Below, piece by piece: positions 1 to 64,000 of a stretch of DNA of 64,000 bases. The first letter of the stretch is position 1. Each line of letters begins with the position of its first letter. The notes beneath the pieces were generated by a model, which was given only the letters and a program-made list of their open reading frames with translations, did no database searches and was not told the origin of the DNA. Both the position numbers and the translations under genes were made by a program. Origin of the DNA: a virus; the IMG/VR virus record IMGVR_UViG_3300023179_000038, positions 1 through 64,000 of that record; one strand, given 5' to 3'.

Positions 1-274
1 TAAGCCAGATAAAGATACTAAGGGTGCTGTAAAGAAATGGGAAAACAAGGTAGATATTATCAATGACATCTACACTGGTGAATATAACGGAATGATTTCT
101 GGTAATGCGTGGGGTGCGTTCAATGCGCTAACTGAGCGTTTAGACTGGTATCGTTCTGCTCGTGGTGGCAATAATGAAAGTATTCTTGCTTCTGCTTCTG
201 GATTTGACCCTGCTATCAATGCAGAAAAAAATCGCTTACTAAAAGTTGTTCAAAATACTTTGCAACTAATCTAG
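1..274 (+). CDS. DUF932-family protein, C-terminal part
   Basis: The frame is open from base 2 of the window to the TAG at 272..274, so this is the last 90 residues of a gene that begins outside. The stretch GNAWGAFNALTERLDW followed by a basic R-S-A-R is the usual C-terminal signature of DUF932 (phage/plasmid-like TIGR03299) proteins, which are common near replication or recombination genes in phages and plasmids; their biochemical role is not settled. An internal Met (base 92) is unlikely to be the start because the same frame continues upstream without a stop and fits the family. It is followed directly by a tRNA gene. Confidence 0.75.
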   Translation, partial: KPDKDTKGAVKKWENKVDIINDIYTGEYNGMISGNAWGAFNALTERLDWYRSARGGNNESILASASGFDPAINAEKNRLLKVVQNTLQLI

Positions 275-312
275 TAAATAAAATCCTGAGCATGATTTAA
301 AACTGCTCCGCT

Positions 313-386
313 GGTCCCATAGATCAATTGGTTAGATCGTTACCCTGTCACGGTAAAGGCTACGGGTTCAAGTCCCGTTGGGATCG
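313..386 (+). tRNA. tRNA-Asp (GTC)
   Basis: Full cloverleaf: acceptor 313..319 pairs with 379..385, discriminator G386; anticodon stem 340..344/352..356 with a seven-base loop holding GTC at 347..349; T arm with GGGTTCAAGTCCC. The CCA end is not encoded. G34 reads both Asp codons. Confidence 0.95.
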
Positions 387-439
387 CAAGCGGATCGGGG
401 TTACAAAAATGTTATCATTTTGTTTTATTAAGAGGGGAT

Positions 440-468
440 TTGCATTTTCCCCATTCTTGATGTAAAAT
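440..468 (+). promoter_or_regulatory. Promoter for the leaderless gene at 476
   Basis: TTGCAT (440..445), 17 bases, TAAAAT (463..468), then only seven bases to the ATG at 476. With a usual start 6 to 7 bases after the -10, the transcript would begin at the AUG itself. Confidence 0.7.
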
Positions 469-475
469 TAATATT

Positions 476-637
476 ATGACCACAACCTACAAACCTTACA
501 CCATAGACGAACTAGTAACTACAATATACGAAGATAACTTCTCACATCTAGATTTTATGGATAACATGGGTGGAGAAGATTGCGATTGCCGTATCCATAT
601 GACTCTTAATACTATTTTAGAATATTGGGGTGAATAA
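476..637 (+). CDS. Small hypothetical protein (53 aa)
   Basis: Short acidic protein starting MTTTYKPYTIDE and ending EYWGE. It holds a D-C-D-C-R-I-H stretch but not a full metal site. No Shine-Dalgarno sequence precedes the ATG; instead a -10 box sits seven bases upstream, so the gene is probably leaderless. The stop overlaps the next start by one base (TAATG), which indicates coupled translation with the gene at 637. I do not recognise a family. Confidence 0.6.
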   Translation: MTTTYKPYTIDELVTTIYEDNFSHLDFMDNMGGEDCDCRIHMTLNTILEYWGE

Positions 638-813
638 TGCTAGGCTACACCTATAGCGATATACAAGCCTTTGGTAATAGTTTGACTTGGGCTATTGATA
701 CCGCCAAAAACCAGGGGGATGAACAAAACTATAAACAATTACTAATAGTATGGGACTTCTTTGAAGGTTTACTAGCAGAAGGATACATAGATGAGAACAC
801 ATTCTATGGATAG
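637..813 (+). CDS. Small hypothetical protein (58 aa)
   Basis: Starts in the TAATG overlap with the preceding gene and ends with TAG at 811..813. The protein (MLGYTYSDIQAFGNSL...) is probably helical and acidic toward the C terminus. Overlap and even codon use support a real gene; function unknown. Confidence 0.55.
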   Translation: MLGYTYSDIQAFGNSLTWAIDTAKNQGDEQNYKQLLIVWDFFEGLLAEGYIDENTFYG

Positions 814-889
814 TATGTAATGTAGATCACCTTACGATACCTTGCAAAAATTCGCAGGGCATAGTAAAATTGTATTAAGAAATCAACAA

Positions 890-898
890 AGGAGACCC
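890..898 (+). promoter_or_regulatory. Shine-Dalgarno leader AAGGAGACCC
   Basis: The sequence AAAGGAGACCC directly precedes the ATG at 899 and decides the start against an in-frame TTG at 842. The same AAGGAGACCCATG block recurs before the gene at 1465. Confidence 0.75.
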
Positions 899-1456
899 AT
901 GCATACATTACATTACATATCAGTTGAAGCAGATAACAAGCAAGAAGCATTTGATAAGGTTGTGGTGGCCTTATCTCCAAACGAAGACGGATACCGCTTA
1001 GCAGACTGGTCAGATTGGCATGTCGTAGGTGGGGGAAGGTATAGCAGCAATGCAAATAAAGAAAACAACCTTATGGCAGGTTATAACGATGACCCTACTG
1101 ATGTTATTGGCTATGCTGAAGATAAGGAAAAATTCCAAGAAACATTAATTAATGTAGGTAAGTGGAAATCACACGCCATGAACAGGGCAATCAAAGAGTT
1201 CAACTCTGATAAGTTTATTAGTGATATGGTTGACTATGCTTCAGAAGGTGGTAGGTCAGAGTATAACGGTAATACCATAATGAATGCTTATACTGTTAAA
1301 GAAACAGCAACAATGCTAATGGGTGGTTGGATACCTGATAGTGGGTTTTACGACCTTGAGGAAAATATCGCTGAAACTACCTATCTTAAAGAGCGCCTTG
1401 ACAAACCTGAACAGGCTGCACTACAATATCTAGTACCTGTAGATTTCCACTTCTAA
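899..1456 (+). CDS. Hypothetical phage protein (185 aa)
   Basis: Start chosen at ATG 899 after a strong AAGGAG site. The N terminus (MHTLHYISVEADNKQ) resembles a small alpha/beta ferredoxin-like beginning, followed by a W-S-D-W-H-V-V-G-G-G-R-Y motif. The next gene has a related SGWHIV stretch, so the two neighbours may be distantly related or act together. Nine bases separate them and both carry the same leader. I do not recognise a named family; the compact early arm suggests a host-takeover or regulatory role, which is inference only. Confidence 0.7.
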   Translation: MHTLHYISVEADNKQEAFDKVVVALSPNEDGYRLADWSDWHVVGGGRYSSNANKENNLMAGYNDDPTDVIGYAEDKEKFQETLINVGKWKSHAMNRAIKEFNSDKFISDMVDYASEGGRSEYNGNTIMNAYTVKETATMLMGGWIPDSGFYDLEENIAETTYLKERLDKPEQAALQYLVPVDFHF

Positions 1457-1464
1457 GGAGACCC

Positions 1465-1932
1465 ATGAACGATTTTGTAGAACTTACAGAGGATGAATGG
1501 TTTGATACCTTCAAGCCAATCCCAAACCATATAGACGAGAATGCCTCATTCAATGACGGTGAACAAGGCTATATGTTTGAAACCTATGGTAAAGAGTTAG
1601 AGTTTGTCAAAGCACAAAAGCCTAATACTATATGGACATATGGTGACGGAGACGATGGCTCTTATATATGGAGCGGTTGGCATATAGTTAATAGGATTGG
1701 TTACTTTATAAGTACCGTGCCATTTGATGAAACAAAGGACTATCAGATACAGATTAGCAGCAATGATATATATGTTTGTCCTAACTGTAATGAAGAGTGG
1801 GAAGACGAAGTAGCAGCCTTGCATTATGACAAATTTGAGGATTTGGAAAAATGCGCTGGATGTGCTACAGTAGAGGAACTAAAGGAACTAGAAGAAATGG
1901 AGAACCAAGACCTTGGCAAGATGGGAAATTGA
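1465..1932 (+). CDS. Hypothetical protein with C-terminal CxxC zinc site (155 aa)
   Basis: Preceded by the same AAGGAGACCC leader as its upstream neighbour. The first 60 residues are acidic; a SGWHIV motif echoes DWHVVGGG in the previous protein. Near residue 107 there is CPNC and about 24 residues later CAGC, a four-cysteine zinc-ribbon arrangement. The C terminus is Glu-rich. No family recognised. Confidence 0.7.
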   Translation: MNDFVELTEDEWFDTFKPIPNHIDENASFNDGEQGYMFETYGKELEFVKAQKPNTIWTYGDGDDGSYIWSGWHIVNRIGYFISTVPFDETKDYQIQISSNDIYVCPNCNEEWEDEVAALHYDKFEDLEKCAGCATVEELKELEEMENQDLGKMGN

Positions 1933-1960
1933 AGTAATCTTTGAACCAACAGGAGATTAC

Positions 1961-2071
1961 ATGAACTTTGAGTATGAGACTGACACTGAAGACGAAGATA
2001 CTATCTATCGTGAGATAGAAAACCAATTATCAATCGTACCAATTCTAGTTGAGAAGAATGAGGAAGAGTAA
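1961..2071 (+). CDS. Acidic microprotein (36 aa)
   Basis: ATG preceded by AGGAG with normal spacing; the protein (MNFEYETDTEDEDTIY...) is strongly acidic. Its TAA overlaps the next ATG by one base. A DNA-mimic or inhibitor role is conceivable for so acidic a phage protein, but this is a guess. Confidence 0.6.
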   Translation: MNFEYETDTEDEDTIYREIENQLSIVPILVEKNEEE

Positions 2072-2445
2072 TGGGAGCACGTTGCACATTCATATTTAAA
2101 CAGTCAGAGGATCTTGGTGTAGCGCTATATAGTCACTGGGGTGAATACAGCATGTATGAAGATCTTGCTAAGGCCCTGCAGCATGCTGCTCCACGTAAAG
2201 GAGACCATGAGTACTATACCCGCATGGCTATCAGTTATCTACTAAAGGATTCTATTTTGGATGAGACAGGGTTTGGTCTCTATGCATGTGACCCTAAAAC
2301 ACATATGCAGTATTGCGATCATCCAATATTAATTGACTTGACTAATAACACTATCAGTCATGACAGCATAGAGCACAAAGACATTGACAGTTTTATTAAT
2401 TATAATTTGCCCAGCAGTGTCCTTTCCACTGTGGGGGCCTCATAA
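2071..2445 (+). CDS. Hypothetical protein (124 aa)
   Basis: Begins MGARCTFIFKQSEDLGVALYSHWGEY, a pattern I associate with conserved small phage and actinobacterial proteins of unknown function. It is coupled to the preceding microprotein by a TAATG overlap and followed by a strong hairpin, which makes it the last gene of this transcription unit (476..2445). Confidence 0.7.
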   Translation: MGARCTFIFKQSEDLGVALYSHWGEYSMYEDLAKALQHAAPRKGDHEYYTRMAISYLLKDSILDETGFGLYACDPKTHMQYCDHPILIDLTNNTISHDSIEHKDIDSFINYNLPSSVLSTVGAS

Positions 2446-2447
2446 AT

Positions 2448-2473
2448 AGCAAAGGTTGGGGTAACCTTTTGCT
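2448..2473 (+). terminator. Stem-loop after the first small-gene operon
   Basis: AGCAAAGGTT and AACCTTTTGCT form a near-perfect stem of about ten pairs around a GGGT loop, three bases after the preceding stop codon. The tail is A/T-rich but has no clean T run, so a pause or terminator role is likely rather than certain. Confidence 0.6.
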
Positions 2474-2481
2474 AATATAAA

Positions 2482-2543
2482 GAAGGAGCGTATGGGTCAC
2501 CTCCTTCAAGGGGACGTAGGTCAAAGTCACAACTTGCGTCCCC
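2482..2543 (+). other. Two adjacent stem-loops in non-coding DNA
   Basis: GAAGGAG (2482..2488) pairs with CTCCTTC (2501..2507), and GGGGACG (2510..2516) with CGTCCCC (2537..2543). They lie between a terminator-like hairpin and the next promoter. Pairing that hides the AAGGAG of a possible 31-residue gene suggests a translational switch or a small structured RNA. Confidence 0.4.
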
Positions 2544-2587
2544 ACCAAATTTTTGGTATACTAGGATTGGAGCACAAGCAATTCTAA
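2492..2587 (+). CDS. Possible microprotein (31 aa)
   Basis: ATG three bases after AAGGAGCG-T, reading MGHLLQGDVGQSHNLRPH... to TAA. The Shine-Dalgarno match is strong but spacing is short, and the region folds into two hairpins that include the site. It may equally be non-coding RNA; low confidence. Confidence 0.3.
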   Translation: MGHLLQGDVGQSHNLRPHQIFGILGLEHKQF

Positions 2588-2609
2588 TGCCTATGGTATG
2601 GTCTAATGC

Positions 2610-2638
2610 TTGTGCTTCATGCTTTTTATTGATATAAT
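2610..2638 (+). promoter_or_regulatory. Promoter for the leaderless gene at 2645
   Basis: TTGTGC, 17 bases, TATAAT (2633..2638). The GTG at 2645 lies six bases after the -10 and an in-frame ATG lies at 2651. Confidence 0.6.
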
Positions 2639-2644
2639 GATTGG

Positions 2645-2863
2645 GTGCTAATGAGACGAAGACATAGACTTACAGATGAAGAAAAGGTTGCTATAAAAAT
2701 ATCAAACCTTGTCTGTGATTTAAGGACAGACTTAGAGCAGGTTGGTGTTTATTTTTATCAATTAGCACCACTGGTAGCATATAATCGCTTACAGGTTATA
2801 GCGGAAAGTGCGAAGGCACAGAAAGAGAGTAGCAATGGAATCAATCAATACCCCTTATTCTGA
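2645..2863 (+). CDS. Hypothetical protein (72 aa), probably leaderless GTG start
   Basis: GTG at 2645 sits at the expected transcription start; ATG 2651 is the alternative. The N terminus is very basic (M-R-R-R-H-R), followed by a helical segment with two cysteines removed from any metal pattern. The 3' end overlaps the next gene by 29 bases. Function unknown. Confidence 0.6.
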   Translation: MLMRRRHRLTDEEKVAIKISNLVCDLRTDLEQVGVYFYQLAPLVAYNRLQVIAESAKAQKESSNGINQYPLF

Positions 2864-3098
2864 AGTATGTTCTATTTTGGCAGAGTTGTGGTTATCATAT
2901 AAAGAAGATGAGAACTTTGAAGATTTTATTGAATACAATGATATTGGTTTGCCATTAGCATTTGCTATAGCAGAAGGAATTGTTTCTAGTTCTCCTGTAG
3001 CAGAAGAATATATCAAAGAAACTTGGATCCTATTTTTAAAGGGTTTGAATATTGAGGATAAAGGTTTTAGATCCCTTGATGAGGTTTTGGGCCTATAA
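2835..3098 (+). CDS. Acidic hypothetical protein (87 aa)
   Basis: Start chosen at ATG 2835; an in-frame GTG at 2808 would add nine basic residues copied from the neighbouring frame and is less likely. The protein is acidic and helical (MESINTPYSEVCSILAEL...). It overlaps the preceding gene by 29 bases. Such small helical acidic proteins are common in actinophage early arms; role unknown. Confidence 0.6.
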   Translation: MESINTPYSEVCSILAELWLSYKEDENFEDFIEYNDIGLPLAFAIAEGIVSSSPVAEEYIKETWILFLKGLNIEDKGFRSLDEVLGL

Positions 3099-3141
3099 CA
3101 TTTTGAGCGGGGCCGATGCAAATAACTTATCAAACCATCAT

Positions 3142-3189
3142 ATTACGATATCATTATATTTTTCCCAGATTGTAGCATTACGATATCAT
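3142..3189 (+). repeat. Direct repeat ATTACGATATCAT, two copies
   Basis: Identical 13-base copies at 3142..3154 and 3177..3189, 35 bases start to start, in the non-coding gap before the next gene. The core CATTACGA recurs at 3659 and 3932. GATATC inside is a palindrome. Likely protein-binding sites. Confidence 0.6.
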
Positions 3190-3232
3190 ATTAAAAATCC
3201 CAAACCTTTCAAACCTTATAATTAAATAGTGT

Positions 3233-3238
3233 TATACT
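3233..3238 (+). promoter_or_regulatory. -10 box (TATACT) of the leaderless gene at 3245
   Basis: Six bases from the ATG. The -35 position, 17 bases upstream, holds CAAACC (3210..3215), a hexamer repeated many times in this arm, instead of a TTGACA-like box. Confidence 0.55.
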
Positions 3239-3244
3239 TTCAAT

Positions 3245-3457
3245 ATGAGCCCAAGACATTTTTCTAGACAAGCATATCCAAAAATGGCAAGAGAAGAAGA
3301 TGAAGGTTTAGCGCAAGTGTTTACTACCTTTACTTCTATTATAGGTTTGGGTAGGTATTTTTCTACTAATCCCGCCTCAAAAATGTCTAATAGTATTATA
3401 GAAGATACCGATCTGGCGGGGGATCATAAGGTAGACCACTCTTCTCTTTATAAATAA
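3245..3457 (+). CDS. Hypothetical protein (70 aa)
   Basis: Leaderless arrangement (TATACT then six bases then ATG). The sequence (MSPRHFSRQAYPKMAREEDEG...) shows no known domain. The coding region includes CCCGCC (3371..3376) and GGCGGG (3415..3420), which could pair in the mRNA. Moderately supported by its promoter; weak protein evidence. Confidence 0.45.
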   Translation: MSPRHFSRQAYPKMAREEDEGLAQVFTTFTSIIGLGRYFSTNPASKMSNSIIEDTDLAGDHKVDHSSLYK

Positions 3458-3483
3458 GCATATTAACAAACCTTTCTATCTGA

Positions 3484-3489
3484 TATAAT
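3484..3489 (+). promoter_or_regulatory. -10 box (TATAAT, extended TGA) of the leaderless gene at 3496
   Basis: TGATATAAT ends six bases before the ATG at 3496. TTAACA at 3463..3468 is a possible but close -35; a CAAACC copy overlaps it at 3467. Confidence 0.6.
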
Positions 3490-3495
3490 CTTTAT

Positions 3496-3627
3496 ATGTC
3501 AAACCTTATATGTCCAAAAAAAGTCAAATGCCATTTCTGTGATAGAGATGCTTTATATGTATCTGATTATGAAGGTTTGATAATAGATACTTGTATTAAG
3601 CATTTTAAGTATTTGTATTCTGGCTGA
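3496..3627 (+). CDS. Zinc-binding microprotein (43 aa)
   Basis: Leaderless ATG. The protein has cysteines and histidines in the order C-P-x4-C-H-F-C, then a late Cys and His (TCIKHF), enough for one zinc. Aromatic end KYLYSG. It resembles the many tiny zinc ribbons in this arm (4071, 4659, 5526). Function unknown. Confidence 0.55.
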   Translation: MSNLICPKKVKCHFCDRDALYVSDYEGLIIDTCIKHFKYLYSG

Positions 3628-3768
3628 TCCCGCCTGGTAATGTAAAATAGTTTAATAAAACATTACGAAACGGTATAAAAACCCCCAAATTCTTACCCCC
3701 ATAATAAATACCAAACCTTTTAATCTTTTTTTATTATTTTTTAAATATTATTTAAATTTTTTATAAAG

Positions 3769-3798
3769 TTTTGTACATTTTTCCTGCAATTTTGTACA
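3769..3798 (+). repeat. Direct repeat TTTTGTACA, two copies 21 bases apart
   Basis: Copies at 3769..3777 and 3790..3798; TGTACA is palindromic. A 21-base step is two helical turns, so a dimeric regulator or initiator could bind both on the same DNA face. Confidence 0.5.
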
Positions 3799-3849
3799 AA
3801 TTTTATAGGGGTTTTTAGGGTAAAAAGGTTTGAAATCAAGCATTGATTC

Positions 3850-3878
3850 TTGACAAACCATGGTTTTGAAGGTATAAT
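3850..3878 (+). promoter_or_regulatory. Full-consensus promoter TTGACA-17-TATAAT
   Basis: Both boxes match the housekeeping consensus exactly with 17-base spacing, yet no clear gene starts after it. The transcript would cross a 20-residue frame and several GGTTTG copies. It may make a small RNA or an origin primer. A CAAACC copy overlaps the -35. Confidence 0.7.
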
Positions 3879-4058
3879 GCATGCCCCATATGAAGATAGG
3901 AAGGTTTGGGGATAGGAGGTTTGGCCGTCAGACATTACGATGCCCCCTTTAAAAGCGCCCAATTACCCACTATCCTCCACTTTACTCCACTTTAACCCCA
4001 TATAGAAATATCATCAGTAAGATTTTTATGTGAACAAACCACCCATCCAAACATACTG

Positions 4059-4064
4059 TATAAT
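4059..4064 (+). promoter_or_regulatory. -10 box (TATAAT) of the leaderless gene at 4071
   Basis: Six bases before the ATG. CAAACC at 4035..4040 occupies the -35 position (18-base gap). Confidence 0.6.
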
Positions 4065-4070
4065 TAAAAT

Positions 4071-4160
4071 ATGATAAAAATCTTATGCTATAAATGTGGA
4101 GTTATCTATCAAACCCCATATGGATCAACCCATCAATGTCCAAGGTGCGAAAGCAAATAA
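4071..4160 (+). CDS. Zinc-ribbon microprotein (29 aa)
   Basis: MIKILCYKCG... to ...QCPRCESK: two knuckles C-Y-K-C and C-P-R-C fourteen residues apart, a minimal rubredoxin-like zinc ribbon. Leaderless start; TAA overlaps the next ATG by one base. Role unknown. Confidence 0.6.
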   Translation: MIKILCYKCGVIYQTPYGSTHQCPRCESK

Positions 4161-4324
4161 TGTCACTTGAAAATGATATTAAGGATATCCTATTTAAAAT
4201 TGGCCAGGAAGTAATTATTCATAAAATAGATTCAGATAACACCATACTAGAAATAGATTACGATAAGTTTACTGTAGAGATTATGGAGTTATTTAAGAAT
4301 TATTTGCAGGGGACAAAGATTTAA
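4160..4324 (+). CDS. Hypothetical protein (54 aa)
   Basis: Starts in a TAATG overlap with the zinc microprotein at 4071, which decides the start against an in-frame ATG at 4094. Likely helix-strand-strand-helix (MSLENDIKDILFKIG...). Its last 32 bases overlap the 3' end of the convergent nuclease gene on the minus strand. Confidence 0.6.
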   Translation: MSLENDIKDILFKIGQEVIIHKIDSDNTILEIDYDKFTVEIMELFKNYLQGTKI

Positions 4325-4622
4325 TCGCCCTATTGACCATACGTATCAAACCACGTTTCTTGACTTTTCTGGCATTAAATGTCTCCGTGTATCCAGATTG
4401 AGGCATATGCCCCTTATTGAGATAATGTCCGTATTTCTCTCTTAATGTATTTAGTACTATAGATTCGACTCTTTTGGCATCCCCCCGATTTTTGAAATAC
4501 CAATATGCTACTAATTTCCATCCCTTGGTCCTATGTTGGCGATATCTCCTACCAGATATATCTCCAATACCTATTTTGATAGCATCAAATTCTTTGTGAT
4601 AAATAATATATAAAATACACAT
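4293..4622 (-). CDS. GIY-YIG-like (T5orf172-type) nuclease
   Basis: 109 residues. An aromatic YIIYH start, IKIGIG, then RRYRQH, a conserved Glu in KRVESIVLN and a terminal MPQSGYTETF block match the small GIY-YIG/T5orf172 fold found alone in many phages, where it acts as a DNA-cutting or homing-type enzyme. It is the only minus-strand gene in the left arm, with its own leaderless promoter, and is flanked by divergent and convergent small genes: the pattern of an inserted selfish gene. Cutting activity is inferred from family, not shown. Confidence 0.65.
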   Translation of the reverse strand: MCILYIIYHKEFDAIKIGIGDISGRRYRQHRTKGWKLVAYWYFKNRGDAKRVESIVLNTLREKYGHYLNKGHMPQSGYTETFNARKVKKRGLIRMVNRAIKSLSPANNS

Positions 4623-4623
4623 A

Positions 4624-4652
4624 TTGACATTATATCGGTGGTTTGGTATGAT
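4624..4652 (+). promoter_or_regulatory. Promoter TTGACA-17-TATGAT for the leaderless gene at 4659
   Basis: Exact -35, 17-base spacer, TATGAT, six bases to ATG. It interleaves with the minus-strand promoter, and a GGTTTG copy (4640) lies in the spacer. Confidence 0.7.
4629..4634 (-). promoter_or_regulatory. -10 box (TATAAT) of the leaderless nuclease gene
   Basis: On the minus strand TATAAT then GTCAAT then ATG (six-base gap). It overlaps the spacer of the plus-strand promoter at 4624..4652, so the two divergent promoters cannot easily fire together. Confidence 0.6.
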
Positions 4653-4658
4653 ATATAG

Positions 4659-4847
4659 ATGATAGATCTTAGAGGTATTCCTACTCCTATCTGCCCTTGC
4701 TGTGGTTCACATGTTTTGCGTATATCCGCAACCTTTGATCCTGAGACATATGATATAGCCGCATACCTGTTGCATGATGCAACCTGTGGCCAATGTGGAT
4801 GCTTGATAACTGCTCCTACTCCTTTAGATCATCCATCCGCTATTTGA
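4659..4847 (+). CDS. Zinc-ribbon protein (62 aa)
   Basis: CPCCG near residue 12 and C-G-Q-C-G-C near residue 43 give a classic two-knuckle zinc ribbon about thirty residues across. Leaderless start. Such ribbons bind nucleic acid or protein in regulators; no specific family recognised. Confidence 0.6.
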   Translation: MIDLRGIPTPICPCCGSHVLRISATFDPETYDIAAYLLHDATCGQCGCLITAPTPLDHPSAI

Positions 4848-4872
4848 CTTTACTCTGCAACAGATCTATAAT
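4844..4872 (+). promoter_or_regulatory. Promoter TTGACT-17-TATAAT for the leaderless gene at 4879
   Basis: Near-consensus boxes with 17-base spacing and a six-base gap to ATG 4879. The -35 overlaps the stop codon of the upstream gene. Confidence 0.7.
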
Positions 4873-4878
4873 TGATAT

Positions 4879-5046
4879 ATGCAGACAAAGATAGAGATTA
4901 ATCCTGCTACAGGTCAATGGCGATTTTACGATTGTGAACTTAAGGTTTATTCATTAAAAGAATGGCCTCAAAGAATAGATGCTATCAAAGAGTCAAGCAA
5001 ATATATGAAAAAACATAGACTAAGATATACTAAAAAGCGTAAATAA
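4879..5046 (+). CDS. Basic hypothetical protein (55 aa)
   Basis: Leaderless ATG, TAA at 5044..5046 and the next ATG begins at 5047 with no gap. C-terminal third is Lys/Arg-rich (KKHRLRYTKKRK), suggesting nucleic-acid contact. Heads a three-gene unit with the glycosylase-like gene and a zinc finger. Confidence 0.6.
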   Translation: MQTKIEINPATGQWRFYDCELKVYSLKEWPQRIDAIKESSKYMKKHRLRYTKKRK

Positions 5047-5529
5047 ATGCAAACATTCCTACCATATAAAGATTATGAAAAGTCTGCAGAAACCCTGGAT
5101 AATAAACGACTTAACAAACAAATTTTAGAAGGTTATCAAATACTTAAAATATTATCTGGTGCATCCCCTTCTGGTGCTTGGAGAAATCATCCAGCAGTTC
5201 TTATGTGGAAGAGATCAGAAAAACATCTTATGAGATATATTGACCACATGGTTTCAGAAGCCAATTATCGTGGCATTAAGACTGAGAACAATGTTGCAAA
5301 CCTTAAAACCCTCAAGGAAAACTTTAGCCATAGATGGGGAGATATCAAACCTATTTGGTCTAAGTCCGAACATGTAGATCGTGTTATTACTACTCATAAG
5401 GCTAATTTGTATAGGAAGGACTCTGAGTTATACCCTCAATTTTATATGGCCAAAAGTAGTGAGTTTAATGAGCCTTGTTGTGATAAATGTTTATATTATT
5501 GGGCTACGCATGTGGAGAGAAATAAATGA
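5047..5529 (+). CDS. Pyrimidine-dimer DNA glycosylase-like protein (MSMEG_6728/Pyr_excise type)
   Basis: MQTFLPYKDYEKSAETLD, KRLNKQ-x-LEGYQILK and WRNHPAVLMWK are the hallmarks of the actinobacterial MSMEG_6728 family, which belongs with Pyr_excise (T4 endonuclease V-like) proteins. If active it would start repair of UV-damaged DNA. It ends with two pairs of cysteines (CCDKC), possibly an added metal site. It starts directly after the 55-residue gene and overlaps the next by four bases (ATGA). The fold call is firm, enzymatic activity less so. Confidence 0.75.
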   Translation: MQTFLPYKDYEKSAETLDNKRLNKQILEGYQILKILSGASPSGAWRNHPAVLMWKRSEKHLMRYIDHMVSEANYRGIKTENNVANLKTLKENFSHRWGDIKPIWSKSEHVDRVITTHKANLYRKDSELYPQFYMAKSSEFNEPCCDKCLYYWATHVERNK

Positions 5530-5627
5530 AAATAGTGATTTGTCCTGAATGTAAGAAAGAGTGGGAGTTTAGGTCAGGCTTTGCCCATTACTCTCTATAT
5601 AGGCATATTAAGAATAATCACAAATAG
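5526..5627 (+). CDS. C2H2 zinc-finger microprotein (33 aa)
   Basis: CPEC followed by two histidines five apart (RHIKNNH) gives a single C2H2 finger, with little else. Start fixed by the ATGA overlap with the glycosylase-like gene, so the two are co-translated. Confidence 0.6.
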   Translation: MKIVICPECKKEWEFRSGFAHYSLYRHIKNNHK

Positions 5628-5643
5628 TGCAACGGTAGTTGCA
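5628..5643 (+). terminator. Small stem-loop after the zinc-finger gene
   Basis: TGCAAC, loop GGTA, GTTGCA directly after the stop codon. The following DNA is T-rich but without a long T run; weak terminator at best. Confidence 0.35.
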
Positions 5644-5692
5644 TTGGATGGTTTATATTTCTATTTTGCGCCGAACTTAAATTTTTGTAGTG

Positions 5693-5698
5693 TATAAT
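5693..5698 (+). promoter_or_regulatory. -10 box (TATAAT) of the leaderless oxygenase gene at 5705
   Basis: TATAAT, AGAAAG, ATG: six-base gap. No clear -35 box. This starts the first modification cassette. Confidence 0.6.
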
Positions 5699-5704
5699 AG
5701 AAAG

Positions 5705-6313
5705 ATGCCATATACAGTTAATAATATACCAGTTGGTCACAATCCAGATGAAATTGAAAGACTAGAATCGTATAACCAATTTTTTGAAAAAGTTGGAAGT
5801 TCATCAGAAAACATTAAACTAATACCAAACTTTTTATCCGAAGATGAGATTAAGTATTTACTTGATAGTATTAGTGAAAACAGAAAACTTAGTTTTGAAT
5901 CACAAAAAGATGATTTAGGCAACGCTATAAATTGGATGCATATTTATACTGGCATAGAAGATAAGTTTAAAATTAAAGATAGGATAAAAACTGAAATAAT
6001 TAATGCCTATGGATTCAATAAAATAAGACCAAAAGAGTTTCAACTCAGTGTAGCAAAATGGGAAAAGGGAACCAAATTAAATCTACATGTAGATGACTTA
6101 GGTTATGTTACAAACAATCATATACCTACCCTTATTTATTTAAATGATGATTACGAAGGTGGCGAAATTAGTTTTGCTACACACGATATTACCATAAAGC
6201 CTAAAGTTGGAGATCTTTTAATATTCCCTGGAAATATGCACTACGCACATGAAGTCAAAGAAATACTTTCTGGAACAAGATATACCTTGCCAACCTGGTT
6301 TACAATTGTATAG
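5705..6313 (+). CDS. 2OG-Fe(II) oxygenase, prolyl-4-hydroxylase type
   Basis: 202 residues. Jelly-roll core with the complete iron site: His128 and Asp130 (LHVDD), distal His182 (AHEV), and the 2-oxoglutarate-binding Arg192 (GTRY). YLNDDYEGGEISF and LIFPGNM between them are typical of the P4H-like family that hydroxylates proteins or small molecules using 2-oxoglutarate and oxygen. Start set at ATG 5705 because of the -10 box; an in-frame GTG at 5690 lies inside that box. First gene of a cassette with a luciferase-like enzyme and sulfotransferase-like genes. Substrate unknown. Confidence 0.85.
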   Translation: MPYTVNNIPVGHNPDEIERLESYNQFFEKVGSSSENIKLIPNFLSEDEIKYLLDSISENRKLSFESQKDDLGNAINWMHIYTGIEDKFKIKDRIKTEIINAYGFNKIRPKEFQLSVAKWEKGTKLNLHVDDLGYVTNNHIPTLIYLNDDYEGGEISFATHDITIKPKVGDLLIFPGNMHYAHEVKEILSGTRYTLPTWFTIV

Positions 6314-6315
6314 GG

Positions 6316-6321
6316 TATAAC
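6316..6321 (+). promoter_or_regulatory. -10-like box (TATAAC) before the gene at 6328
   Basis: TATAAC, six bases, ATG. Lies just after the oxygenase stop codon; weaker match than the others. Confidence 0.45.
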
Positions 6322-6327
6322 TAAATA

Positions 6328-6591
6328 ATGATAGAAAATGTATCAGAACAACCTAGAAAAAAAAGAAAACTTCTTGATGGATCTGAGGTAAATGATTACG
6401 ATTATCCTATTGATATTATCGTACATACCAAGGCTCCTGGTAAATGGAAGTTAATAGATCTTGAAACTGGTCAAGAATATCTTGGATCAGAAATATCTCA
6501 TGAAACATTTGGAGAAATACTAAGAATAAAAGTGGCAAAGTCTAAAATAGGTTCTTGGTTTAAAACTAAAGGAAAAGTAAAAAAACAATGA
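6328..6591 (+). CDS. Hypothetical protein (87 aa)
   Basis: Basic N terminus (PRKKRKLLDG), a strand-rich middle resembling a small beta-barrel (KWKLIDLETGQEYLG) and a Lys-rich end. It overlaps the luciferase-like gene by four bases (ATGA), so it is part of the cassette. The pattern recalls small adaptor proteins of phages; no family recognised. Confidence 0.65.
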   Translation: MIENVSEQPRKKRKLLDGSEVNDYDYPIDIIVHTKAPGKWKLIDLETGQEYLGSEISHETFGEILRIKVAKSKIGSWFKTKGKVKKQ

Positions 6592-7451
6592 ATAATCGTA
6601 AACCTATAACATTTCATTGGATGTGGAGAAGACACTGGCAGATAAGCGATAGTATTGAAAATTTAGACTTTGATGGAATTCTTCGTATGGCACAAGAACT
6701 AGATGATGCAAATGTTAAGTCTGTATTGCTTCCATATGGTCCAGGTGGTATTGATTTTTCTTTAGTTATAAAAGAAGCATTAGAAAAAACAAATCAGTTA
6801 ATTATGACAATTGCTTTACCTGCATATGGGACAAGTCCAGATTATGCTGCTAAGATTTGTGAAACGTTAAATCGTTTTGCACCTGGAAGAATTGGAGTAA
6901 ATCTGGTTGCTGGAAGGTGGGGCGATGAAGGCAACGGTCCTTCTGAAAAACTAGTTATAGATCATTATATGCACGATTCAAGTTTGATTGATACTTTAGA
7001 AAAAAGAGTAGCAATATCAGCAGTTTGGATGGACAATATAATGGATTTAATGAAACGTCATAGACACAAAACACATATGGCAGTGGTTGGTTCTTCAGAC
7101 ACAACAATTAACATAGCAAATAAACATTGTGAATATATCTATGTTGATGATAATTTAGTATATAGAGATCAATTTAAAAAAATTAATCTTAATAAAGTAA
7201 AACCCATACTCATTATTGATCCACTTATTATTAATAATCCAGAAGATGAACATAATGTTAAATATGACAAAAATGCACCAGTAAGAAAGCAGCATCATCA
7301 CGTAAAGGGTTCAATGCTAGATGTTATTAGACAAATAAGAGAACTATCACAAAGGTTTGAGATATATGACTTTATGATTCATACTGATCAAGCAGATATA
7401 AGTCAGTTATTAAAATTAGTAAAGGAGTTTAACGAATATGGAGATATCTGA
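6588..7451 (+). CDS. Luciferase-like flavin monooxygenase (SsuD-type LLM)
   Basis: 287 residues forming the TIM-barrel of bacterial-luciferase-like, flavin-dependent monooxygenases. Evidence: FHWMWR at the start, GIDFSLVIKEAL, LIMTIALPAYGTSPDYAAK, and RIGVNLVAGRWGDEG, the family's R-x-x-V-N-x-V-x-G turn. Known members oxidise small molecules such as alkanesulfonates with reduced FMN. The protein is shorter than most SsuD enzymes (about 380), lacking part of the insertion. A second copy lies at 25082. Its substrate here is unknown; the neighbours suggest tailoring of the same compound or polymer. Confidence 0.75.
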   Translation: MNNRKPITFHWMWRRHWQISDSIENLDFDGILRMAQELDDANVKSVLLPYGPGGIDFSLVIKEALEKTNQLIMTIALPAYGTSPDYAAKICETLNRFAPGRIGVNLVAGRWGDEGNGPSEKLVIDHYMHDSSLIDTLEKRVAISAVWMDNIMDLMKRHRHKTHMAVVGSSDTTINIANKHCEYIYVDDNLVYRDQFKKINLNKVKPILIIDPLIINNPEDEHNVKYDKNAPVRKQHHHVKGSMLDVIRQIRELSQRFEIYDFMIHTDQADISQLLKLVKEFNEYGDI

Positions 7452-7980
7452 AAAAACTAAAGAAAAATTTAATATAATTGGCAGTAATCTAAATAATATA
7501 AAAGTTTTTAATAATTATCTTAGTGTAAATGAATGCAATAGCATTATAAAACTAATTAAATTTACAAAAACAAGTAATGTTAGACCACTTCAGTCTGAAG
7601 CCTTATCTTTAATATATTATGACTCGCTTGCATTGCCAGAAAAGTATGTGCCTGGAGTACACTCTATGCTAGAAAAAGAATATGGTGTTAAAGTAAAGCC
7701 AAGGCATTCTCGTTTTGCTGAGTGGAGACATAATAATAGCAACACAGTCCCTATTGATGACATGGGGTCTAAAGACTCTAACCATATGGCAGGTTGGATA
7801 TATCTTAATGATAATTATGAGGGTGGAGAACTTTCTTTTATTAATCAAAATATGTCTTTTAAGCCTAAGACGGGAGATCTTGTTATGTTCCCTGGAAATA
7901 TGCACTATTGGTACAATGTAAACCCTGCAAATGGATCAAGATATATTATGCCTATTTGGTTTGATTTTATTAATGAGTAA
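7438..7980 (+). CDS. 2OG-oxygenase fold protein lacking both iron histidines
   Basis: 180 residues, clearly related to the oxygenase at 5705 (shared YLNDxYEGGExSF, KPKxGDLxxFPGNMHY, SRY...P.WF). At the first ligand His is replaced by Pro105 (VPIDD against LHVDD), Asp107 stays; the distal His is replaced by Tyr159 (WYNV against AHEV). Arg168 for 2-oxoglutarate is kept. Such a protein should not hold iron in the usual way, so it may be a binding or scaffold subunit. It overlaps the luciferase-like gene by 14 bases. Confidence 0.8.
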   Translation: MEISEKTKEKFNIIGSNLNNIKVFNNYLSVNECNSIIKLIKFTKTSNVRPLQSEALSLIYYDSLALPEKYVPGVHSMLEKEYGVKVKPRHSRFAEWRHNNSNTVPIDDMGSKDSNHMAGWIYLNDNYEGGELSFINQNMSFKPKTGDLVMFPGNMHYWYNVNPANGSRYIMPIWFDFINE

Positions 7981-7985
7981 ATGTT

Positions 7986-8543
7986 ATGAAACCAATCATT
8001 ATAAGTTTTCCAAGATCTGGACAAAGTTATTTACATAAAACTCTTGGTAATGCATTTAAAAAAAACTTTGGTTTTTCTCATTTAAATAATCCTACAAAAA
8101 TGAATGAATTAAACAATTACGATTATTTAATAGCATTAGTTCGTAATCCAATTGATTCAATATCTTCTATTGTTGCAATGAACTTAGAATTTAATAAAGA
8201 TTTAGAAATAAATAATTCAATAAATTATCAAATAAAAGAATATATAAAGTTTTATTCTTTTGCTTTAGAAAATGCAGATACTTTTATAGATTTTAATAGC
8301 ATAGCAAACAATATTGATAAAGTTATTGAATATGTTTCAATAGTAACTAATTATGCTATTTTAAATAATAAGCCAAAAAATAATATCATACAAGATCTTC
8401 CAGATTATAATTTTTTAAAAACTTCTAAAAAAACAGAAAAATATAACGACATAGTTTTTTCTGTAAAAAATAAAGATTTAAATGAATGTTTTAAATTATA
8501 TCAAAATGCATTAGAGAGATGTGTAAAAATAGATGAAATATAA
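7986..8543 (+). CDS. Sulfotransferase-like protein 1
   Basis: 185 residues. FPRSGQSYL (residues 8..16) matches the 5'-phosphosulfate loop of PAPS-dependent sulfotransferases and LVRNPIDSISS (51..61) the 3'-phosphate motif. Sulfotransferases move sulfate from PAPS to hydroxyl or amino groups. It is smaller than cellular enzymes (about 250 to 300) and very Asn/Lys-rich. It overlaps the next sulfotransferase-like gene by 11 bases. The APS-kinase-like gene at 14022 could provide PAPS. Acceptor unknown. Confidence 0.7.
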   Translation: MKPIIISFPRSGQSYLHKTLGNAFKKNFGFSHLNNPTKMNELNNYDYLIALVRNPIDSISSIVAMNLEFNKDLEINNSINYQIKEYIKFYSFALENADTFIDFNSIANNIDKVIEYVSIVTNYAILNNKPKNNIIQDLPDYNFLKTSKKTEKYNDIVFSVKNKDLNECFKLYQNALERCVKIDEI

Positions 8544-9135
8544 AGATTTGTTTGTTAAAAGTTATGCTAGATCTGCTAGTAATTTTATAATTTATAATAC
8601 TGTACAAATTGTTCCCAATATTAATATTCATAAAAAATCATGGCAAGAACTAAATAAAGATATTTATAACTCTGTTACTGTTTCAATTCTAAGAGACCCA
8701 AAGGATGCAATAATTTCAGACATATCTATGAGTATCTATGATATGCAATACGACATTGATCAGGTTATTAAATTAGACTATAAAAAATCTATTGATTCTT
8801 TTAAAGAATATATAGCGTTATTAAATAAAAATATAAATAGAATTATCCCTTTTACATTTGAGCAAATTACTGAAAATTCAAAAGAAACTTTTAAAATATT
8901 TTTACAAGAATGTGGACATTATGAAGATTTTAACTTTCCTAATGCTAAAATAAAGCAAAAAAATTTAAATAATAAATTAATGAATAAACGACAGATTTTT
9001 TTACCTTCATCAAAAAATTTAGAAATATATAGTAAAATTTCAAATTATATAAATAATGATATTTTTAATTCTGTTTTTGATGAATACAATGAGTGTAAGT
9101 TAAATATATACAAGCGCCAACTTGATTTTTTATAG
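8533..9135 (+). CDS. Sulfotransferase-like protein 2
   Basis: 200 residues. SYARSASNFI (10..19) occupies the P-loop-like phosphosulfate site in degenerate form (no Gly) and ILRDPKDAI (52..60) matches the 3'-phosphate motif well. The weakened first motif means activity is uncertain. It overlaps its paralogue at 7986 and precedes the SGNH gene; the two neighbours probably arose by tandem duplication and diverged strongly. Confidence 0.6.
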   Translation: MKYKDLFVKSYARSASNFIIYNTVQIVPNINIHKKSWQELNKDIYNSVTVSILRDPKDAIISDISMSIYDMQYDIDQVIKLDYKKSIDSFKEYIALLNKNINRIIPFTFEQITENSKETFKIFLQECGHYEDFNFPNAKIKQKNLNNKLMNKRQIFLPSSKNLEIYSKISNYINNDIFNSVFDEYNECKLNIYKRQLDFL

Positions 9136-9150
9136 CAAAGACGATATAAT
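9122..9150 (+). promoter_or_regulatory. Promoter TTGATT-17-TATAAT for the leaderless SGNH gene
   Basis: TATAAT then CAAAT then ATG 9156, a five-base gap. The same GATATAATCAAATATG block precedes the paralogue at 25064, so the promoter was copied with the gene. It overlaps the end of the upstream gene. Confidence 0.7.
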
Positions 9151-9155
9151 CAAAT

Positions 9156-10169
9156 ATGACTTTTTTAACAAAAGATATCTTAAGTTTTTATGAGTTTAAT
9201 CAAAAAAATAACTGGTATCTAACAAAATTTTTTACAAACACTTCCAATATTGGTCTCTATCCTCCATACGCTCAAAATGTTATTGATAAATATCCAAATG
9301 GTAAATCAAACATTAGCATAGTTGATGAACATAATACATACGAAATTAACAACTTTGGTTTTCGTGGAAAAATTGACAAAGATGCAGATGTACTTGGGGT
9401 TGGTTGTTCTATAACTTTTGGCATTGGTGTTCCAGAATCAGTAAGGTGGACAAATTTTTTAAGCAATAGTCTTAATAAAAATGTTATAAATTTAGGAAGT
9501 CCTGGTGCATCTGTAGAAATGATTTGTAATAATATTATTAAGTATTCTTTAACAACTAAAATACCAAAAGAAATTTTTTGTTTATTTCCAGATTTTTTTA
9601 GAAATATGGTTGTAGTAGATAAAGAATTTTATAAATCAAAAATGATAAAAGACAATGATGTAGAAAGTGATTATTTACAATATACATTTTGTAATCCTAT
9701 AGTAGATGTTTATAAAGAATCTCTTTTTATGGAAATAGAAGATCAAAAAAATATAGAAGACTCAATTTCCCCACATCAATTAATTTTAAATTCTATAAAT
9801 TTTATTTATAATTTAGAATCATTTTGTTTTACAAACAACATTAAATTATATTGGACGACATGGGATATACCAACTGCTATGATTATGAATAAATTGGTTA
9901 ATCTTAAAAATTTTAAATTAAAAAATTACACACCTTTTTATTCGCCCAATCTAAAAACAAAATATCGTGGACATACCTTAGATTGTATTTTAGACCATGA
10001 ATCTGAATTTAAAGATAGTTTATTTTGGCATAAAGGGTCTGATTATTCTATAATAAATAATAAAAAAAATTTAAAAAATGCTCATCCAGGAATTCATTTT
10101 CACTACCATATTGCAGATTTCTTTTATAATTTATATAAAAAAAATGCTATCCAAGTCCCCATCGTCTAG
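9156..10169 (+). CDS. SGNH-hydrolase-like protein, copy 1
   Basis: 337 residues. Block I is GCSITFG with Ser85 as nucleophile, the oxyanion Gly114 lies in NLGSPGAS, and the catalytic His310 in NAHPGIHFH. The usual Asp three residues before that His is Lys307, whereas copy 2 (24069) has Asp. SGNH enzymes are esterases or acyl transferases acting on sugars and lipids. The last five codons and the stop lie inside the tRNA-Glu gene, so the end of the protein is tRNA-derived (AIQVPIV). About two thirds of residues match copy 2. Confidence 0.75.
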   Translation: MTFLTKDILSFYEFNQKNNWYLTKFFTNTSNIGLYPPYAQNVIDKYPNGKSNISIVDEHNTYEINNFGFRGKIDKDADVLGVGCSITFGIGVPESVRWTNFLSNSLNKNVINLGSPGASVEMICNNIIKYSLTTKIPKEIFCLFPDFFRNMVVVDKEFYKSKMIKDNDVESDYLQYTFCNPIVDVYKESLFMEIEDQKNIEDSISPHQLILNSINFIYNLESFCFTNNIKLYWTTWDIPTAMIMNKLVNLKNFKLKNYTPFYSPNLKTKYRGHTLDCILDHESEFKDSLFWHKGSDYSIINNKKNLKNAHPGIHFHYHIADFFYNLYKKNAIQVPIV

Positions 10170-10227
10170 TGGCCTAGGACGTCGCCCTTTCACGGCGTTA
10201 ACACGGGTTCAAATCCCGTTGGGGACG
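10155..10227 (+). tRNA. tRNA-Glu (TTC)
   Basis: Acceptor 10155..10161 pairs with 10220..10226, discriminator G10227; loop 10187..10193 carries TTC at 10189..10191; T arm GGGTTCAAATCCC. It overlaps the 3' end of the SGNH gene by 15 bases on the same strand, so read-through transcription must be processed. Confidence 0.93.
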
Positions 10228-10255
10228 CAATATTATAATAAGGTAAAATACAGCA

Positions 10256-10261
10256 TATAAT
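10256..10261 (+). promoter_or_regulatory. Possible -10 box for the gene at 10280
   Basis: TATAAT after the tRNA, 18 bases before the ATG, leaving room for a GGAG Shine-Dalgarno site (10269..10272). Confidence 0.45.
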
Positions 10262-10279
10262 TGTAACTGGAGAATATAA

Positions 10280-10951
10280 ATGAATGATAATTATATAGAA
10301 CGTAATCAAATTGACACTTATTCTAAAAACTTGTCAGAAGGTAAAATTCATGTAGCAACATTTCCAAGAACGGGATCTACATATCTCTGGTGGATATTTC
10401 ATATTTCTTTTGGAAAAAATGTTTATAAAACTCACATTGTTAATGAACCACCAGGAAATGATATTGCAAATCTGCCAAGAGACTATTATTGGAAAATGAA
10501 TAAAATTTTTTTTAAAGATGAAGACTATGTAGTTAATATATTAAGAGATCCCATTGACACGGTCTCATCAATGTTAGTTCAAGAATATTTCTACTTAAAA
10601 AATAAAGTTGATTTAGAAAAATATATAGATGATAACGTTGAAAGTCGTATAAGGCAATATAATATTTTTCATCATAATGTCCCAAAACTTTGCGAACTTA
10701 TATTAAATTATGAAGATATAAATTTATATAGGAATAAAATTGTAAATCATATTAGTAAAGAAACTGGTAAAAAAATTATAAGCACTGACTATAAATATTC
10801 TATAAAAGATAACGTAAGTACTAGTTTTTTAAAATCTTCAAAAGTTTTTGATAACTATAACTTTGTGCGAGAGCAGGCTTCTAATCGTAATCTTGTTGAT
10901 TCATATAGCATATATAATAATTTATTAAAAAAATGTAAAAATTTTAAATAG
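10280..10951 (+). CDS. Sulfotransferase-like protein 3
   Basis: 223 residues, the best conserved of the three: TFPRTGSTYLWW (27..38) is a complete phosphosulfate loop and NILRDPIDTVSS (86..97) the 3'-phosphate motif. GGAG seven bases upstream of the ATG supports the start. It is the last plus-strand gene and converges on the minus-strand block. It is separated from the rest of the cassette by tRNA-Glu, which hints at insertion of that tRNA or of this gene. Likely PAPS-dependent; acceptor unknown. Confidence 0.75.
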   Translation: MNDNYIERNQIDTYSKNLSEGKIHVATFPRTGSTYLWWIFHISFGKNVYKTHIVNEPPGNDIANLPRDYYWKMNKIFFKDEDYVVNILRDPIDTVSSMLVQEYFYLKNKVDLEKYIDDNVESRIRQYNIFHHNVPKLCELILNYEDINLYRNKIVNHISKETGKKIISTDYKYSIKDNVSTSFLKSSKVFDNYNFVREQASNRNLVDSYSIYNNLLKKCKNFK

Positions 10952-11107
10952 TTAAAACTTTTTATTTTTTTTGCTGTATTCTCCATATTTACCAAGCACT
11001 GTCTTAATAGTTCCATCTTTTCTTAGACGAACAACCATTCCATTTTTAATTTGAATAGGATTGAATTTATAATTTTTATAATATGAACCAGATGATTTTT
11101 TTGACAT
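10952..11107 (-). CDS. Small basic protein (51 aa)
   Basis: MSKKSSGSYYKNYKFNPI... with a central MVVRLRKDGTIKTVLGKYGEY, a short beta-rich unit with DGT turn. Its ATG directly abuts the stop codon of the upstream 344-residue gene, so it is probably co-translated. It converges with the sulfotransferase-like gene with no gap. Family not recognised. Confidence 0.65.
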   Translation of the reverse strand: MSKKSSGSYYKNYKFNPIQIKNGMVVRLRKDGTIKTVLGKYGEYSKKNKKF

Positions 11108-12142
11108 TTAATAACTTAACCTATATCTATTTGTATTTTTAACTGTTTTACCAAAATCGGCAAACAATGCTTTATCTTTTTCTGCATTCACAATACGACG
11201 TGACCATGCAAAGCCAGCATCCCCACCCCATGCTAACCACATAATGTACCCATTGGAAGGATTTGACTGATTACCCCAATCTTTCCCCTTTTTATCTACC
11301 TCATGACGAGAAAAATAAGAATACATTCTTTTAACAGTGCTAAGAGATAAAGTTTCTCCTCTTGCTAATTGTCCTGCACGAGTCCAACCTACTGCAGTTC
11401 CTGCACCTTTTGCTTTACCCTGTTCTTTAAATCTAATTGCTTTACGTGCTGCTGCACGAGCACCTGCTGGTGGAGAGTATCCTTCTGCTTTTGATACAAA
11501 ATCTGTTTCATAAACAACAGTATCATCATCTTCCCATAGATCATCTGCTTTTGCTGCAGGAACACAGTTTGGAACCATTTTTCCATTCTTTCCTGGCTTC
11601 ATTCCACGCTGAACATAACCATCCCAACATGGCGCTTTCTTTTCTATCTCATCTGGACAGCATCCGTCTATCTTTTCATATATCATTTCGCCAGCCATTG
11701 TTATTTCCATATCTTGTAATTTTGGTTCTTGTGGTAGTGGATCAATTGGGATCATTAATGACATCATGCATGCAGAGTATTCTCTTGTTGCCTTCCAGTA
11801 TCCATCTTCTTCTTGTTCAAATAATTGAATAAGTACCGCTGGATTTTCAGCAGTTGCTTCTAGGGTATATTCTCCTCCAGGAACTCCAAGCATTCCCTCT
11901 CTCATTACATGAACAACTTGTCCAATATGAAATTCATCTCCACCATGAGAAGTGAGAGCAAAGTCGCCTTCTTTAAGATCTGTCATTGCCTTTCCTATAT
12001 TTCCTTCAGAAAGATTTATAGCGTATATCTGCGCTGTTGCAGCAGCACGAGTCTTATGACATCCCATAACCTCGCCTGTGTTTTTTAAAGCAGGATATCC
12101 AGAGCACCCATATGAACCTTTAGCACCTACATGATACGGCAT
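11108..12142 (-). CDS. Conserved phage protein with WGGDAG C-terminal domain (344 aa)
   Basis: N terminus (YGCSGYPALKNTGEVMGCH, then a helix) and C terminus (YSPPAGARAAARKA..., TAVGWTRAGQLARGE, YFSRHEVDK, then WLAWGGDAGFAWSRRIV) are two separate conserved blocks joined by an acidic region. The C-terminal block is one I associate with head or maturation regions of actinophages and marine phages, but its function is not established. A -10 box six bases upstream of the ATG makes it leaderless. More G+C than its neighbours. Confidence 0.65.
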   Translation of the reverse strand: MPYHVGAKGSYGCSGYPALKNTGEVMGCHKTRAAATAQIYAINLSEGNIGKAMTDLKEGDFALTSHGGDEFHIGQVVHVMREGMLGVPGGEYTLEATAENPAVLIQLFEQEEDGYWKATREYSACMMSLMIPIDPLPQEPKLQDMEITMAGEMIYEKIDGCCPDEIEKKAPCWDGYVQRGMKPGKNGKMVPNCVPAAKADDLWEDDDTVVYETDFVSKAEGYSPPAGARAAARKAIRFKEQGKAKGAGTAVGWTRAGQLARGETLSLSTVKRMYSYFSRHEVDKKGKDWGNQSNPSNGYIMWLAWGGDAGFAWSRRIVNAEKDKALFADFGKTVKNTNRYRLSY

Positions 12143-12148
12143 ACTATC

Positions 12149-12154
12149 ATTATA
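12149..12154 (-). promoter_or_regulatory. -10 box (TGCTATAAT) of the leaderless gene at 12142
   Basis: Extended -10 followed by GATAGT and ATG on the minus strand (six-base gap). Confidence 0.6.
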
Positions 12155-12209
12155 GCATAAAAAAGAGCAGTTTTTACAGTCATGCTCAGGACTATTCCAG
12201 TTATTTAGT

Positions 12210-12261
12210 GGTCGCTGTCTCCCCCGACCTATCTGCGACTTCTCAGTGACGAGATGCAGAT
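12210..12261 (-). other. Two stem-loops between Hsp20 and the next gene
   Basis: GGTCG/CGACC (12210..12214 with 12225..12229) and ATCTGC/GCAGAT (12231..12236 with 12256..12261) with an inner TCTC/GAGA. No T run follows on either strand. It may be a processed 3' end or a small structured RNA. Confidence 0.4.
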
Positions 12262-12271
12262 ATATATTATA

Positions 12272-12688
12272 TTATTTTATTTTAATTGTTTTTGGTCTTT
12301 TTTCTTCAGGAACAATACGATCAATACTAATATTAAGCATTCCATCCTTTAGATCAGCACCAGTTACTTCCATGTATTCACCAAGAGCAAATGATCGTAT
12401 AAATTTACGACCAGCAATGCCTTTATGAACAATTTCAGCATCAGTTACTTCAACAATTTCTCCCTTAATAATAAGTGTTCCATTATCTACTGAAACATCA
12501 ATATTATCTTTTGTAAAACCCGCTACCGCAATTGATAGTTTATATGTATCTTCATCTAGTTTAAGAAGATCATAAGGAGGGTATGACTGTGAATTTATTT
12601 TATGTGCTGTATTTAAACGGCTTAACTCTCTGTTAAAGCCAATAAAAAAAGGATCATTAAATAGATCCATTGCAAACTGTGTTACCAT
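12272..12688 (-). CDS. Small heat-shock protein (Hsp20/IbpA-like)
   Basis: 138 residues from the ATG at 12688, chosen for the AAAGGGGA site just upstream; the frame continues upstream into the promoter. YPPYDLLKLDEDTYKLSIAVAG begins the alpha-crystallin domain, which holds the DNGTLIIKG strand and the IRSF and DGMLNI elements. These ATP-independent chaperones bind unfolded proteins; cyanophages carry similar genes, probably to help virion assembly. It has its own consensus promoter, which suggests high expression. Confidence 0.88.
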   Translation of the reverse strand: MVTQFAMDLFNDPFFIGFNRELSRLNTAHKINSQSYPPYDLLKLDEDTYKLSIAVAGFTKDNIDVSVDNGTLIIKGEIVEVTDAEIVHKGIAGRKFIRSFALGEYMEVTGADLKDGMLNISIDRIVPEEKRPKTIKIK

Positions 12689-12746
12689 TTTTATTCCCCT
12701 TTCAAGCGAATAAGTTAATTTGCCCCTCATTTGAGCAGGCATAAAT

Positions 12747-12775
12747 ATTATAGCATAGAAAAACAGGCCTGTCAA
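12747..12775 (-). promoter_or_regulatory. Consensus promoter TTGACA-17-TATAAT for hsp20
   Basis: Both boxes perfect, spacer 17, extended TGC before the -10. The leader is about 50 bases. The -35 and spacer form part of the terminator hairpin of the gene before it. Confidence 0.85.
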
Positions 12776-12790
12776 ATAACAAGCCTGTTA
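12757..12790 (-). terminator. Intrinsic terminator after the small membrane protein gene
   Basis: On the minus strand AACAGGC, loop region, GCCTGTT followed by TTTTT. It ends the upstream unit while its DNA also encodes the -35 of the next promoter. Confidence 0.75.
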
Positions 12791-12800
12791 ATCTTTTTTA

Positions 12801-13067
12801 TTACTTCTTTGCTGCTGCTTTCTTTTTTGCAGGAGCCTTTTTTGCAACAGCACTCTTTGCTGCCTTTGCCACCTCGTCTATAGATGGTAGACGACCAAAC
12901 GCCTTATCATTAGGATTTGCGTACCTCAATGCTACTGGCGCCAAGGCTGCGATTAGTGAGTATGCTAGATCTTTTGGATCTGTTACTCCAGCCATGTATA
13001 GTGTTGCTACACCAGCAAGTACAGATCGTCCGTATGATGCTAGTAGTGCTTTTGTTGATGCGTTCAT
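12801..13067 (-). CDS. Small membrane protein, holin-like
   Basis: 88 residues from an ATG after CCTAGGAGGAATA, one of the best ribosome sites here. A hydrophobic N-terminal segment (SVLAGVATLYMAG), a second one (SLIAALAPVALRY), then NPNDKAFGR and a Lys/Ala-rich tail (AKKAPAKKKAAAKK). Small two-segment proteins with an N-P-x-D-x-A-F-G motif occur as putative holins in actinophages, but it lies 16 kb from the endolysin, so the role is uncertain. Confidence 0.65.
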   Translation of the reverse strand: MNASTKALLASYGRSVLAGVATLYMAGVTDPKDLAYSLIAALAPVALRYANPNDKAFGRLPSIDEVAKAAKSAVAKKAPAKKKAAAKK

Positions 13068-13138
13068 TATTCCTCCTAGGATATAACTGTTTTTAATTTG
13101 AATGCAGCAAAATTTGAGCCACATCCAAAACCTGTTAA

Positions 13139-13543
13139 TCATGTATCTAGTTTACCATACTCTTCGGGCAAGAGTTTTTTAAGTTTTTTATATCCTAAAG
13201 AAATTTTTATCATACCCTCATTTAAATAGGTATCCATAGGGCTGCCATGCTCATCAAAATGTTTAATATATGGCTCAATATCATTAATAAAACTATTTAT
13301 TTCAGATTGCACATTTTCAATATAAAGAAAAGCATCTTGTCTTGATTTTTCTAAAAATGTAATAAAATTTTGACTATTTTCTATTTTAAGTTTATCTTTA
13401 ATAATTTTTTTGTCTAGTTCTACTTGTATAATGTGATTTTTTAATTTAATAATCTTATAATTCATTGATATTGTTTTCATAATCATAAAAATAAAAAAAG
13501 ATGCAGAAATAAAAAAAATAAAAAACTCTAAAATACTTTTCAT
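13139..13543 (-). CDS. Membrane-anchored coiled-coil protein (134 aa)
   Basis: One N-terminal membrane segment (LEFFIFFISASFFIFMIM), then a long charged helix with heptad-like spacing and a short C-terminal part. Overlaps the next upstream gene by four bases. No family recognised; could be a spanin-like or superinfection protein, without evidence for either. Confidence 0.6.
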   Translation of the reverse strand: MKSILEFFIFFISASFFIFMIMKTISMNYKIIKLKNHIIQVELDKKIIKDKLKIENSQNFITFLEKSRQDAFLYIENVQSEINSFINDIEPYIKHFDEHGSPMDTYLNEGMIKISLGYKKLKKLLPEEYGKLDT

Positions 13544-13776
13544 TTTTCTGCATCTCTTACTAATAAAACAATGGCTCCATTATCCTCTAATGCCTTTTTT
13601 ATTCTTACCATATACTCTACAGCACGACGCTTATCTTCATCAGCCAAACTCATAAAAGACTTTTCTGAAGCACGGACAGTAATAAAATGATCGTTATCTA
13701 TTATATCTAATGAAAATCCTTTTGGACAAAAATGACTTAATGATCTAAAGGCACGAGCCATTTCAGGTGTATACAT
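13540..13776 (-). CDS. Hypothetical protein (78 aa)
   Basis: MYTPEMARAFRSLSHFCPKG... with a likely alpha/beta layout (ITVRASEKSFMSL, then a long helix, then AIVLLVRDA). Coupled on both sides by small overlaps. Unknown function. Confidence 0.65.
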   Translation of the reverse strand: MYTPEMARAFRSLSHFCPKGFSLDIIDNDHFITVRASEKSFMSLADEDKRRAVEYMVRIKKALEDNGAIVLLVRDAEK

Positions 13777-13979
13777 TATTTTCTACCCCACTGAATCATA
13801 TTCCATCCACGCTCATGGACATAATATATAAATATTTTTACAACTGTTTCCCAGAATGCAATTGCTCCTGATAATGTGGCATTTTTAGTTATTACATATG
13901 CAACTGCAAAAGAAGATAAAGTACCCCAAATACGATAACTTAATGCCTTTGCAAAAGATCTAGATCTGGTTACTTTCAC
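13776..13979 (-). CDS. DUF2061 membrane protein, copy 1
   Basis: 67 residues from GTG 13979, chosen because GGAG lies eight bases upstream; a GTG at 13988 falls inside that site. The SYRIWGTLSSFAVAYVITKN segment, a second membrane helix and YYVHERGWNMIQWG end are the DUF2061 signature (two membrane helices, H-E-R-x-W). Function unknown. A paralogue lies at 17996. Confidence 0.8.
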   Translation of the reverse strand: MKVTRSRSFAKALSYRIWGTLSSFAVAYVITKNATLSGAIAFWETVVKIFIYYVHERGWNMIQWGRK

Positions 13980-14021
13980 GAAGGCCACTCCATATTTTTA
14001 ACACTAAGTTTGTCTATTATT

Positions 14022-14783
14022 TTACAAACCAAGTTCTTTGCGCTTTTCAGTAGCCGAAATAGCATGAATATCTGCCCCCAAATCTACTTGTTCAATCTTA
14101 TATCCTACATCACGACCATATACAATATTAGTAATGTTTGGTAAACGCAATACCATTGCACCATTCATAAACTCATCTTTAGCAATATACTCTTTTACCT
14201 GATCAAATGTAAGTGGATCTTTTTCACTTGTGTTGTATGTATTACGAACTCCAAGCAATACTTGGTCTGTTCGTTTACCCGCTTCTACATATAAGGCGTG
14301 ATGACCTTCATGCCATGGCTGATATCTACCCAACATAAGTGTTGTAGGTGCAGACCAATCATGTAATTTAAATTGATTAATTATTTGAGTTGATTTTTCA
14401 TTTGCATCCCATTCATGACTAATAAATGCAATGTCATAAGAAAGTGGTACCTCAAACATTTTATTTGTATCTTCAAATCTTCCCTCTTGAATTGTAGCCA
14501 TATACACAAGAATATCTGGTTTGCCAAATGCTGCACGAGTAAGGTCTGTTGGGCACACGAAGTCTACAATAACTGGAGCAACTCCCTGTTTTGCAATAAC
14601 TCTTGCCATCTCTCCCATGCGTCTTGCTTGTTCAATGCGATCTTCTAAGGTAAATCCAAGATCAGAATTAACTGTTGCACGAACTTCATCTGCATTTAAA
14701 TGAATTGCGTTAATTCTTTCTTTTAATGCCTTTGCTAATTCTGTTTTACCAGATCCAGGTAAACCTATAATTTGTATAATCAT
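14022..14783 (-). CDS. APS-kinase-like domain fused to a nucleotidyltransferase
   Basis: 253 residues. Domain 1 (about 1..125): Walker A GLPGSGKT (7..14), LNADEVR, then LGFTLEDRIEQARRMGEMA, closely following adenylylsulfate kinase (CysC), which makes PAPS from APS. Domain 2 (about 145..253): GRYQPWHEGHH (152..162) with the H-x-G-H core and ISATEKR (242..248), as in NMN- or other cytidylyltransferase-like enzymes. ATP sulfurylase uses a related fold, so the fusion could make PAPS from sulfate, but NadR-like or other nucleotide activation is also possible. Follows WhiB in one operon. Confidence 0.7.
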   Translation of the reverse strand: MIIQIIGLPGSGKTELAKALKERINAIHLNADEVRATVNSDLGFTLEDRIEQARRMGEMARVIAKQGVAPVIVDFVCPTDLTRAAFGKPDILVYMATIQEGRFEDTNKMFEVPLSYDIAFISHEWDANEKSTQIINQFKLHDWSAPTTLMLGRYQPWHEGHHALYVEAGKRTDQVLLGVRNTYNTSEKDPLTFDQVKEYIAKDEFMNGAMVLRLPNITNIVYGRDVGYKIEQVDLGADIHAISATEKRKELGL

Positions 14784-14785
14784 TA

Positions 14786-15076
14786 TTAATTATTTCCATC
14801 CATTGTTAAAGATTGCCAAACATTTAGCCAATCTTCTTTAGTTTTATGATTATTAAATTCTTTAGAAATTTGTCCAGATTCTAAATAAATTCCTCCCCAA
14901 ACCCCATATTCTTTTGTAGATATTCCCACAGCAAAACATTTTTTAGCAACTGGACAGTCTAAACACATTTTGTCTACGGCAAATCTTAATGATTCTTCAT
15001 TTTCATATTTATCAAAAAAAATATTAGTGTCGTAATTATAGCAGGACGCCTTGTCTTTCCATTTATCTTTATGCAT
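14786..15076 (-). CDS. WhiB-type iron-sulfur transcription regulator
   Basis: 96 residues. Four cysteines in WhiB spacing (Cys12, Cys38, Cys41, Cys47; CLDCPVAKKC) followed by the GVWGG turn (58..62). WhiB proteins hold a [4Fe-4S] cluster, bind the main sigma factor and occur only in Actinobacteria and their phages, so this gene is strong evidence for the host phylum. Start set at ATG 15076, one base after the stop of the upstream gene. The C-terminal basic DNA-binding tail is short. Confidence 0.9.
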   Translation of the reverse strand: MHKDKWKDKASCYNYDTNIFFDKYENEESLRFAVDKMCLDCPVAKKCFAVGISTKEYGVWGGIYLESGQISKEFNNHKTKEDWLNVWQSLTMDGNN

Positions 15077-15077
15077 A

Positions 15078-15287
15078 TTATGTAATAAACTTATCTGGTA
15101 TATCCCAACCTCTTTTGTCAACATTGAAAATTTTTACAATGCTCCATTTACCGTCAACAATTGCACCATATTTAGATGTGCGGGCTTTATTTGATGGATA
15201 AAAACTAACAACTGACCAACCATGCCATTTTAAAAATTTATTTTTTTCTACTATTTTTTCCATTTGTTCTAAACTACTTATAATCAT
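15078..15287 (-). CDS. Hypothetical protein (69 aa)
   Basis: MIISSLEQMEKIVEKN..., start chosen after TAGGAGAAAA. A KWHGWSVVSFYPSNKART core and a GKWSIVKIFNVDKRGWDIP end suggest a small beta-rich domain. Co-transcribed with WhiB. Not recognised. Confidence 0.65.
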   Translation of the reverse strand: MIISSLEQMEKIVEKNKFLKWHGWSVVSFYPSNKARTSKYGAIVDGKWSIVKIFNVDKRGWDIPDKFIT

Positions 15288-15294
15288 TTTTCTC

Positions 15295-15645
15295 CTAGTA
15301 TCTAAATATTCCAACTTCTATATTGTTTAACTGAGCCTCAGATACAAGATTAGAAACTGGTTCATTTGGCTTTGATAAAAATATAAAATAATTAAATTCT
15401 TTTATGTTTTCTTTTATCCAACTTGGTGGAACTTTATAACTTTTTATTTTCTTTTTTCTGTTTTTCATTCCCTTTTCAGAAACGTTAACAAATTCCATAA
15501 CCATAGAATTTATATTAACTGGACCTGCTGAATAAATATAAAAATAGGGATCTTCATTATGCATCATAGATAAAGCAACACCCATAGAGCGAAGGAAGGC
15601 TTGATAATCATCAAACCCTTTAGTTCCTTGAACCCCTATTATCAT
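15295..15645 (-). CDS. SLOG/DUF2493-like protein (116 aa)
   Basis: Starts IIGVQGTKGFDDYQAFLRSM, a Rossmann-like first strand and Gly loop resembling the nucleotide-derivative-binding SLOG fold (YspA/DUF2493). The ACTIVE-site pattern is not complete, and the Lys-rich middle is unusual. Overlaps the upstream membrane protein gene by 26 bases. The family call is tentative. Confidence 0.5.
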   Translation of the reverse strand: MIIGVQGTKGFDDYQAFLRSMGVALSMMHNEDPYFYIYSAGPVNINSMVMEFVNVSEKGMKNRKKKIKSYKVPPSWIKENIKEFNYFIFLSKPNEPVSNLVSEAQLNNIEVGIFRY

Positions 15646-16039
15646 TTTTTGACCTATCTGTTAATTTATCTACTATAAACAACATCTTATCTAATTCTAC
15701 ACCATCCATACTCATCATGTCAACTACCCTTTTTGTATTAGAGTCTATGTTTTCATTTATCATGTCTGCAACATAAACAGAATTATCCTTTATCCAATAT
15801 GCATTTTCATCAACAATAATAGCCGTTATATTGTGATTATTATGATGATTTAAAGATTGTGATTTTTTTTCTATTTTTTCTATTGCTGGTTTAGTTAAAA
15901 AGGGCTTAACCAGAGCATAGGTGTGTGACTGACTGTTTGTTATTTTAATTTTTTTGACATCAGGAATATTTTTTAGCATTATGTTTGACATAATCCAAAA
16001 TAAAAAATATACCGTTAAAAAACCTAATAAGTATTCCAT
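15620..16039 (-). CDS. Membrane-anchored hypothetical protein (139 aa)
   Basis: N-terminal membrane helix (MEYLLGFLTVYFLFWIMSN), then a soluble region with a His/Asn-rich patch (NHHNNHNI). Overlaps the SLOG-like gene. Unknown function. Confidence 0.6.
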   Translation of the reverse strand: MEYLLGFLTVYFLFWIMSNIMLKNIPDVKKIKITNSQSHTYALVKPFLTKPAIEKIEKKSQSLNHHNNHNITAIIVDENAYWIKDNSVYVADMINENIDSNTKRVVDMMSMDGVELDKMLFIVDKLTDRSKNDNRGSRN

Positions 16040-16063
16040 AGTGACCTAAGCACTATTATACTA

Positions 16064-16393
16064 CTATTCTGTATTTAGTACCCGCAAAACCTCTCTTAAA
16101 CTGAATTGATTCTCTTTACTAAGTTTTTTTATTTCTTCATTATTATAAGATTTTTCAGTTAATCTAACCATTGGATTTTTTTCGGTTATGTCCATTTCAA
16201 TAAAACCGTTTTCCCATAAAGACATCATCTCTTTGGTAAAATATAGATTTACATCTTTAAATAATTCTGGTTCTTGATATTTTATTTCTTCAGTAAATTT
16301 GTATAACACTTCTCCACTATCAACATCTACTCCAGCAAATTCTAAAAGACCGTTCAATATCATTTCTTCTATTTTAATGTTTTCATTTTCCAC
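16064..16393 (-). CDS. Hypothetical acidic protein (109 aa)
   Basis: Helical, Glu-rich (MENENIKIEEMILNGLLEF...) with VRLTEKSYNNEEI near the middle, which recalls a winged-helix tail but is not diagnostic. Overlaps the nuclease gene upstream by 11 bases. Confidence 0.6.
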   Translation of the reverse strand: MENENIKIEEMILNGLLEFAGVDVDSGEVLYKFTEEIKYQEPELFKDVNLYFTKEMMSLWENGFIEMDITEKNPMVRLTEKSYNNEEIKKLSKENQFSLREVLRVLNTE

Positions 16394-16790
16394 TTTTTTG
16401 CCTTTGTTTTTTTAATATTTCAAAATCTTTTACTTTAGTATCACCAAGATATCCCCAAGCATAGCCATCGCTGATCATCATATCGTTTATAGATACGGTG
16501 TTGCCATCTACGTATATCCATCCCAAAATACGACCATACTTCTCAGACGAATCCATTTTTTCAGTCTTAATCACCACAGACTTGGCATCCTTGAGATGCT
16601 TTTTTAAATATTCCTTAGACTCAAGTCCAAGAACCTTTTCAGCCTTATCTGATGTGCGTGACTCTGGTGTATCAATACCAGCCAATCTTACACGGGATTG
16701 AAATAAAATATCAAACCCTAAATCAATAAGAACATCGATAGTATCTCCATCTACCACATTCTCTACTTTTCTTACATAATATTCATACAT
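16383..16790 (-). CDS. Thermonuclease (SNase/TNase-like)
   Basis: 135 residues. VVDGDTIDV (12..20), the RLAGIDTPE loop (35..43), and YGRILGWIYVDG carry the calcium-binding Asp, catalytic Arg and Glu of the staphylococcal nuclease family. No signal peptide, so it acts in the cell, perhaps in host DNA or RNA degradation. Immediately downstream of the DUF7455-like gene. Confidence 0.88.
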   Translation of the reverse strand: MYEYYVRKVENVVDGDTIDVLIDLGFDILFQSRVRLAGIDTPESRTSDKAEKVLGLESKEYLKKHLKDAKSVVIKTEKMDSSEKYGRILGWIYVDGNTVSINDMMISDGYAWGYLGDTKVKDFEILKKQRQKSGK

Positions 16791-16793
16791 TAT

Positions 16794-17021
16794 TTATACC
16801 ATTAATCTTTCTCGCTCATCAACAATGGTGATTGCAAAAGCCATCATTTTTTTGTATCCTTCAGCATCTTCCATGATTTTATTATAATGATGACCACAAA
16901 ATAGTAAATCTCCAGTCAAACCAGTTACCTTGGTTAGTGCCTGTGCATTACAGGCATCGCATCGATCTAATAAAGTAAGCGTCCATTCTTTTTTAACCTT
17001 ATCTTTAATCATTGTAATCAT
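16794..17021 (-). CDS. DUF7455-like zinc protein
   Basis: 75 residues. DRCDACNAQALTKV with LLFCGHHYNKI gives the C-x2-C...C-x2-H zinc site of the small actinobacterial DUF7455 proteins, followed by IVDERERL. Start after AGGAG. A consensus promoter lies 50 bases upstream. The 200-residue protein upstream contains two more divergent copies of the same unit. Confidence 0.75.
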   Translation of the reverse strand: MITMIKDKVKKEWTLTLLDRCDACNAQALTKVTGLTGDLLFCGHHYNKIMEDAEGYKKMMAFAITIVDERERLMV

Positions 17022-17070
17022 ATTATACTCCTCATTTCTGTTAGTTAAATACGATTTTGTTATATTATTA

Positions 17071-17099
17071 ATTATACATTAAATAGACAGTTTTGTCAA
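17071..17099 (-). promoter_or_regulatory. Consensus promoter TTGACA-17-TATAAT
   Basis: Perfect boxes and spacing in the only sizeable gap of this region; drives the DUF7455-like gene and the operon to about 12801. Confidence 0.85.
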
Positions 17100-17103
17100 A
17101 ATA

Positions 17104-17706
17104 CTAAAAACAAGTAATTTTACTGACTTCTTCAGCAATAGTCATTGTAATTCTAGATCTTTCATCTATCACTTTATGAAAGTCTTCATACACAAGTCCG
17201 TTACTATAATGTCTGTAATAATTTCTTCTAAAATGAAAATTACAATAAAATATACTTTCTGAAATTTTATTTATATTTTTTATTGTAGTATGTTTTACCT
17301 TTCCAACAACTAATTTGGTAGGAATAACTTTTACAAAAGCATCAGCAGTACATTGACAAACTGCTTTATAAGAAGCAAATATTTCGCATTTATGACCAAG
17401 CGTTTCTGTAGTTTTTACATTTTTTGCAAATGTTTCTTTTACTCTTTCTGTTTCATCTATTATAAATTCTTCAATATTTTCACCAGGTCTTAAGTATCCG
17501 TTTTTAATTAAATTTACTTCGTAGTAGTAATGATAGTCACATAAAAATTTTTTACCATGTGTTCCTTCTATGTATACAAACGCTGGAGCAACACAAGATG
17601 TAGTGGTATTTTCATTAACTTTATGCGCTTCTAATGTTGATAAAGGTAAGTTCATTTTTGCATCAAATTGTTGACAGATTTGTCCTTTTGGTATGCTTGT
17701 TATCAT
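17104..17706 (-). CDS. Protein with two DUF7455-like zinc units
   Basis: 200 residues with an internal repeat: unit 1 has a Cys followed by KKFLCDYHYYYE and IIDETERV; unit 2 has CQCTADAFVKV, then FYCNFHFRRNYY and VIDERSRI. Both match the C...C-x2-H and DExER layout of the 75-residue neighbour (CGHHYNKI, VDERERL). This looks like duplication and fusion of a small zinc module. Role unknown, possibly host-regulator binding. Confidence 0.65.
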   Translation of the reverse strand: MITSIPKGQICQQFDAKMNLPLSTLEAHKVNENTTTSCVAPAFVYIEGTHGKKFLCDYHYYYEVNLIKNGYLRPGENIEEFIIDETERVKETFAKNVKTTETLGHKCEIFASYKAVCQCTADAFVKVIPTKLVVGKVKHTTIKNINKISESIFYCNFHFRRNYYRHYSNGLVYEDFHKVIDERSRITMTIAEEVSKITCF

Positions 17707-17888
17707 TTTTTTCTATTATCTGTCGAATAAAATCCACTCCCATTAAAAAGTGCTCCCACATTAGAATATACACGAACTAAAGGTCCGTTGCAAGTTTCAC
17801 ATTTATATCCAGGATCGTTATCGTTAATAGATCTTTCCTTAGTATATCTTTTTGCACATGGCATACAGTCATACTCGTACAATGCCAT
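17703..17888 (-). CDS. FmdB-type zinc ribbon protein
   Basis: 61 residues. MALYEYDCMPCAKRYTKER, CETCNGPLVRVYS and a GFYSTDN end are the FmdB regulatory protein pattern (Zn_ribbon_8). Cellular members lie beside various enzymes and their role is unclear. Overlaps the next gene by four bases. Confidence 0.8.
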   Translation of the reverse strand: MALYEYDCMPCAKRYTKERSINDNDPGYKCETCNGPLVRVYSNVGALFNGSGFYSTDNRKK

Positions 17889-17891
17889 TTT

Positions 17892-17996
17892 TTATTTTTT
17901 CTTTGCTTTTACTGTCCAAATTGGAGCGAGAAGATTATCTCCACCCCACTCATAACCAAGCAATTTAACAACAAATTTAATAATCTTAATACGCAT
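17892..17996 (-). CDS. Microprotein (34 aa)
   Basis: MRIKIIKFVVKLLGYEWGGD... with a short amphipathic basic helix at the front and KAKKK at the end. ATG overlaps the stop of the DUF2061 gene (TAATG). Possibly membrane-associated; unknown. Confidence 0.5.
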   Translation of the reverse strand: MRIKIIKFVVKLLGYEWGGDNLLAPIWTVKAKKK

Positions 17997-18196
17997 TATT
18001 TAACTCCTTTACCAAACTTTGCCCAAACTCTTTCGTGAATGTAATAGCCTATTGCTTCCCATCCAATATAAATTAGTGCACCAAGACTTGCATACTCCCA
18101 TTCTCCTGTAAACAAATAGATTACGCCAGCAACACCAATAAGATGAAATGTTTCCCAACTTAATGTTTTGATTATACTTTTTTTGTTTGATTCCAT
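17996..18196 (-). CDS. DUF2061 membrane protein, copy 2
   Basis: 66 residues from ATG 18196 after TGGAGGATAAA. KTLSWETFHLIGVAGVIYLFTG, a second membrane helix and YYIHERVWAKFG match DUF2061, as does the copy at 13776; the two differ enough to be old duplicates. A TATAAT at 18222..18227 on the minus strand may be its -10. Confidence 0.78.
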   Translation of the reverse strand: MESNKKSIIKTLSWETFHLIGVAGVIYLFTGEWEYASLGALIYIGWEAIGYYIHERVWAKFGKGVK

Positions 18197-18232
18197 TTTA
18201 TCCTCCATAGACTATACATAAATTATACCAGG

Positions 18233-19657
18233 TTATCTTGTAATTATAAAGTTGTATTCTTTTTCCCATGCCTGAATATCTATTTCATCATTAAGCAACG
18301 GCTGTCCTTTAATATTAAGACTAGTATTAAGAAGAATTGGAACACCTGTTAATGTATACCAATTTGACAACACTTTATGTAATCCTTGATGTTGAATCTT
18401 ATTTACAGTTTGAACTCTAGATGTTCCGTCTCTATGAACTACTGATGGTATTTTGTCTGGTTGTAAACACTTAACAGCATACTGCATGTATGGTGAATCA
18501 AAATCCATATCAAACCATTTGTCTGCATACTCTTCAAGCACTACTGGGGCAAAAGGTCTAAACAATTCTCTTTTTTTAATTTTATTTACCTGATCTTTAA
18601 TGTTTGGATCTCTTGGGTCTGCTAGAATACTTCTATTTCCCAACGCTCTTGGTCCATACTCTGCTCTTCCAGTCGCTACCGCTACAATTTTATTTTTAAT
18701 TAATTTATTTATTATTTCAGATGCTGGATATTGTCCACCAAGATCAAAACCTAAATATGGTGATTGCCAATCTAAATGTTCTCCGTATAGTGCTGCTGCT
18801 GCACCCAAAGATGATCCAGCATCTCCAGGGTTTGGCATAATCCATACATCATCAAATATATCCCACAACATTGTGTTGGCTGAACAATTTAATGCACAGC
18901 CACCCATAAACACTAATTCATTCTTACCTGTAATTTTTTTAGCGTGAATCATAAAATCAAATAGTCTTAATTCATATACCTTTTGAACTGCTGCTGCAAT
19001 ATCAAACTTATCCTGCTCTGTTATTTCTTGTTCCCAGTCATGTATTCCTTTGTGAAAATTATATGATTGATAATATATTGAAGGAAAATAAGATGAAACT
19101 TTTTGATAATATTTTTTCCAGTCACCATACGCAGCCATACCCATCATAATATATTCTTCTTGGTTTGGCATCAATCCAACTAATTTAGTAAATGCGGAAT
19201 AAAATAGTCCAAAACTAAATGGATAATTTATTTTTTCTTTTAAGATAATTGAAGATCGCTCTCCAATCCAAATTGTAGATGTATTATATTCTCCAATTGA
19301 ATCTAACACTACAATAACGGCGTCATCAAATTTGCTTGTATAATACCCTGCTGCTGCATGGGAATAGTGGTGTTTAAATGATATTTTTGGAATATTATCT
19401 AAATGAAAGCGTGGCTTCCAATCTCCTAAACCACCCCTAAAAAGCAGCCTAGAGGCTTTTAAAAGGGGTTTCTCATAGTAGGCAACATAATCGGGCATGC
19501 CATATTGCAAAGCATCTTTTATTAAACTATCATTGAGGTACCAGTCATTTTTTTGTTTGCTATATCGCTCTGCATGACCAGCAAATAATATTTTATTATT
19601 TTCAATTAGTGATACTGAAGCGTCATGAGATGTTTCATTAATACCAAGAATTCGCAT
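18233..19657 (-). CDS. NodU/CmcH-type carbamoyltransferase
   Basis: 474 residues, slightly short of the usual 550. MRILGINETSHDASVSL, the HHYSHAAAGYY metal/nucleotide motif (about 96..106), VIVVLDSIGE, FMGGCALNCSAN and EYGPRALGNRSILADPR are all present, covering both the Kae1-like and YrdC-like C-terminal domains. These enzymes make carbamoyl-AMP and transfer the carbamoyl group to sugars, antibiotics or bases. Start after GGAGAAGAATA; its ATG overlaps the stop of the oxygenase upstream. Acceptor probably made by neighbouring enzymes. Confidence 0.88.
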   Translation of the reverse strand: MRILGINETSHDASVSLIENNKILFAGHAERYSKQKNDWYLNDSLIKDALQYGMPDYVAYYEKPLLKASRLLFRGGLGDWKPRFHLDNIPKISFKHHYSHAAAGYYTSKFDDAVIVVLDSIGEYNTSTIWIGERSSIILKEKINYPFSFGLFYSAFTKLVGLMPNQEEYIMMGMAAYGDWKKYYQKVSSYFPSIYYQSYNFHKGIHDWEQEITEQDKFDIAAAVQKVYELRLFDFMIHAKKITGKNELVFMGGCALNCSANTMLWDIFDDVWIMPNPGDAGSSLGAAAALYGEHLDWQSPYLGFDLGGQYPASEIINKLIKNKIVAVATGRAEYGPRALGNRSILADPRDPNIKDQVNKIKKRELFRPFAPVVLEEYADKWFDMDFDSPYMQYAVKCLQPDKIPSVVHRDGTSRVQTVNKIQHQGLHKVLSNWYTLTGVPILLNTSLNIKGQPLLNDEIDIQAWEKEYNFIITR

Positions 19658-20322
19658 TATTCTTCTCCAGTTGATTCTCTTTTATTTGCAAAAGAAATGT
19701 TGTGATACCAATTTGGCAAAGCATATCTAGGCCCTTTTGTAACTGGATAAACTTCGTGTACATATAAAAAATTTGATGGGAAAAATAAAATACTACCAGC
19801 CTCTGGCTTAAATTTTAAATTAGAATGTTTAAATTCAATTTCTCCACCCTCATAGTCATCATTCAAATATAACAATACAGACAAAACCCTACTACTTATT
19901 CCCTGATCTTGATGTGCTGGAAGATGTCCTGATTCATTGTATTTTAATAGGTGCATTGTTTTTTCTCTTGATTTAATATTTTTTGCAGCAAACGGATAAA
20001 TTTCTGTTGAGTAATGGTTTAATGTAATATCTAATGAACCAAAAAGTTCGGAAGAAATATGTTTTTGTTCTTCTAAATAAATATCATCAAGTGGTATATC
20101 TTCAACTTGTGGTATAAATTTCTGCAAACAAAAATTTAATTTATTACTTCCTTCGCCATATGTCCAAGGAATCCAGGGCCTTACAATTGTTTTTTTATAA
20201 TTTTCAGGAAAAGAAAGAAATTTTTCATTTAATAACTCAATTTTATTAATTAGTTCATCAGGGTTATTTACAATATTTTTGTAATAAACCATGCCAAGAT
20301 CAAGTATTTTATATTCTAACAT
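19657..20322 (-). CDS. 2OG-Fe(II) oxygenase, P4H type (HQD)
   Basis: 221 residues with a complete iron site: His137/Asp139 (AHQD), His189 (YVHEV) and Arg199 (GPRY). YLNDDYEGGEIEF is shared with the copy at 5705. The N-terminal 100 residues are longer and unlike the other copies. Coupled by one base to the carbamoyltransferase, so the two products may be consecutive: hydroxylation, then carbamoylation. This order is inference. Confidence 0.83.
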   Translation of the reverse strand: MLEYKILDLGMVYYKNIVNNPDELINKIELLNEKFLSFPENYKKTIVRPWIPWTYGEGSNKLNFCLQKFIPQVEDIPLDDIYLEEQKHISSELFGSLDITLNHYSTEIYPFAAKNIKSREKTMHLLKYNESGHLPAHQDQGISSRVLSVLLYLNDDYEGGEIEFKHSNLKFKPEAGSILFFPSNFLYVHEVYPVTKGPRYALPNWYHNISFANKRESTGEE

Positions 20323-20382
20323 TAGTATATAAACCTATTTTGATCTTTATTTTTTTTCATTTGTCTTAATATAAAATATGTT

Positions 20383-20988
20383 TTAATTTTTTTTATTATG
20401 TTTTTCATAATATAATGCCTCCCATCTTAAATTTTTATTTTCTTCAATAAAATCTGGATCTGCATGTTCTGGAATGCTAGTGTGCATATAAAGCGCCGTG
20501 TGCCTATGCCCTTCTGTAATTTCTGTTATACCATGAATGTATTCTGATCCAGCACTTGGAAAAAAAACCGCAGAGTATTGTTTTGGCCTATATATAAAAT
20601 CTTGATTTGGAAAATAAATTTCTCCTCCATTATATTCTGAAGAATCATTTAAATATATAATTGTGCTCCACTCAATAAATGGCTCTGGGCCTTGTGCATC
20701 TATATGCAAATCTCCTTTTGTTCCTTTAGTCCAATGAGATCCAAATGCTTTAAAGGTGTATATTGGATTAACAAAACCATTCAATTCTCTGTGCTTTTCA
20801 TTTGCAAAAATAGAATATTTTCTTAATATACTAATAACATTTTTATTATATGGAAAGGCGGTACCACCGTATCTTTTTTTGTAATATTCTGGATATGGGT
20901 TTGTTTCACTTGGATTTAATTGCTCATCAATCAAAATTTTTGCATCTTCTTTACCTATAAAGTTATCAATTACATTAATTCTGTGCAC
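20383..20988 (-). CDS. 2OG-Fe(II) oxygenase (HID)
   Basis: 201 residues from a GTG, supported by GGAGG five bases upstream. Iron site His95/Asp97 (LHIDAQG), His152 (YIHGI), Arg162 (HRH), with STIIYLND and YNGGEIYFP. Complete and likely active. Lies between a glycosyltransferase-like gene and another oxygenase. Confidence 0.82.
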   Translation of the reverse strand: MHRINVIDNFIGKEDAKILIDEQLNPSETNPYPEYYKKRYGGTAFPYNKNVISILRKYSIFANEKHRELNGFVNPIYTFKAFGSHWTKGTKGDLHIDAQGPEPFIEWSTIIYLNDSSEYNGGEIYFPNQDFIYRPKQYSAVFFPSAGSEYIHGITEITEGHRHTALYMHTSIPEHADPDFIEENKNLRWEALYYEKHNKKN

Positions 20989-21048
20989 AAGTTCCTCCGT
21001 TGCTAAATATAAATTTGATCGATGTGCCTATCTCGTTATTCTATTATA

Positions 21049-21873
21049 CTATAAAACTTCAATTTTATTATATCCAGAATGAAATTTTAATGTATTAGCG
21101 TTATCAATTGATATACGCACATCTGAATATGGAACATCATTTATCTGATATGGCAATTTTGGAATAGTAGACACCTTTATTTTATGAAAACTTTCAAATA
21201 AATCATTATTTAAATTATTAACAATATCAATCATGTCATTATATCCATGCGTTTTGGAATATGGATAATACATAATGTCCTGATCTATATTTTTTATTTT
21301 ATAGAATGTAGAATTCATAGAAAATATTTTGATTCCTTTATTAAGAGAAAGAATTGAGGCAAAAAGTTCTTGTCCATAATGTTTAAGACAATTTAACTGA
21401 TTTAAAAAAATTGAATCTTTTTGTTTTAAAAAAATTAAATCCATGTCAATCAAATTTGACTCTAATATTACATCGTTATACTTTTTATTAAATACAAGAT
21501 TGTTATTTTTTACTGATATATTTTTAAAAAAATTTCCAGATATAATTGTATTTTCTTTTAATGATTTAATAAGTAGGCTATCCCACTCATTAGTAAGTGA
21601 TATATTTGGTGACAGTTCTAAAAAATAGTCTGCTCTTTGATCAAACAATACGTGTTTTCTATAAAATGGTATTCCCTTTGTATCATCCCATGAAATATGT
21701 CGATAAAATGTATTATTTATTGATTTAAAGTTATAAGATCTATCTAATGTGTTTTGATCAAATATATGATAAATAATCTTATTTTCATGACTTTCGTTAT
21801 TTATTATAGAAAGAATGTTTTCTAATAAATCTTTTACCTTATATGAATAAATAAATACATTTATCGAATTCAT
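21049..21873 (-). CDS. Glycosyltransferase-like protein (GT60/GlcNAc-type, tentative)
   Basis: 274 residues. INVFIYSYKVKDLLENILSI at the start, an IIYHIFDQNT strand, RHISWDDTKGIPFYRKHVLF and DYFLELSPNISL resemble the GT-A fold of PF11397 (GlcNAc) enzymes. In that family a hydroxyproline made by a prolyl hydroxylase is glycosylated (Skp1 system of Dictyostelium). It is flanked on both sides by oxygenases of the prolyl-hydroxylase fold, which fits, but the usual metal DxD is not clear here. Confidence 0.5.
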   Translation of the reverse strand: MNSINVFIYSYKVKDLLENILSIINNESHENKIIYHIFDQNTLDRSYNFKSINNTFYRHISWDDTKGIPFYRKHVLFDQRADYFLELSPNISLTNEWDSLLIKSLKENTIISGNFFKNISVKNNNLVFNKKYNDVILESNLIDMDLIFLKQKDSIFLNQLNCLKHYGQELFASILSLNKGIKIFSMNSTFYKIKNIDQDIMYYPYSKTHGYNDMIDIVNNLNNDLFESFHKIKVSTIPKLPYQINDVPYSDVRISIDNANTLKFHSGYNKIEVL

Positions 21874-21876
21874 TTT

Positions 21877-22599
21877 TTATAATGGGAAATAGTGTTGTTC
21901 ATTTGCATTGCCTCGTAAGGCCTTTAATGGCGTTATATCATATGCAATAGTAATTCGTGGACCTTCCCAATCCCAGTCTGCCATAGCATGTGGATGCCCC
22001 ATCTCAGAGACAACCAATCTATTGTCTATGTTTTTATTTTCAAACTTTTGGTCATCTTTGTTATCAATCTTGTACCATGTTGATGATGGCTCTGCTTTAA
22101 CACAATAGTAACCATGAAAGAATGGTGCCCAAGGGCCACCATGATCATGCCAGTCTAACTTACCCTTGCCCTTATGTGTAATATTAAACCAACCCTGAAT
22201 CATGTATTGTTGTTCTTCAAAGTTTATTCCATAATATTCGCATGCTTCTTTTACGGTTTCTCTAACGCCAATAAAAAGTTTATAAATTTCTTCATTGTAA
22301 AATTGAAACACATTATATTCTTTCCATTTTACAGTTGAAAGGCTACCACTTTCAAGCCAAATCTCTCTTCCATATTCTCCCAATTTGCTTACACCTGGAA
22401 CTTTTGCTTGCTCTATTTGATCATATTTTAGTTCTAAAAATTTAGACAACTTATCTAGGTCATTATCTAAAAACTTTTCAAAAAACTTGTGTGGCTTGTT
22501 ATATCTTTTTGGTGTTAAGTATATTGCATTTTGCATGTTAAGTCCTATCCCCCTAGTTAAATTAATTATATCACTAACTAATACTGCTTTTTTTGCCAT
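21877..22599 (-). CDS. Putative 2OG-Fe(II) oxygenase (HDH variant)
   Basis: 240 residues. LDWHDHGGPWAPFFHGYYCV (His151, Asp152, His153), then GHPHAM (His202/204) and PRITIAYD (Arg215) follow the layout of the small putative 2OG oxygenases in cyanophages. Spacing at the first motif is H-D-H instead of H-x-D, so iron binding needs a check. Overlaps the next upstream gene by 22 bases. Confidence 0.7.
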   Translation of the reverse strand: MAKKAVLVSDIINLTRGIGLNMQNAIYLTPKRYNKPHKFFEKFLDNDLDKLSKFLELKYDQIEQAKVPGVSKLGEYGREIWLESGSLSTVKWKEYNVFQFYNEEIYKLFIGVRETVKEACEYYGINFEEQQYMIQGWFNITHKGKGKLDWHDHGGPWAPFFHGYYCVKAEPSSTWYKIDNKDDQKFENKNIDNRLVVSEMGHPHAMADWDWEGPRITIAYDITPLKALRGNANEQHYFPL

Positions 22600-23315
22600 G
22601 TTGTTTTTTTATAGTGTGCGGTTATATGTGTCCTTCTTTTTTCTTCTCTTTCTTTATTTTGCCAATATTTTTCTTCAGATACATCTATGTCCAGTTCCCA
22701 ATCTTCCCTTTTGATAGGAATCATCTGAAATAAAGGCGTACCTTTTGGGATTATTCCAACAAATCCACGTTTTAAAAAAAATGGGATAAATGTTGGAAGA
22801 CCCCAAATGTCTGTATCAACTATAGCAGAAGAACAGTAAAATGGCAAATCATATCTATTTAATGGTGTTGTAAATAGCAAAGAATATCCAGGTGGCGTTT
22901 CTTGATACCAGGTCATTTTCCAACCAAACTGAATGGGATAGCATTCTTTTGGTATTGGTATGTCTACTTTGGGTCTTGTATCAATAATGTGATCATTACT
23001 TTTCCAACTTATAGAAGGTTTTTCGTTATCATTTATATCAATAAAAATATCTTCTGGTAATAAATACATATAGCCAGAAATTAAAGCATCTAAAAATGGT
23101 GGGCATAACTTTGTTGCTACATCCGAACCATCTTGCCCTCTATCATTTACTGGGTGTAAAAACCTTATATTATTGCTAGATGCACCATTATATCCAGCCA
23201 AATCTTTATACCAGTCTGGAATTACTTTTAATGCCTGCACTGGTGGATTTTGATATGAATTACTATTTTGTGATTGTGAGGTTGTAGAAAAAGTTATTTT
23301 TTTTCTATTTTTCAT
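22578..23315 (-). CDS. Cupin-like protein related to DUF6065
   Basis: 245 residues. VIPDWYKDL, TKLCPPFLDALISGYMYLLPEDI, FGWKMTWYQETPPGYSLLFT, IVDTDIWGLPTFIPFFLK and IIPKGTPLFQMIPIKRE are conserved blocks I know from unannotated cyanophage and marine proteins that resemble DUF6065. Probably a beta-barrel; no catalytic residues are obvious. It overlaps the genes on both sides, so it belongs to the cassette. Confidence 0.55.
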   Translation of the reverse strand: MKNRKKITFSTTSQSQNSNSYQNPPVQALKVIPDWYKDLAGYNGASSNNIRFLHPVNDRGQDGSDVATKLCPPFLDALISGYMYLLPEDIFIDINDNEKPSISWKSNDHIIDTRPKVDIPIPKECYPIQFGWKMTWYQETPPGYSLLFTTPLNRYDLPFYCSSAIVDTDIWGLPTFIPFFLKRGFVGIIPKGTPLFQMIPIKREDWELDIDVSEEKYWQNKEREEKRRTHITAHYKKTTWQKKQY

Positions 23316-23967
23316 GTAATATCCGCTTCGCTAATTTTTTATCTTTAATAATTATATCACATATAGGGCTTTCTACATTTATTATGCCAAATATATCTCC
23401 GTTAAATTCTTTTATATGTTCTCCAGTATTTTTAATAAAAAAATGAATAAATCCTACATCCCATATGTCTTTATCTCTGTTTATTTTATTAAATACAATA
23501 GTATCGCTATGAATAAAAAATACAGAGTTAGGTACTTCTTGTATTTTTGCCTCAACATCTGCATCAACTATCCATGGAATATAAAACTTATACATTGCGT
23601 CAAACGTTCCAATAGGTGCTTTTACATCTAAGTTTGATGGGTAAAATTGTCTTTGCATAACTTTGTCTAGTGCATATATTCCATTTGGTTTTTTTTCAAA
23701 CCATATTTCTGCATGTGTTTTATATCTTAAAATAACTGTATCTTTTTCACAAATTATTTCTGGCTTATAAGAAAAAATTTTTGCATACTCATTTGCTGGT
23801 TTTAATACTTTATCTGAATAACCATTATCGAGTAAGGTTTTAGAAAGTTTCCATTTATCATATTGCAAAATATTATCTTTGCATATTTCACTAAACGTTT
23901 TTAGTTCAGAATTAACCCAATACTCTGAGCCAATTCTTCTTCTGTTTAAAAAATTGTTTAAGTCCAT
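23305..23967 (-). CDS. Hypothetical protein, distant relative of the gene at 22578
   Basis: 220 residues. The order of blocks (IYALDKVMQRQFYP, FYIPWIVDADVEAKI, DKDIWDVGFIHFFIKN, then an NGDIFGIINVESPICDIII end) parallels its neighbour, suggesting an old tandem duplication. Leaderless: TAAAAT six bases before ATG, directly after the tRNA-Asn gene. Function unknown. Confidence 0.6.
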   Translation of the reverse strand: MDLNNFLNRRRIGSEYWVNSELKTFSEICKDNILQYDKWKLSKTLLDNGYSDKVLKPANEYAKIFSYKPEIICEKDTVILRYKTHAEIWFEKKPNGIYALDKVMQRQFYPSNLDVKAPIGTFDAMYKFYIPWIVDADVEAKIQEVPNSVFFIHSDTIVFNKINRDKDIWDVGFIHFFIKNTGEHIKEFNGDIFGIINVESPICDIIIKDKKLAKRILHEK

Positions 23968-23973
23968 ATATCT

Positions 23974-23979
23974 ATTTTA
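23974..23979 (-). promoter_or_regulatory. -10 box (TAAAAT) of the leaderless gene at 23967
   Basis: Minus strand TAAAAT, AGATAT, ATG. Lies just downstream of tRNA-Asn. Confidence 0.55.
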
Positions 23980-23994
23980 CCAAAACACAACTTG

Positions 23995-24067
23995 CTGGTC
24001 TAGCAGGTCTCGATCCTGCGACATCTCGATTAACAGTCGAGTGTTCTACCAACTGAACTATAGACCA
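23995..24067 (-). tRNA. tRNA-Asn (GTT)
   Basis: Acceptor TGGTCTA (24067..24061) pairs with TAGACCA (24002..23996), discriminator G; anticodon loop CTGTTAA with GTT; T arm with GGATCGAGACC-type loop. CCA not encoded. It begins one base after the stop codon of the SGNH gene. Confidence 0.92.
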
Positions 24068-24068
24068 A

Positions 24069-25064
24069 TTATTTAACTGTGGATAACTCATAAAAAAATT
24101 CTGCAATATGATAGTGAAAATGGATTCCTGGATGAGCACGATCTGATGTTTTTTTATAATTTACAATAGAGTAATCAGATCCTTTTGTCCAGCATATATT
24201 GTCTTTAAATTCAGAATTATGAAATGAATCACATTGTGTTGCTACAAAATTATCAAGATTTTTTGGCTTATCTTTTGACATAAAAGGTACAAAATTTTTT
24301 AATTTAAAGTCTTTAAGTTTTATTAATTTTTCCATAATAAAAGAACTTGGAAGGTCCCATGTTGTCCAGTATAATTTTATATTATTTGACAAACAAAATG
24401 ATTCTAAAATATAAATATTATTTACAGCATTTAAAATTAATTGATGTGGAGAAATCGAGTCTTCTATATATTTTTGATCTTCTATTTTCATAAAAATAGA
24501 ATTTTTGTATAACTCAACTGTTGGGCTACAAAACGTAAGTTGTAGTATATTTTTTTGTTCAATTCTTTTGTCTGGTATTTTTGGCTTATAAAATTCTCTA
24601 TCTACTACAACCATACGTCTAAAAAAATCTGGAAATAAACAAAAAACTTCTTTTGGCATTTTATTATTCATGCAATATTGAATAATATTATTACAAATAG
24701 TTTCTACAGATCCTCCAGGATTGCCCAAGTTCATAACATCTTTATTGGCTAGATTTCCTAAAAAATTTGTCCATCTTCCCTCTTCTGGAACTCCAATACC
24801 AAAGGTAATAGAGCAACCTGATGCAAGAATATCTGAATCTTCATAAACTTTTCCCCGTAAGCCAAGGCTATTAATTTTATATGTATTGTATTCATCTATT
24901 GTCCCTGTATAAGGATCACCGCTTGGTTTTGAATATACAACATTTTCAGCATACGGTTGATAAAAACCAACTTCTTTGGTATCTTTATAATATTTTGCTA
25001 AATACGAGTTATTTTTTTGATTAAACTCATAAAAACTTAAGATATCTTTTGTTAAAAAAGCCAT
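24069..25064 (-). CDS. SGNH-hydrolase-like protein, copy 2
   Basis: 331 residues. Ser85 in GCSITFG, NLGNPGGS oxyanion block, and a complete Asp308-x-x-His311 (DRAH) unlike copy 1. The first nineteen residues are almost identical to copy 1 (9156) and the GATATAATCAAATATG promoter block is shared. Both copies are followed by a tRNA. Probably an esterase or acyl transferase acting on sugars or lipids; no signal peptide, so it acts inside the cell. Confidence 0.78.
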   Translation of the reverse strand: MAFLTKDILSFYEFNQKNNSYLAKYYKDTKEVGFYQPYAENVVYSKPSGDPYTGTIDEYNTYKINSLGLRGKVYEDSDILASGCSITFGIGVPEEGRWTNFLGNLANKDVMNLGNPGGSVETICNNIIQYCMNNKMPKEVFCLFPDFFRRMVVVDREFYKPKIPDKRIEQKNILQLTFCSPTVELYKNSIFMKIEDQKYIEDSISPHQLILNAVNNIYILESFCLSNNIKLYWTTWDLPSSFIMEKLIKLKDFKLKNFVPFMSKDKPKNLDNFVATQCDSFHNSEFKDNICWTKGSDYSIVNYKKTSDRAHPGIHFHYHIAEFFYELSTVK

Positions 25065-25069
25065 ATTTG

Positions 25070-25075
25070 ATTATA
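25070..25075 (-). promoter_or_regulatory. -10 box (TGATATAAT) of the leaderless SGNH copy 2
   Basis: Extended -10, then CAAAT and ATG (five-base gap), identical to the block before copy 1. Confidence 0.65.
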
Positions 25076-25081
25076 TCATAT

Positions 25082-25879
25082 TCATATCTTGTAATTATAT
25101 TCTTTAACAAAATTTAAAATTTCTTTAATATCTTTTTTATTCCAAACAGAAAACCAAGCAGAAAACATTATTTGTGTAATTCCTTTGCTTCTAAGTTTGT
25201 CTATTATGATAGTCAATTGATCATAAGTAAATTTTACATACTCTGAAGGGATTTCTATAACTCCTTCATATCCATTTAAATTATCTAACTCTTCTTGTGT
25301 TTTTCTTATAATTGGTTTAAAATACATCATAACTTGCTTATCTAATATTTGTTTATCTGATATATTGTATTGATTGTTTATATACTGATGATATGGAATT
25401 ATTATTTTGTTATTATATTTTGATGCAGTTTCAAAAGTAAAATTATTAGTTACCGATACATAGTAGTCTGGTTTTTCTTCTTGTGGTATTTGGCTTAATA
25501 AGTCAATATATTCTATAAAGTGATTAGATTTTTTTGTGTTTGACTTGTTTGTTATTGGACCTAAAGTTTTAGACATTTTTTGTTCTGTAAAAACTTTATT
25601 ACCAGATACTAAATTTATTTGTAGCCTATTTTCTTTAGAAATTTCCTTAATAGATTTATCTATTTTAACTAAATACTCTGGTGACAAAACATATGGCCTA
25701 ATAGCAACCATATATTTAATTTTTTTATGAATATCAAGATCTCTCGCTATTTTTGTAAAAAAATCAGAGCGCAATGGGTTATAAGGAAAAAGATTTCCAG
25801 TAAAGCCAATATCTTCCATTTGAGTGAGTAGATTGAAATCTTGATTAATTAAATAAAAATCTATATTATTTAAAGTCAT
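25082..25879 (-). CDS. Luciferase-like flavin monooxygenase, copy 2
   Basis: 265 residues from ATG 25879; a GTG three bases upstream (GTGATG) is the alternative, giving a four-base overlap with the previous gene. MVAIRPYVLSPEYLVKI and RLQINLVSG are the SsuD/luciferase barrel signatures, followed by a shortened insertion and GITQIMFSAWFS near the end. Distant from copy 1 (6588). Same position relative to SGNH and oxygenase genes as copy 1. Confidence 0.72.
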   Translation of the reverse strand: MTLNNIDFYLINQDFNLLTQMEDIGFTGNLFPYNPLRSDFFTKIARDLDIHKKIKYMVAIRPYVLSPEYLVKIDKSIKEISKENRLQINLVSGNKVFTEQKMSKTLGPITNKSNTKKSNHFIEYIDLLSQIPQEEKPDYYVSVTNNFTFETASKYNNKIIIPYHQYINNQYNISDKQILDKQVMMYFKPIIRKTQEELDNLNGYEGVIEIPSEYVKFTYDQLTIIIDKLRSKGITQIMFSAWFSVWNKKDIKEILNFVKEYNYKI

Positions 25880-26424
25880 CACCTAATTAGTCCAAGTTTT
25901 GGTCTAACTAGATCTGAGCCAGCAAATTTAAACCATAATGTGGCAGAATATCTTTCTTTGTCAGTATTTTGAAGCACTTCATGCCAATAATCAGCATTGC
26001 TAGGAAATGTAATAAAACTATTAGCCTTTGGTTTAATCTTTAAATTATGATCCATAAAATTAATTTCTCCACCACCATAGTCATCATTAAGATAATATAT
26101 TGCTGCAAAATCTCCTGCTGTATCTGCATGTTCGTTCATTTTGTAATCTTTTTCAAATTTAACTAAAGGCACCTGTCTATTTTTAAAAGGATAAAGATCT
26201 GCATTATAAAGTTTTGTACATTTTTCGTAAGCAAGTAAAAAAACTTTATCCAATAAATTAATGATTTCTTTTGGCATTGCGTTAGGTGAAAGCGTTTTGA
26301 CTCCCCAAGGCTGTGTATCCCAAGAATCAACGCTTTGTGCATAATCAAGCAATTTTTTATGATCTTCTTTAGATAAAATTTTTTCTGTAACCTGTATATT
26401 ATTTACAGAATTTCCTATTGTCAT
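25879..26424 (-). CDS. 2OG-Fe(II) oxygenase, P4H type (HAD)
   Basis: 181 residues. His99/Asp101 (NEHADT), His148 (YWHEV), Arg158 (KERY). Tandem duplicate of the gene at 26428: shared LSKEDHKxLLDYA, YYLNDDYxGGEINF, DHNLKIKPKANS. Leaderless: the -10 box is formed by the last codons of the upstream gene. Intact site, likely active. Confidence 0.83.
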   Translation of the reverse strand: MTIGNSVNNIQVTEKILSKEDHKKLLDYAQSVDSWDTQPWGVKTLSPNAMPKEIINLLDKVFLLAYEKCTKLYNADLYPFKNRQVPLVKFEKDYKMNEHADTAGDFAAIYYLNDDYGGGEINFMDHNLKIKPKANSFITFPSNADYWHEVLQNTDKERYSATLWFKFAGSDLVRPKLGLIR

Positions 26425-26427
26425 TTT

Positions 26428-27030
26428 TTAATTATACCATTCTGATTTTTTATTAAATGTAGACCCAGTAAACTGAAACCACATAGTAGAACTATATCTG
26501 TCACCTTCAGTAATTTCGAGGACTTCATGCAAATAATTTTCATTTCCAGGAAAAATTATTAGGCTATTGGCTTTTGGTTTAATCTTTAAATTATGATCTG
26601 GAAAATTAATTTCTCCACCACTATAATCATCATTGATATAATATATTGACGCAATGTGGTTTCCTTCAAACGATGAGGTATCTACATGTGGAACTAAATA
26701 AAAATTTTTTGTAAATTTAACTAAATGTGGCGCAGTTTTCCAAAAAGGATTAAGATCTACACGGTAAAAATCTATAGAATTTTTGCGAGCAAGTTCAAAT
26801 ATACCATCTAATATTTCAAAAATTTCTTTTGATAAGTCTTGTGATTCAATAGTCAAAGCATCCCATGGCTGTTCTGTCCAACATTGAGCATTTTTTGCAT
26901 AATCAAGCAATTGTTTGTGATCTTCTTTAGACAGCACATTTTCTATGTAATGTATATTGTCTGTAGAATTACCTATTTTTAAAATATTTTTTATGTAAAC
27001 TTCATCTTTTTTAGATGGATCAGTAATCAT
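26428..27030 (-). CDS. 2OG-Fe(II) oxygenase, P4H type (HVD)
   Basis: 200 residues. His115/Asp117 (PHVDTS), His168 (YLHEV), Arg178 (GDRY). It has a 19-residue N-terminal extension over its tandem copy. First gene after the UAA tRNA on this strand, with a TAGAAT six bases before the ATG (leaderless). Substrate unknown. Confidence 0.83.
   Translation of the reverse strand: MITDPSKKDEVYIKNILKIGNSTDNIHYIENVLSKEDHKQLLDYAKNAQCWTEQPWDALTIESQDLSKEIFEILDGIFELARKNSIDFYRVDLNPFWKTAPHLVKFTKNFYLVPHVDTSSFEGNHIASIYYINDDYSGGEINFPDHNLKIKPKANSLIIFPGNENYLHEVLEITEGDRYSSTMWFQFTGSTFNKKSEWYN
26431..26436 (-). promoter_or_regulatory. -10 box of the gene at 26424, formed by the last codons of the upstream gene
   Basis: On the minus strand TAT AAT TAA encodes Tyr-Asn-stop of the upstream oxygenase and also reads TATAAT, followed by six bases including the stop, then ATG. 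Confidence 0.5.
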
Positions 27031-27036
27031 ATATAT

Positions 27037-27042
27037 ATTCTA
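27037..27042 (-). promoter_or_regulatory. -10 box (TAGAAT) of the leaderless oxygenase gene
   Basis: Minus strand TAGAAT, ATATAT, ATG, between the tRNA and the oxygenase. Confidence 0.5.
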
Positions 27043-27049
27043 CCATAAG

Positions 27050-27122
27050 TACCCTTGAATGGATTCGAACCATTGCTTGTACGATTTTAAATCGTGTGCC
27101 TCTACCACTGGGCTACAAGGGT
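27050..27122 (-). tRNA. tRNA with UAA anticodon (Leu by codon), class I shape
   Basis: 73 bases: acceptor ACCCTTG/CAAGGGT with discriminator A, D arm, anticodon loop TTTAAAA with TAA in the centre, a five-base variable loop and T arm AATGG/CCATT with TTCGAAT. TAA reads the Leu codon UUA, used often in this AT-rich phage and rarely in G+C-rich actinobacteria. Leucine tRNAs normally have a long variable arm, which is missing here. Confidence 0.8.
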
Positions 27123-27131
27123 TGTTATTTT

Positions 27132-27914
27132 TTAATTAGAAAAAATTGTAACTGCTCCTGACGATGTAACTAGTGTTTTTGAATTTGCTGCAACTGCTGC
27201 TGAGGCTGCCGAAGTAGAAAACTCAATAGATACTCCATTAATAAGACCTTTCATAGTTGAAAGTTTTTCAGGTGTTGATAAATTTGTTAAAATGTCAACA
27301 TTTCCAGACTTATATGTATTGCCATATAAGTATGAACCAACAGACACAACCTCTGATACGCATGCTGGAAAATCAATTGGCTTTGTTGAATTATTTCCTG
27401 CTGAAGCATATACCTGAATACCCTTTAGATTAAGAGAGATAACAGAAGACTTTACCTTATCAAAACCTGTTTGCGGTGTGTATGGTGCTGATGCTGGAGG
27501 AAAACACTGTCCAGCCAACTTTGGTGTAGTGTTGTTTATGTATCTTGAGAATGATACTGCAGATACAGCATTAGAATTGCTATTTACAAAATCTAAAGCA
27601 TTAATAAATCCATGAAGGTTAACATCAGTAGCAATACCCATTTTGCTTACTGGCGCTGCCTGAATTAAAACCAATGTTGCAGATGGATTTTGCTGACGAG
27701 CAATAAGTGCCATCTGTGTTCCATGATCTTTATTTGATACTGTTTTGTTCACACAACGATCTGACGCAACACAAACAAACTCAACACTTCCAGTAATTTG
27801 TGATAGGTTGAATGCATCGTCAATAATGACAATTCGCTCACCTACCGCTGCTTGTGATTGAATTGGTACTATAACTGAAAACAATACTGCTAATAGTGCT
27901 ACGATCTTTTTCAT
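27132..27914 (-). CDS. Secreted subtilisin-like (S8) serine protease
   Basis: 260 residues from ATG 27914 after AAAAGGAATAAA. Signal peptide (KKIVALLAVLFSVIVPIQSQA, cut at A-x-A). Catalytic Asp32/33 (IIDDAF), His64 (DHGTQMA), the oxyanion Asn in ASAGNNS and Ser235 in STSAAS complete the triad; the usual Pro after the Ser is absent. No propeptide is visible. It would be exported, perhaps to cut surface proteins during release or to exclude rivals. It lies directly upstream of the UAA tRNA. Confidence 0.78.
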   Translation of the reverse strand: MKKIVALLAVLFSVIVPIQSQAAVGERIVIIDDAFNLSQITGSVEFVCVASDRCVNKTVSNKDHGTQMALIARQQNPSATLVLIQAAPVSKMGIATDVNLHGFINALDFVNSNSNAVSAVSFSRYINNTTPKLAGQCFPPASAPYTPQTGFDKVKSSVISLNLKGIQVYASAGNNSTKPIDFPACVSEVVSVGSYLYGNTYKSGNVDILTNLSTPEKLSTMKGLINGVSIEFSTSAASAAVAANSKTLVTSSGAVTIFSN

Positions 27915-27931
27915 TTTATTCCTTTTTATTT

Positions 27932-28135
27932 TTACGATATCATCAATCTGATGACATGACAACATGGGTCGCCACCTGCTTCCCATTCTTCTTGTTCTTC
28001 CTCACTCATGTATTCGTATCCATCATCATGAGTATTGCAATAGGGTGGTGTTACCCAACCCCTTTCAATACCATTTTCAAGCCAGATGCCAAACTCTTGC
28101 TCTTCTGGAGACAAATCATCAAGTATTTGATTCAT
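27932..28135 (-). CDS. Conserved actinobacterial/actinophage protein (67 aa)
   Basis: FGIWLENGIERGWVTPPYC, a His-Asp and GGDPCCHVIRLM end are a pattern I know from many small actinobacterial and actinophage proteins of unknown function; a single Cys/His cluster may bind metal. Leaderless: TATAAT six bases before the ATG. Confidence 0.75.
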   Translation of the reverse strand: MNQILDDLSPEEQEFGIWLENGIERGWVTPPYCNTHDDGYEYMSEEEQEEWEAGGDPCCHVIRLMIS

Positions 28136-28141
28136 ATATTA

Positions 28142-28147
28142 ATTATA
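28142..28147 (-). promoter_or_regulatory. -10 box (TATAAT) of the leaderless gene at 28135
   Basis: Minus strand TATAAT, TAATAT, ATG. Confidence 0.6.
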
Positions 28148-28150
28148 TCC

Positions 28151-28675
28151 TTAAATGCTTACTACGTCAATTGGCCCCATACAAGAAGGGCTAAACTTAA
28201 TGGCAGCATTTACTGCGCCCATAACTCTTTTACGTGCATCTTTAGATTTTTCAGTAGCGTTTAGATATCCATAAGCATATTCTGCTCCAGATCCCATCGC
28301 TAAATAATTTAAATTATACTTAGATAAAGACATATCAACTGCATTGTGTTCATATATTTGACCTTTAATGCAAATAATTAATCCAAGATCAGCCTCTTTG
28401 CCAGTGTCAACCCACCAATCACTATAAAAATTTCTTAATTGTTTAATAAACTTGGTTTGCATAAATTTATCTAAATCTTTTATATCTGGAACATATGGAT
28501 TAAAGTTGTATCTAATTCGTTCTCCATCTAATGCCCCTGCATATCCAAGCAAGTATGGACCAAGTTTCCAAACTTTTGGCGCTGTTAAGGAAAGTATTGT
28601 GTTGTCGTCAGATGCGCCACGATCTCCAGCCATATATATTTTATTTTCATGACGGACTACAGCCAAAACAGTCAT
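28151..28675 (-). CDS. Proteasome beta/HslV-like Ntn hydrolase
   Basis: 174 residues. After removal of Met1, Thr is residue 1, Asp is residue 17 (MAGDRG) and Lys residue 33 (TAPKVW): exactly the T1-D17-K33 triad of proteasome beta subunits and HslV. GYAGALDGER and MGSGAEYAYGYL match the later conserved turns. No prosequence, as in HslV. Phages lack a matching ATPase here, so it may use a host one or act alone, for instance on virion or host proteins. Good AAGGGGA ribosome site and its own promoter. Confidence 0.78.
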   Translation of the reverse strand: MTVLAVVRHENKIYMAGDRGASDDNTILSLTAPKVWKLGPYLLGYAGALDGERIRYNFNPYVPDIKDLDKFMQTKFIKQLRNFYSDWWVDTGKEADLGLIICIKGQIYEHNAVDMSLSKYNLNYLAMGSGAEYAYGYLNATEKSKDARKRVMGAVNAAIKFSPSCMGPIDVVSI

Positions 28676-28702
28676 ACAGATCCCCTTAAGATATATATTT
28701 TA

Positions 28703-28731
28703 AGTATAGCAAATAGTTATTGCTTAGTCAA
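28703..28731 (-). promoter_or_regulatory. Promoter TTGACT-17-TATACT for the proteasome-like gene
   Basis: Near-consensus with exact 17-base spacing; a leader of about 25 bases with a Shine-Dalgarno site follows. Confidence 0.78.
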
Positions 28732-28737
28732 ACACCT

Positions 28738-29313
28738 TTATTTAATTACTTGGCCACACTCTGAGCATGTTTTAGATTTATTTTGAGATTTTTTAGTGAT
28801 ATTTTTAGCAGTAGATCCAAATTTAGGTCTACCAAACCCTACAATAGAAATCATTATACCTTTTTTATTTTTCTTATAGGCACGAAGTTTTTTACAAACC
28901 TCTCCACCATTTCTTTGACTACCTTTAGGGTCACCAGAAGTATTACCTTCAATGCACCAAACAGTTCCATCTTCATTATCTTTGACAACAATACCTACGT
29001 GAGATATTCTATCTACACCATCTGATGGAAAATCAAAATATGCAACATCTCCTGGCTCTGGATCAGCAATATCTCCATCAATCCATTGTCCAGATTTTTT
29101 AAATGCTGCTGCCCCACCTGGCGTATAAACTGTATTAGGAACTTTTACTCCTGCCTCATTAGCGCACCACATAACAAATGAACCACACCATGGCTGAAAA
29201 TTTGCTTTTGTAAATGCACCATATTTAGTTTCATTATCTTTAGGACCTTCAACGGTTCCAATTTCATTTTTGGCTACTTCAACAAATTTTTCTGCTGTTC
29301 CCTGATCTGCCAT
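28738..29313 (-). CDS. Endolysin, CHAP amidase/peptidase
   Basis: 191 residues. CHAP core with Cys43 (PWCGSF), His105 (ISHVGIV) and Glu122/Asn124 (IEGNTS), preceded by KFVEVAKNEIGTVEG. It cuts peptidoglycan peptide or amide bonds for lysis. The C terminus is basic and ends CSECGQVIK, a small Cys pair in place of a known cell-wall-binding domain. No signal peptide, so it needs a holin; membrane proteins follow upstream in the same operon. Confidence 0.88.
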   Translation of the reverse strand: MADQGTAEKFVEVAKNEIGTVEGPKDNETKYGAFTKANFQPWCGSFVMWCANEAGVKVPNTVYTPGGAAAFKKSGQWIDGDIADPEPGDVAYFDFPSDGVDRISHVGIVVKDNEDGTVWCIEGNTSGDPKGSQRNGGEVCKKLRAYKKNKKGIMISIVGFGRPKFGSTAKNITKKSQNKSKTCSECGQVIK

Positions 29314-29315
29314 GA

Positions 29316-29720
29316 TTACTTATCCCAATTAGTATCGACTGGTTGTTCTTCTGGCATTGCACCATCTGGCTTGGCAAGTCTCCGTGCCTTTGCCTCATCA
29401 ATCTCTGCCTCTAATTTTTTATCTGCTTGTGTATTTTTTGCATCTACTTCTTTGTTAGCAATTTGTGCTGCCATTACATCTTTAGCGCCTGATTGTCCAA
29501 TTAAAATACCAGCAAGTGTTCCCGTAATAAATGTTGCTACGCTTCCAAGAACATTAAAAAACATTTTATCATTTTCTGATTGACCAGTTAATGGCTGTTC
29601 AACAAAAATTAAAGCATACAAAATACCCATTGTCGTAAAAAATAATATTGATCCTAAAGTTAGACCCAAAATAAATTTAAGCAAGCCATCTAATTCTGCC
29701 TGTGTTCTTCTTTTAGCCAT
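29316..29720 (-). CDS. Membrane protein, candidate holin (134 aa)
   Basis: Two membrane helices (ILGLTLGSILFFTTMGILYAL and VLGSVATFITGTLAGILIG) joined by a charged loop, then a long charged coiled-coil tail. Position two bases from the endolysin gene fits a holin, though the tail is long for one. Overlaps the lipoprotein gene by eight bases. Confidence 0.65.
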   Translation of the reverse strand: MAKRRTQAELDGLLKFILGLTLGSILFFTTMGILYALIFVEQPLTGQSENDKMFFNVLGSVATFITGTLAGILIGQSGAKDVMAAQIANKEVDAKNTQADKKLEAEIDEAKARRLAKPDGAMPEEQPVDTNWDK

Positions 29721-29898
29721 TGTCAGTTTCCTTTACTAAATCTTTAGTGCAAGTTCCAGTTGATTCACATACTGGAGGATTACACACTGCTTCCTTCCAT
29801 TTTGCTGGTTCTTGACATTCATATCTGTATCGACTTGAGCAGCCTGAAAGGCCTACTACAAGTATACCGCAAAGAACTAGGGTCGTCAATTTTTTCAT
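29713..29898 (-). CDS. Small lipoprotein (61 aa)
   Basis: Signal peptide ending in the lipobox LSGC with Cys20, then five more cysteines in a short acidic/basic tail. It would be lipid-anchored outside the cytoplasmic membrane. Between lysis membrane genes, so a spanin-like or superinfection-immunity role is possible. Leaderless with the same GTATAATGTCAATATG-type block as the nuclease at 4622. Confidence 0.7.
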   Translation of the reverse strand: MKKLTTLVLCGILVVGLSGCSSRYRYECQEPAKWKEAVCNPPVCESTGTCTKDLVKETDNG

Positions 29899-29904
29899 AT
29901 TGAC

Positions 29905-29910
29905 ATTATA
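29905..29910 (-). promoter_or_regulatory. -10 box (TATAAT) of the leaderless lipoprotein gene
   Basis: Minus strand TATAAT, GTCAAT, ATG; identical spacer to the promoter of the GIY-YIG-like gene. Confidence 0.6.
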
Positions 29911-29933
29911 CTATATTTTAGAAAAATTTTATT

Positions 29934-30119
29934 TTATTCTTCTTTTTCGGCTTTTTCTCTTATGCCTATAGTCATAAACCATAAGGCTACTGAGGCTAAA
30001 GTTACATAACCAACGACAGTTTTAGCACTACCTTCAAGCACTACCCAGGCTACAAAAAATCCTAGAAATGTAAAGTTTTCGCTAAGAATTGCCATGATTC
30101 TTTTTTTTATCCAGTTCAT
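29934..30119 (-). CDS. Small membrane protein (61 aa)
   Basis: Two hydrophobic segments (FTFLGFFVAWVVLEG and VGYVTLASVALWFMTIG) and a charged end REKAEKEE. Typical size and form of a phage holin; a second candidate in the lysis region. One base separates it from the large secreted protein gene. Confidence 0.6.
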   Translation of the reverse strand: MNWIKKRIMAILSENFTFLGFFVAWVVLEGSAKTVVGYVTLASVALWFMTIGIREKAEKEE

Positions 30120-30120
30120 A

Positions 30121-32637
30121 TTACCCCCTTATCCTTAATATTGAACTACCAAGAATTATTTGTCCAACCAAAACGGCTGCTACAAGAACTTCCTTCGCAT
30201 CCTGTCTTTCTTGTGGTGACATATCAGCACCTATATTTGCAAGTGCTTTAAATACTTCGCATTTTTGTTCTTCTGTCAAACCTTCAATAGCCTCATCTGG
30301 ATTAAAACATCCAATAATGGCTCCTGCTAATGCAGCAGGGGATTCTAATGTTAATAACGCTGAAGCAACCTCTGCTGTAATGACTACAGGATTGCCATTA
30401 GCATCTTCTCTAACTTCTACTGGTATTTGTGGTGGAAGATCACGATATTCAAGTCCCGCTGCTACAATGGCTGATGCTTCAACTGGAGCACCATCTGCTG
30501 CTGTAATTAATGCATCAGATAATAAATCTTTTTCTGCTAAAGTTAATTTTCCATCTTCTGCTAATACATCTGCTAAATTTGCCACCTCTGAATTTGTTAT
30601 TTTTCCATCAGCAGATAATGCTTCTAGTATTGCCTCAGCATCTGAAGCAGTTATGTTTCCATCTGCAATTAAGTCTGAAACTGCCTCTTGTATTTCTTCA
30701 ACAGATAAGGTATCATTATCTTGTGAGTCTTCTTGATCAGTACCCTCGTTTTCTTCAGGAGTATTATCTTGTTCGTCGTTGGATGAAGAGTCATCAGATT
30801 CAGGTGTATCCGTATCTTGAGATTCATCACCTTCAGAAGATTCATCACTCTCATCAGGCGATGGCTCTGGCTCTGTACTATCCCATTCATCTGGAGTGGT
30901 CTCGTCTGGTTGAGTTTGTTCGTTGTTATCAACAGGGTCATAAGAAGGAGCAGAACCTCCACCAGTAGTTATATTTGAACTTTGTTGTGCGGGTATAGAA
31001 ATAACAGTCTCAGTATATTGACTTACAGGTCCAGACCAGTTAGCAACTCTAATAGTATAGGTAGCACCTTCTGTCAAACCAGTTAACTGAATAAATTCTG
31101 GTGCACCATCAGTATTTAAAGTTTGACCTTCGTATGGATTCTCTGCATTTGGATCATCAGTTATTACTTGATAGAACCAAGTGTTTGCTGTATACCCTTC
31201 TGGTAACTCAGGAGCAATAGTTACTGTTGTTCCCTCAACAACTGGTTCTGCTAGTATTGGAGCGGGAGTAGGAATATTATTATTAATAACAGAAATTAAT
31301 TGATTTGCTTTAGTGTTTAGTGTTGATTCAATAGATGTTTTTGTTGATACCGCTGAATTTATGGTATTAGTTAAAGATGTTGTGTTAATAGCATTTATAT
31401 TAGATGTATTTGTTGCGTTCTGTGCAACTACTGGACTTAGACTTGCATTTAGTTGAAATATAGTTGCATTTGCAGCATCAACTGCTGCTTGAACTGAGGC
31501 ATTATTTGGATCTACTATAGGAGTAAAATTTGGACCCTGACTTATTTGCCCATTAAATCCAGCACCGTTATTTGTATCAGTAATATTCGTTACTGAACCT
31601 CCTGCTGTTTCTCTATAATTAAATCTAGCGCCACCTGGAATTGGTCCAATTGCAGAAACATCTGCCATCCATGCACCATTGTTTGGATTTACATCAGCAT
31701 TAAATCTAATTTGAACCATTTGTGTTGAAGCATCTTGTTGTGGAAATGGTCTAACATCCCATGCAATATCTAATGAAGAGCCTGTTGTTGCATATGTAAT
31801 TCCAGTTCCTGTACTCCATGTTGTCCAGTCCCACCCTGCAATAGAAATTGACGGGGCATTTGGAGTTGAGTAGTAATTTGCACCTTCATTTACACCAAAA
31901 GTAATTGTTGCATTAGATCCAACATAAACATTATTGTATAAGTTTCCGCCCATTAATAAACCAAAAGGTAAGTTCATTTGAACACCAGCATCATCTACAC
32001 CAGCCAAAACGTTTGTGCTTGCTCCAATAGTTGCTTGTAAAGCATTTACCGCATTTTGTGCATTGTCAATTGCAATATTTGCTTGAGTTAATTCTGTTTG
32101 TGCGTTTGCCTGTGCTGCTACCGCCTCTGCCTTAGCAAGTCCTGCTTCTGATACTGCTGTTTGAGCCTGAGTAATTTGTGTTCCTAAATTGGTTATGGCT
32201 GTCGTTGCAACAACTACGGTATCTTTTGCATCTTGTACTGTCTGAGAACTTTGATCTATGGGGGTAACTGATAAATCAACATTATTGATAGTATTAATAG
32301 ATGTCTGAACATCATTTACTGCTGAATTAGCAATTGATATTTTTGATGATATTTCTGCAACAATAGGTTGGGCTTGAGACAGTTCGGTTTGTGCTTGTGA
32401 TACCTCTACTGCAGCATTGTTTGTGGCTGTAATGGCCTGTTGAACCTCTGTAGTAGCCGTTGCAAGGGCGCTGTTGACTGCTTGTTGAGCAGGACTAACA
32501 ATGACCTGTTCTTGGTTTTCTGTAGCGCCAGCGCTATCTGGTGCCATAATTCCAAATACTGTTATAACTAGGCTTGAGCCAATAAAAAATAGCAGTCTTT
32601 TCTTTATTTTACTCAATTGTGTATGGGTCAACTCCAA
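30121..32637 (-). CDS. Large secreted protein with coiled coil and EF-hand-like repeats
   Basis: 838 residues from TTG 32637 (seven bases after a -10 box). Layout: signal peptide (to about residue 38), Ala/Gln-rich coiled coil (45..200), beta-rich domain (about 205..390), a second helical part, a fibronectin-III-like unit (about 465..550), an acidic Asp/Glu/Ser linker, then three tandem units of the form DGxITxxExxxLxxxL (about 650..720) resembling EF-hand or dockerin repeats, and a hydrophobic C terminus. Probably displayed on the cell surface; target unknown. Confidence 0.65.
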   Translation of the reverse strand: MELTHTQLSKIKKRLLFFIGSSLVITVFGIMAPDSAGATENQEQVIVSPAQQAVNSALATATTEVQQAITATNNAAVEVSQAQTELSQAQPIVAEISSKISIANSAVNDVQTSINTINNVDLSVTPIDQSSQTVQDAKDTVVVATTAITNLGTQITQAQTAVSEAGLAKAEAVAAQANAQTELTQANIAIDNAQNAVNALQATIGASTNVLAGVDDAGVQMNLPFGLLMGGNLYNNVYVGSNATITFGVNEGANYYSTPNAPSISIAGWDWTTWSTGTGITYATTGSSLDIAWDVRPFPQQDASTQMVQIRFNADVNPNNGAWMADVSAIGPIPGGARFNYRETAGGSVTNITDTNNGAGFNGQISQGPNFTPIVDPNNASVQAAVDAANATIFQLNASLSPVVAQNATNTSNINAINTTSLTNTINSAVSTKTSIESTLNTKANQLISVINNNIPTPAPILAEPVVEGTTVTIAPELPEGYTANTWFYQVITDDPNAENPYEGQTLNTDGAPEFIQLTGLTEGATYTIRVANWSGPVSQYTETVISIPAQQSSNITTGGGSAPSYDPVDNNEQTQPDETTPDEWDSTEPEPSPDESDESSEGDESQDTDTPESDDSSSNDEQDNTPEENEGTDQEDSQDNDTLSVEEIQEAVSDLIADGNITASDAEAILEALSADGKITNSEVANLADVLAEDGKLTLAEKDLLSDALITAADGAPVEASAIVAAGLEYRDLPPQIPVEVREDANGNPVVITAEVASALLTLESPAALAGAIIGCFNPDEAIEGLTEEQKCEVFKALANIGADMSPQERQDAKEVLVAAVLVGQIILGSSILRIRG

Positions 32638-32644
32638 TTTTAAA

Positions 32645-32650
32645 ATTATA
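32645..32650 (-). promoter_or_regulatory. -10 box (TATAAT) before the TTG-start secreted protein gene
   Basis: Seven bases before the TTG at 32637 on the minus strand; no Shine-Dalgarno site is present before it. Confidence 0.5.
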
Positions 32651-32693
32651 AATGTATTATATCATTAATTATATAATAATTGATTTTTAATAA

Positions 32694-32726
32694 TAAAAAA
32701 AGAGGGTAGAAGTTAATCTACCCTCT
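32694..32726 (-). terminator. Intrinsic terminator after the S-layer-like gene
   Basis: Minus strand AGAGGGTAGA, six-base loop, TCTACCCTCT, then seven T. The cleanest rho-independent terminator in the window. Confidence 0.9.
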
Positions 32727-32742
32727 AATTTATAGAAGTTAA

Positions 32743-34431
32743 TTACTTTTTCTTATATCCTGTAGGACATACTGGTGCAATGGCAGTAACTTTCTTAGTT
32801 AACTTACCCTTAACACAAGTAATTGTTTTCTTAGGAGCAATCATTAATTGAAGTTGCTCAATTTGTTTTGTAATAGATGCAATAAGTGCTACGATTCCAT
32901 TTAGAACCTCAGCATTACTAATTGCTCCATCAGCAATCTTATAAGAAACAGTCTTTGCTGAATCTGTTGCAACATATGCTGGAAGATCAACGATCAAATT
33001 ATATGAACCATTGACATTACCAACAGTAAACTTATATGTCTTAACACCTTGAGCAAATGTATCTGCTGATGTTGGGGCAGCAACTGCTGTCAGTCCACCA
33101 CCAGAAATAGCAACGTTAGATCCTACTGTAGCAGTATCAGCAACCTTTGCACCATTAATATCTGTTGCAGAAATTGTCAATGTAGCAATTTCTCCTGGAA
33201 CATAAGAGTTCTTGTCAAGAGATGCTGTGTACTTATTTACACCAAGACCGCAAGCAGCAATAAATTCATTTGAATAAATTTCTGACAGGTCTGAAAGGAC
33301 GTGCTTGATTCGTACAACAGATGATCCTGATGTAGAAGCACATGTCCAACCACCAGTTGCAACAGCAGTAGCAGATGATGATCCGCCTACTGAAACTGCA
33401 GTAACTTGTGATGTGTACTTAGTTGTATCAGCAGTTGGAGTAATACCAGCCAACTGATTTCCAGCAGCATCATTAACTACAAAGTCATAGGTTCCTGTAC
33501 GTGCTCCACCAGATAACGCAATGTCAACTCCTGTTACAGATATTGACGCTGGACGACCTGTAAAAGTAACACTCTTGGTTGCAAGAACTGTTCCATTAAA
33601 TGTAATGGTAATTGTAGTTGATAATGGTTTGTTTGCATTAGCAGTACCTTGAGTTACATAAAGTACTCCTGATACGCCAGTTTTGGCTGCAGAAGATACC
33701 TGAACTGAAGGTGCTGCATCAAAATTAACAACTGCGCCGTTTGTAGCGGTTGCTTGTATAACACCAGATGTAGATAGTTGTGCAGCATAAGCATCCATTG
33801 CACGAATATTTACATATGCTGTTCCACCATCTGAAACTGTTGTTGAACCAGCAACATCAACACTAGATGTTAGTGTTCCTGCTGTTGATGTATCTTGTAC
33901 ACGAACATAAGAATCTGCTACAGACAATACATTTGTCTTTGCAGTTGTTCCTGCATAAATTGTTTTAATATCAATTGTAGAAGTGGTTGATCCAACCTTC
34001 TTCTTTTGTGTTACAGTTACAGTGCCCGCACCATTAACAGTTAATTTAACATTTGTTGGTAAATTTACTGCTGTTGATGTTGTTGCTGTAAATGTAAACA
34101 ACTTACCCAAATTAGTTAATGTAACACCAGTTGGGTTTGAGCCTGCTGCTGTGTAATCAGTAAATGTTGCAGGACCAGAAATTTCCAACGTAACATTGTC
34201 ATCTGCTGTTGCAGCCAAAGTATCGCTTGTAGTTAATACAACAACTGCATTAACTCCAGATTCTGCCTTGGTTGTGTCTGCTAATACTGTTACTCCACGA
34301 GCACCACTTGCAAGTGTATCTGATAAAACGTATCCGTTAGATACCGCTGCAGATGCTTGAGGAACAGCAATTAAAAATGTGCTTGCTACGGCTGCAGCCA
34401 TAACTGAAGCAATCTTCTTAAATGAATTCAT
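32743..34431 (-). CDS. Secreted surface-layer-like protein
   Basis: 562 residues from an ATG after AAGGAGAAAA. Signal peptide (KIASVMAAAVASTFLIAVPQASA), then Thr/Ala/Val-rich beta domains of Ig-like type, a coiled segment (SITKQIEQLQLM) and a tail TCVKGKLTKKVTAIAPVCPTGYKKK-like end with two Cys. I recall this tail from secreted proteins of freshwater Nanopelagicales. G+C content is visibly higher than around it, as if captured from the host. Strong ribosome site and strong terminator suggest high expression. Could mask or replace the host surface. Confidence 0.65.
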   Translation of the reverse strand: MNSFKKIASVMAAAVASTFLIAVPQASAAVSNGYVLSDTLASGARGVTVLADTTKAESGVNAVVVLTTSDTLAATADDNVTLEISGPATFTDYTAAGSNPTGVTLTNLGKLFTFTATTSTAVNLPTNVKLTVNGAGTVTVTQKKKVGSTTSTIDIKTIYAGTTAKTNVLSVADSYVRVQDTSTAGTLTSSVDVAGSTTVSDGGTAYVNIRAMDAYAAQLSTSGVIQATATNGAVVNFDAAPSVQVSSAAKTGVSGVLYVTQGTANANKPLSTTITITFNGTVLATKSVTFTGRPASISVTGVDIALSGGARTGTYDFVVNDAAGNQLAGITPTADTTKYTSQVTAVSVGGSSSATAVATGGWTCASTSGSSVVRIKHVLSDLSEIYSNEFIAACGLGVNKYTASLDKNSYVPGEIATLTISATDINGAKVADTATVGSNVAISGGGLTAVAAPTSADTFAQGVKTYKFTVGNVNGSYNLIVDLPAYVATDSAKTVSYKIADGAISNAEVLNGIVALIASITKQIEQLQLMIAPKKTITCVKGKLTKKVTAIAPVCPTGYKKK

Positions 34432-34447
34432 TTTTCTCCTTATATTT

Positions 34448-36229
34448 TTATATTAAATTGAATCTATCCAAATAGTCTTTTACGTCATCTGGCATAGGCT
34501 TATATTGTATCACGTTTTCAGGTAGGTCGTCAACTCGCTTTGGTCTATCTTTGAATGTATGAACCTCAATTTCTTGATTAATATTTTTGGGGGTAAAACT
34601 AATAGCCCCAAATACTGCACCACAAACTGCATCTGCCAAGTCTTTAGATTTTTTACGTGGATGATCCACTTTTTTATCATTAATAATTTTTAATTCAGCA
34701 AGTTCTTCTAGCAATAAAGGTATCATTGGCATAGCAAGTCTTTCTTCATACACCAACATAGCAAAATCTTCGTAATGTTTTTTAGCAACAGAAATAGTCT
34801 CAGTTTTTATTCCTACAGATTTTAATTCATTTTGTATATCAAAAGACTGCCATCTATCAAATGACACCAATCCAATATTAAAGCCACTTCTTCTTAAATT
34901 AATTATCCAATTTTTAACATCACTTAAATTGACTGGACCCTCAACTTTTGGTTCCCACCAAGCAACTGCATCAACTACAACAATTGGTGCTACCTGTTGA
35001 TAATCTTTTAATACTTGAACACTTACCCACTTATCAACATGAGCAATTGCGACTGCACATTTATCATGTTTTTGTGCAAGGTCAGCGTGAATATAATATA
35101 TTTTTTCTGGATCTGGCTTAAAAGAATTATCAAACCTTTTTGAATTATCTAATGGATTTCTTAGTGACATGCATAACTCTAACTTTTCTCTTTGTTTAAA
35201 AAAAGCATCTGATGAATAAGTTGGTTTGCAGGCAAATCTCATCATTGCATCCCCTAAGTCAGTAAAAAATGATAACTTAAAATCTTCTATATTCCTAGTA
35301 GGATTAACTTCCCATGTTGGTTTTTTTAATGCAAATATTCCTGGAAATTTATATGATAATATATTATCTTCATCCCAAGATATTTCAAAAGTATTGTCTG
35401 GTTGTTCTTCTGGTAATGCTGGATTAATTATAAACTTATGTGTTTTTTGAATAACTTCTTTTTCTGCTATAACATCTTCATATCTTTTTGATATAAAATC
35501 TCCGACATATCTAGGAAAAGATAATAAAGCAACCTTTCCTAAATCTGGAAAACGAGAATCTACTGAACCACGAAATGCTTTATAAATATTTTCAGCAGTT
35601 TTACCTTGTTCGTTTCCTGTTCCCACTTCTGAAGCAAAACCAGAAATTTCATCCAGTACGGCAAGAATTAGATTTAATCCTTCGTGTGATTCTCTTTCTG
35701 AATGTCCAGAATAAACTGTAATTGATTTATTAAATTCAATACTGTCTGCTTTTGCATAAAACTTGCCAGCAAACCATGGAGATGACTCTATTTTAGTTTT
35801 AAAACCTTTAAAAAAAACATTCTTTGCTTGTTGAGCATTGATTGCCACATTAATGATATCAATTGCATCTCCAGATGGTTTTCCAAAATACCTGGCTGGA
35901 TCTTTTAAACATAATAATTTGTATACTAAATATGCACATCCTACGGTAGATGTAAAGTCTTTTCCGCTACCCTTTCCTAATTGAAGAATGATTTCATTTT
36001 TAGTATATTTCTTATAATATGCACTTCCATCATTTTCACCCATCAATGTTTCTAAATCTTTTTGATAATAAATCTGACTCATTGCTTCTACAATACTGTA
36101 CTGTATTGCTGAAAGAGGTGGCTGATTTAAAAAATTTTCTGACTCTACAAAAGTTTTTACATCTACTGGAGTTTCTTCAAAAACATCATCATTTAAAGCC
36201 TCAATAAAATCATTAAACATTGTGGACAA
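34448..36229 (-). CDS. terL: Terminase large subunit
   Basis: 593 residues. ATPase: Walker A QLGKGSGKD (83..91), Walker B LAVLDEISGF near residue 190. Nuclease: YIHADLAQKHDKCAV, SFDRWQS and KKSKDLADAV with the acidic metal ligands. It drives DNA packaging at the portal. TTG 36229 follows GAGG at good distance; ATG 36220 is the alternative start. It overlaps the small subunit by 17 bases. Portal and capsid genes are not beside it and probably lie right of the window. Confidence 0.92.
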   Translation of the reverse strand: MSTMFNDFIEALNDDVFEETPVDVKTFVESENFLNQPPLSAIQYSIVEAMSQIYYQKDLETLMGENDGSAYYKKYTKNEIILQLGKGSGKDFTSTVGCAYLVYKLLCLKDPARYFGKPSGDAIDIINVAINAQQAKNVFFKGFKTKIESSPWFAGKFYAKADSIEFNKSITVYSGHSERESHEGLNLILAVLDEISGFASEVGTGNEQGKTAENIYKAFRGSVDSRFPDLGKVALLSFPRYVGDFISKRYEDVIAEKEVIQKTHKFIINPALPEEQPDNTFEISWDEDNILSYKFPGIFALKKPTWEVNPTRNIEDFKLSFFTDLGDAMMRFACKPTYSSDAFFKQREKLELCMSLRNPLDNSKRFDNSFKPDPEKIYYIHADLAQKHDKCAVAIAHVDKWVSVQVLKDYQQVAPIVVVDAVAWWEPKVEGPVNLSDVKNWIINLRRSGFNIGLVSFDRWQSFDIQNELKSVGIKTETISVAKKHYEDFAMLVYEERLAMPMIPLLLEELAELKIINDKKVDHPRKKSKDLADAVCGAVFGAISFTPKNINQEIEVHTFKDRPKRVDDLPENVIQYKPMPDDVKDYLDRFNLI

Positions 36230-36746
36230 CGGTTATGACCTCATTTTCTTTAGCAATTTCAGAAAGTTTTTTCATAATCTTATTTCTTATTTCTGGATGT
36301 TCACTAGCAATATCTTTTAATATTTCTATTAATGCTTGTTGACGTTTTTCAATTTCAACCATCTCTTCAGCAAGTTCTTTATTTTCTAAAAGACCAGCCT
36401 TTTGTAGCATTTCAATTCTAGATTTTTCAATATCTACAACTAACTTTATTCCTTGGGTTTTTGCAGACAGATTATTTGTTAAACTTGCTTCATCAATTAC
36501 TTCATATGCCCTTGTAATTAACTTACCATAATGTGCATCCATTGATGCTAGTGCTTCTTTTGCTCTTGCACGAATAGCATCATTTGCAGATGCCATAACC
36601 TTCCACTCATTAATTAATGCAACAACACGAGTGCGTGGTATATCTAATTCCTTAGATATTTTTGTTGGATCATTACCCTTTAAGTATTCTTCAACAACTT
36701 TATTAACTTCATCTAAATGATCAATTAATTGTTTTTCAGTTGACAT
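36213..36746 (-). CDS. Terminase small subunit (likely)
   Basis: 177 residues. An N-terminal helix-turn-helix (LKGNDPTKISKELDIPRTRVVALINEWK), then a long helical oligomerisation region ending in Glu/Lys-rich helices: the usual form of DNA-recognising small terminases, and it overlaps terL. The identification rests on position and layout. Confidence 0.72.
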   Translation of the reverse strand: MSTEKQLIDHLDEVNKVVEEYLKGNDPTKISKELDIPRTRVVALINEWKVMASANDAIRARAKEALASMDAHYGKLITRAYEVIDEASLTNNLSAKTQGIKLVVDIEKSRIEMLQKAGLLENKELAEEMVEIEKRQQALIEILKDIASEHPEIRNKIMKKLSEIAKENEVITVVHNV

Positions 36747-37071
36747 TTTCTTCCTTTGCCACCTTTAATAAAATTAAATAGCCAATTAAATCATCAATAT
36801 CGTTATCGCCAACGTATTCTGTGCCTTTCATTAAACGACTTAATTTATCATCAATTCTTACCTTAAGTTGTTCTACAGGATCTGATTTACTAAAAATTCT
36901 AATAGGATCTAGTGCAGAGTCTCCGTATGCAATATTTTTATCAATTAACATTTGTGCAATTGAATGGCAAGCCTGCCAAATTTTATTTCCAGATGGTGCT
37001 GAAATAGAATGTAAATAAAGATCGTCACAATTAAAATCTCTTACATCTTCAAATACTGGATTCAGTTTCAT
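36736..37071 (-). CDS. DUF1599/Nmad1-like protein
   Basis: 111 residues from the second of two adjacent ATG codons after GGAGG. QMLIDKNIAYGDSALDPIRIF, VRIDDKLSRL and DDLIGYLILLKVA are the conserved blocks of DUF1599, called nucleotide-modification-associated domain 1 because of its neighbours in other phages. Its own activity is not known. Overlaps genes on both sides. Confidence 0.72.
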   Translation of the reverse strand: MKLNPVFEDVRDFNCDDLYLHSISAPSGNKIWQACHSIAQMLIDKNIAYGDSALDPIRIFSKSDPVEQLKVRIDDKLSRLMKGTEYVGDNDIDDLIGYLILLKVAKEENVN

Positions 37072-37183
37072 CATCCTCCCATTCAAATGCTTCTGGTATT
37101 CCTTTGAGTGCAGTAATAACATAGGTAACCCCAACAGCCCCCATAACACCAAGTGCTATTAATATTTTTTTTGTTTTACTCAT
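37049..37183 (-). CDS. Small membrane protein (44 aa)
   Basis: MSKTKKILIALGVMGAVGVTYV... then an acidic end. ATG sits in an ATGA overlap with the helix-turn-helix gene, which decides this start over an in-frame ATG at 37249. One membrane helix, N-terminal Lys cluster. Unknown role. Confidence 0.55.
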   Translation of the reverse strand: MSKTKKILIALGVMGAVGVTYVITALKGIPEAFEWEDDETESSI

Positions 37184-37335
37184 CTTTTTGATTTCCTTAA
37201 TCCAAATTTTGCAAGATATACATAGATTGTTTCTACGCTTGCCCCGCATTCTTTAGCAATATCTTGTGCAGACTTTTTATCCATAAGATATCTCTTACGA
37301 AGCCAAGTTTCACTTGTATATAGTTTAGCAGCCAT
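37180..37335 (-). CDS. Helix-turn-helix microprotein (51 aa)
   Basis: WLRKRYLMDKKSAQDIAKEC with ASVETIYVYLAKFGLRK is a complete homeodomain-like helix-turn-helix with almost nothing added. ATG 37335 to the TGA at 37182..37180. Such units are often DNA-binding partners or small terminase-like factors in actinophages. Confidence 0.7.
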   Translation of the reverse strand: MAAKLYTSETWLRKRYLMDKKSAQDIAKECGASVETIYVYLAKFGLRKSKR

Positions 37336-37337
37336 AA

Positions 37338-37913
37338 CTACTCTTTGTCAAGTCCAATTGATTTATCCCAGTTATTAATAGCCCAATGACCAATAGCAAC
37401 TGCATCTGCCACATCATAATCTTCAATGTTTTTATCATACAATATGTTCAATAACTTTATTGTTCTTTTCTTTCTAAAATCTCTTTCATATGCCTTGTAC
37501 CAGGATGCAGATTTTCCAGGATTACTACTTCTAATTGCTAACTGCTCTTCTTTATTTAATTTCTTGTTTCCTAAATAATTTTGCCAAGTTATTGGTGATA
37601 CTTTTCCAATTGTTTTTATATTGGACAGGCCTGCCCCCCCTATAATGCCACCCTGAACCAATGCAAGATCTGCTGCAGTTTTTGGAGAATTCATGAAAAC
37701 TGTATGTTCAATAACAACAGCATTTATATTTTGATAATGATCAAATAATGCCTTTGTCTTTTTTGTTGCATCTTGAACTTTTTCATATATACTATTTCCA
37801 TCAAAATTTATTTTTCCATATTGAAATATTTTATCATTTGAGTATATGCAAAAAGCAAGATTGTTTGTGCTGGCATCAATAGAAAATATATTATAATTTT
37901 TATTGTTTGTCAT
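37338..37913 (-). CDS. RuvC-like Holliday junction resolvase
   Basis: 191 residues, RNase H fold: Asp13 (FSIDASTNN), Glu69 (VVIEHTVF) and Asp167/170 (DYDVADAVAIG), with GKVSPITWQNYLG between them as in RuvC-like phage resolvases. It resolves branched DNA before packaging, which fits its place next to the terminase genes. Overlaps the zinc-finger gene by 14 bases. Confidence 0.85.
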   Translation of the reverse strand: MTNNKNYNIFSIDASTNNLAFCIYSNDKIFQYGKINFDGNSIYEKVQDATKKTKALFDHYQNINAVVIEHTVFMNSPKTAADLALVQGGIIGGAGLSNIKTIGKVSPITWQNYLGNKKLNKEEQLAIRSSNPGKSASWYKAYERDFRKKRTIKLLNILYDKNIEDYDVADAVAIGHWAINNWDKSIGLDKE

Positions 37914-38184
37914 TAATTATATCCTTTATATTCTTTAATGCTTTATTGACATCCTTTGGATTTATTTGACAAAAATTGCACAAAACCTCATCATTGTATA
38001 TGGACAAAGGATTGTTACATGATTTACATTTTCTTTCTTTACCTTTACGTTTTTGCCTTCTTACAATACTATATCTTGCAGCAATTTTTTCTTTTGTTGC
38101 CTGATCTCTGCACTCAACAGAACAATATATCTGATAGGATATTGATGTTATAAAATCATTATTACACCAACTACAGTTCTTCAT
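37900..38184 (-). CDS. Zinc-finger protein with two Cys4 sites (94 aa)
   Basis: CSWCNNDF...YCSVEC and, 40 residues on, CKSCNNPL...LCNFC. The first half resembles small HNH-neighbour zinc fingers, but there is no HNH. Overlaps the resolvase and the exonuclease genes, so probably acts with them on DNA. Confidence 0.65.
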   Translation of the reverse strand: MKNCSWCNNDFITSISYQIYCSVECRDQATKEKIAARYSIVRRQKRKGKERKCKSCNNPLSIYNDEVLCNFCQINPKDVNKALKNIKDIINDKQ

Positions 38185-39031
38185 CTTTCAATAACTCCAG
38201 TGGTTTAATTTTTATGCTTCCTTCTTCCGCCTCAGAACATGCTTTTTGAATTGGACAAACCTTACATATCTTAGAATTTGATCTATATGTTTTTTGTGGA
38301 ATAGTTTGTTTTTCCCACGCACTTCTAACCAACCTCATCCAATCAAATGCTTGATCTAACCACTTTAAATAATGATTGTTTATTTTTACAGGTAAAACTA
38401 ACAACTCGTGATTATTTTTGTTTTCATAAATTATTACACCTTTATCTTTTTTCAAAATTTTCATGTACATAAGTAATTGCATTAGGTGTCCAGTTTTAGG
38501 TTTACGACTAACCTTTTTATATTCAAAGCCATCATTAGGCATTGTTTTTATTTCGCCAAGAATTGTTTCATTGTTATAATTTAACATAACATCGCCATAC
38601 CCACTGATTGGTGGATCTTGATATTTAATTTTAAACTCTAATGCTGGATGTATTTGTTTTTTATATTTGCTAGGCTCTGAATCAAATTCCATTCCCTCTT
38701 GCAATATGCCAGAATTCAGTATTGCATCTTGAATTCTATCGTGACCAAGAGTTCCTTGAGTTCTATTTGCCACCCCATATGCATCTGAGTTATCATAAAA
38801 TACTGCACCATCAAATGCTAGATACCAATATCTTGCACACTCTCCCGCCCCATAAACTATACTAGATGGGGCAAAGGTTGTCTTTTTTTGAAACTTTGGC
38901 TTAAGATTAGCAATATATCCAGATTGTATTTTTTCTGCCAACCCATCAGAAAAGGATAAGGACTCTGCTGATTGGTCAGCATTATTGTTTGAATCTTTTA
39001 ACATTATACTTTTTAATAAATTTTTTGTCAT
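38171..39031 (-). CDS. Cas4/RecB-like PD-(D/E)XK exonuclease
   Basis: 286 residues. Nuclease core His97, Asp147 (GYGDVML) and Glu160-x-Lys162 (GEIK), then a QLLMYM helix. Four cysteines, Cys65 (GECAR) and CKVCPIQKAC at the C terminus (256, 259, 265), fit an iron-sulfur cluster as in Cas4/AddB-type enzymes. Acts in recombination or end processing next to RuvC-like and RecA functions. No CRISPR genes are present. Confidence 0.82.
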   Translation of the reverse strand: MTKNLLKSIMLKDSNNNADQSAESLSFSDGLAEKIQSGYIANLKPKFQKKTTFAPSSIVYGAGECARYWYLAFDGAVFYDNSDAYGVANRTQGTLGHDRIQDAILNSGILQEGMEFDSEPSKYKKQIHPALEFKIKYQDPPISGYGDVMLNYNNETILGEIKTMPNDGFEYKKVSRKPKTGHLMQLLMYMKILKKDKGVIIYENKNNHELLVLPVKINNHYLKWLDQAFDWMRLVRSAWEKQTIPQKTYRSNSKICKVCPIQKACSEAEEGSIKIKPLELLKDEEL

Positions 39032-39065
39032 ATTAACTCGTCTCTATTACTATAAGTATAGCAGA

Positions 39066-39371
39066 TTAGCGTGTAATATATTTCAATGCAGACACTAGAT
39101 TGTTAAGTGATTCTGCTGCAGTGTAATAAAGGTTTTTTTTACCACGATCTGACTTGTCTACATTTGCCATCCAGGTTGCTTTAAAAGCCATCTTTGCTGC
39201 AATTGCTTGAAGTCTTACAATCTCTATGTGAACAACATTGATTGGAATATCTGGTTTAATAATAACCTTGGCAATAAATGTAAGAGCAGTAGTTAATTCT
39301 TCATCCTGCATATACTCTGCAATTTCAGACAAACCATTAACCATGCTTATAGTTGTTTCATTATTATCCAT
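39066..39371 (-). CDS. Hypothetical helical phage protein (101 aa)
   Basis: All-helical with LTFIAKVIIKPDIPINVVHIEIVRLQ followed by a basic K-S-D-R-G-K-K stretch. A pattern I associate with small proteins in phage replication regions, function unknown. Overlaps the oxygenase gene upstream by eight bases. Confidence 0.65.
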   Translation of the reverse strand: MDNNETTISMVNGLSEIAEYMQDEELTTALTFIAKVIIKPDIPINVVHIEIVRLQAIAAKMAFKATWMANVDKSDRGKKNLYYTAAESLNNLVSALKYITR

Positions 39372-40062
39372 TTAATCTCCCAAACGTATTGTTTATTTTA
39401 TTTTCTTTAAAATATTTATTTGTCATTTCATTAAGATATTTAACTCTTTCTTTTCGTGCTTCTTCATTTCTTGACTCTAGATTTAAATTGTAATAATCTT
39501 GTAAATTAGAAAAGTGACAAGTTAACATTTTTACTTTATCGTCAATATTAAACTTTTGTTTTTCTCTCCAATGCAAGATACCAGCCCCCCAAAAAACTAA
39601 TAAATCCATGTACTCTAAAACAAACTTTTCTCCTTCTACAAATATTGGCCAATCTATTGTTTTGTCTAATTGATAATCAAAAGTTATTTTTGAATAATAG
39701 TTATCAGAGTCATAATGAAATGGAAGTTCTGATGTATCGTTTTTTCCAAAATCTGCACCAGAATATTCTAAATAACTGTTGTGAGTCATTACAACCTCTT
39801 CTCCACAAAGATTAGAAGCAATATTTTCAAGTTTCTTTTTAATATGATCTGGATAAACTAACTCTATATGCATCCTACCAAGATTATTTAAAATAATTTT
39901 TTGATAAAACTCATTGTCTCCATTGTAAGATTTAGCAGAATTAATTACATTTTGCATTTCTTCTACATCAGATTCTGATAAAACATTTTTAATTATTTGT
40001 GCTTTAAAATTATTTTTTGCAGCAAAAGGCTTTGCGTATTTGTTTATATAATTGCTTTCCAT
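39364..40062 (-). CDS. 2OG-Fe(II) oxygenase-like protein (HYD)
   Basis: 232 residues from ATG 40062 after AGAGGAAAAATAAT. His116/Asp118 (PFHYDSD), His164 and Arg166 (ILHWRE). IDWPIFVEGEKFVLEYMD is shared with the next oxygenase (VVWPIFVENESFVLKNN), so the two are tandem paralogues of a second oxygenase subtype. Placed inside the recombination and replication block, away from the other cassettes. Confidence 0.72.
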   Translation of the reverse strand: MESNYINKYAKPFAAKNNFKAQIIKNVLSESDVEEMQNVINSAKSYNGDNEFYQKIILNNLGRMHIELVYPDHIKKKLENIASNLCGEEVVMTHNSYLEYSGADFGKNDTSELPFHYDSDNYYSKITFDYQLDKTIDWPIFVEGEKFVLEYMDLLVFWGAGILHWREKQKFNIDDKVKMLTCHFSNLQDYYNLNLESRNEEARKERVKYLNEMTNKYFKENKINNTFGRLNG

Positions 40063-40063
40063 A

Positions 40064-40609
40064 TTATTTTTCCTCTGTTTTAGCAAACTTAACTAATAAA
40101 ACTTTTTCAAAATCTGAATCAGACATTTTAATTATTGGTCTGTGATGATTTTGATTTACGGCATCAAAAACAACTGCTGAATTGTTTTTTAAAACAAAAC
40201 TTTCATTTTCTACAAATATTGGCCAAACAACATTTGTCTCTATGCAATAATCAATAATAACTGTATGAGACCCATGACCAGTATCTTTGTGAGGCATTAA
40301 CTTAGGATTTCCATACTTGTTCCTGTATTCTAGGTATGCCGTACTACCAACATAATGATAGTCAGTCCAGTTGTTTTCGATTACAATTTTTTTAAATTGA
40401 TCTAAGCATTCGTCTGATAGTGGTAAGTTTTGAATAAGAAGTCGACCTAAAGGTTTTATCCAAATTTTTAATGGATCTGTAATAGTTTTGTCATACCCTA
40501 TGTCTGTAAAATTCAAAGATTTAGAATAGTAATCAACTGAATCTTTTATTTCTTGAATACTTTTTTGGGTTAAGACATTTTCTACATACACATTATTAAA
40601 ATTAAACAT
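40064..40609 (-). CDS. 2OG-Fe(II) oxygenase-like protein (HKD)
   Basis: 181 residues. His107/Asp109 (MPHKDTGHGSH), His155/156 and Arg157 (NHHRP). WPIFVENESFVL links it to the gene at 39364. Good GAGGAG ribosome site. Intact ligands, so probably active; a DNA-base substrate is possible given the neighbours, but nothing shows it. Confidence 0.72.
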   Translation of the reverse strand: MFNFNNVYVENVLTQKSIQEIKDSVDYYSKSLNFTDIGYDKTITDPLKIWIKPLGRLLIQNLPLSDECLDQFKKIVIENNWTDYHYVGSTAYLEYRNKYGNPKLMPHKDTGHGSHTVIIDYCIETNVVWPIFVENESFVLKNNSAVVFDAVNQNHHRPIIKMSDSDFEKVLLVKFAKTEEK

Positions 40610-40633
40610 TTATGCTCCTCTTATTATACATAA

Positions 40634-40921
40634 TTATACACTATCTTCAACAATTTGTTCTAAAATACTCATCTCAATTATAGCAAGTCTGACTTTAGAA
40701 TTACCCTCGCCCATTACTACAACAATTGCTGGATCTTTGCCATTTTTTATAGCATCGGTTGTTGCCTTAGCCCATACTTCTTTGTTTAAAGTAAAAGACT
40801 TTCCAACCTCTTTAAAGTCTACAGTAAAATTTTCCCAAGATGCATCACCTTTATGTGTTCCACGTCCTGAGTTTTTATGCTGTTTAGCACCCATTCTTTT
40901 GCTTTCACTCTTCTCTGTCAT
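40634..40921 (-). CDS. Putative small PD-(D/E)XK-type nuclease (95 aa)
   Basis: KRMGAKQHKNSGRG, KGDASWENFTVDFKE, SFTLNKEVWAKATTDAI and PAIVVVMGEG follow the small Holliday-resolvase-like phage family (G-R-G, a mid-strand D-F-K-E, then an alternating strand). A motif-level assignment; the catalytic set is not certain. Overlaps the zinc protein gene upstream. Confidence 0.5.
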   Translation of the reverse strand: MTEKSESKRMGAKQHKNSGRGTHKGDASWENFTVDFKEVGKSFTLNKEVWAKATTDAIKNGKDPAIVVVMGEGNSKVRLAIIEMSILEQIVEDSV

Positions 40922-41093
40922 TTTTTTTCTTTGTCTTATATCCTATTTTAAAAAGTTGTATTTTAGATAAATGTTTATTAGAGCACATCCAAGAGGCTAT
41001 TCCTGTTTCCATGTAGACTCTAACAGTTTTAACTTCTTCGTTACAGTTTTTGCATGGAAACTTTCCTGGATATACACTAAACTTATTAGACAC
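40905..41093 (-). CDS. Zinc-binding protein (62 aa)
   Basis: CKNC near residue 14 and C-S-N-K-H near residue 37 give a C-x2-C...C-x3-H site; basic C terminus. Overlaps recA by eight bases. Unknown role in recombination. Confidence 0.6.
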   Translation of the reverse strand: MSNKFSVYPGKFPCKNCNEEVKTVRVYMETGIASWMCSNKHLSKIQLFKIGYKTKKKNDREE

Positions 41094-42099
41094 AACTTAA
41101 TCTATCTTTTAATTTATTTTGTAATTCTATGTCTTCTTTTATTTTATTTATAATTCCATCTCTTCCTTGTACCTTTGTACCGTCATCTAATTGATACCAT
41201 GCACCAGTTCTATTAAGAAGACCACTTGCTTCTGCGGTATCAACTAGATCGCCTATTACATCAACACCAAGATCATCACCCCTAAAATAAAAATCATACT
41301 CACCAGATTGGAAGCCTGGAGAAGTTTTTGAAAACTGTAATTCCCATCTAACTTTTCTGCCAATTTTTTCTTCAATTAATTTGTCTCCTACTTTAATTTT
41401 TCCTTTAATTGCTTGATTGTCTGATTCAGAAGAAAACAATTTTATAACACAAGATGAATAAAATTTTGTTGCTTGACCGCCAGATGGTTGCTGACTAGTG
41501 TACATTGCATTAATGTTATTTCTTGATTGTGAAATTAACACTAAGAGAGTTGGTTTTACTTTATTGTTTGCATAATTTAGCATTTTCCAAGCATTACTAA
41601 AGTCACGAGATTCTGCTCCAATTTGTTTTGTATTTTCTAGAGCCTTCATTTCATCTGTATCTTTTTCAAAATAAATTGCTGGTAGCATTGATGTAATAGA
41701 GTCAACTACAATTAAATCAACTCCAGCATTCATTAATCCAACACCAACATCAACCATATCGCTAATAGTTCTTGCCTGTGAGTAAATAAGTTTTTCTGGA
41801 TCTACCCCTAACTGTCTTGCCCAGTCTTCAGAATAAGACATTTCTGAGTCAATCCAAGCACAAATTTTTCCTTTCGCCTGTGCAAGTGCAATCATCTGAA
41901 GACACATTGATGACTTTGCAGAAGATTTGCTTCCCCAAATAAGAACTTGCCGACCATATGGAAGTCCACCACCAAGCGCTTTATTAAGACCAAAACTTGG
42001 CGTTGGCTGATATTCAAAATTTACACCAACCCCACTGCCCAAACGTTTTCTTAATTTTGGATCTAATTGTGCTAATACATCCTCTATGCTAACCGACAT
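41086..42099 (-). CDS. recA: RecA-type recombinase
   Basis: 337 residues. RecA core: FGLNKALGGGLPYGRQVLIWG, Walker A GSKSSAKS (56..63), IDSEMSYSEDWARQLG, IVVDSITSMLP (Walker B) and QSRNNINAMYTSQQPSGGQA. The Walker A lacks the usual Gly before Lys (Ala61), a departure from most RecA. Strand exchange in replication and repair. It overlaps dnaE by 11 bases. Confidence 0.92.
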   Translation of the reverse strand: MSVSIEDVLAQLDPKLRKRLGSGVGVNFEYQPTPSFGLNKALGGGLPYGRQVLIWGSKSSAKSSMCLQMIALAQAKGKICAWIDSEMSYSEDWARQLGVDPEKLIYSQARTISDMVDVGVGLMNAGVDLIVVDSITSMLPAIYFEKDTDEMKALENTKQIGAESRDFSNAWKMLNYANNKVKPTLLVLISQSRNNINAMYTSQQPSGGQATKFYSSCVIKLFSSESDNQAIKGKIKVGDKLIEEKIGRKVRWELQFSKTSPGFQSGEYDFYFRGDDLGVDVIGDLVDTAEASGLLNRTGAWYQLDDGTKVQGRDGIINKIKEDIELQNKLKDRLSCV

Positions 42100-45000
42100 T
42101 AATATCCTCCAGAATTATTGTTCCATCTTTTGTTTTACCAAAAGAAAATCTATAAGAATTTCCTTCTTGTACATGCATGTATGCTTTAGGAAATGATGTT
42201 GGAAATACAGTGACTGAGTGTAACTCTCTTGATGTATCTGCCAAAGTTAATGATGCCATTTTTTTCCCAGTCTTTGTAATCCTTGGTTTAAAAGAAACTA
42301 CAAACATTTCGTCTTCTTTATACGGCAATTGTTTATAACTTAAAAATTTAACCAATGCATTTGAAGATCCTTTTATTTCGTCCACAGGAATTGCAGAAAC
42401 AATCCTATTATCATTACAAAGAACCAAATAAGTGCGACCCGTCTCAATAGTGGTGTTTTCATCATCAAATATGCCCACAGACCCAGTTTTGTCCAAAATT
42501 TCAACTCTTGACCATCCTTTTCCTCTTTTAATTGACTTTATCATTCCCATTAAAATAAAAGATCCCTTTTCTTCAAAATCACAAACATCCTGAATAAAGG
42601 CATAATAGTGTGATGGAATCGTTATGTTAAATTCTGGAAGATTTAAATATTCATAAATATTTTGCTTAATCTCTTCATCGTTTCTCGGATTGTCTGGAAA
42701 AGTTGCTGCGCCAATTAAACGCATTGCTGCTAGTGCACGACTATTAACGCCACTACCCTTTGTAAATGTAAACTCTTCAAGTTCTTTATAAGATTTAAAT
42801 GGTCTTGCTTGTATATATTTACTTGCAATGTTATTTGATATATATTTTATATTGGTTAATCCAAACCTAATTCCTTTTCCTTCAATTTTAAAATCTAAAT
42901 CAGAATCATTAATGTGTGGAAGTTTAATAGATATACCCATACGTTTTGCTTCAATTAGATATTCTGTACGACCATCTTTATCTTTTTCATTTTTGAGAAG
43001 AGCAAACATAAATTCAAGTGGGTAATAATATTTTAGCCACGCCGTCCAATACGAGAGAGTAGAGTAAGCAACTGCGTGGCTCTTGTTAAACGAGTACCCC
43101 GCATGTGCTTCGAAATCATGCCATAGATCACGAGCCTGATTAGGAGTAATATAGGCAGAAGCACCAGCAATAAAACGTTCTTTATAAATGTCAAACTCTT
43201 TTGCATCTTTTTTCTTTCCAATAATTTTACGAACTTTGTCAGCATCAGACATTGACATTCCGCCTAAATGAACGCAAGCCTGCATAACCTGTTCTTGATA
43301 TAGGATACATCCATATGTATCATCGGTAAATTCTTTTAGGACTTGATGAATGTATGACACATTTTGTTTACCATGTTTACGAGCAATATAATCCTTACCA
43401 ATAGTATTCATGGCTCCTGGACGAACCAAAGCGTTAGAGGCTGCCAGTTCATCAAAATTCTTTACGCCCATTTTAACTAAAAGGTTTGTATATGGCGTTG
43501 CTTCACATTGAAATACACCCTTTGTATATCCATCGGAAAGCATTTCATAAACTTTTGAATCTTTCATATCAAGTGACAATAAGTCAATGTCTTTATAGTG
43601 ATTTTCTTTTATCATGGCAATTGTATCCTGGATTACACTTAAAGTTTTTAAACCAAGAGCATCAATTTTAATAAGACCAATTTTTTCAGCCTCTTCCATA
43701 TTAACTCCAACAACTGGGATCCTTTCGTCTGATCCAGGAGAAGATCGAGTTTCTAATGGAGCGTATTTAAATATTGGATTTTTACTAGTTACAACTCCAG
43801 CAGCATGAATACCAGTTCCCCTAATACGACCACGAAGTTGTTCTCCGTAAACTTCTACTTCTGGATATTTCTCTCTAAACCACTCTGTTGTTTTTGATCT
43901 ACAAAACTCATCCCAAGTATCAACTAATTTCAAAACCTTATTAACATCTGTTAATGGAATATCTAATATTCTTGCAACATCTCTTACAACACCCTTATCC
44001 TTAAACTCTAAAAAAGTTGCAATAGAAGCAACATGCCTATACTGCCTAACTAAATAATCCTTTACTTCATCACGACGTGTGTCTTGAATATCTGTATCAA
44101 TGTCAGGAAAATCATTGCGTTCTGGATTAATAAAACGGAAAAATAATAAACCATGCTCAATTGGATCAATAGTAGTAATTCCAAGTAGGTAACAAACTAA
44201 AGAGCCAGCAGATGATCCACGACCTGGACCTACAAGAATTCCTTCTTTCTTTGCCCAGTTAATCATATTGCTCACTACAAGGAAATATGGTGAAAATTTT
44301 TTGTTACGAATAACCTCTAACTCTTCATCAAGCCTTTGCTCATATATATCATTGCCAAGCCAATTACTATTAAGTCTATATTTTTCAAGACCTGCAAATG
44401 CTAGGCTTGCTAACTCTTGATCTGGATTTTTATATTGAACTGGAAGAAGGTTTAGTCCATCTTGAATGTTGTAATCTTCTACCGTATCTGCTAATAACAA
44501 TGTGTTTGAGTATATATCTTCTCTATCAATACCCTGTTTTTGCATATCGGATTTTATTTCTTCATAAGAAAGCAAATGAATATTAAATTTATTAAATGTA
44601 ATATCACGATCAACACCATAAAGATAATCAAGTCTTTCCATCATATCTTTTTTCTTTTTAGACTTTTCATATGATGACTCTTTATTAATTTTTGCATGTG
44701 TATTTAAAAGCAGTTTAAATTCTTGGATTTCTTTTTGAGAAGTATCTGAGTGGTGACAGTCTGGGGTTACTATGGCCTTTATTTTAAATTCATCTGCAAG
44801 TTCAAGCAAATAATTATTTATTTCTGCAGTATTGTGTGGCATTACTTCAATATAATAATCACTGCCAAAATTATCTTTAAACCATTTAATATATTTTTTA
44901 GCAATAGCAAACTCTTGCTCTTCTAATGCTTTAACTAAAACGCTACTTGGACATGCAGATGTTACTATAATTCCTTCTTTATATTTTTCTAATATTGCAA

Positions 45001-45376
45001 AATCAAATCTTGGCTTTTTAAAGAATCCATCAGTCCATGAAATTTCACTAATTTTATTTAAATTTTCCAAACCTTTTTGATTCTTGGCTAGAAGGATAAT
45101 ATGATTATAAACAAGATCTTGTTGACCTTCTCTTTCAGACTTATCTCTTTTATCAGATATGTCTGCACACATATATCCCTCTAGGCCTAGAATTGGCTTT
45201 ACACCTTTTGCTTTTGCAATGCGGTACAGTTCCCGATGCCCAGATAATGTTCCGTGATCCGTGATAGCCAATGCTGGCATACCAAGTTCAACTGCTCGGT
45301 CTATATATTCTTCTGGAGTAGCAACACCATCAAACAATGAGTAGTGAGTGTGTACGTGTAAGCCTACGTAACTCAT
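42089..45376 (-). CDS. dnaE: DNA polymerase III alpha subunit (C family)
   Basis: 1095 residues, close to full cellular length. N-terminal PHP domain with HVHTHYS (7..13), ITDHGTLSGH and the later metal-site histidines, so it may be an active proofreading domain. Polymerase: GRGSSAGSLVCYLLGI, the acid pair in PDIDTDIQD (about 420), then the finger and tau-binding-like parts. A phage carrying its own replicative polymerase of this family is seen in several actinophage groups. Starts one base after the ssDNA-binding gene. Confidence 0.95.
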   Translation of the reverse strand: MSYVGLHVHTHYSLFDGVATPEEYIDRAVELGMPALAITDHGTLSGHRELYRIAKAKGVKPILGLEGYMCADISDKRDKSEREGQQDLVYNHIILLAKNQKGLENLNKISEISWTDGFFKKPRFDFAILEKYKEGIIVTSACPSSVLVKALEEQEFAIAKKYIKWFKDNFGSDYYIEVMPHNTAEINNYLLELADEFKIKAIVTPDCHHSDTSQKEIQEFKLLLNTHAKINKESSYEKSKKKKDMMERLDYLYGVDRDITFNKFNIHLLSYEEIKSDMQKQGIDREDIYSNTLLLADTVEDYNIQDGLNLLPVQYKNPDQELASLAFAGLEKYRLNSNWLGNDIYEQRLDEELEVIRNKKFSPYFLVVSNMINWAKKEGILVGPGRGSSAGSLVCYLLGITTIDPIEHGLLFFRFINPERNDFPDIDTDIQDTRRDEVKDYLVRQYRHVASIATFLEFKDKGVVRDVARILDIPLTDVNKVLKLVDTWDEFCRSKTTEWFREKYPEVEVYGEQLRGRIRGTGIHAAGVVTSKNPIFKYAPLETRSSPGSDERIPVVGVNMEEAEKIGLIKIDALGLKTLSVIQDTIAMIKENHYKDIDLLSLDMKDSKVYEMLSDGYTKGVFQCEATPYTNLLVKMGVKNFDELAASNALVRPGAMNTIGKDYIARKHGKQNVSYIHQVLKEFTDDTYGCILYQEQVMQACVHLGGMSMSDADKVRKIIGKKKDAKEFDIYKERFIAGASAYITPNQARDLWHDFEAHAGYSFNKSHAVAYSTLSYWTAWLKYYYPLEFMFALLKNEKDKDGRTEYLIEAKRMGISIKLPHINDSDLDFKIEGKGIRFGLTNIKYISNNIASKYIQARPFKSYKELEEFTFTKGSGVNSRALAAMRLIGAATFPDNPRNDEEIKQNIYEYLNLPEFNITIPSHYYAFIQDVCDFEEKGSFILMGMIKSIKRGKGWSRVEILDKTGSVGIFDDENTTIETGRTYLVLCNDNRIVSAIPVDEIKGSSNALVKFLSYKQLPYKEDEMFVVSFKPRITKTGKKMASLTLADTSRELHSVTVFPTSFPKAYMHVQEGNSYRFSFGKTKDGTIILEDINVG

Positions 45377-45377
45377 C

Positions 45378-46034
45378 TTACCAATCTGCGTTGGTTGATG
45401 AAGTTATAGATGGAGTATCAAACCCCAAATAGAATGCCTCTTGTTCAGCATAAGGTATTTTCTTTAATGCTAACTCGAGTGGATAAGGTTTAATTTCTGA
45501 CCAATTAAATGGTTCTGTGTCTGGTGCACCTGGAATGGTTGTATAACTTGTTTCAGTACCTTGGCCATTACGCTTTACCTTCCATACTACATTTGATATG
45601 CTACCAGTTTCAAGTGCATACTCACGAATTGTGTTAAATGCTGACTGCTTGCTTACACCCATTGACCAAATAGCCACATATGGTGCTTCAATGCCATCAT
45701 CAACTAGAACGTTGCAATAAAAACGAAGACGTGCTCGCCAGCCAGCCTTTGGATCTTTTCTATGCATTTCTTCTGCCCAGTCACGACCTTCTGATTCCAT
45801 TGTGTCTACAGCCTTGCGTCTGTAATCTTTTGGATTTGTATGCTCTTTTACAACTAGAGCAAGACCACGATCTGGATTATAATTTGCTGAGTCTTCGTCT
45901 AATTCTTCAATAAAACGAATTTTTGCAGACTGGCCATCAGCAAGTTTTAGCCATCTTACTTTTGGTGAATTTTCATCATATTTTGGTTTATCGAGCAGGG
46001 CATTTATATTTTTTAGTCCCTTTACTACGCTCAT
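45378..46034 (-). CDS. Single-stranded DNA-binding protein (likely)
   Basis: 218 residues. KVRWLKLADGQSAKIRFIEELDED, KEHTNPKDYRRKA and a YPLELALKKIPYAEQEAFY end recall the gp32-like phage SSB family (basic aromatic OB core, acidic tail region). The ACIDIC C terminus is short. It is placed just upstream of dnaE, as expected. Confidence 0.65.
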   Translation of the reverse strand: MSVVKGLKNINALLDKPKYDENSPKVRWLKLADGQSAKIRFIEELDEDSANYNPDRGLALVVKEHTNPKDYRRKAVDTMESEGRDWAEEMHRKDPKAGWRARLRFYCNVLVDDGIEAPYVAIWSMGVSKQSAFNTIREYALETGSISNVVWKVKRNGQGTETSYTTIPGAPDTEPFNWSEIKPYPLELALKKIPYAEQEAFYLGFDTPSITSSTNADW

Positions 46035-47557
46035 ACTTTTTCTCCTTCGTTTATTATGTTATCTAGATATTTGTTTAAAGGAATTGATAAGTGTTTTTTG
46101 CTATCTATTTCTTTAACTATTTCAGTATATCGTACTTCTCCTTGTTTGTCAAGAAAACCTTTTATTTTATCTTTATTATAAAGTTCATTTCCAACATACA
46201 CAGTAATCCAATTTGACCAACTAAAAATTTTTCCTGGCGTATCAATGAAACTAGATAAAGAAATATCATTTACTCCTTCTTTTAATAACTTAGTTATTGT
46301 TTCTGGCATTTTATTGTTTATTGTAAAATTTTTCCAAAAATCTGTATTAGTTTTATTAGTTACATAATGTAAATATAAAAAGTCTAAAATATCTCTGTTT
46401 TTAGTTGACATTTTTTGATTATATTTTTGTACTATACTTAAATCTTTATTTATAAGATAAGTCTCAATGTCGTTGTCTAAAAATTTTTCAATTGCTCCTG
46501 TTGCATGAAGAATTGCAGTTCCTTCAAGAGGTTCAAAAAATCCTGCAGATAATCCAACAGCCAGGCAGTTTTTTATCCATGGATTAGAATAGTATCCAGA
46601 TTTAAACTTAAACTTGTTTACAATTTTTACATTTGAACCAAATTTTTTATTAATTTCTGCAATGGCTTGATCTTCTGATAAATATTTAGAATCATAAACA
46701 TATCCACAGCCCCATCGATGTTGTAATGGTGTCTTCCAATTCCAACCAAAATCCATTGCTATTGCTTCACTATATGGTTGTATTTTTTTCATATCCATAA
46801 AAAATGCTATTGCCGAATCGCAAGGAAGAGAATCTTGTGTATTTACCCACTCTGCATTGTAGTGCTTACCAATAAACATTCTTTTAAATCCAGTTGAATC
46901 AATTAAAAAATCACACAAGATAGTCTCTCCGTTAGCAATGACATACTCTATCTCATTATTTATATTTGTTGAAAATGAATCAACTACTGCATCAACTACC
47001 CTAATGCCACGCAAAACAGCATATTTGTTAAAAAACTGTACTAATTTTTTTGCATCAATATGCCAAGAATGAGCATCAGGAATAACATTACCATATTCGT
47101 TTATAACTGTTTGTAAATTAATTTTATCTAAGTTTGTATCTCTATCTATTGCATATGCAATGGTTGATGCAAAATCTTTCCTACTATCTATCTTAAACTG
47201 TTTATAATTATAATTTTCTAGAGTTTGTTTTGTCTTAGCCAAATGTTTAAAATATGATAGTGTCGATGTGTCTGTGTAATCACAGAATGGATGAAAATAT
47301 TTTTCTTTGTCTTTTCCCCAACCAACAAACATTAATCCATTTTTTACAGTTGCCCCAGTGTATTTAACAAACTCCTCAATTGGCAAATCAAGTTTTTTTA
47401 ATGTCTGGGCAAACACTGGAGTAGTTCCTTCTCCTGCTCCAAGAATACCAATTTTGCTGCTGTCAATAAGTGTGATATTCCATTCTGGATGTTTATGCTG
47501 AATCTGCAAAGCACTCATGTACCCTGCAGACCCACCACCGACAACAACTATTTTCAT
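46031..47557 (-). CDS. Flavin-dependent tryptophan halogenase
   Basis: 508 residues. FAD site GGGSAG (7..12) and GAGEGT (40..45), catalytic Lys72 in TGATVKNGLMFVGW (aligned to Lys79 of PrnA), DSTGFKR and GWNWKTPLQHRWGCGY, the W-x-W-x-x-P halogenase motif. These enzymes chlorinate or brominate tryptophan or an indole with FADH2, chloride and oxygen. Some cyanophages carry relatives. It lies in the replication block next to an AhpD-like gene, coupled by one base. Product unknown. Confidence 0.88.
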   Translation of the reverse strand: MKIVVVGGGSAGYMSALQIQHKHPEWNITLIDSSKIGILGAGEGTTPVFAQTLKKLDLPIEEFVKYTGATVKNGLMFVGWGKDKEKYFHPFCDYTDTSTLSYFKHLAKTKQTLENYNYKQFKIDSRKDFASTIAYAIDRDTNLDKINLQTVINEYGNVIPDAHSWHIDAKKLVQFFNKYAVLRGIRVVDAVVDSFSTNINNEIEYVIANGETILCDFLIDSTGFKRMFIGKHYNAEWVNTQDSLPCDSAIAFFMDMKKIQPYSEAIAMDFGWNWKTPLQHRWGCGYVYDSKYLSEDQAIAEINKKFGSNVKIVNKFKFKSGYYSNPWIKNCLAVGLSAGFFEPLEGTAILHATGAIEKFLDNDIETYLINKDLSIVQKYNQKMSTKNRDILDFLYLHYVTNKTNTDFWKNFTINNKMPETITKLLKEGVNDISLSSFIDTPGKIFSWSNWITVYVGNELYNKDKIKGFLDKQGEVRYTEIVKEIDSKKHLSIPLNKYLDNIINEGEKV

Positions 47558-48084
47558 TATTGATTAAAACCTCTTCTATCGTACCCAAATCTATTTATCA
47601 TCTCAGCGGACTCTGCCCATGTATCAGAATTTTCTTCTACTCCGTGACCTTCTACAATTCTGTTAAACATATTAAATGCTGCACAAACAACTATTGCTTC
47701 TTTTAACTGATATTCAGAAAATCCAGAATTTAGAACTGCTTCAACATGTGTGCTATTCAGGCTTGATGGCGCAATGGTCAAAATTTTTACATAATCTAAA
47801 ATACTCTTTAATTTATTTTCTTCATAGTTTCCACTGACTACATCTTCTAACTCTTTTTCGTCTGCACCAACTGAAATTGCAAACATTTTGTGCGATCCAG
47901 TACAAAACTTACATGAGTTTAATGATGATGTAAATGCTGCAATCAACTCTCTATCTTTTGGATCTAAATGTCCAGGCTCTCTTAGTATTTCCTGTGCAAA
48001 AGAAAGTAATGGCATAAACTTGTTTGGCTGTTGCATAAATACATCTGATATGGTTTGTCCGCTTGGAACTGATTGCAATAACAT
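47557..48084 (-). CDS. AhpD-like/carboxymuconolactone decarboxylase-fold protein
   Basis: 175 residues. CKFCTGSH (Cys58, Cys61, His65) is the redox motif of AhpD-type alkylhydroperoxidases; the rest is helical as expected. It could remove peroxide made by the halogenase or flavin enzymes. Its start overlaps none of its neighbours by more than a base, and it lies between halogenase and primase. Confidence 0.8.
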   Translation of the reverse strand: MLLQSVPSGQTISDVFMQQPNKFMPLLSFAQEILREPGHLDPKDRELIAAFTSSLNSCKFCTGSHKMFAISVGADEKELEDVVSGNYEENKLKSILDYVKILTIAPSSLNSTHVEAVLNSGFSEYQLKEAIVVCAAFNMFNRIVEGHGVEENSDTWAESAEMINRFGYDRRGFNQ

Positions 48085-49032
48085 TTATTTTCCTATCATT
48101 AGTTGTATTGAATCTGAAAAGTTTGAACTTAGTTTAGCAATATCAGAATCGTCCATATCACCAATATCCTTGTACTTGCTATCCAGGTTTATTACAGAAA
48201 CTCTTGACCCAAGTTTTTCAATAATTTTTGTCTTCATATTTCCACCTGCCTCGTCGTTGTCTGCAATAACAATTATATCATTAAAGTATTTTTTTAATAA
48301 CTCTACCTGACTATTAGATACATTTGCCCCAAGAGTTGCAACCGCTATAAATCCTACTTGATCAAGTCTTATTGCATCAAATGACGACTCTACCACGTAT
48401 ACCCTATCTGCAGTCTTAACTCTATGCAGATTAAAAAGAGTTTTACTTTTTGGTAGTCCTGGCGTATTTTTAAATTGTTTTCCTTCAATAGACCTACCAA
48501 CAAATCCAATTGGCATGCCGTCTGGACTATGAACTGGTATAGTAATCATATCTTGTTTTTCAGAATATCCTATAATAAACTTATTTTTAGAATAATTATT
48601 TATTTTTCTATGAGAAAGATATTCATTTGCCCTTTTAGAAGAAATCAAATTATTATTTAATTTTTTAATTATTGAATCATCAAACTCAATAAATTCTGTT
48701 TTTGTTATTAATTTTTTATTTATATCTTTTTCAAAGTTGTTTTCTGTTTGTTTATTTTTAATAAATCTAATTGATTCAAAATATGTTTTTCCAGATACGT
48801 ACATTATTAATTCAATAATGTCTACAGTGTGATGACAGGAAAAACAAAAAAATCTACCAGTATTTTTATCTACTTCTCCAGCAGGAGTTCTATTATTAGA
48901 ATGAAATGGACAAAATATTATGTAATGAGAATCTACCTCAGACTCAATATTTATTCCTGAATCTGAGAGTACTCTTTCAATTTGTTCTTTTGAATAGGTA
49001 TCGGTTTTGATCCATCGACTCCTAGTATCCAC
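48085..49032 (-). CDS. dnaG: DnaG-type DNA primase
   Basis: 315 residues. Zinc site Cys41, His44, Cys63, Cys66 (CPFH, CFSC), then a TOPRIM domain with Glu215 (VVESSFDA) and Asp258/Asp260 (IADNDEAGG). No helicase-binding C domain, so it is short. The GTG start at 49032 gives an 82-base overlap with the preceding gene, larger than any other here; an alternative start inside is not visible. Primes DNA synthesis with the helicase at 49301. Confidence 0.88.
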   Translation of the reverse strand: MDTRSRWIKTDTYSKEQIERVLSDSGINIESEVDSHYIIFCPFHSNNRTPAGEVDKNTGRFFCFSCHHTVDIIELIMYVSGKTYFESIRFIKNKQTENNFEKDINKKLITKTEFIEFDDSIIKKLNNNLISSKRANEYLSHRKINNYSKNKFIIGYSEKQDMITIPVHSPDGMPIGFVGRSIEGKQFKNTPGLPKSKTLFNLHRVKTADRVYVVESSFDAIRLDQVGFIAVATLGANVSNSQVELLKKYFNDIIVIADNDEAGGNMKTKIIEKLGSRVSVINLDSKYKDIGDMDDSDIAKLSSNFSDSIQLMIGK

Positions 49033-49277
49033 TCAGCGCTCTTCTTTCCTGTATATACTCCATAAACTGTTAAACAAAAATTAAATATTTGCTTTGATTC
49101 ATTATATTGTACTGTAAAATCTGGTTCAATGTCAAGTCTTGGAACATATCCAAAAGCCCTCATCTCTAAAATTAAAAATCTAATATATTCTTGTTTTAAT
49201 CTACTAATTGCAGATTCATCGTAAATAGAGCCATCTAGGCTGAATGACTTTATCTTTTTGTGATGATAAGTTTTCAC
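48951..49277 (-). CDS. Hypothetical protein upstream of primase (108 aa)
   Basis: GTG 49277 with a TATAAT seven bases upstream (leaderless). Starts KTYHHKKIKSFSLDG, ends basic. The 3' part overlaps the primase by 82 bases. EPDFTVQYNESKQIFNFCLTVYGVY looks like a conserved beta unit I know from actinophage replication regions; function unknown. Confidence 0.6.
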   Translation of the reverse strand: MKTYHHKKIKSFSLDGSIYDESAISRLKQEYIRFLILEMRAFGYVPRLDIEPDFTVQYNESKQIFNFCLTVYGVYTGKKSAEWILGVDGSKPIPIQKNKLKEYSQIQE

Positions 49278-49284
49278 AAAACAT

Positions 49285-49290
49285 ATTATA
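49285..49290 (-). promoter_or_regulatory. -10 box (TATAAT) before the GTG gene at 49277
   Basis: Minus strand TATAAT, ATGTTTT, GTG: seven-base gap, no Shine-Dalgarno site. Confidence 0.55.
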
Positions 49291-49300
49291 ACTAACTATA

Positions 49301-50518
49301 TTAATTTTCATAATCTTTGTATCTATAGTATCCTTTGTCAAAATCTACCTGCACTAAAAAGTCTCCCATAAAGCCGTTCCTGTTTTTTCTGAATACACAC
49401 TCAATAATATCACTATTGGTTGCACGACCCAAAGCCATAACCCAGTCAGCATCATATGCAATCTGTCTGGACCAAGCAGTTTGTCCAAGTGTTGGGGCAG
49501 TGCTTAGATCTTTTACATCATCAGGAGTTGCAGAAGAAATTGCAATTATAGGAACCTCTTCACTAATAGCCATCAGTTTAAGTTCTCTTGAAAGATTTTT
49601 CATTCTTACAGTTTCATTATCTGATTTTTGATTTGGAGCCATAAGTTGTAAATAATCAACAATCACAAAATCTGGTTTGTATTGATTTATTTTTCCACGA
49701 ATAACTGATGGACTTACTTCTCCACCACTATCATTTGAAATTATATGAAATTCTGGCTTTCCTGATAATTTATTTTTATGCCAATTTTTTAGCATGTCTA
49801 ATTCTATTTCGCCATTACTTAATTTTCTATGAGACCAAAGCCCCTCACCCATAATTGCAAATACACGATTACGAACTTCAGTTTCAGACATTTCAAGACT
49901 TATCACCATTGGGGTTTTACCCTGCTTCCAGGCTTGTACAGCAAAGTAAAGAGCCAGCCAAGATTTTCCAATACCTGGATATGCTAAAAACACTCCAAGT
50001 TGTCCTGCAGTTATTCCAGATGGGAGATAGTTGTCAAATCCTGGTAATCCAGTTTTAATACCAAATTGACCATTCATCTTTTGTTGTTTAATATTTTCAA
50101 AATATGCTATAGCAGATTCTAGATCTGTGGCATCAATATCACGAATTGCAGAAACATTTTTCTTTAATTCAGATGTCTTTGTAATTAATGAAGTTAATGC
50201 GTTAGCACTATTTCCTAACTGAACTTCACTTGCTGCAGATCGCAAAATATTCTTTAAACTATCATTTAAATATTCTGATTGTAATTCTTGAAGGTGATGC
50301 TTTGTTGCCCCAACTTCATCTATTAAGATAAAGTCTTTAAATTTTTCTGAAACTAAGGATGGTGGAGGAACAGATCCGTTATTATTAAAATATAAATTGA
50401 TAAAATTCCATATATCGTTATGAGTGTGAAGCATGCTCTCTATATTAGATTGCAACAAAACGCCAATTTGTTTATCTTTTAATACCGCCGAAATTAATCT
50501 TGCCTCTACGTTATTCAT
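49301..50518 (-). CDS. dnaB: DnaB-type replicative helicase
   Basis: 405 residues from ATG 50518 (a TTG codon lies just before it). Walker A YPGIGKS (about 180..186), Walker B VIVDYLQLM (286..294), and the RecA-like core GVFLAYPGIG, ISLEMSETEVRNRV, NLSRELKLMA. Drives the fork as a hexamer; no N-terminal primase fusion. Follows two short genes with which it overlaps. Confidence 0.92.
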   Translation of the reverse strand: MNNVEARLISAVLKDKQIGVLLQSNIESMLHTHNDIWNFINLYFNNNGSVPPPSLVSEKFKDFILIDEVGATKHHLQELQSEYLNDSLKNILRSAASEVQLGNSANALTSLITKTSELKKNVSAIRDIDATDLESAIAYFENIKQQKMNGQFGIKTGLPGFDNYLPSGITAGQLGVFLAYPGIGKSWLALYFAVQAWKQGKTPMVISLEMSETEVRNRVFAIMGEGLWSHRKLSNGEIELDMLKNWHKNKLSGKPEFHIISNDSGGEVSPSVIRGKINQYKPDFVIVDYLQLMAPNQKSDNETVRMKNLSRELKLMAISEEVPIIAISSATPDDVKDLSTAPTLGQTAWSRQIAYDADWVMALGRATNSDIIECVFRKNRNGFMGDFLVQVDFDKGYYRYKDYEN

Positions 50519-50819
50519 CAATCCACTTCTTTGCTAGTTTTCTACGTTGTAGTCTTTCTTCAATATCCTGCTCTACTTCTATTTTTGCCTGAAATATTCT
50601 CTCTGTATTGTATGAAAAGTAATTCCAAGATGGGTTGCTAGAAACAGAAAAATAATAATCAAGTAAGTCATAACAAGTTTCCAATCCATAAGATTCAATT
50701 ATAGCATCTGAAGACCACTGCTCTGCATTAATATTAAATAAATTTTTAGTATTATATCTTTGAAAATGAAGTTTATTATAACGACTAAGCAAAGACATTC
50801 TATCCTTGCGGGTAGCCAT
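50511..50819 (-). CDS. Hypothetical protein upstream of helicase (102 aa)
   Basis: Helical with an N-terminal R/K cluster (RMSLLSRYNKLHFQRY) and an EEDIEERLQRRKLAKKW-like end. Placement directly before the helicase would suit a helicase loader; no motif proves it. Overlaps the helicase gene by eight bases. Confidence 0.55.
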   Translation of the reverse strand: MATRKDRMSLLSRYNKLHFQRYNTKNLFNINAEQWSSDAIIESYGLETCYDLLDYYFSVSSNPSWNYFSYNTERIFQAKIEVEQDIEERLQRRKLAKKWIDE

Positions 50820-51031
50820 TATTTTTCTTCTATCTCATACTTTGCTTCTTGAATTTTAGTTGTTAACTTATCTTCAACAAACTTATAAACTCGTTCAAAA
50901 GCCTGATCAATGTTTTCTCCATTACGTCTAGAGTCAACAATCCCTAAATCAATTCTTAATGATTGAAAGTTTCCTAAATTAAGCGTATATCCCAATGTTA
51001 TATTAATTTTTGTATTTTCATTTTCTGTCAT
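50819..51031 (-). CDS. Hypothetical protein (70 aa)
   Basis: ATG 51031 after GTGGAGGATAAA. NITLGYTLNLGNFQSLRIDLGIVDSRRNG is a single beta-rich unit known to me from phage replication regions, with no known role; helical end. Preceded by a promoter-like pair. Confidence 0.6.
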   Translation of the reverse strand: MTENENTKINITLGYTLNLGNFQSLRIDLGIVDSRRNGENIDQAFERVYKFVEDKLTTKIQEAKYEIEEK

Positions 51032-51047
51032 TTTATCCTCCACTAAT

Positions 51048-51076
51048 AGAATATCATTATTCATGATATATGTCAA
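51048..51076 (-). promoter_or_regulatory. Promoter-like pair TTGACA-17-TATTCT
   Basis: Perfect -35 and spacing, weaker -10; drives the helicase unit. Lies in the gap after the HTH gene. Confidence 0.6.
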
Positions 51077-51088
51077 ACATTTTTATAA

Positions 51089-51631
51089 TTATAAACTTTC
51101 TGCCCAAATTGGTATAAACCTTCCATCTTCCGTTTTTGTATATGTAATCATACCATCCCCCATTCTTCTTGTCAACTCAGCCCTACTTGGAGTTATATCG
51201 TTAGTAATTAATTTATCGGCTCTTGGACGACCAATATGATACGTTGCTAAGATATCTCTAATTTCAAATACTTGTGATTCAGAATAATACGACCTAACCT
51301 GCCAGCCAGTTTTTCCCCCAACCTGAGAGCCAGTTGGAAATGGAATTATTCTTCGTTTCATAAGGGATGGCATATACTTTTTGTGTCGATTTATCAAATC
51401 AGCAGTTTGTCCCACAGTGTATGCTCTTTCTCTATTTCTTTTAAAATCTGAAATAAGACAACTTTCAATTCTATCCTTATTAATATTATAAAGAGAAATA
51501 ATATTATTTGATCTATTTATATGATGTATCCTAACCAAATCTTTATTTAAAAACCAAACTTTTTTATTTCCAGGAATTACAGGTAGGACATTGTAATCTT
51601 CGCTCGAAACTTTTCCTTTTCTAGTAGCCAT
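51089..51631 (-). CDS. DNA-binding protein with MerR-like helix-turn-helix (180 aa)
   Basis: RERAYTVGQTADLINRHKKYMPSLMKRRIIPFPTG, then WQVRSYYSESQVFEIRDIL, resembles the MerR/excisionase-type winged helix that reads a hyphenated site. N-terminal half is beta-rich, C-terminal third shows a second basic patch. Position between tail and replication genes suggests a transcriptional switch or origin-binding protein; I do not know which. Confidence 0.6.
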   Translation of the reverse strand: MATRKGKVSSEDYNVLPVIPGNKKVWFLNKDLVRIHHINRSNNIISLYNINKDRIESCLISDFKRNRERAYTVGQTADLINRHKKYMPSLMKRRIIPFPTGSQVGGKTGWQVRSYYSESQVFEIRDILATYHIGRPRADKLITNDITPSRAELTRRMGDGMITYTKTEDGRFIPIWAESL

Positions 51632-51768
51632 TGTCCTTCTGTCGATTCGTTAGGTGGATGAAAAAATCTTCTAGATCCACAATATAAACAGTAAATTTCA
51701 ATATGCTCTACTGTAGTGTATTGCCGATCTATAAACATTTTTTTTTTACATTTTTTACATAAAATCAT
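51577..51768 (-). CDS. Zinc-ribbon protein (63 aa)
   Basis: CKKCKKKM and CLYCGSRRF, two knuckles 20 residues apart. Overlaps the HTH gene by 55 bases, so the pair is probably co-translated. Confidence 0.6.
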   Translation of the reverse strand: MILCKKCKKKMFIDRQYTTVEHIEIYCLYCGSRRFFHPPNESTEGQWLLEKEKFRAKITMSYL

Positions 51769-52211
51769 TAGTTTGGTACACCAACAACTATTAAATTTAC
51801 AGCAACAGAAACATCTCCAGTATTGTTAAATCTAATTACACCCTCTACCTTTGAAGTTGTTATTGATTTTAAAACAACTGTAACATCTTTACCAGCATCA
51901 GTACCGCCAACGTTTATTGGTGTAGCAGTTACTACTGGCGTATACTTAAAATCTGTCGGAAAGTCATAAGTAAATGGAGATTCTTGTCCTTTTGTTCTTG
52001 TTGAACTAATTACAACATCTATATATCCGCCAATAATTCTAGCCTCTGAAGCCTTAAGATTTTGACGTCCAATTCCTGGAGCATCAACAGAAACATACTT
52101 ATTATTTGAAAAAGATGTTTGAGACGATATATCGTTAATTGCATTTGCAAGTTCGTAGATGTATGATACATCCAGTGGCTGGCCTCTTTCTGGTAACGGT
52201 ATTTTTGCCAT
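51768..52211 (-). CDS. Small virion protein, possibly tail-tip (147 aa)
   Basis: PLPERGQPLDVSYIYELANAIND at the start and FTYDFPTDFKYTPVVTATPINVGG in the middle, a strand-rich layout with alternating small residues typical of minor structural proteins. First minor structural gene downstream of the tail module. A TATAAT nine bases before the ATG is almost leaderless. Confidence 0.55.
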   Translation of the reverse strand: MAKIPLPERGQPLDVSYIYELANAINDISSQTSFSNNKYVSVDAPGIGRQNLKASEARIIGGYIDVVISSTRTKGQESPFTYDFPTDFKYTPVVTATPINVGGTDAGKDVTVVLKSITTSKVEGVIRFNNTGDVSVAVNLIVVGVPN

Positions 52212-52229
52212 GATTAATCTATTATACCA

Positions 52230-52664
52230 CTAAACATTTACTTGATTTGATTCAAATAATGTAGCCCCTGAAAATCTTTCCTTGGGAAAGGTTGGTACTT
52301 GTACGGCAATTCTAAAATGATTTGCCCCCTCTTTAATAATTGTTGAATAACTAGTAGTAAACACGGTAGAAACAAATTCCCAAGGATCACTATTCCATTT
52401 AAGATAAATATCAAATTCAGACCTTATGTTATTTGATGGATTCCAAACAACATTAATCATGTCATGAGATTGTTCAACAGCAACACGATAATCTATCGTA
52501 TCTGGGCTTGATGCTGCAATTTTATAGTTTGGTGACCAATGAGAAGTTCTGTTTTTATCTTCTGTAATAACTCTATATTTGACAATATATTCTTGATCTG
52601 TTCCATAAAATTCTGGAAGGTCTTTTTTAACTATGACTATCTTTTTAATATTTGAATCTGACAT
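52230..52664 (-). CDS. Minor tail protein with fibronectin-like unit (144 aa)
   Basis: EYIVKYRVITEDKNRTSHWSPNYKI and WNPSNNIRSEFDIYLKW resemble a fibronectin type III repeat, common at phage tail tips. Abuts the next gene by overlap. Role inferred from position. Confidence 0.6.
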   Translation of the reverse strand: MSDSNIKKIVIVKKDLPEFYGTDQEYIVKYRVITEDKNRTSHWSPNYKIAASSPDTIDYRVAVEQSHDMINVVWNPSNNIRSEFDIYLKWNSDPWEFVSTVFTTSYSTIIKEGANHFRIAVQVPTFPKERFSGATLFESNQVNV

Positions 52665-53803
52665 TATTGAACATCCAAAGCAAACCTAAACTCAATATAG
52701 TTTGTTGTGTTTGCAGATTTAATAATAGTTTCGGCATTGTTATTTTTAATAACGGAATACCCAGTTAAACCATATAAAGGATTATTTGTGCTATTATTTT
52801 CTAATCTAATAGCATCTAAACATACATAAAAATTATCTGTTGGAGAACCATTATCAGTTATACAAGCATAAATCTTTACAACATCAACGCTGCTCCAAGT
52901 AAATCCAGTGCTTTTATAAAGTTCTTGTAACTGTTTTGTTGCAACAACATATCTACTATTTGAAAAATTGTGTTGATTTGTATCTGTTCCATTATTAAGA
53001 TTAACTTCAAACCTTGCCCATTGCCCATTAGGATCATTATGAATATCAGATGATGCAAATTCTAGCATAATTCTTACATTGTCTGGAACCGCAGTTGAAC
53101 TTCCATTTTTATTTATTACTGTAAAAGAAAGCCTGATGTCATCTGTTGGAGAATTTCTATTAAAATCTAATATCGCTCCAGTTAAATGAATGTGTTCAGA
53201 ATTTTGACCAACAACAATATGGTTATTAGAGTCAATTGTTAACTCAGAAGAATCTCCACTCATTACTATTGTGTTATTAAAAAAACGACATCTTTCATAT
53301 CTTTGAATTCTTTCTGTATTTGTAAAAATTCTATTATCTGAGTTTGTTTGAAATACACTGTATGGTTGATTAATAATATTATTGTTGTCTGATCCATCTA
53401 GCGGAGAGTAAACAATTGGAATTTCTGTTGCAGCAGTATTTGTGTGATGTTCCCAATTTTCATCTTGTGTAAATGCATAAATAGATTTACTATCATATGC
53501 GCCAGCCTGAGAGTTTGCGCCTGCTGAAAAAACTCCGACTTCACTAATTTCATATCTTTCTTCGCTTGGTAGTTCTGCCGTTAAAACAATTTTTGATATA
53601 CCATCTTCTGTTACATATCCACGAGACGTAATTGGGACACGAAACATTTCAAAATCTAACCTATCTTTGCCTGAATAGTCTCCCAGGATAGCATCAGACG
53701 TTAGTGGCTTTGCTCCACAACCAACTGCAATATAAGAGGCATATGCTGGTGCTTGACCAATCAAGTATTTTGCTAAAATATTTTTACCAGTATTAGTTAT
53801 CAT
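52664..53803 (-). CDS. Minor tail protein (379 aa)
   Basis: Starts MITNTGKNILAKYLIGQAPAYASYIAVGCG with a SEERYEISEVGVFS block, the first domain of many phage tail-fibre and baseplate-associated proteins, then a carbohydrate-binding-like beta region (residues about 150..330). Likely tail tip or fibre. Confidence 0.65.
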   Translation of the reverse strand: MITNTGKNILAKYLIGQAPAYASYIAVGCGAKPLTSDAILGDYSGKDRLDFEMFRVPITSRGYVTEDGISKIVLTAELPSEERYEISEVGVFSAGANSQAGAYDSKSIYAFTQDENWEHHTNTAATEIPIVYSPLDGSDNNNIINQPYSVFQTNSDNRIFTNTERIQRYERCRFFNNTIVMSGDSSELTIDSNNHIVVGQNSEHIHLTGAILDFNRNSPTDDIRLSFTVINKNGSSTAVPDNVRIMLEFASSDIHNDPNGQWARFEVNLNNGTDTNQHNFSNSRYVVATKQLQELYKSTGFTWSSVDVVKIYACITDNGSPTDNFYVCLDAIRLENNSTNNPLYGLTGYSVIKNNNAETIIKSANTTNYIEFRFALDVQ

Positions 53804-53805
53804 TA

Positions 53806-54405
53806 TTATTCCACCTCATATATTGTACCATTATAAATTTTTCCACCTACTAAGATTTGAACCTCTATCTGCTCATCCCCTTGTAAATTTATTATATCAA
53901 TAATAAGATTTCCTGTAGCCTCATCTATATACACTGTCTTACAATTTGGTCCAGTTCCGCAATTAGGTATTTTTTCTGATAGTTTTATTGGAAATTTATT
54001 AAAATATTCTTCTGATGTATTTTGAAGAGATAAAACATTTTGTGGATTATATTTAAAATATATGCTGCTAAGATTTTTAATTGGTTGATATATAACATTT
54101 TGTCCATTAATAATATCTGTTCTAGCAATATTTATTAATTCTTGACCACCAATATTTTCAAATATTAGGTCTGTCATTAATTCAACTGGAACATCTTCTT
54201 CTGATATTATTATATCTGGTCTTGCTGTTTTTATACTTTGAGATTGTGCTGAATAATTTGTAGTTTGTCCTTGCATTCCAGAAGCAGCAAGAAGAGTTGG
54301 AGATATTGCTTGAACATTAGAATTAGCAGAGGTTGTACTAATTGATGCTGATTGATTAAATATTACATCTGGCGTTGTTGGATAATCAGAATAATTAAAT
54401 ACCAT
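53806..54405 (-). CDS. Minor tail protein (199 aa)
   Basis: Ser/Asn-rich start, then IIDIINLQGDEQIEVQILVGGKIY, a strand-rich end. Between two larger tail genes with one-base gaps. Two Cys pairs (NCGTGPNCK) may form a disulfide in the virion. Function from position only. Confidence 0.55.
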   Translation of the reverse strand: MVFNYSDYPTTPDVIFNQSASISTTSANSNVQAISPTLLAASGMQGQTTNYSAQSQSIKTARPDIIISEEDVPVELMTDLIFENIGGQELINIARTDIINGQNVIYQPIKNLSSIYFKYNPQNVLSLQNTSEEYFNKFPIKLSEKIPNCGTGPNCKTVYIDEATGNLIIDIINLQGDEQIEVQILVGGKIYNGTIYEVE

Positions 54406-54406
54406 C

Positions 54407-57400
54407 TTACACTACCTCACTTAAATATACTCTTGTTTCTGGTCCATTTGTATTTCTAATATATTCAATATTATACACTACAAATCTTGAGTCTTTAGCA
54501 GATATCTCGTTAGTTTCACTTGAATCTTTATAGTCTATCTCAACTATATCTCCTAATTGTAAGTGTGGCGTTCCAAAAGTTTGAACCCCAACAGACTTTC
54601 TTGGTTTCATAATTTTTGAAATTACCCAAGACATTACTTCCTGTGCATCATCTTGTGTTTGAATATATGGAGCATCTATATAAAAATCTTTTTTACCATA
54701 AGTCATTCTGCTTGCCTTTATGTCGTCATATTGCTTATTAAATATTAATGGTGATTTTATTAATAAATTATTATTAAACTTTGGATTAGAAAAATCGCTA
54801 TTTTGAGAAAAATATTCATCTACGCTATAATTATGTTCTGATTCTTGAGTAAATGTTACTCCCTGTATTCTTAAATAATTTCCACTTGTTGAATCAAGAT
54901 TAAGAGATGTATCAGTTGAATTAAAAATTAAAAATTCTGCACCATAAGATCCAGCCCTAAATCCAGAAATTGCATATCCTTTTAATTTGTTAAATGTTGG
55001 AGATATTATTGCATATAGCGCTGGATATGCTTTATCATATCTAATATTAAAATATGCTGCTTCTCTCATAATAGTTCCAAATTCCTCAAAATAAATATTG
55101 TATTTTGGAGTATTGTTTGGATCTATTCCAGATAAATATGTGGACTGCACAATACCACTCATAGAATATTTTCTAAAAGATTCATTTGCATCAATCTCAG
55201 AATCATTGATTGCAGTCATTACTGGAGTATCTAGCGCAAAAACTGTATTTTGACTATAATTGTTTGTTAAAGCATAAATATTTTCAAACATACATCTTGC
55301 AGATCCACGAACAAAAAGAGCCATATTGTTGTAAATTGGTAGTGGATCTTTATCATCAACTATAGCAATGATCTTATTGTTAATATATAAATAAAATCTT
55401 CTAATTGTTCCAATATTTTGATATTCTACTGCCAAGTCATATACTGTTGGATTTTCTTCTCCAACCATCCTATACTGACCAGTAAAATTACCATCATCCA
55501 CAATAATGTTTGATAATCCACCCCACAACTTTATTGGAATTGCATCTCCTTGTTTAATGGTAGTTCCCGATACATCAGAAGCACTTCTCTTTATTTTATA
55601 AAAAATAACGTTATGTAAATTTTCTGCAGAAGTATTATAGTTATTAATGTTATTTTCTGTTAATGCTAAAATTTCAAAATAATATCCTACGTTTGTTGAT
55701 GGATTTATCATGACGGCCATTCCTCCAGAACCACCGCTAATATTAATATTTTGATCTGGAGTATTTCCAGTAACAACGAAATATGTTGTAGAACCAATAG
55801 GAGTTTGACCTCTATTTTCGTTGTTTTCAATTTTTCCAACAATTCTCATTCTGGTACCAAAGTGTTTAAATCTATCATCTAATGGCTTATTGACATATGA
55901 AATAAAATCAATTCCATTTTGAGTTGTAGTAAATGATGGTCCACTAATAACTAATGCAGATGATTGAATAGTTCCAGACTGTGTAGATAGTATAGAATTA
56001 GATGTAACTTCGTCCTTATATGAAAGTGTTAAAAAGTTTTTAATTGTTCCAGACCTTATTGACTGCTTTGCCAATTCATTGCTTACTCCCGCTGCTAAGT
56101 TATCAACTGGCATACTTAAAGATTGAGACTGTAAATCTTCTGTTGAAGATAGTGAAAATAATAAATCAGATTTCATGCTGCAGCCACGAACATTTAAATT
56201 ATTAGACCAATATTGATTTATACCTGCATTATGAAAAGTAATACTTGTTCCAAATTGTGCACGACCATGTTTTTCAACATCGCCATTTTTTAATCTTGTT
56301 ATTTCATTGATATTTTCATAAAAAGGTTTAGCATAGATTCTTATAAGACCCGTTGGATATATTTTCCCATTATGTCGTAACTTAGAAAAATAATTTTGAT
56401 AATCTTGTGTGCTTGTTATCCATACATTGCCATAATCAGTAATGCTGTACTCAACAGCATCATATTTAATTACTTCTCCATTAGCATAAAAATATCCGTT
56501 ATACCTTGTAATCCAGTAAACACCTTCTCCTAAATCCATAGTATTATTTATTATTTTATGGTTTGACACAGATGGAACTAAATTGTTAAGATCAGAATTT
56601 AGGGGTATTGCACTTAAAATATAATCTGATTGCCTGCCACTACTATCATTTATGGATTTTGTATTTTCTGTACCTTCAACTTCCCAAAGTAATGATGGCT
56701 TATATATCCAAGTTTTTTCTTTATCAATTAAACTTGCCTGTCTTATTGAGCCATAAGTTTTTTGAATATACTTTGTTTTATATTTAATTAATCCATCATT
56801 AAAAACTTCTGTATTTTGTGAAGCAATACCAACAATATTTGAAATATTACTTGAAATAGTTTTATTTTTAACAACACCGTCTTTTTCAATATCTTTTGAT
56901 CCATAAAAAACAATATCTGTATTTCTTTGATCTGTTGTTGGCATTATATAGTTTTTGCTCATACACACAAAATTATTGTATTCATCAAAAAACATAGCAG
57001 TTTGAGTTGATCTTGCTAAATCATTTAATATTTCTGCAACTGTTTTATCGGGTGGAATAAAGAAAAATGGAATAATACTTTCTTTTTCAAAATTTATTCT
57101 TTTAAAAATATAATTAGAAAAACCTATTGAATCTAATAACATAGATATTGCACTACTAACAGAAACGTTTGTTAATAAAATTTGTGGTGCAATTAATGAC
57201 TCTAAGTAAAAAAACATATCTCGTAATTGAATAGATACTGTTCGTGATCTATTATCTGTTGCTGGAAACCCTTCAGTATACATAGTTTTGATAGGGATAA
57301 AATAACTAGATTGTTCCTCATCTGTAATGATTTCATAAAACTTTATTTGAATATTTTTTGTAATAAAATCTTTTATTATGCTATTTAAGTTATTTGTATT

Positions 57401-58762
57401 AAATGCTTGATCATAATCAAACAACGTAAGTGATCCAGTAGATGCTAAAAGTTGACCGACTGGCAAACCAGATATACCAATATCCGATCCAATCTTATTT
57501 AAAGCAAAATTAATTGTTTTTTCTGATAGATCTACACATAGTCTTGGAGATAGTTCAATTAAATCAAAAGTTGAATTTATCTTAGTCATAGTATCAACGA
57601 CAATACGTAATCCATAAATATAAGAAAATTCACGATATTTTGTTAAACCATCTTGTGTATTAACATAGGATATTGGAGATGTTGTGTCTGTTACAAAATT
57701 AGTTAGCCTATCTATGGTTTCTTCTTGTAAATACCACCCATATGTTGGTGTAAATTTTTCATACAAACTTCCAGTCCATATATGATACTCTCCCAAAGAA
57801 GTTTCTGAATTTTTTATTAAATAAGCATATCCGTTAATACTTTTTTCAGGCAGTAGGGTCTCTGAAGAAAATTCATCTGCTTTTATAAAAATGTTTTTAT
57901 ATTTTTCTGGAATTATAAGACCATAAGCAAGTTCAACATAGCCGTCAGATTTTATAATTGGAGTTCCATCATTTCTAACTGAAGAGTTGTTAAAATTAAT
58001 TATATCAACCCAATTATTGTTGCTATCCAAATATTGGATTTTCCATTTTTTAGGAGTACTTTTATTTTCATTTTGATAAAATGGATCAGAAAATGTTTTA
58101 CCCAAACTTGTGAAAGTTCCTAAATTTGTATCTCCAATATGTGTTTGCATTTTTACTATTATTCTATTTGCTGGAACTTTTTCTTTATAAACAACAAATG
58201 GTGAAGCATCAGAAATATACGAATTTCCATTTAAATTAAAATTTGAAATACCATACTCTAATCCATCTTCTGTTCGATAAGATGTCCAATATTTAAATAA
58301 ATCATTTTTATCAGACATATAATATCTAGGTCGATTAAACATGCTCGGATTTGAATGATGAAAATATTTTCCTGAAATAAAAGTTGCCTTATTAATTCCA
58401 GATCTTGGTCTAAACCTATTAAAACAATCCTCTAAAGAATATAACAACTTTTGTTTTTCTTTTTTAGATATTAAAAACATAGGAGTTGAATTATCTTCTG
58501 GACTTATACCGCCATCTATTTTAACGTCAGCATCTGTTGCATTAGTATAAAAATTTCCAATATCATTAATATCAAATGTTAAAGATGGTAGTCTATATTT
58601 TGAATCAGGGTCTGAGTCTATTGCTAATGGCCTATATCTATAATTTCCAACCTTTAATATGTTATTTGGAATGTTCATATTCCACTCTGCAATAACTGCA
58701 GATTGAGTCCTAATAACTTCAGAGTTATCTAAATATTCTTTTAATTTTTCGTCTTGAAACAA
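54407..58762 (-). CDS. Large minor tail protein (1451 aa)
   Basis: Long multidomain protein. N-terminal 300 residues hold repeated beta motifs; a central region contains an LASTGSLTLFDYDQAF-type stretch; further on NRGQTPIGSTTYFVVTG and a lectin-like region (about 1020..1180) of the concanavalin type. C-terminal TPHLQLGDIVEID block. Size and place between TMP-neighbour and fibre genes fit the tail-tip receptor-binding protein. A precise role is not visible. Confidence 0.68.
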   Translation of the reverse strand: MFQDEKLKEYLDNSEVIRTQSAVIAEWNMNIPNNILKVGNYRYRPLAIDSDPDSKYRLPSLTFDINDIGNFYTNATDADVKIDGGISPEDNSTPMFLISKKEKQKLLYSLEDCFNRFRPRSGINKATFISGKYFHHSNPSMFNRPRYYMSDKNDLFKYWTSYRTEDGLEYGISNFNLNGNSYISDASPFVVYKEKVPANRIIVKMQTHIGDTNLGTFTSLGKTFSDPFYQNENKSTPKKWKIQYLDSNNNWVDIINFNNSSVRNDGTPIIKSDGYVELAYGLIIPEKYKNIFIKADEFSSETLLPEKSINGYAYLIKNSETSLGEYHIWTGSLYEKFTPTYGWYLQEETIDRLTNFVTDTTSPISYVNTQDGLTKYREFSYIYGLRIVVDTMTKINSTFDLIELSPRLCVDLSEKTINFALNKIGSDIGISGLPVGQLLASTGSLTLFDYDQAFNTNNLNSIIKDFITKNIQIKFYEIITDEEQSSYFIPIKTMYTEGFPATDNRSRTVSIQLRDMFFYLESLIAPQILLTNVSVSSAISMLLDSIGFSNYIFKRINFEKESIIPFFFIPPDKTVAEILNDLARSTQTAMFFDEYNNFVCMSKNYIMPTTDQRNTDIVFYGSKDIEKDGVVKNKTISSNISNIVGIASQNTEVFNDGLIKYKTKYIQKTYGSIRQASLIDKEKTWIYKPSLLWEVEGTENTKSINDSSGRQSDYILSAIPLNSDLNNLVPSVSNHKIINNTMDLGEGVYWITRYNGYFYANGEVIKYDAVEYSITDYGNVWITSTQDYQNYFSKLRHNGKIYPTGLIRIYAKPFYENINEITRLKNGDVEKHGRAQFGTSITFHNAGINQYWSNNLNVRGCSMKSDLLFSLSSTEDLQSQSLSMPVDNLAAGVSNELAKQSIRSGTIKNFLTLSYKDEVTSNSILSTQSGTIQSSALVISGPSFTTTQNGIDFISYVNKPLDDRFKHFGTRMRIVGKIENNENRGQTPIGSTTYFVVTGNTPDQNINISGGSGGMAVMINPSTNVGYYFEILALTENNINNYNTSAENLHNVIFYKIKRSASDVSGTTIKQGDAIPIKLWGGLSNIIVDDGNFTGQYRMVGEENPTVYDLAVEYQNIGTIRRFYLYINNKIIAIVDDKDPLPIYNNMALFVRGSARCMFENIYALTNNYSQNTVFALDTPVMTAINDSEIDANESFRKYSMSGIVQSTYLSGIDPNNTPKYNIYFEEFGTIMREAAYFNIRYDKAYPALYAIISPTFNKLKGYAISGFRAGSYGAEFLIFNSTDTSLNLDSTSGNYLRIQGVTFTQESEHNYSVDEYFSQNSDFSNPKFNNNLLIKSPLIFNKQYDDIKASRMTYGKKDFYIDAPYIQTQDDAQEVMSWVISKIMKPRKSVGVQTFGTPHLQLGDIVEIDYKDSSETNEISAKDSRFVVYNIEYIRNTNGPETRVYLSEVV

Positions 58763-58763
58763 A

Positions 58764-59420
58764 TTAAACCTCTTCCAAGGTTAATGATATGTTCCAAAAA
58801 TCATGATTATTTCCGCCACGTTTTACTACCGTATATTGAAAATTTGTAAAAAACATTTCTATTAATTCATTATATTTTGATAAATGAGTAAAGGCATCTT
58901 CATCTTTGCCAAAATTTGCATAATTATCATAAGATAAATAAACCCAAAATGAACCAGTGTTGTTTTGATACCAATCTAAAAGTTCTACTCCACCAGCACC
59001 GCCGTCAGTTGTATATTGTTCATCTGGTGAGTTAGGTCTTCCATATCCAGAAACTGACGGTATGCCAGTTGTAGAGTTAAAGTCTGGCAAAGTATAAAAA
59101 GATCTAGAAGGCAGCATGTTCCAAGATACTTCAATAGTATTTTTATCAGCAATATGATATGATCTCATACGACCATTTACCATTCTTTCTCTTTTTTCTA
59201 TTCTCATTGGACGAAAATCTATAGGTGATCTATTATCGTCTGAGAGTATTAAAAATTGATCAAAAAGATTTTCATTAGTTTCTGACCCAGTATCTGAGCC
59301 AATCTCAAGCCCAACTGGAAGATAGTATCCATCAGACAAAGTTCCAGCATTTTTGGACCAAAGCATTGCTTGTGGTCTTTGATATTTTTTTCTTCCCGAT
59401 AAATATTCACTTGATGCCAT
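58764..59420 (-). CDS. Distal tail protein-like (218 aa)
   Basis: KYQRPQAMLWSKNAGTLSDGYYLPVG and a NNHDFWNISLTLEEV end. The protein sits right after the tape measure gene, where distal tail proteins usually lie, with a one-base gap to its neighbours. No diagnostic motif. Confidence 0.6.
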   Translation of the reverse strand: MASSEYLSGRKKYQRPQAMLWSKNAGTLSDGYYLPVGLEIGSDTGSETNENLFDQFLILSDDNRSPIDFRPMRIEKRERMVNGRMRSYHIADKNTIEVSWNMLPSRSFYTLPDFNSTTGIPSVSGYGRPNSPDEQYTTDGGAGGVELLDWYQNNTGSFWVYLSYDNYANFGKDEDAFTHLSKYNELIEMFFTNFQYTVVKRGGNNHDFWNISLTLEEV

Positions 59421-62400
59421 TAAATTCTACCACTCCTTATTCTTAAAGAATCTATCTGCCTTATCTTAGACATTACAGTGTTTGCAATTTGTTCTGGATT
59501 TGCATCAGACCTTACATTAACACTTAAATTATAATTATAAACTGAGTTTCCGTCATATGTTCCGTTATTGATAGCCTTCATTTTGTCTACACCAAAAGAA
59601 TCTACAGCATATCTACTCATCACAAATTCTCCTGGTGTTAACATTGCTGGTACTGTATCTGTTCCACGAGCAAATCCACCAGAAACAAAATACTTAGGAA
59701 CTATACCTCCATTTGCTCTTCCAAACCACCCACTAAATGTATTTGTGAGAGCATTTTTTACTGTTGAAACTGGATTAGTAACTATATTTTTAACTGCCGT
59801 CGCAACATTAGATATTCCTGTTGATACAGACTTTGCCACATTTGATACACCAGAAGCCACTGACTTAACTGCATTAGATATAGGAGTAGTAACAGTAGAA
59901 ACAACTTTAGATATTGGATTATTAACACCAAGATTCATTCCAATACTTGAAGGGCTTGTTGTAGGAACTATTTTTGTTGATGCACTTGTTACTCCCGATA
60001 ATGGATTATATTTATCTGGACCAGTAAATGTTGGAACTGATGGAACGTTAGTCTGGGTATTTGACATTTGTTGTGTTTGAGGTCCTGAACCTACTTCTGT
60101 TGTTTTAGTTGGAGCATTTCCTGTATTTGTAGTGGTTGACACTACTGGAGGAGTTTCGTCATCTTTTAAAGTTACAATTTTATGATAAGTTACATATGTT
60201 TTATTGTTAAGATCATTCCAATAATTTTTAATACTTTCTACAATTCCTAATGCAGCAAACATTGAATTTTTATATTCATTACTACTTGTTTTTGCTGTAT
60301 CAATTCCATTTTTAATAGATTCCCATTCAGATCTTGATTTATCAAGAACCCTTAAACTATTAATTAGTTCATTTTTTTGAATCTCTGCAAGCCTTATAGA
60401 TTCTCGTGCTGGCTCTAATATTTTTTCTTCTAAAATTAAAATTTGATCTTGAAGGTTTTTTATTTTTTCTTCAATTTGAATTCTTGTATACCCCTGATCA
60501 TTTCTAATTTTTGCAATACTATTTTCTTTTGATTGCTCAAGTGCAGATCTTTGTTGATCTATTGCATTTTGGGCTGATTGAGATCTTGATTCTTGTACCG
60601 CTTTTGCAGCAGCAGCAATATCTCCTTGTGATAAAGCATCAGCAATTGTTAATTGAGATTTTTGTTGTTGAATTATTCTATTGTTTACTTTTTGAATTTG
60701 ATCCAATGCTTTAAATTTGTCTTCATAGGAATCGTTTATTGCTTTTTCCTGATTTTCAATATCTTTAAGTCCATACTCCCAATCATCAATTTGATATTGA
60801 ATTAATGCAATATTATTTTCAGTTTTTTGTATTAAATCTTTATTGTTTCTGGTATCTATGTCAAATTTTAATTCTATAGATTTTTCCTTAGCATCAAAGG
60901 CTTCCATGGCTTTACCAAAACCTTCATCAAATAAACCTTGCATAAAGTCTATTGTCTTTATTTGTTGTGCAAGCCTTATTGCAAACTGACTACCGCCCTG
61001 TTCTCCCGCTTCATACAGTGCTTTTAATATTGGATCTGAAATTATTGCTCTGGCTTCTTTAAATCCAAAACTATTTTTTATTGACTGCGTAATAATTTCA
61101 TCTTGATTGGCTTCTTCTATTGCTTTATTTGCATCTTCAATAGCCGTGCTTCTTTTTTCTTGTTTAATAAAATCATTATATAGCACTATCATTTTTTGAA
61201 GTTCTGCTTTATTTTTACTAGTAGCAATCATTGCCCTAAATGATTTATCGGCAATTAATTCGTATGCTTTACCAACTGGAACACCCAATTGAGTTAATTT
61301 TGCATATGCCTTATTTTGATCAACTAATTCTTGTTTTTGTTGTTGTATTGCAGATTGAAAATCTCCAGCAACAACGGAATTTAATGCTTCTTGTATATTA
61401 GTGGCATCCCTTTTTAAAGCAATTATATTTCCTTTGTTGTCAAATTTAAATAATGAATTTTTACGCTTTTCATATTCTTTTGGATCCATTCCAACAATTA
61501 ATTCTATTAGATTTTGTCCAGCACCAATCGATCTTAAATCTTGCTCAATTCCACTGAATGCTGTTATTGTTTTATTACCACCAAATAACTTATCTAGCGC
61601 TTTACGTGAAGATGCCCATCCTTCTGTAACCTTAATTTGATTTAATCTAACATCTTTTAATTTTTTAATAATATCGTCTAACGGAGAAGAACTTACTTTA
61701 GATCCTTCTACAGGAGGTATATTAGATTTTTTATCTGTAGTTACATCCTTAGAAGCAACAGTTACTTTGTATGCTGACTCAGCATAGTAATCTCCTTCGG
61801 TTTTTCCAGGATTTGCTTTAAGCCAATTCTGAATTGCTTCCTTGTTGTTACCCTCCATATTGACCATTGTTGTTAATGTTTGCAGGTACACCTTTTGTTG
61901 CTCTGGAGGTAATGAGTTAAAATATTCTTGATTTGCACGAAGAACCTCTATTTCTTTTGCACCAAGAATTTTTGTTGCAATTTCTAAATCAATCTTACCT
62001 TTTTGAGCGCTAATATAATCTATGGTTTTTTGTAGTTGCGCTGCTGCGATTGGATTATTGCTATAAAAACTTAAGGCAACCCCTACATCAACTACTTGAC
62101 CAGACTTGCTTATCTCAGAAAATAATTTTAGATATTTTTCTGCATCAGCAGCAGTTTTTGTACTAATATCGGCAAGGAATTTAGTTTGTTGCTGCTTTAA
62201 TGGTTTTCCATTTTTATCAACAAACAAACTTGATATAGCAATAGCCTGGTTTGCAAATGCACCACCAAATTTAGTTACAATACTCATAACTTTTTCTAAA
62301 GATTTTTTATCATTACTAAATGTTTCCATTAAGTTAATAATTTGCATTGGGTCCATCTGTCCAGAAGCAACTTGCATTTTTAATGTATATTGAAGTTCTT

Positions 62401-64000
62401 TGGACATACCACTATCATTAATTAAATCTTTAGCCATGGGAACAATGTCTTCCATTGCTGTACCCTTATATTTTTTTGTAATGGCTTTATCTATACCAGT
62501 TTCTAAAGCACCACGAACAGCACTAGAAGATTTTGCATAAGTATTTTGAATATCTGTAATCAATCTTCCGTTTTCAGCAATTAATGTTGCATTTGCTTTT
62601 TCATATTCACCCTGCAATCTAGTTGCTTCCGCAATATCATTTGCTGCCTTTGCATTTTCAATTCTTTTTTCGTATTCTAATCTTAAAGAATCTTGCATTT
62701 CTTGACTTTGTTCTAAAGCCATTTTTTGTATTGCAACATTAGCACCAGATGCTATTCCAAGTTTTTGTTGTTGTCCTTTTTGTGCAAAGTATAATGCTCC
62801 TGCTGAAATAGTTGCACCTATTGCTGCACCTATTGCAGTTCCAACAACTGGCACAACTGATCCTGCTGCTGCTCCTGTTGCTGCTCCACCGAGTATTCCA
62901 CCAGCAATTGCCCCACCAATACCATAACCAGCCATACCAACTTTTGTTTGTGTTTGTGTTAATGCCCCTGGTGCTGCAGCATTCAATATTCCAAATTTTT
63001 GTTGTAAATCTTTTCTTGATTCTTCTACCAATCTTAATCTAAGTTGTAATGGATCCTTCATTAAATTTTCTCCATTAACACCTACTAATTCAATTAATTT
63101 TGCATTAACCTGTATGCCAAAAGAGTAATCGCCCAATTCAGAAGAAATATTTGCTGCAATGCTTCTTGCCTGTGCTGGATTTATTGCTCCTGATGCAATT
63201 CCTGTTGCAAGTTGATTTAACAACTGGTTCTGTGCAGTTTGCCTTCCATTAGTTTTAATAGATTGAGATAGGTTTGAAAGCATTGCCTTGCCACCTTCAG
63301 ATTGAACGTAACTTTCACCAAAAGTTGTTTTTCCTGTTTGAATCTGAAATTGAGAAAGCATTTGTGATCTTCTTCTATCCATAATTTCGCCAGCACGAGC
63401 AGTTCCAGCGAACTCAGAAAGATCCTGAATAGCCTTTTCGCCACTACCCATGGCTTCAGCCATTTTCATTGCGTTGTCTTGTGCTTTATCAAATGCCATA
63501 CGTAATGCAAGTGTTGCTGCCACTACAGCAGTTAAACCAACAGCAAATGCTCCAAGTGGACTTGTGATAAGTGGCAATAGCATTGTTAATGTAATTAATG
63601 GCATCATTAATTTCTGTGCTACCTCGCCAACTTTTCCTGGTGCCATAGACGCAGCCATCATAACCCCAGATGCTGCCATCATTCCAGTTCCAGCACTCAT
63701 TCTATTTCTTCTGACTGAAACATTGTCTTCTTTATTTATACCATTAGCAACCATTCCAGTGATTGTGCTTTGTTTTAATAATCTTTTTTCTTTAATAGCA
63801 TCAAGTCTTTGCTGTTTATCTATTTGTCTACGCAATGATTTTTGCATTGGATCAATAGGACCAGTTCCATAAAGAGCAGTTCTAGATGCAACTGCTTTTT
63901 GTGACTGTGTTCTAGCCCCGTCAACTAGTGCTGTACCTAATTGTTTTCCAGTTATCTTTGCATCATCAATAAATTCTTTTGCTCCAACTACCAGACCCTT
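59420..64000 (-). CDS. Tail tape-measure protein, 5' end outside window
   Basis: At least 1526 residues; the frame stays open to base 64000, so the ATG at 63847 is internal (upstream codons read KEFIDDAK...TGPIDP). Typical parts: N-terminal helices, membrane-like stretches around residue 120 and a Gly-rich region (GYGIGGAIAGGILGG), long coiled coils, a Val/Ser/Thr linker and the C-terminal RGTDTVPAMLTPGEFVM motif found in many tape measures. It sets tail length; at about 0.15 nm per residue this implies a tail over 220 nm, so a siphovirus. Confidence 0.93.
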   Translation of the reverse strand, partial: KGLVVGAKEFIDDAKITGKQLGTALVDGARTQSQKAVASRTALYGTGPIDPMQKSLRRQIDKQQRLDAIKEKRLLKQSTITGMVANGINKEDNVSVRRNRMSAGTGMMAASGVMMAASMAPGKVGEVAQKLMMPLITLTMLLPLITSPLGAFAVGLTAVVAATLALRMAFDKAQDNAMKMAEAMGSGEKAIQDLSEFAGTARAGEIMDRRRSQMLSQFQIQTGKTTFGESYVQSEGGKAMLSNLSQSIKTNGRQTAQNQLLNQLATGIASGAINPAQARSIAANISSELGDYSFGIQVNAKLIELVGVNGENLMKDPLQLRLRLVEESRKDLQQKFGILNAAAPGALTQTQTKVGMAGYGIGGAIAGGILGGAATGAAAGSVVPVVGTAIGAAIGATISAGALYFAQKGQQQKLGIASGANVAIQKMALEQSQEMQDSLRLEYEKRIENAKAANDIAEATRLQGEYEKANATLIAENGRLITDIQNTYAKSSSAVRGALETGIDKAITKKYKGTAMEDIVPMAKDLINDSGMSKELQYTLKMQVASGQMDPMQIINLMETFSNDKKSLEKVMSIVTKFGGAFANQAIAISSLFVDKNGKPLKQQQTKFLADISTKTAADAEKYLKLFSEISKSGQVVDVGVALSFYSNNPIAAAQLQKTIDYISAQKGKIDLEIATKILGAKEIEVLRANQEYFNSLPPEQQKVYLQTLTTMVNMEGNNKEAIQNWLKANPGKTEGDYYAESAYKVTVASKDVTTDKKSNIPPVEGSKVSSSPLDDIIKKLKDVRLNQIKVTEGWASSRKALDKLFGGNKTITAFSGIEQDLRSIGAGQNLIELIVGMDPKEYEKRKNSLFKFDNKGNIIALKRDATNIQEALNSVVAGDFQSAIQQQKQELVDQNKAYAKLTQLGVPVGKAYELIADKSFRAMIATSKNKAELQKMIVLYNDFIKQEKRSTAIEDANKAIEEANQDEIITQSIKNSFGFKEARAIISDPILKALYEAGEQGGSQFAIRLAQQIKTIDFMQGLFDEGFGKAMEAFDAKEKSIELKFDIDTRNNKDLIQKTENNIALIQYQIDDWEYGLKDIENQEKAINDSYEDKFKALDQIQKVNNRIIQQQKSQLTIADALSQGDIAAAAKAVQESRSQSAQNAIDQQRSALEQSKENSIAKIRNDQGYTRIQIEEKIKNLQDQILILEEKILEPARESIRLAEIQKNELINSLRVLDKSRSEWESIKNGIDTAKTSSNEYKNSMFAALGIVESIKNYWNDLNNKTYVTYHKIVTLKDDETPPVVSTTTNTGNAPTKTTEVGSGPQTQQMSNTQTNVPSVPTFTGPDKYNPLSGVTSASTKIVPTTSPSSIGMNLGVNNPISKVVSTVTTPISNAVKSVASGVSNVAKSVSTGISNVATAVKNIVTNPVSTVKNALTNTFSGWFGRANGGIVPKYFVSGGFARGTDTVPAMLTPGEFVMSRYAVDSFGVDKMKAINNGTYDGNSVYNYNLSVNVRSDANPEQIANTVMSKIRQIDSLRIRSGRI

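Follow-up and report, generated by a model that had tools for sequence, protein, structure and literature searches.

Conserved sets of candidate protein- and sugar-tailoring genes, rich in 2-oxoglutarate oxygenases, in a family of freshwater actinobacterial viruses

Why would a phage carry many genes of one oxygenase fold, and what would their products act on? The question is raised by the 64,000-nucleotide stretch of DNA analysed here (the window), which comes from a virus record of 110.7 kb. Genes of the 2-oxoglutarate (2OG) oxygenase family number ten in this record, the tenth of them at 95132, outside the window. Aquatic phages often have several 2OG oxygenases, whose role the papers considered here either leave untested or guess at (2-oxoglutarate levels, DNA repair). 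From our analysis we propose that the enigmatic enzymes serve in the chemical finishing of proteins of the virus particle.

The original prediction, made from the sequence of the window, listed nine 2OG-fold genes. All of them were found, at most a few codons off (e.g., a start at 5690 rather than at 5705). The inventory is backed by PF13640 (Pfam cut-offs were passed by the genes at 5690, 7438, 19657, 25879 and 26428), by PHROG matches and by mutual homology, with the qualification that the gene at 7438 lost the first iron-ligand histidine and the one at 21877 has an unusual pattern. The HxD...H iron triad and the distal Arg/Lys were present in all members of the families 2OG-A, C, D, F and G. 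The predicted partner genes were recovered as well: two luciferase-like (LLM) genes, two SGNH genes (a third copy lies at 93082), a carbamoyltransferase, a halogenase, a glycosyltransferase recognized by predicted fold only, and three sulfotransferase-like genes. For the latter the Pfam support was marginal, while both PAPS motifs (5'-PSB and 3'-PB) were seen in 83 of 112 distinct homologues, compared to 1 and 0 for the two motifs in the reversed-sequence control. The genes are tightly coupled, as proposed, with most of the gaps ranging from -22 to +60 bp.

The density of 2OG genes had been called unusual, which turned out to be only partly right. There are 7–12 such genes in five of the six relatives examined whole (the sixth, a 79.6-kb fragment, has one), and density alone is not new, since cyanophage S-SCSM1 carries 24 (PMC9602691). 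The idea of a joint modification system withstood the comparison with relatives insofar as the genes are not scattered there and occur in conserved groups. On the other hand, the gene content makes up at least three separable cassettes rather than one system, and the halogenase pair and the 2OG pair at 39–40 kb stand apart from the cassettes, among replication genes. The conserved groups are (1) 2OG-A, a small ORF, the SsuD-like monooxygenase, a sulfotransferase-like gene and SGNH; (2) u23305, DUF6065, 2OG-E, the glycosyltransferase, 2OG-D, 2OG-C and the carbamoyltransferase; and (3) 2OG-G with 2OG-F. The virus is a member of a family of freshwater actinobacteria-infecting viruses in which sets of enzymes for tailoring proteins and sugars are conserved (Table 1).

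Table 1. Genes of the window considered in this work, with coordinates, strand and main supporting match or motif.
Gene	Description	Coordinates	Strand	Support
2OG-A	2OG-Fe(II) oxygenase resembling prolyl hydroxylases; cassette 1 starts with it	5690..6313	+	PF13640 8.8e-12
Small ORF	Conserved, 87 aa, between 2OG-A and LLM-A	6328..6591	+	In 79/80 LLM-A contigs
LLM-A	SsuD-like flavin monooxygenase	6588..7451	+	Profile vs alkanesulfonate monooxygenase 1.1e-8
2OG-B	2OG fold, first iron ligand degenerate	7438..7980	+	PF13640 3.2e-8
ST1	Sulfotransferase-like	7986..8543	+	PAPS-binding motifs PRSG..Y and RNP.D...S
ST2	Sulfotransferase-like	8533..9135	+	ARSAS and RDP.D...S motifs by eye
SGNH1	Hydrolase/transferase-like	9156..10169	+	62% identical to SGNH2; invariant S85, H310
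ST3	Sulfotransferase-like	10280..10951	+	BLAST to ST1 2e-15; Pfam Sulfotransfer_3 0.06
APS-kinase-like fusion	APS-kinase-like and nucleotidylyltransferase-like domains	14022..14783	-	PF01583 2e-14
Carbamoyltransferase	O-carbamoyltransferase, NodU/TobZ family, in group 2 module	18233..19657	-	PF16861 1.3e-52
2OG-C	Prolyl-4-hydroxylase-like oxygenase	19657..20322	-	PF13640 8.2e-18
2OG-D	Oxygenase	20383..20988	-	phrog_61 1.3e-11; motif in 22/22
Glycosyltransferase	Fold like polypeptide GalNAc-transferases	21049..21873	-	AlphaFold pLDDT 87
2OG-E	Divergent 2OG-type oxygenase	21877..22599	-	phrog_81 2e-5
DUF6065	DUF6065-family protein (phrog_7084)	22578..23315	-	phrog_7084 4e-32
u23305	Module protein	23305..23967	-	Distinct homologues: 19, almost all on contigs with the module
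SGNH2	Hydrolase/transferase-like	24069..25064	-	Paralogue of SGNH1
LLM-B	Flavin-monooxygenase-like paralogue of LLM-A	25082..25882	-	BLAST E 2e-7 to LLM-A
2OG-F	Oxygenase	25879..26424	-	PF13640 2.9e-13; 52% identical to 2OG-G
2OG-G	Oxygenase	26428..27030	-	PF13640 4.6e-14
2OG-H	Divergent 2OG-fold protein among replication genes	39364..40086	-	HxD...H; homologous to 2OG-I
2OG-I	Divergent 2OG-fold protein among replication genes	40064..40609	-	Invariant H107, D109, H155, R157 (5/5)
Halogenase	Flavin-dependent (tryptophan-type), apart from cassettes	46031..47557	-	PF04820 7e-96
AhpD/CMD-like	Coupled to halogenase	47557..48084	-	PF02627 1.4e-13

Most of the 60 distinct loci compared retain cassette 1, and in 58 of them 2OG-A lies 5' of LLM-A. 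2OG-A retained HxD...H...R in 14/14 sequences; the small ORF matched no Pfam family. LLM-A is 80–89% identical across 80 viral contigs, and its profile similarity to SsuD (over 80 residues) supports placing it in the SsuD-like class; searches found no LLM-A homologues in phage records and no bacterial relatives. Homologues of ST1 were present in 71 of the 80 LLM-A contigs; ST2, with no Pfam sulfotransferase match, has a homologue in genome G006 (47%). In three genomes the HxD of 2OG-B is replaced by IDD; to judge from its sequence, the fold is retained, activity is doubtful and the protein may be inactive. The APS-kinase-like fusion matched APS kinases (5e-9) and NMN adenylyltransferase (2e-4) in PDB profiles, recurred in 32 of the 80 contigs with the carbamoyltransferase, and is a possible source of PAPS.

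Gene order in the group 2 module was preserved in 12 of 13 loci holding at least four of its genes, and the same module occurs either beside the carbamoyltransferase or beside a tail-region gene, F, described below. The carbamoyltransferase has both the N and C Carbam_trans domains with the GPRALGxRS motif, which places it in the NodU/TobZ family; it matched NovN, TobZ and GdmN in the PDB (1e-47 to 1e-45) and at least 598 viral stretches. The top PDB profile matches of 2OG-C were prolyl 4-hydroxylases (P4H). The glycosyltransferase, a putative GT-A enzyme like the polypeptide GalNAc-transferases to judge from its predicted fold, matched ppGalNAc-T2 in Foldseek (E 1e-9, TM 0.6) as well as mimivirus R699, and has a conserved W96-D97. 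2OG-E shows a conserved WHDHG...GHPHA...R pattern, with the canonical motif spacing in only 6/16 sequences. The window's DUF6065 copy was not detected by PF19541; 11 of 19 members of its family matched weakly (best 2.6e-6), while the relatives inside the oxygenase arrays behind F matched at 5e-30. A fold search with its pLDDT-73 model gave weak dUTPase-like matches, which were disregarded, and bacterial DUF6065 neighbourhoods were uninformative, holding TPR and transporter genes with no 2OG match. For u23305, no Pfam or PHROG family was found.

Outside these two groups, 2OG-G adjoins 2OG-F in several relatives, and 2OG-H and 2OG-I, which matched weakly when searched singly, are homologous to each other (E 4e-10). 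The halogenase has K72, E345 and W272/W274/P277 in 6/6 sequences, with Thr for the Ile of WxWxIP, and belongs to the tryptophan-type family; it was present in 4 of 11 relatives tested.

All these genes could be independent accessories that have accumulated at hot spots of insertion and share no target. The cassettes do lie near tRNA genes and vary among relatives, and the halogenase and the 39–40 kb pair are separate. However, this explanation is already weakened by the conserved gene order and by the retention of cassette 1, and it does not account for the matching of repeats and enzymes at F; we regard it as very improbable.

Gene F encodes FnIII and Phe-rich repeats, often with a Hint domain, and adjoins an Mtd_N fibre gene; no F homologues were found in named phage records. 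We compared 47 distinct F loci, 22 with Pro-rich and 25 with other repeats. All 22 loci with (PPFF)n repeats were followed by 5–10 prolyl-4-hydroxylase-like oxygenases plus DUF6065 proteins, compared to 0–2 such oxygenases behind F in the other 25. The class of the repeat in F therefore predicts which enzymes lie behind it. The metal triad HxD...H...R/K was intact in 159 of 160 enzymes of the Pro-repeat arrays, and all 22 Pro-rich and all 5 GAF loci had a DUF6065-like gene no more than 6 kb from F. Mapped on a tree of core genes, both the Pro-rich repeat and the array changed four times; resolved independent switches were few, and the two pairs on well-supported branches were concordant (2/2). 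Since F and the enzymes are physically adjacent, joint transfer alone could produce such a match. The window's module was found, mostly or whole, directly behind F of the PFGFT or PFGFS type (loci L137, L140, L141, L157–L160 and L209). Between the presence of the glycosyltransferase and Thr content of the repeat there was a weak correlation (Spearman 0.39), and this second enzyme–repeat rule was dropped.

From the conserved cassettes, the repeat/enzyme matching and the intact catalytic motifs we arrive at a reading that we consider an even bet: the 2OG/glycosyltransferase/DUF6065 module and its sister cassettes would be exchangeable tailoring units that hydroxylate and glycosylate virion repeat proteins. 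The P4H-type oxygenases would hydroxylate side chains in low-complexity tail-region repeats, proline in the clearest cases; the ppGalNAcT-like enzyme would glycosylate these repeats; decoration of the attached or a host-derived glycan would fall to the carbamoyl-, sulfo- and SGNH enzymes. A repeat and the enzymes that match it would travel together, which would let a phage switch the surface chemistry of its fibre in one step. 2OG-C and the array enzymes are candidate prolyl 4-hydroxylases by sequence similarity and by linkage to Pro-rich repeats. We infer that F is in the virion with its repeats as the substrate, and likewise the order of reactions and the sugar and sulfate steps. A further and somewhat less probable proposal is that a repeat and its matched set (up to ten oxygenases, DUF6065 and the glycosyltransferase) move between phages as one unit, yielding hydroxyproline-rich, extensin- or collagen-like fibres and explaining the multiplicity of phage 2OG genes. 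If so, these phages build chemically elaborated fibres that resemble extensins or collagens, and can alter their chemistry by cassette exchange. The match also names a candidate substrate and product, hydroxyproline in (PPFF)n repeats, which makes the role directly testable with cloned genes.

The matching at F, the main support for virion protein tailoring, comes from outside the window. In the window's own genome, the repeats of F (84949) are of the GAF type and lack suitable prolines, there is no array beside F, and the module lies 60 kb away; despite this distance, the module would presumably act on a virion protein. The strong conservation of cassette 1, the collagen-like (100220) and (PT)n-repeat (96390) proteins encoded in the tail region of the window's genome, and a cyanophage carbamoyltransferase set between tail-fibre-like and heptose genes speak for virion protein tailoring. 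The damaged active site of 2OG-B, the lack of a repeat protein beside cassette 1 and the weak correlation of the glycosyltransferase with Thr are points against it.

A rather unlikely alternative is that the target is a surface glycan rather than protein, either one made by the phage or a polysaccharide of the host's cell wall or capsule. The carbamoyl-, sulfo-, SGNH and glycosyltransferase enzymes would alter receptor sugars, blocking superinfection or aiding adsorption, while the 2OG and LLM enzymes would oxidize sugars or lipids. TobZ and NovN, relatives of the carbamoyltransferase, carbamoylate sugar or antibiotic hydroxyls, many of the related viruses have SGNH genes flanking the carbamoyltransferase, and cassette 1 (LLM, ST, SGNH) has no adjoining repeat protein. 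Heptose genes also adjoin one cyanophage carbamoyltransferase, with tail-fibre-like genes on its other side, and the tail region of the window's genome holds an epimerase and an SGNH gene. However, the best matches of the P4H-type oxygenases and of the glycosyltransferase were peptide hydroxylases and polypeptide transferases, and glycan remodelling would not predict the match between repeats and enzyme sets.

Auxiliary metabolism, in which the oxygenases would lower 2-oxoglutarate or act in DNA repair and organosulfur would be scavenged by the SsuD-like and sulfur enzymes, appears improbable. Roles in 2OG levels, energy and DNA repair were proposed for cyanophages by Sullivan et al. 2010 (PMC3037559), LLM-A resembles alkanesulfonate monooxygenase, and an APS-kinase-like gene is present. 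Still, it would leave unexplained why as many as ten diverged enzymes follow a single repeat protein and why they match the repeat type, and Pfam searches gave no TauD- or AlkB-type match. Sulfonate scavenging was rejected, as only LLM-A fits and the 2OG enzymes are P4H-type.

For DNA hypermodification, in which carbamoyl or glycosyl groups are placed on hydroxymethylated bases and the 2OG enzymes serve as TET/JBP-like base oxygenases, we see hardly any chance. A phage 5-hydroxymethylcytosine (5hmC) carbamoyltransferase is known, and it co-occurs with the thymidylate-synthase/dCMP-hydroxymethylase family (PMC8670742); no member of this family (PF00303) was found in the 12 records searched. The two enzymes share domains and motif, but the window's is shorter (474 aa), strongly conserved in the phage family and without an adjoining thymidylate synthase. 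At two of three diagnostic sites (PMC8670742) it is TobZ-like, with G and R against C and T in the 5hmC enzyme, and the third, W408, is V. Identity with the 5hmC enzyme was therefore rejected. The Tet_JBP match of 2OG-C (0.0016) was weak, far below the cut-off. DNA modification is unlikely because of the missing thymidylate-synthase homologue and the TobZ type of the carbamoyltransferase. Among the four targets originally suggested (glycan, virion protein, DNA or a secreted compound), the evidence favours virion (tail-region) proteins with their glycans and disfavours DNA.

Many diverged 2OG genes are likewise found in T4-like cyanophages (e.g., S-SCSM1) and Pelagibacter phage HTVC008M, together with a carbamoyltransferase (in cyanophages) and a PrnA-type halogenase. 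In the papers considered, the role of the 2OG genes there is unassigned or ascribed to 2OG levels or DNA repair (e.g., PMC3037559), whereas those of the present family sit in fixed cassettes together with LLM, sulfotransferase-like and SGNH genes and are linked to a tail-region gene that bears repeats. Virus-encoded peptide-modifying enzymes are also known from chlorovirus PBCV-1 (a prolyl 4-hydroxylase, the class of enzymes that 2OG-C matches) and mimivirus (R699, resembled by the glycosyltransferase); related mimivirus enzymes modify collagen. These eukaryotic viruses have one or few such enzymes, compared to 5–10 behind one Phe/Pro-repeat protein in the bacterial phages. As a precedent PBCV-1 is ambiguous: its prolyl 4-hydroxylase is known, but an unpublished analysis cited in PMC7019647 reported no hydroxyproline in virions.

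The metagenome-assembled freshwater actinophage DSL-LC01 is similar in its WhiB genes and tryptophan-7-halogenase; the discussion of its report (PMC10611076) gives four auxiliary genes, with no 2OG/LLM/sulfotransferase cassettes among them.

The genes stand in conserved groups. A scan with the carbamoyltransferase as the query returned 80 related contigs. Of the genes u23305, DUF6065, 2OG-E, glycosyltransferase, 2OG-D and 2OG-C (2OG, 2OG-Fe(II) oxygenase genes; together, the module), four or more stand upstream of it in 13 distinct loci, colinear in 12 of these. A scan with LLM-A, an SsuD-like flavin monooxygenase, produced 80 contigs at 80-89% identity, 60 of them distinct, with a 2OG gene upstream in 58/60 and with sulfotransferase-like and SGNH genes downstream in 49/60 and 42/60, respectively; 17 of these 60 loci end within 2 kb. 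Since both kinds of loci keep their gene groups, the genes are not scattered and independent. Both PAPS-site motifs were present in 83 of 112 sulfotransferase-like proteins, compared to 1 and 0 for the two motifs in the reversed-sequence control. The fusion protein at 14022 could be their source of PAPS.

Features of the virus record discussed in the text
Feature	Position	Remark
Small conserved ORF	6328	LLM-A cassette member missing from the original prediction
2OG-B	7438	First iron ligand missing in three genomes
tRNA genes	10155-10228, 23994-24067, 27049-27122	Within or bordering cassettes
APS-kinase-like/nucleotidylyltransferase-like fusion	14022	
2OG-E	21877	His pattern unusual yet conserved
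Putative divergent DUF6065 (PF19541) family member	22578	Module protein missing from the original prediction
u23305	23305	Module protein missing from the original prediction
Proteins probably bearing signal peptides (by eye)	27132-27986, 30121-32637, 32743-34431	Upstream of the module
Proteasome-beta-like (Ntn hydrolase) gene	28151-28675	Pfam slightly under cut-off; kept in 37/80 relatives
Ribonucleotide reductase (by eye) and cobalamin adenosyltransferase match (PF01923 2.8e-47)	81532-83568 and 80411-80905	Near each other, outside the window
Tail-region gene F	84949	Candidate target, same genome; outside the window
Gene group	92047-97235	Epimerase, SGNH, O-fucosyltransferase-like protein (by eye), 2OG-J, PASTA/(PT)n-repeat protein
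Third SGNH paralogue	93082	
2OG-J, tenth 2OG gene	95132	Beyond the window
(PT)n protein	96390	Candidate target, near 2OG-J and an SGNH gene
Collagen-like protein	100220	Candidate target

In the relatives examined whole, the module or arrays of 2OG genes sit elsewhere, directly beside the repeat-bearing gene F. Its product combines FnIII domains with a Phe-rich repeat of low complexity, and often ends in a Hint-like domain. The repeat shares its reading frame with the conserved FnIII part, as well as with the Hint-like part of those proteins that have one. Next to F lies a gene encoding an Mtd_N (major tropism determinant) domain. In F (84949-86118) and relatives in L133-L212 the Hint-like domain follows the repeat, with a Cys start and an HN end in several proteins, and might conceivably mediate self-cleavage or covalent attachment.

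A scan with F returned 80 contigs, with 47 distinct loci having enough downstream sequence. Pro-rich repeats (PPFF, APPGFF) were followed by 5-10 2OG genes of the prolyl 4-hydroxylase (P4H) type in 22/22 loci, while the other repeats (GAF, PFGFT, PFGVFGFS, PYSFT) had 0-2 such genes in 25/25 (Mann-Whitney p 1.5e-9, uncorrected for relatedness). The repeat classes were set post hoc, yet the Pro counts are bimodal, 0-8 versus 15-20 per 45 residues. When F proteins were thinned to <85% similarity in the FnIII part, the separation was still complete among the 34 remaining loci. The metal triad was intact in 159 of 160 array enzymes. All 22 Pro-rich loci and all 5 GAF loci have a DUF6065-like gene no more than 6 kb from F. 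In L137, L140, L141, L157-L160 and L209, where F is of the PFGFT or PFGFS type, it is followed by the window's module, complete or for the most part.

F and the array lie side by side, so linked transfer of the two may have produced the match. In a tree built from two upstream genes and covering 27 loci, four changes were counted for the Pro repeat and four for the array; the well-supported independent pairs agree 2/2, a number too small for significance.

The 2OG-C profile best matched prolyl 4-hydroxylases (3itq, 5hv0), followed by prolyl 3-hydroxylase, PiuC, EGLN1 and PLOD3. The predicted structure of the putative glycosyltransferase (pLDDT 87) resembles polypeptide GalNAc-transferases (E 1e-9) and mimivirus R699, and the carbamoyltransferase matches NovN, TobZ and GdmN. 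DNA modification as the role is opposed by the absence of the thymidylate-synthase family from the 12 records searched, and by the three residues that reportedly distinguish the 5hmC enzyme, of which two are TobZ-like here and the third is neither (V for W).

The best-supported reading, with roughly an even chance of being right, is that the phage encodes enzymes which tailor tail-region repeat proteins and that its carbamoyl-, sulfo- and SGNH enzymes act on glycans, either attached ones or those of a surface. In the window's own case we infer such tailoring indirectly, because its own F has GAF repeats only and the module is 60 kb off, beside the carbamoyltransferase. The proteins at 27132, 30121 and 32743 are possibly secreted or surface-located and may serve as alternative substrates; relatives of the 30121 protein have long Pro/Thr/Glu-rich linkers. 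The gene group at 92047-97235, five of whose genes have close homologues in unchanged order in a relative, is possibly a second tailoring cluster.

Cyanophages and a pelagiphage likewise carry many 2OG genes, carbamoyltransferases and PrnA; therefore, the high density is not new. In the literature, phage 2OG genes have been proposed to control 2OG levels or to serve energy or DNA repair (PMC3037559), and viral P4H genes were recorded in a survey of the Baltic, which termed their use cryptic (PMC9301287). The P4H of PBCV-1 has been characterised, but hydroxyproline was not found in virions in an unpublished analysis cited in PMC7019647. No description of repeat-matched oxygenase arrays was found in the literature searched, which most subscription journals lie outside.

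The predicted gene inventory was borne out with corrections: five 2OG genes passed Pfam cut-offs, and four others have support from PHROGs, homology or motifs. The two SGNH genes of the window share 62% identity. The halogenase lies apart from the cassettes, among replication genes, and is present in 4 of 11 other records. The window, bases 1-64000 of a 110,677 bp record, encodes a WhiB regulator (PF02467 4e-12), accompanied by RecA, DNA polymerase III alpha and a DnaG-like primase; WhiB is reported to occur only in actinobacteria and their phages (PMC10611076).

The tRNA genes are possible points of insertion or exchange. The DUF6065-like protein at 22578 has homologues in 49 records of haloarchaeal and related viruses (e.g., HF2, 48.3 kb), where they are annotated as hypothetical. 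The putative ribonucleotide reductase and the nearby cobalamin adenosyltransferase match suggest B12-dependent nucleotide reduction.
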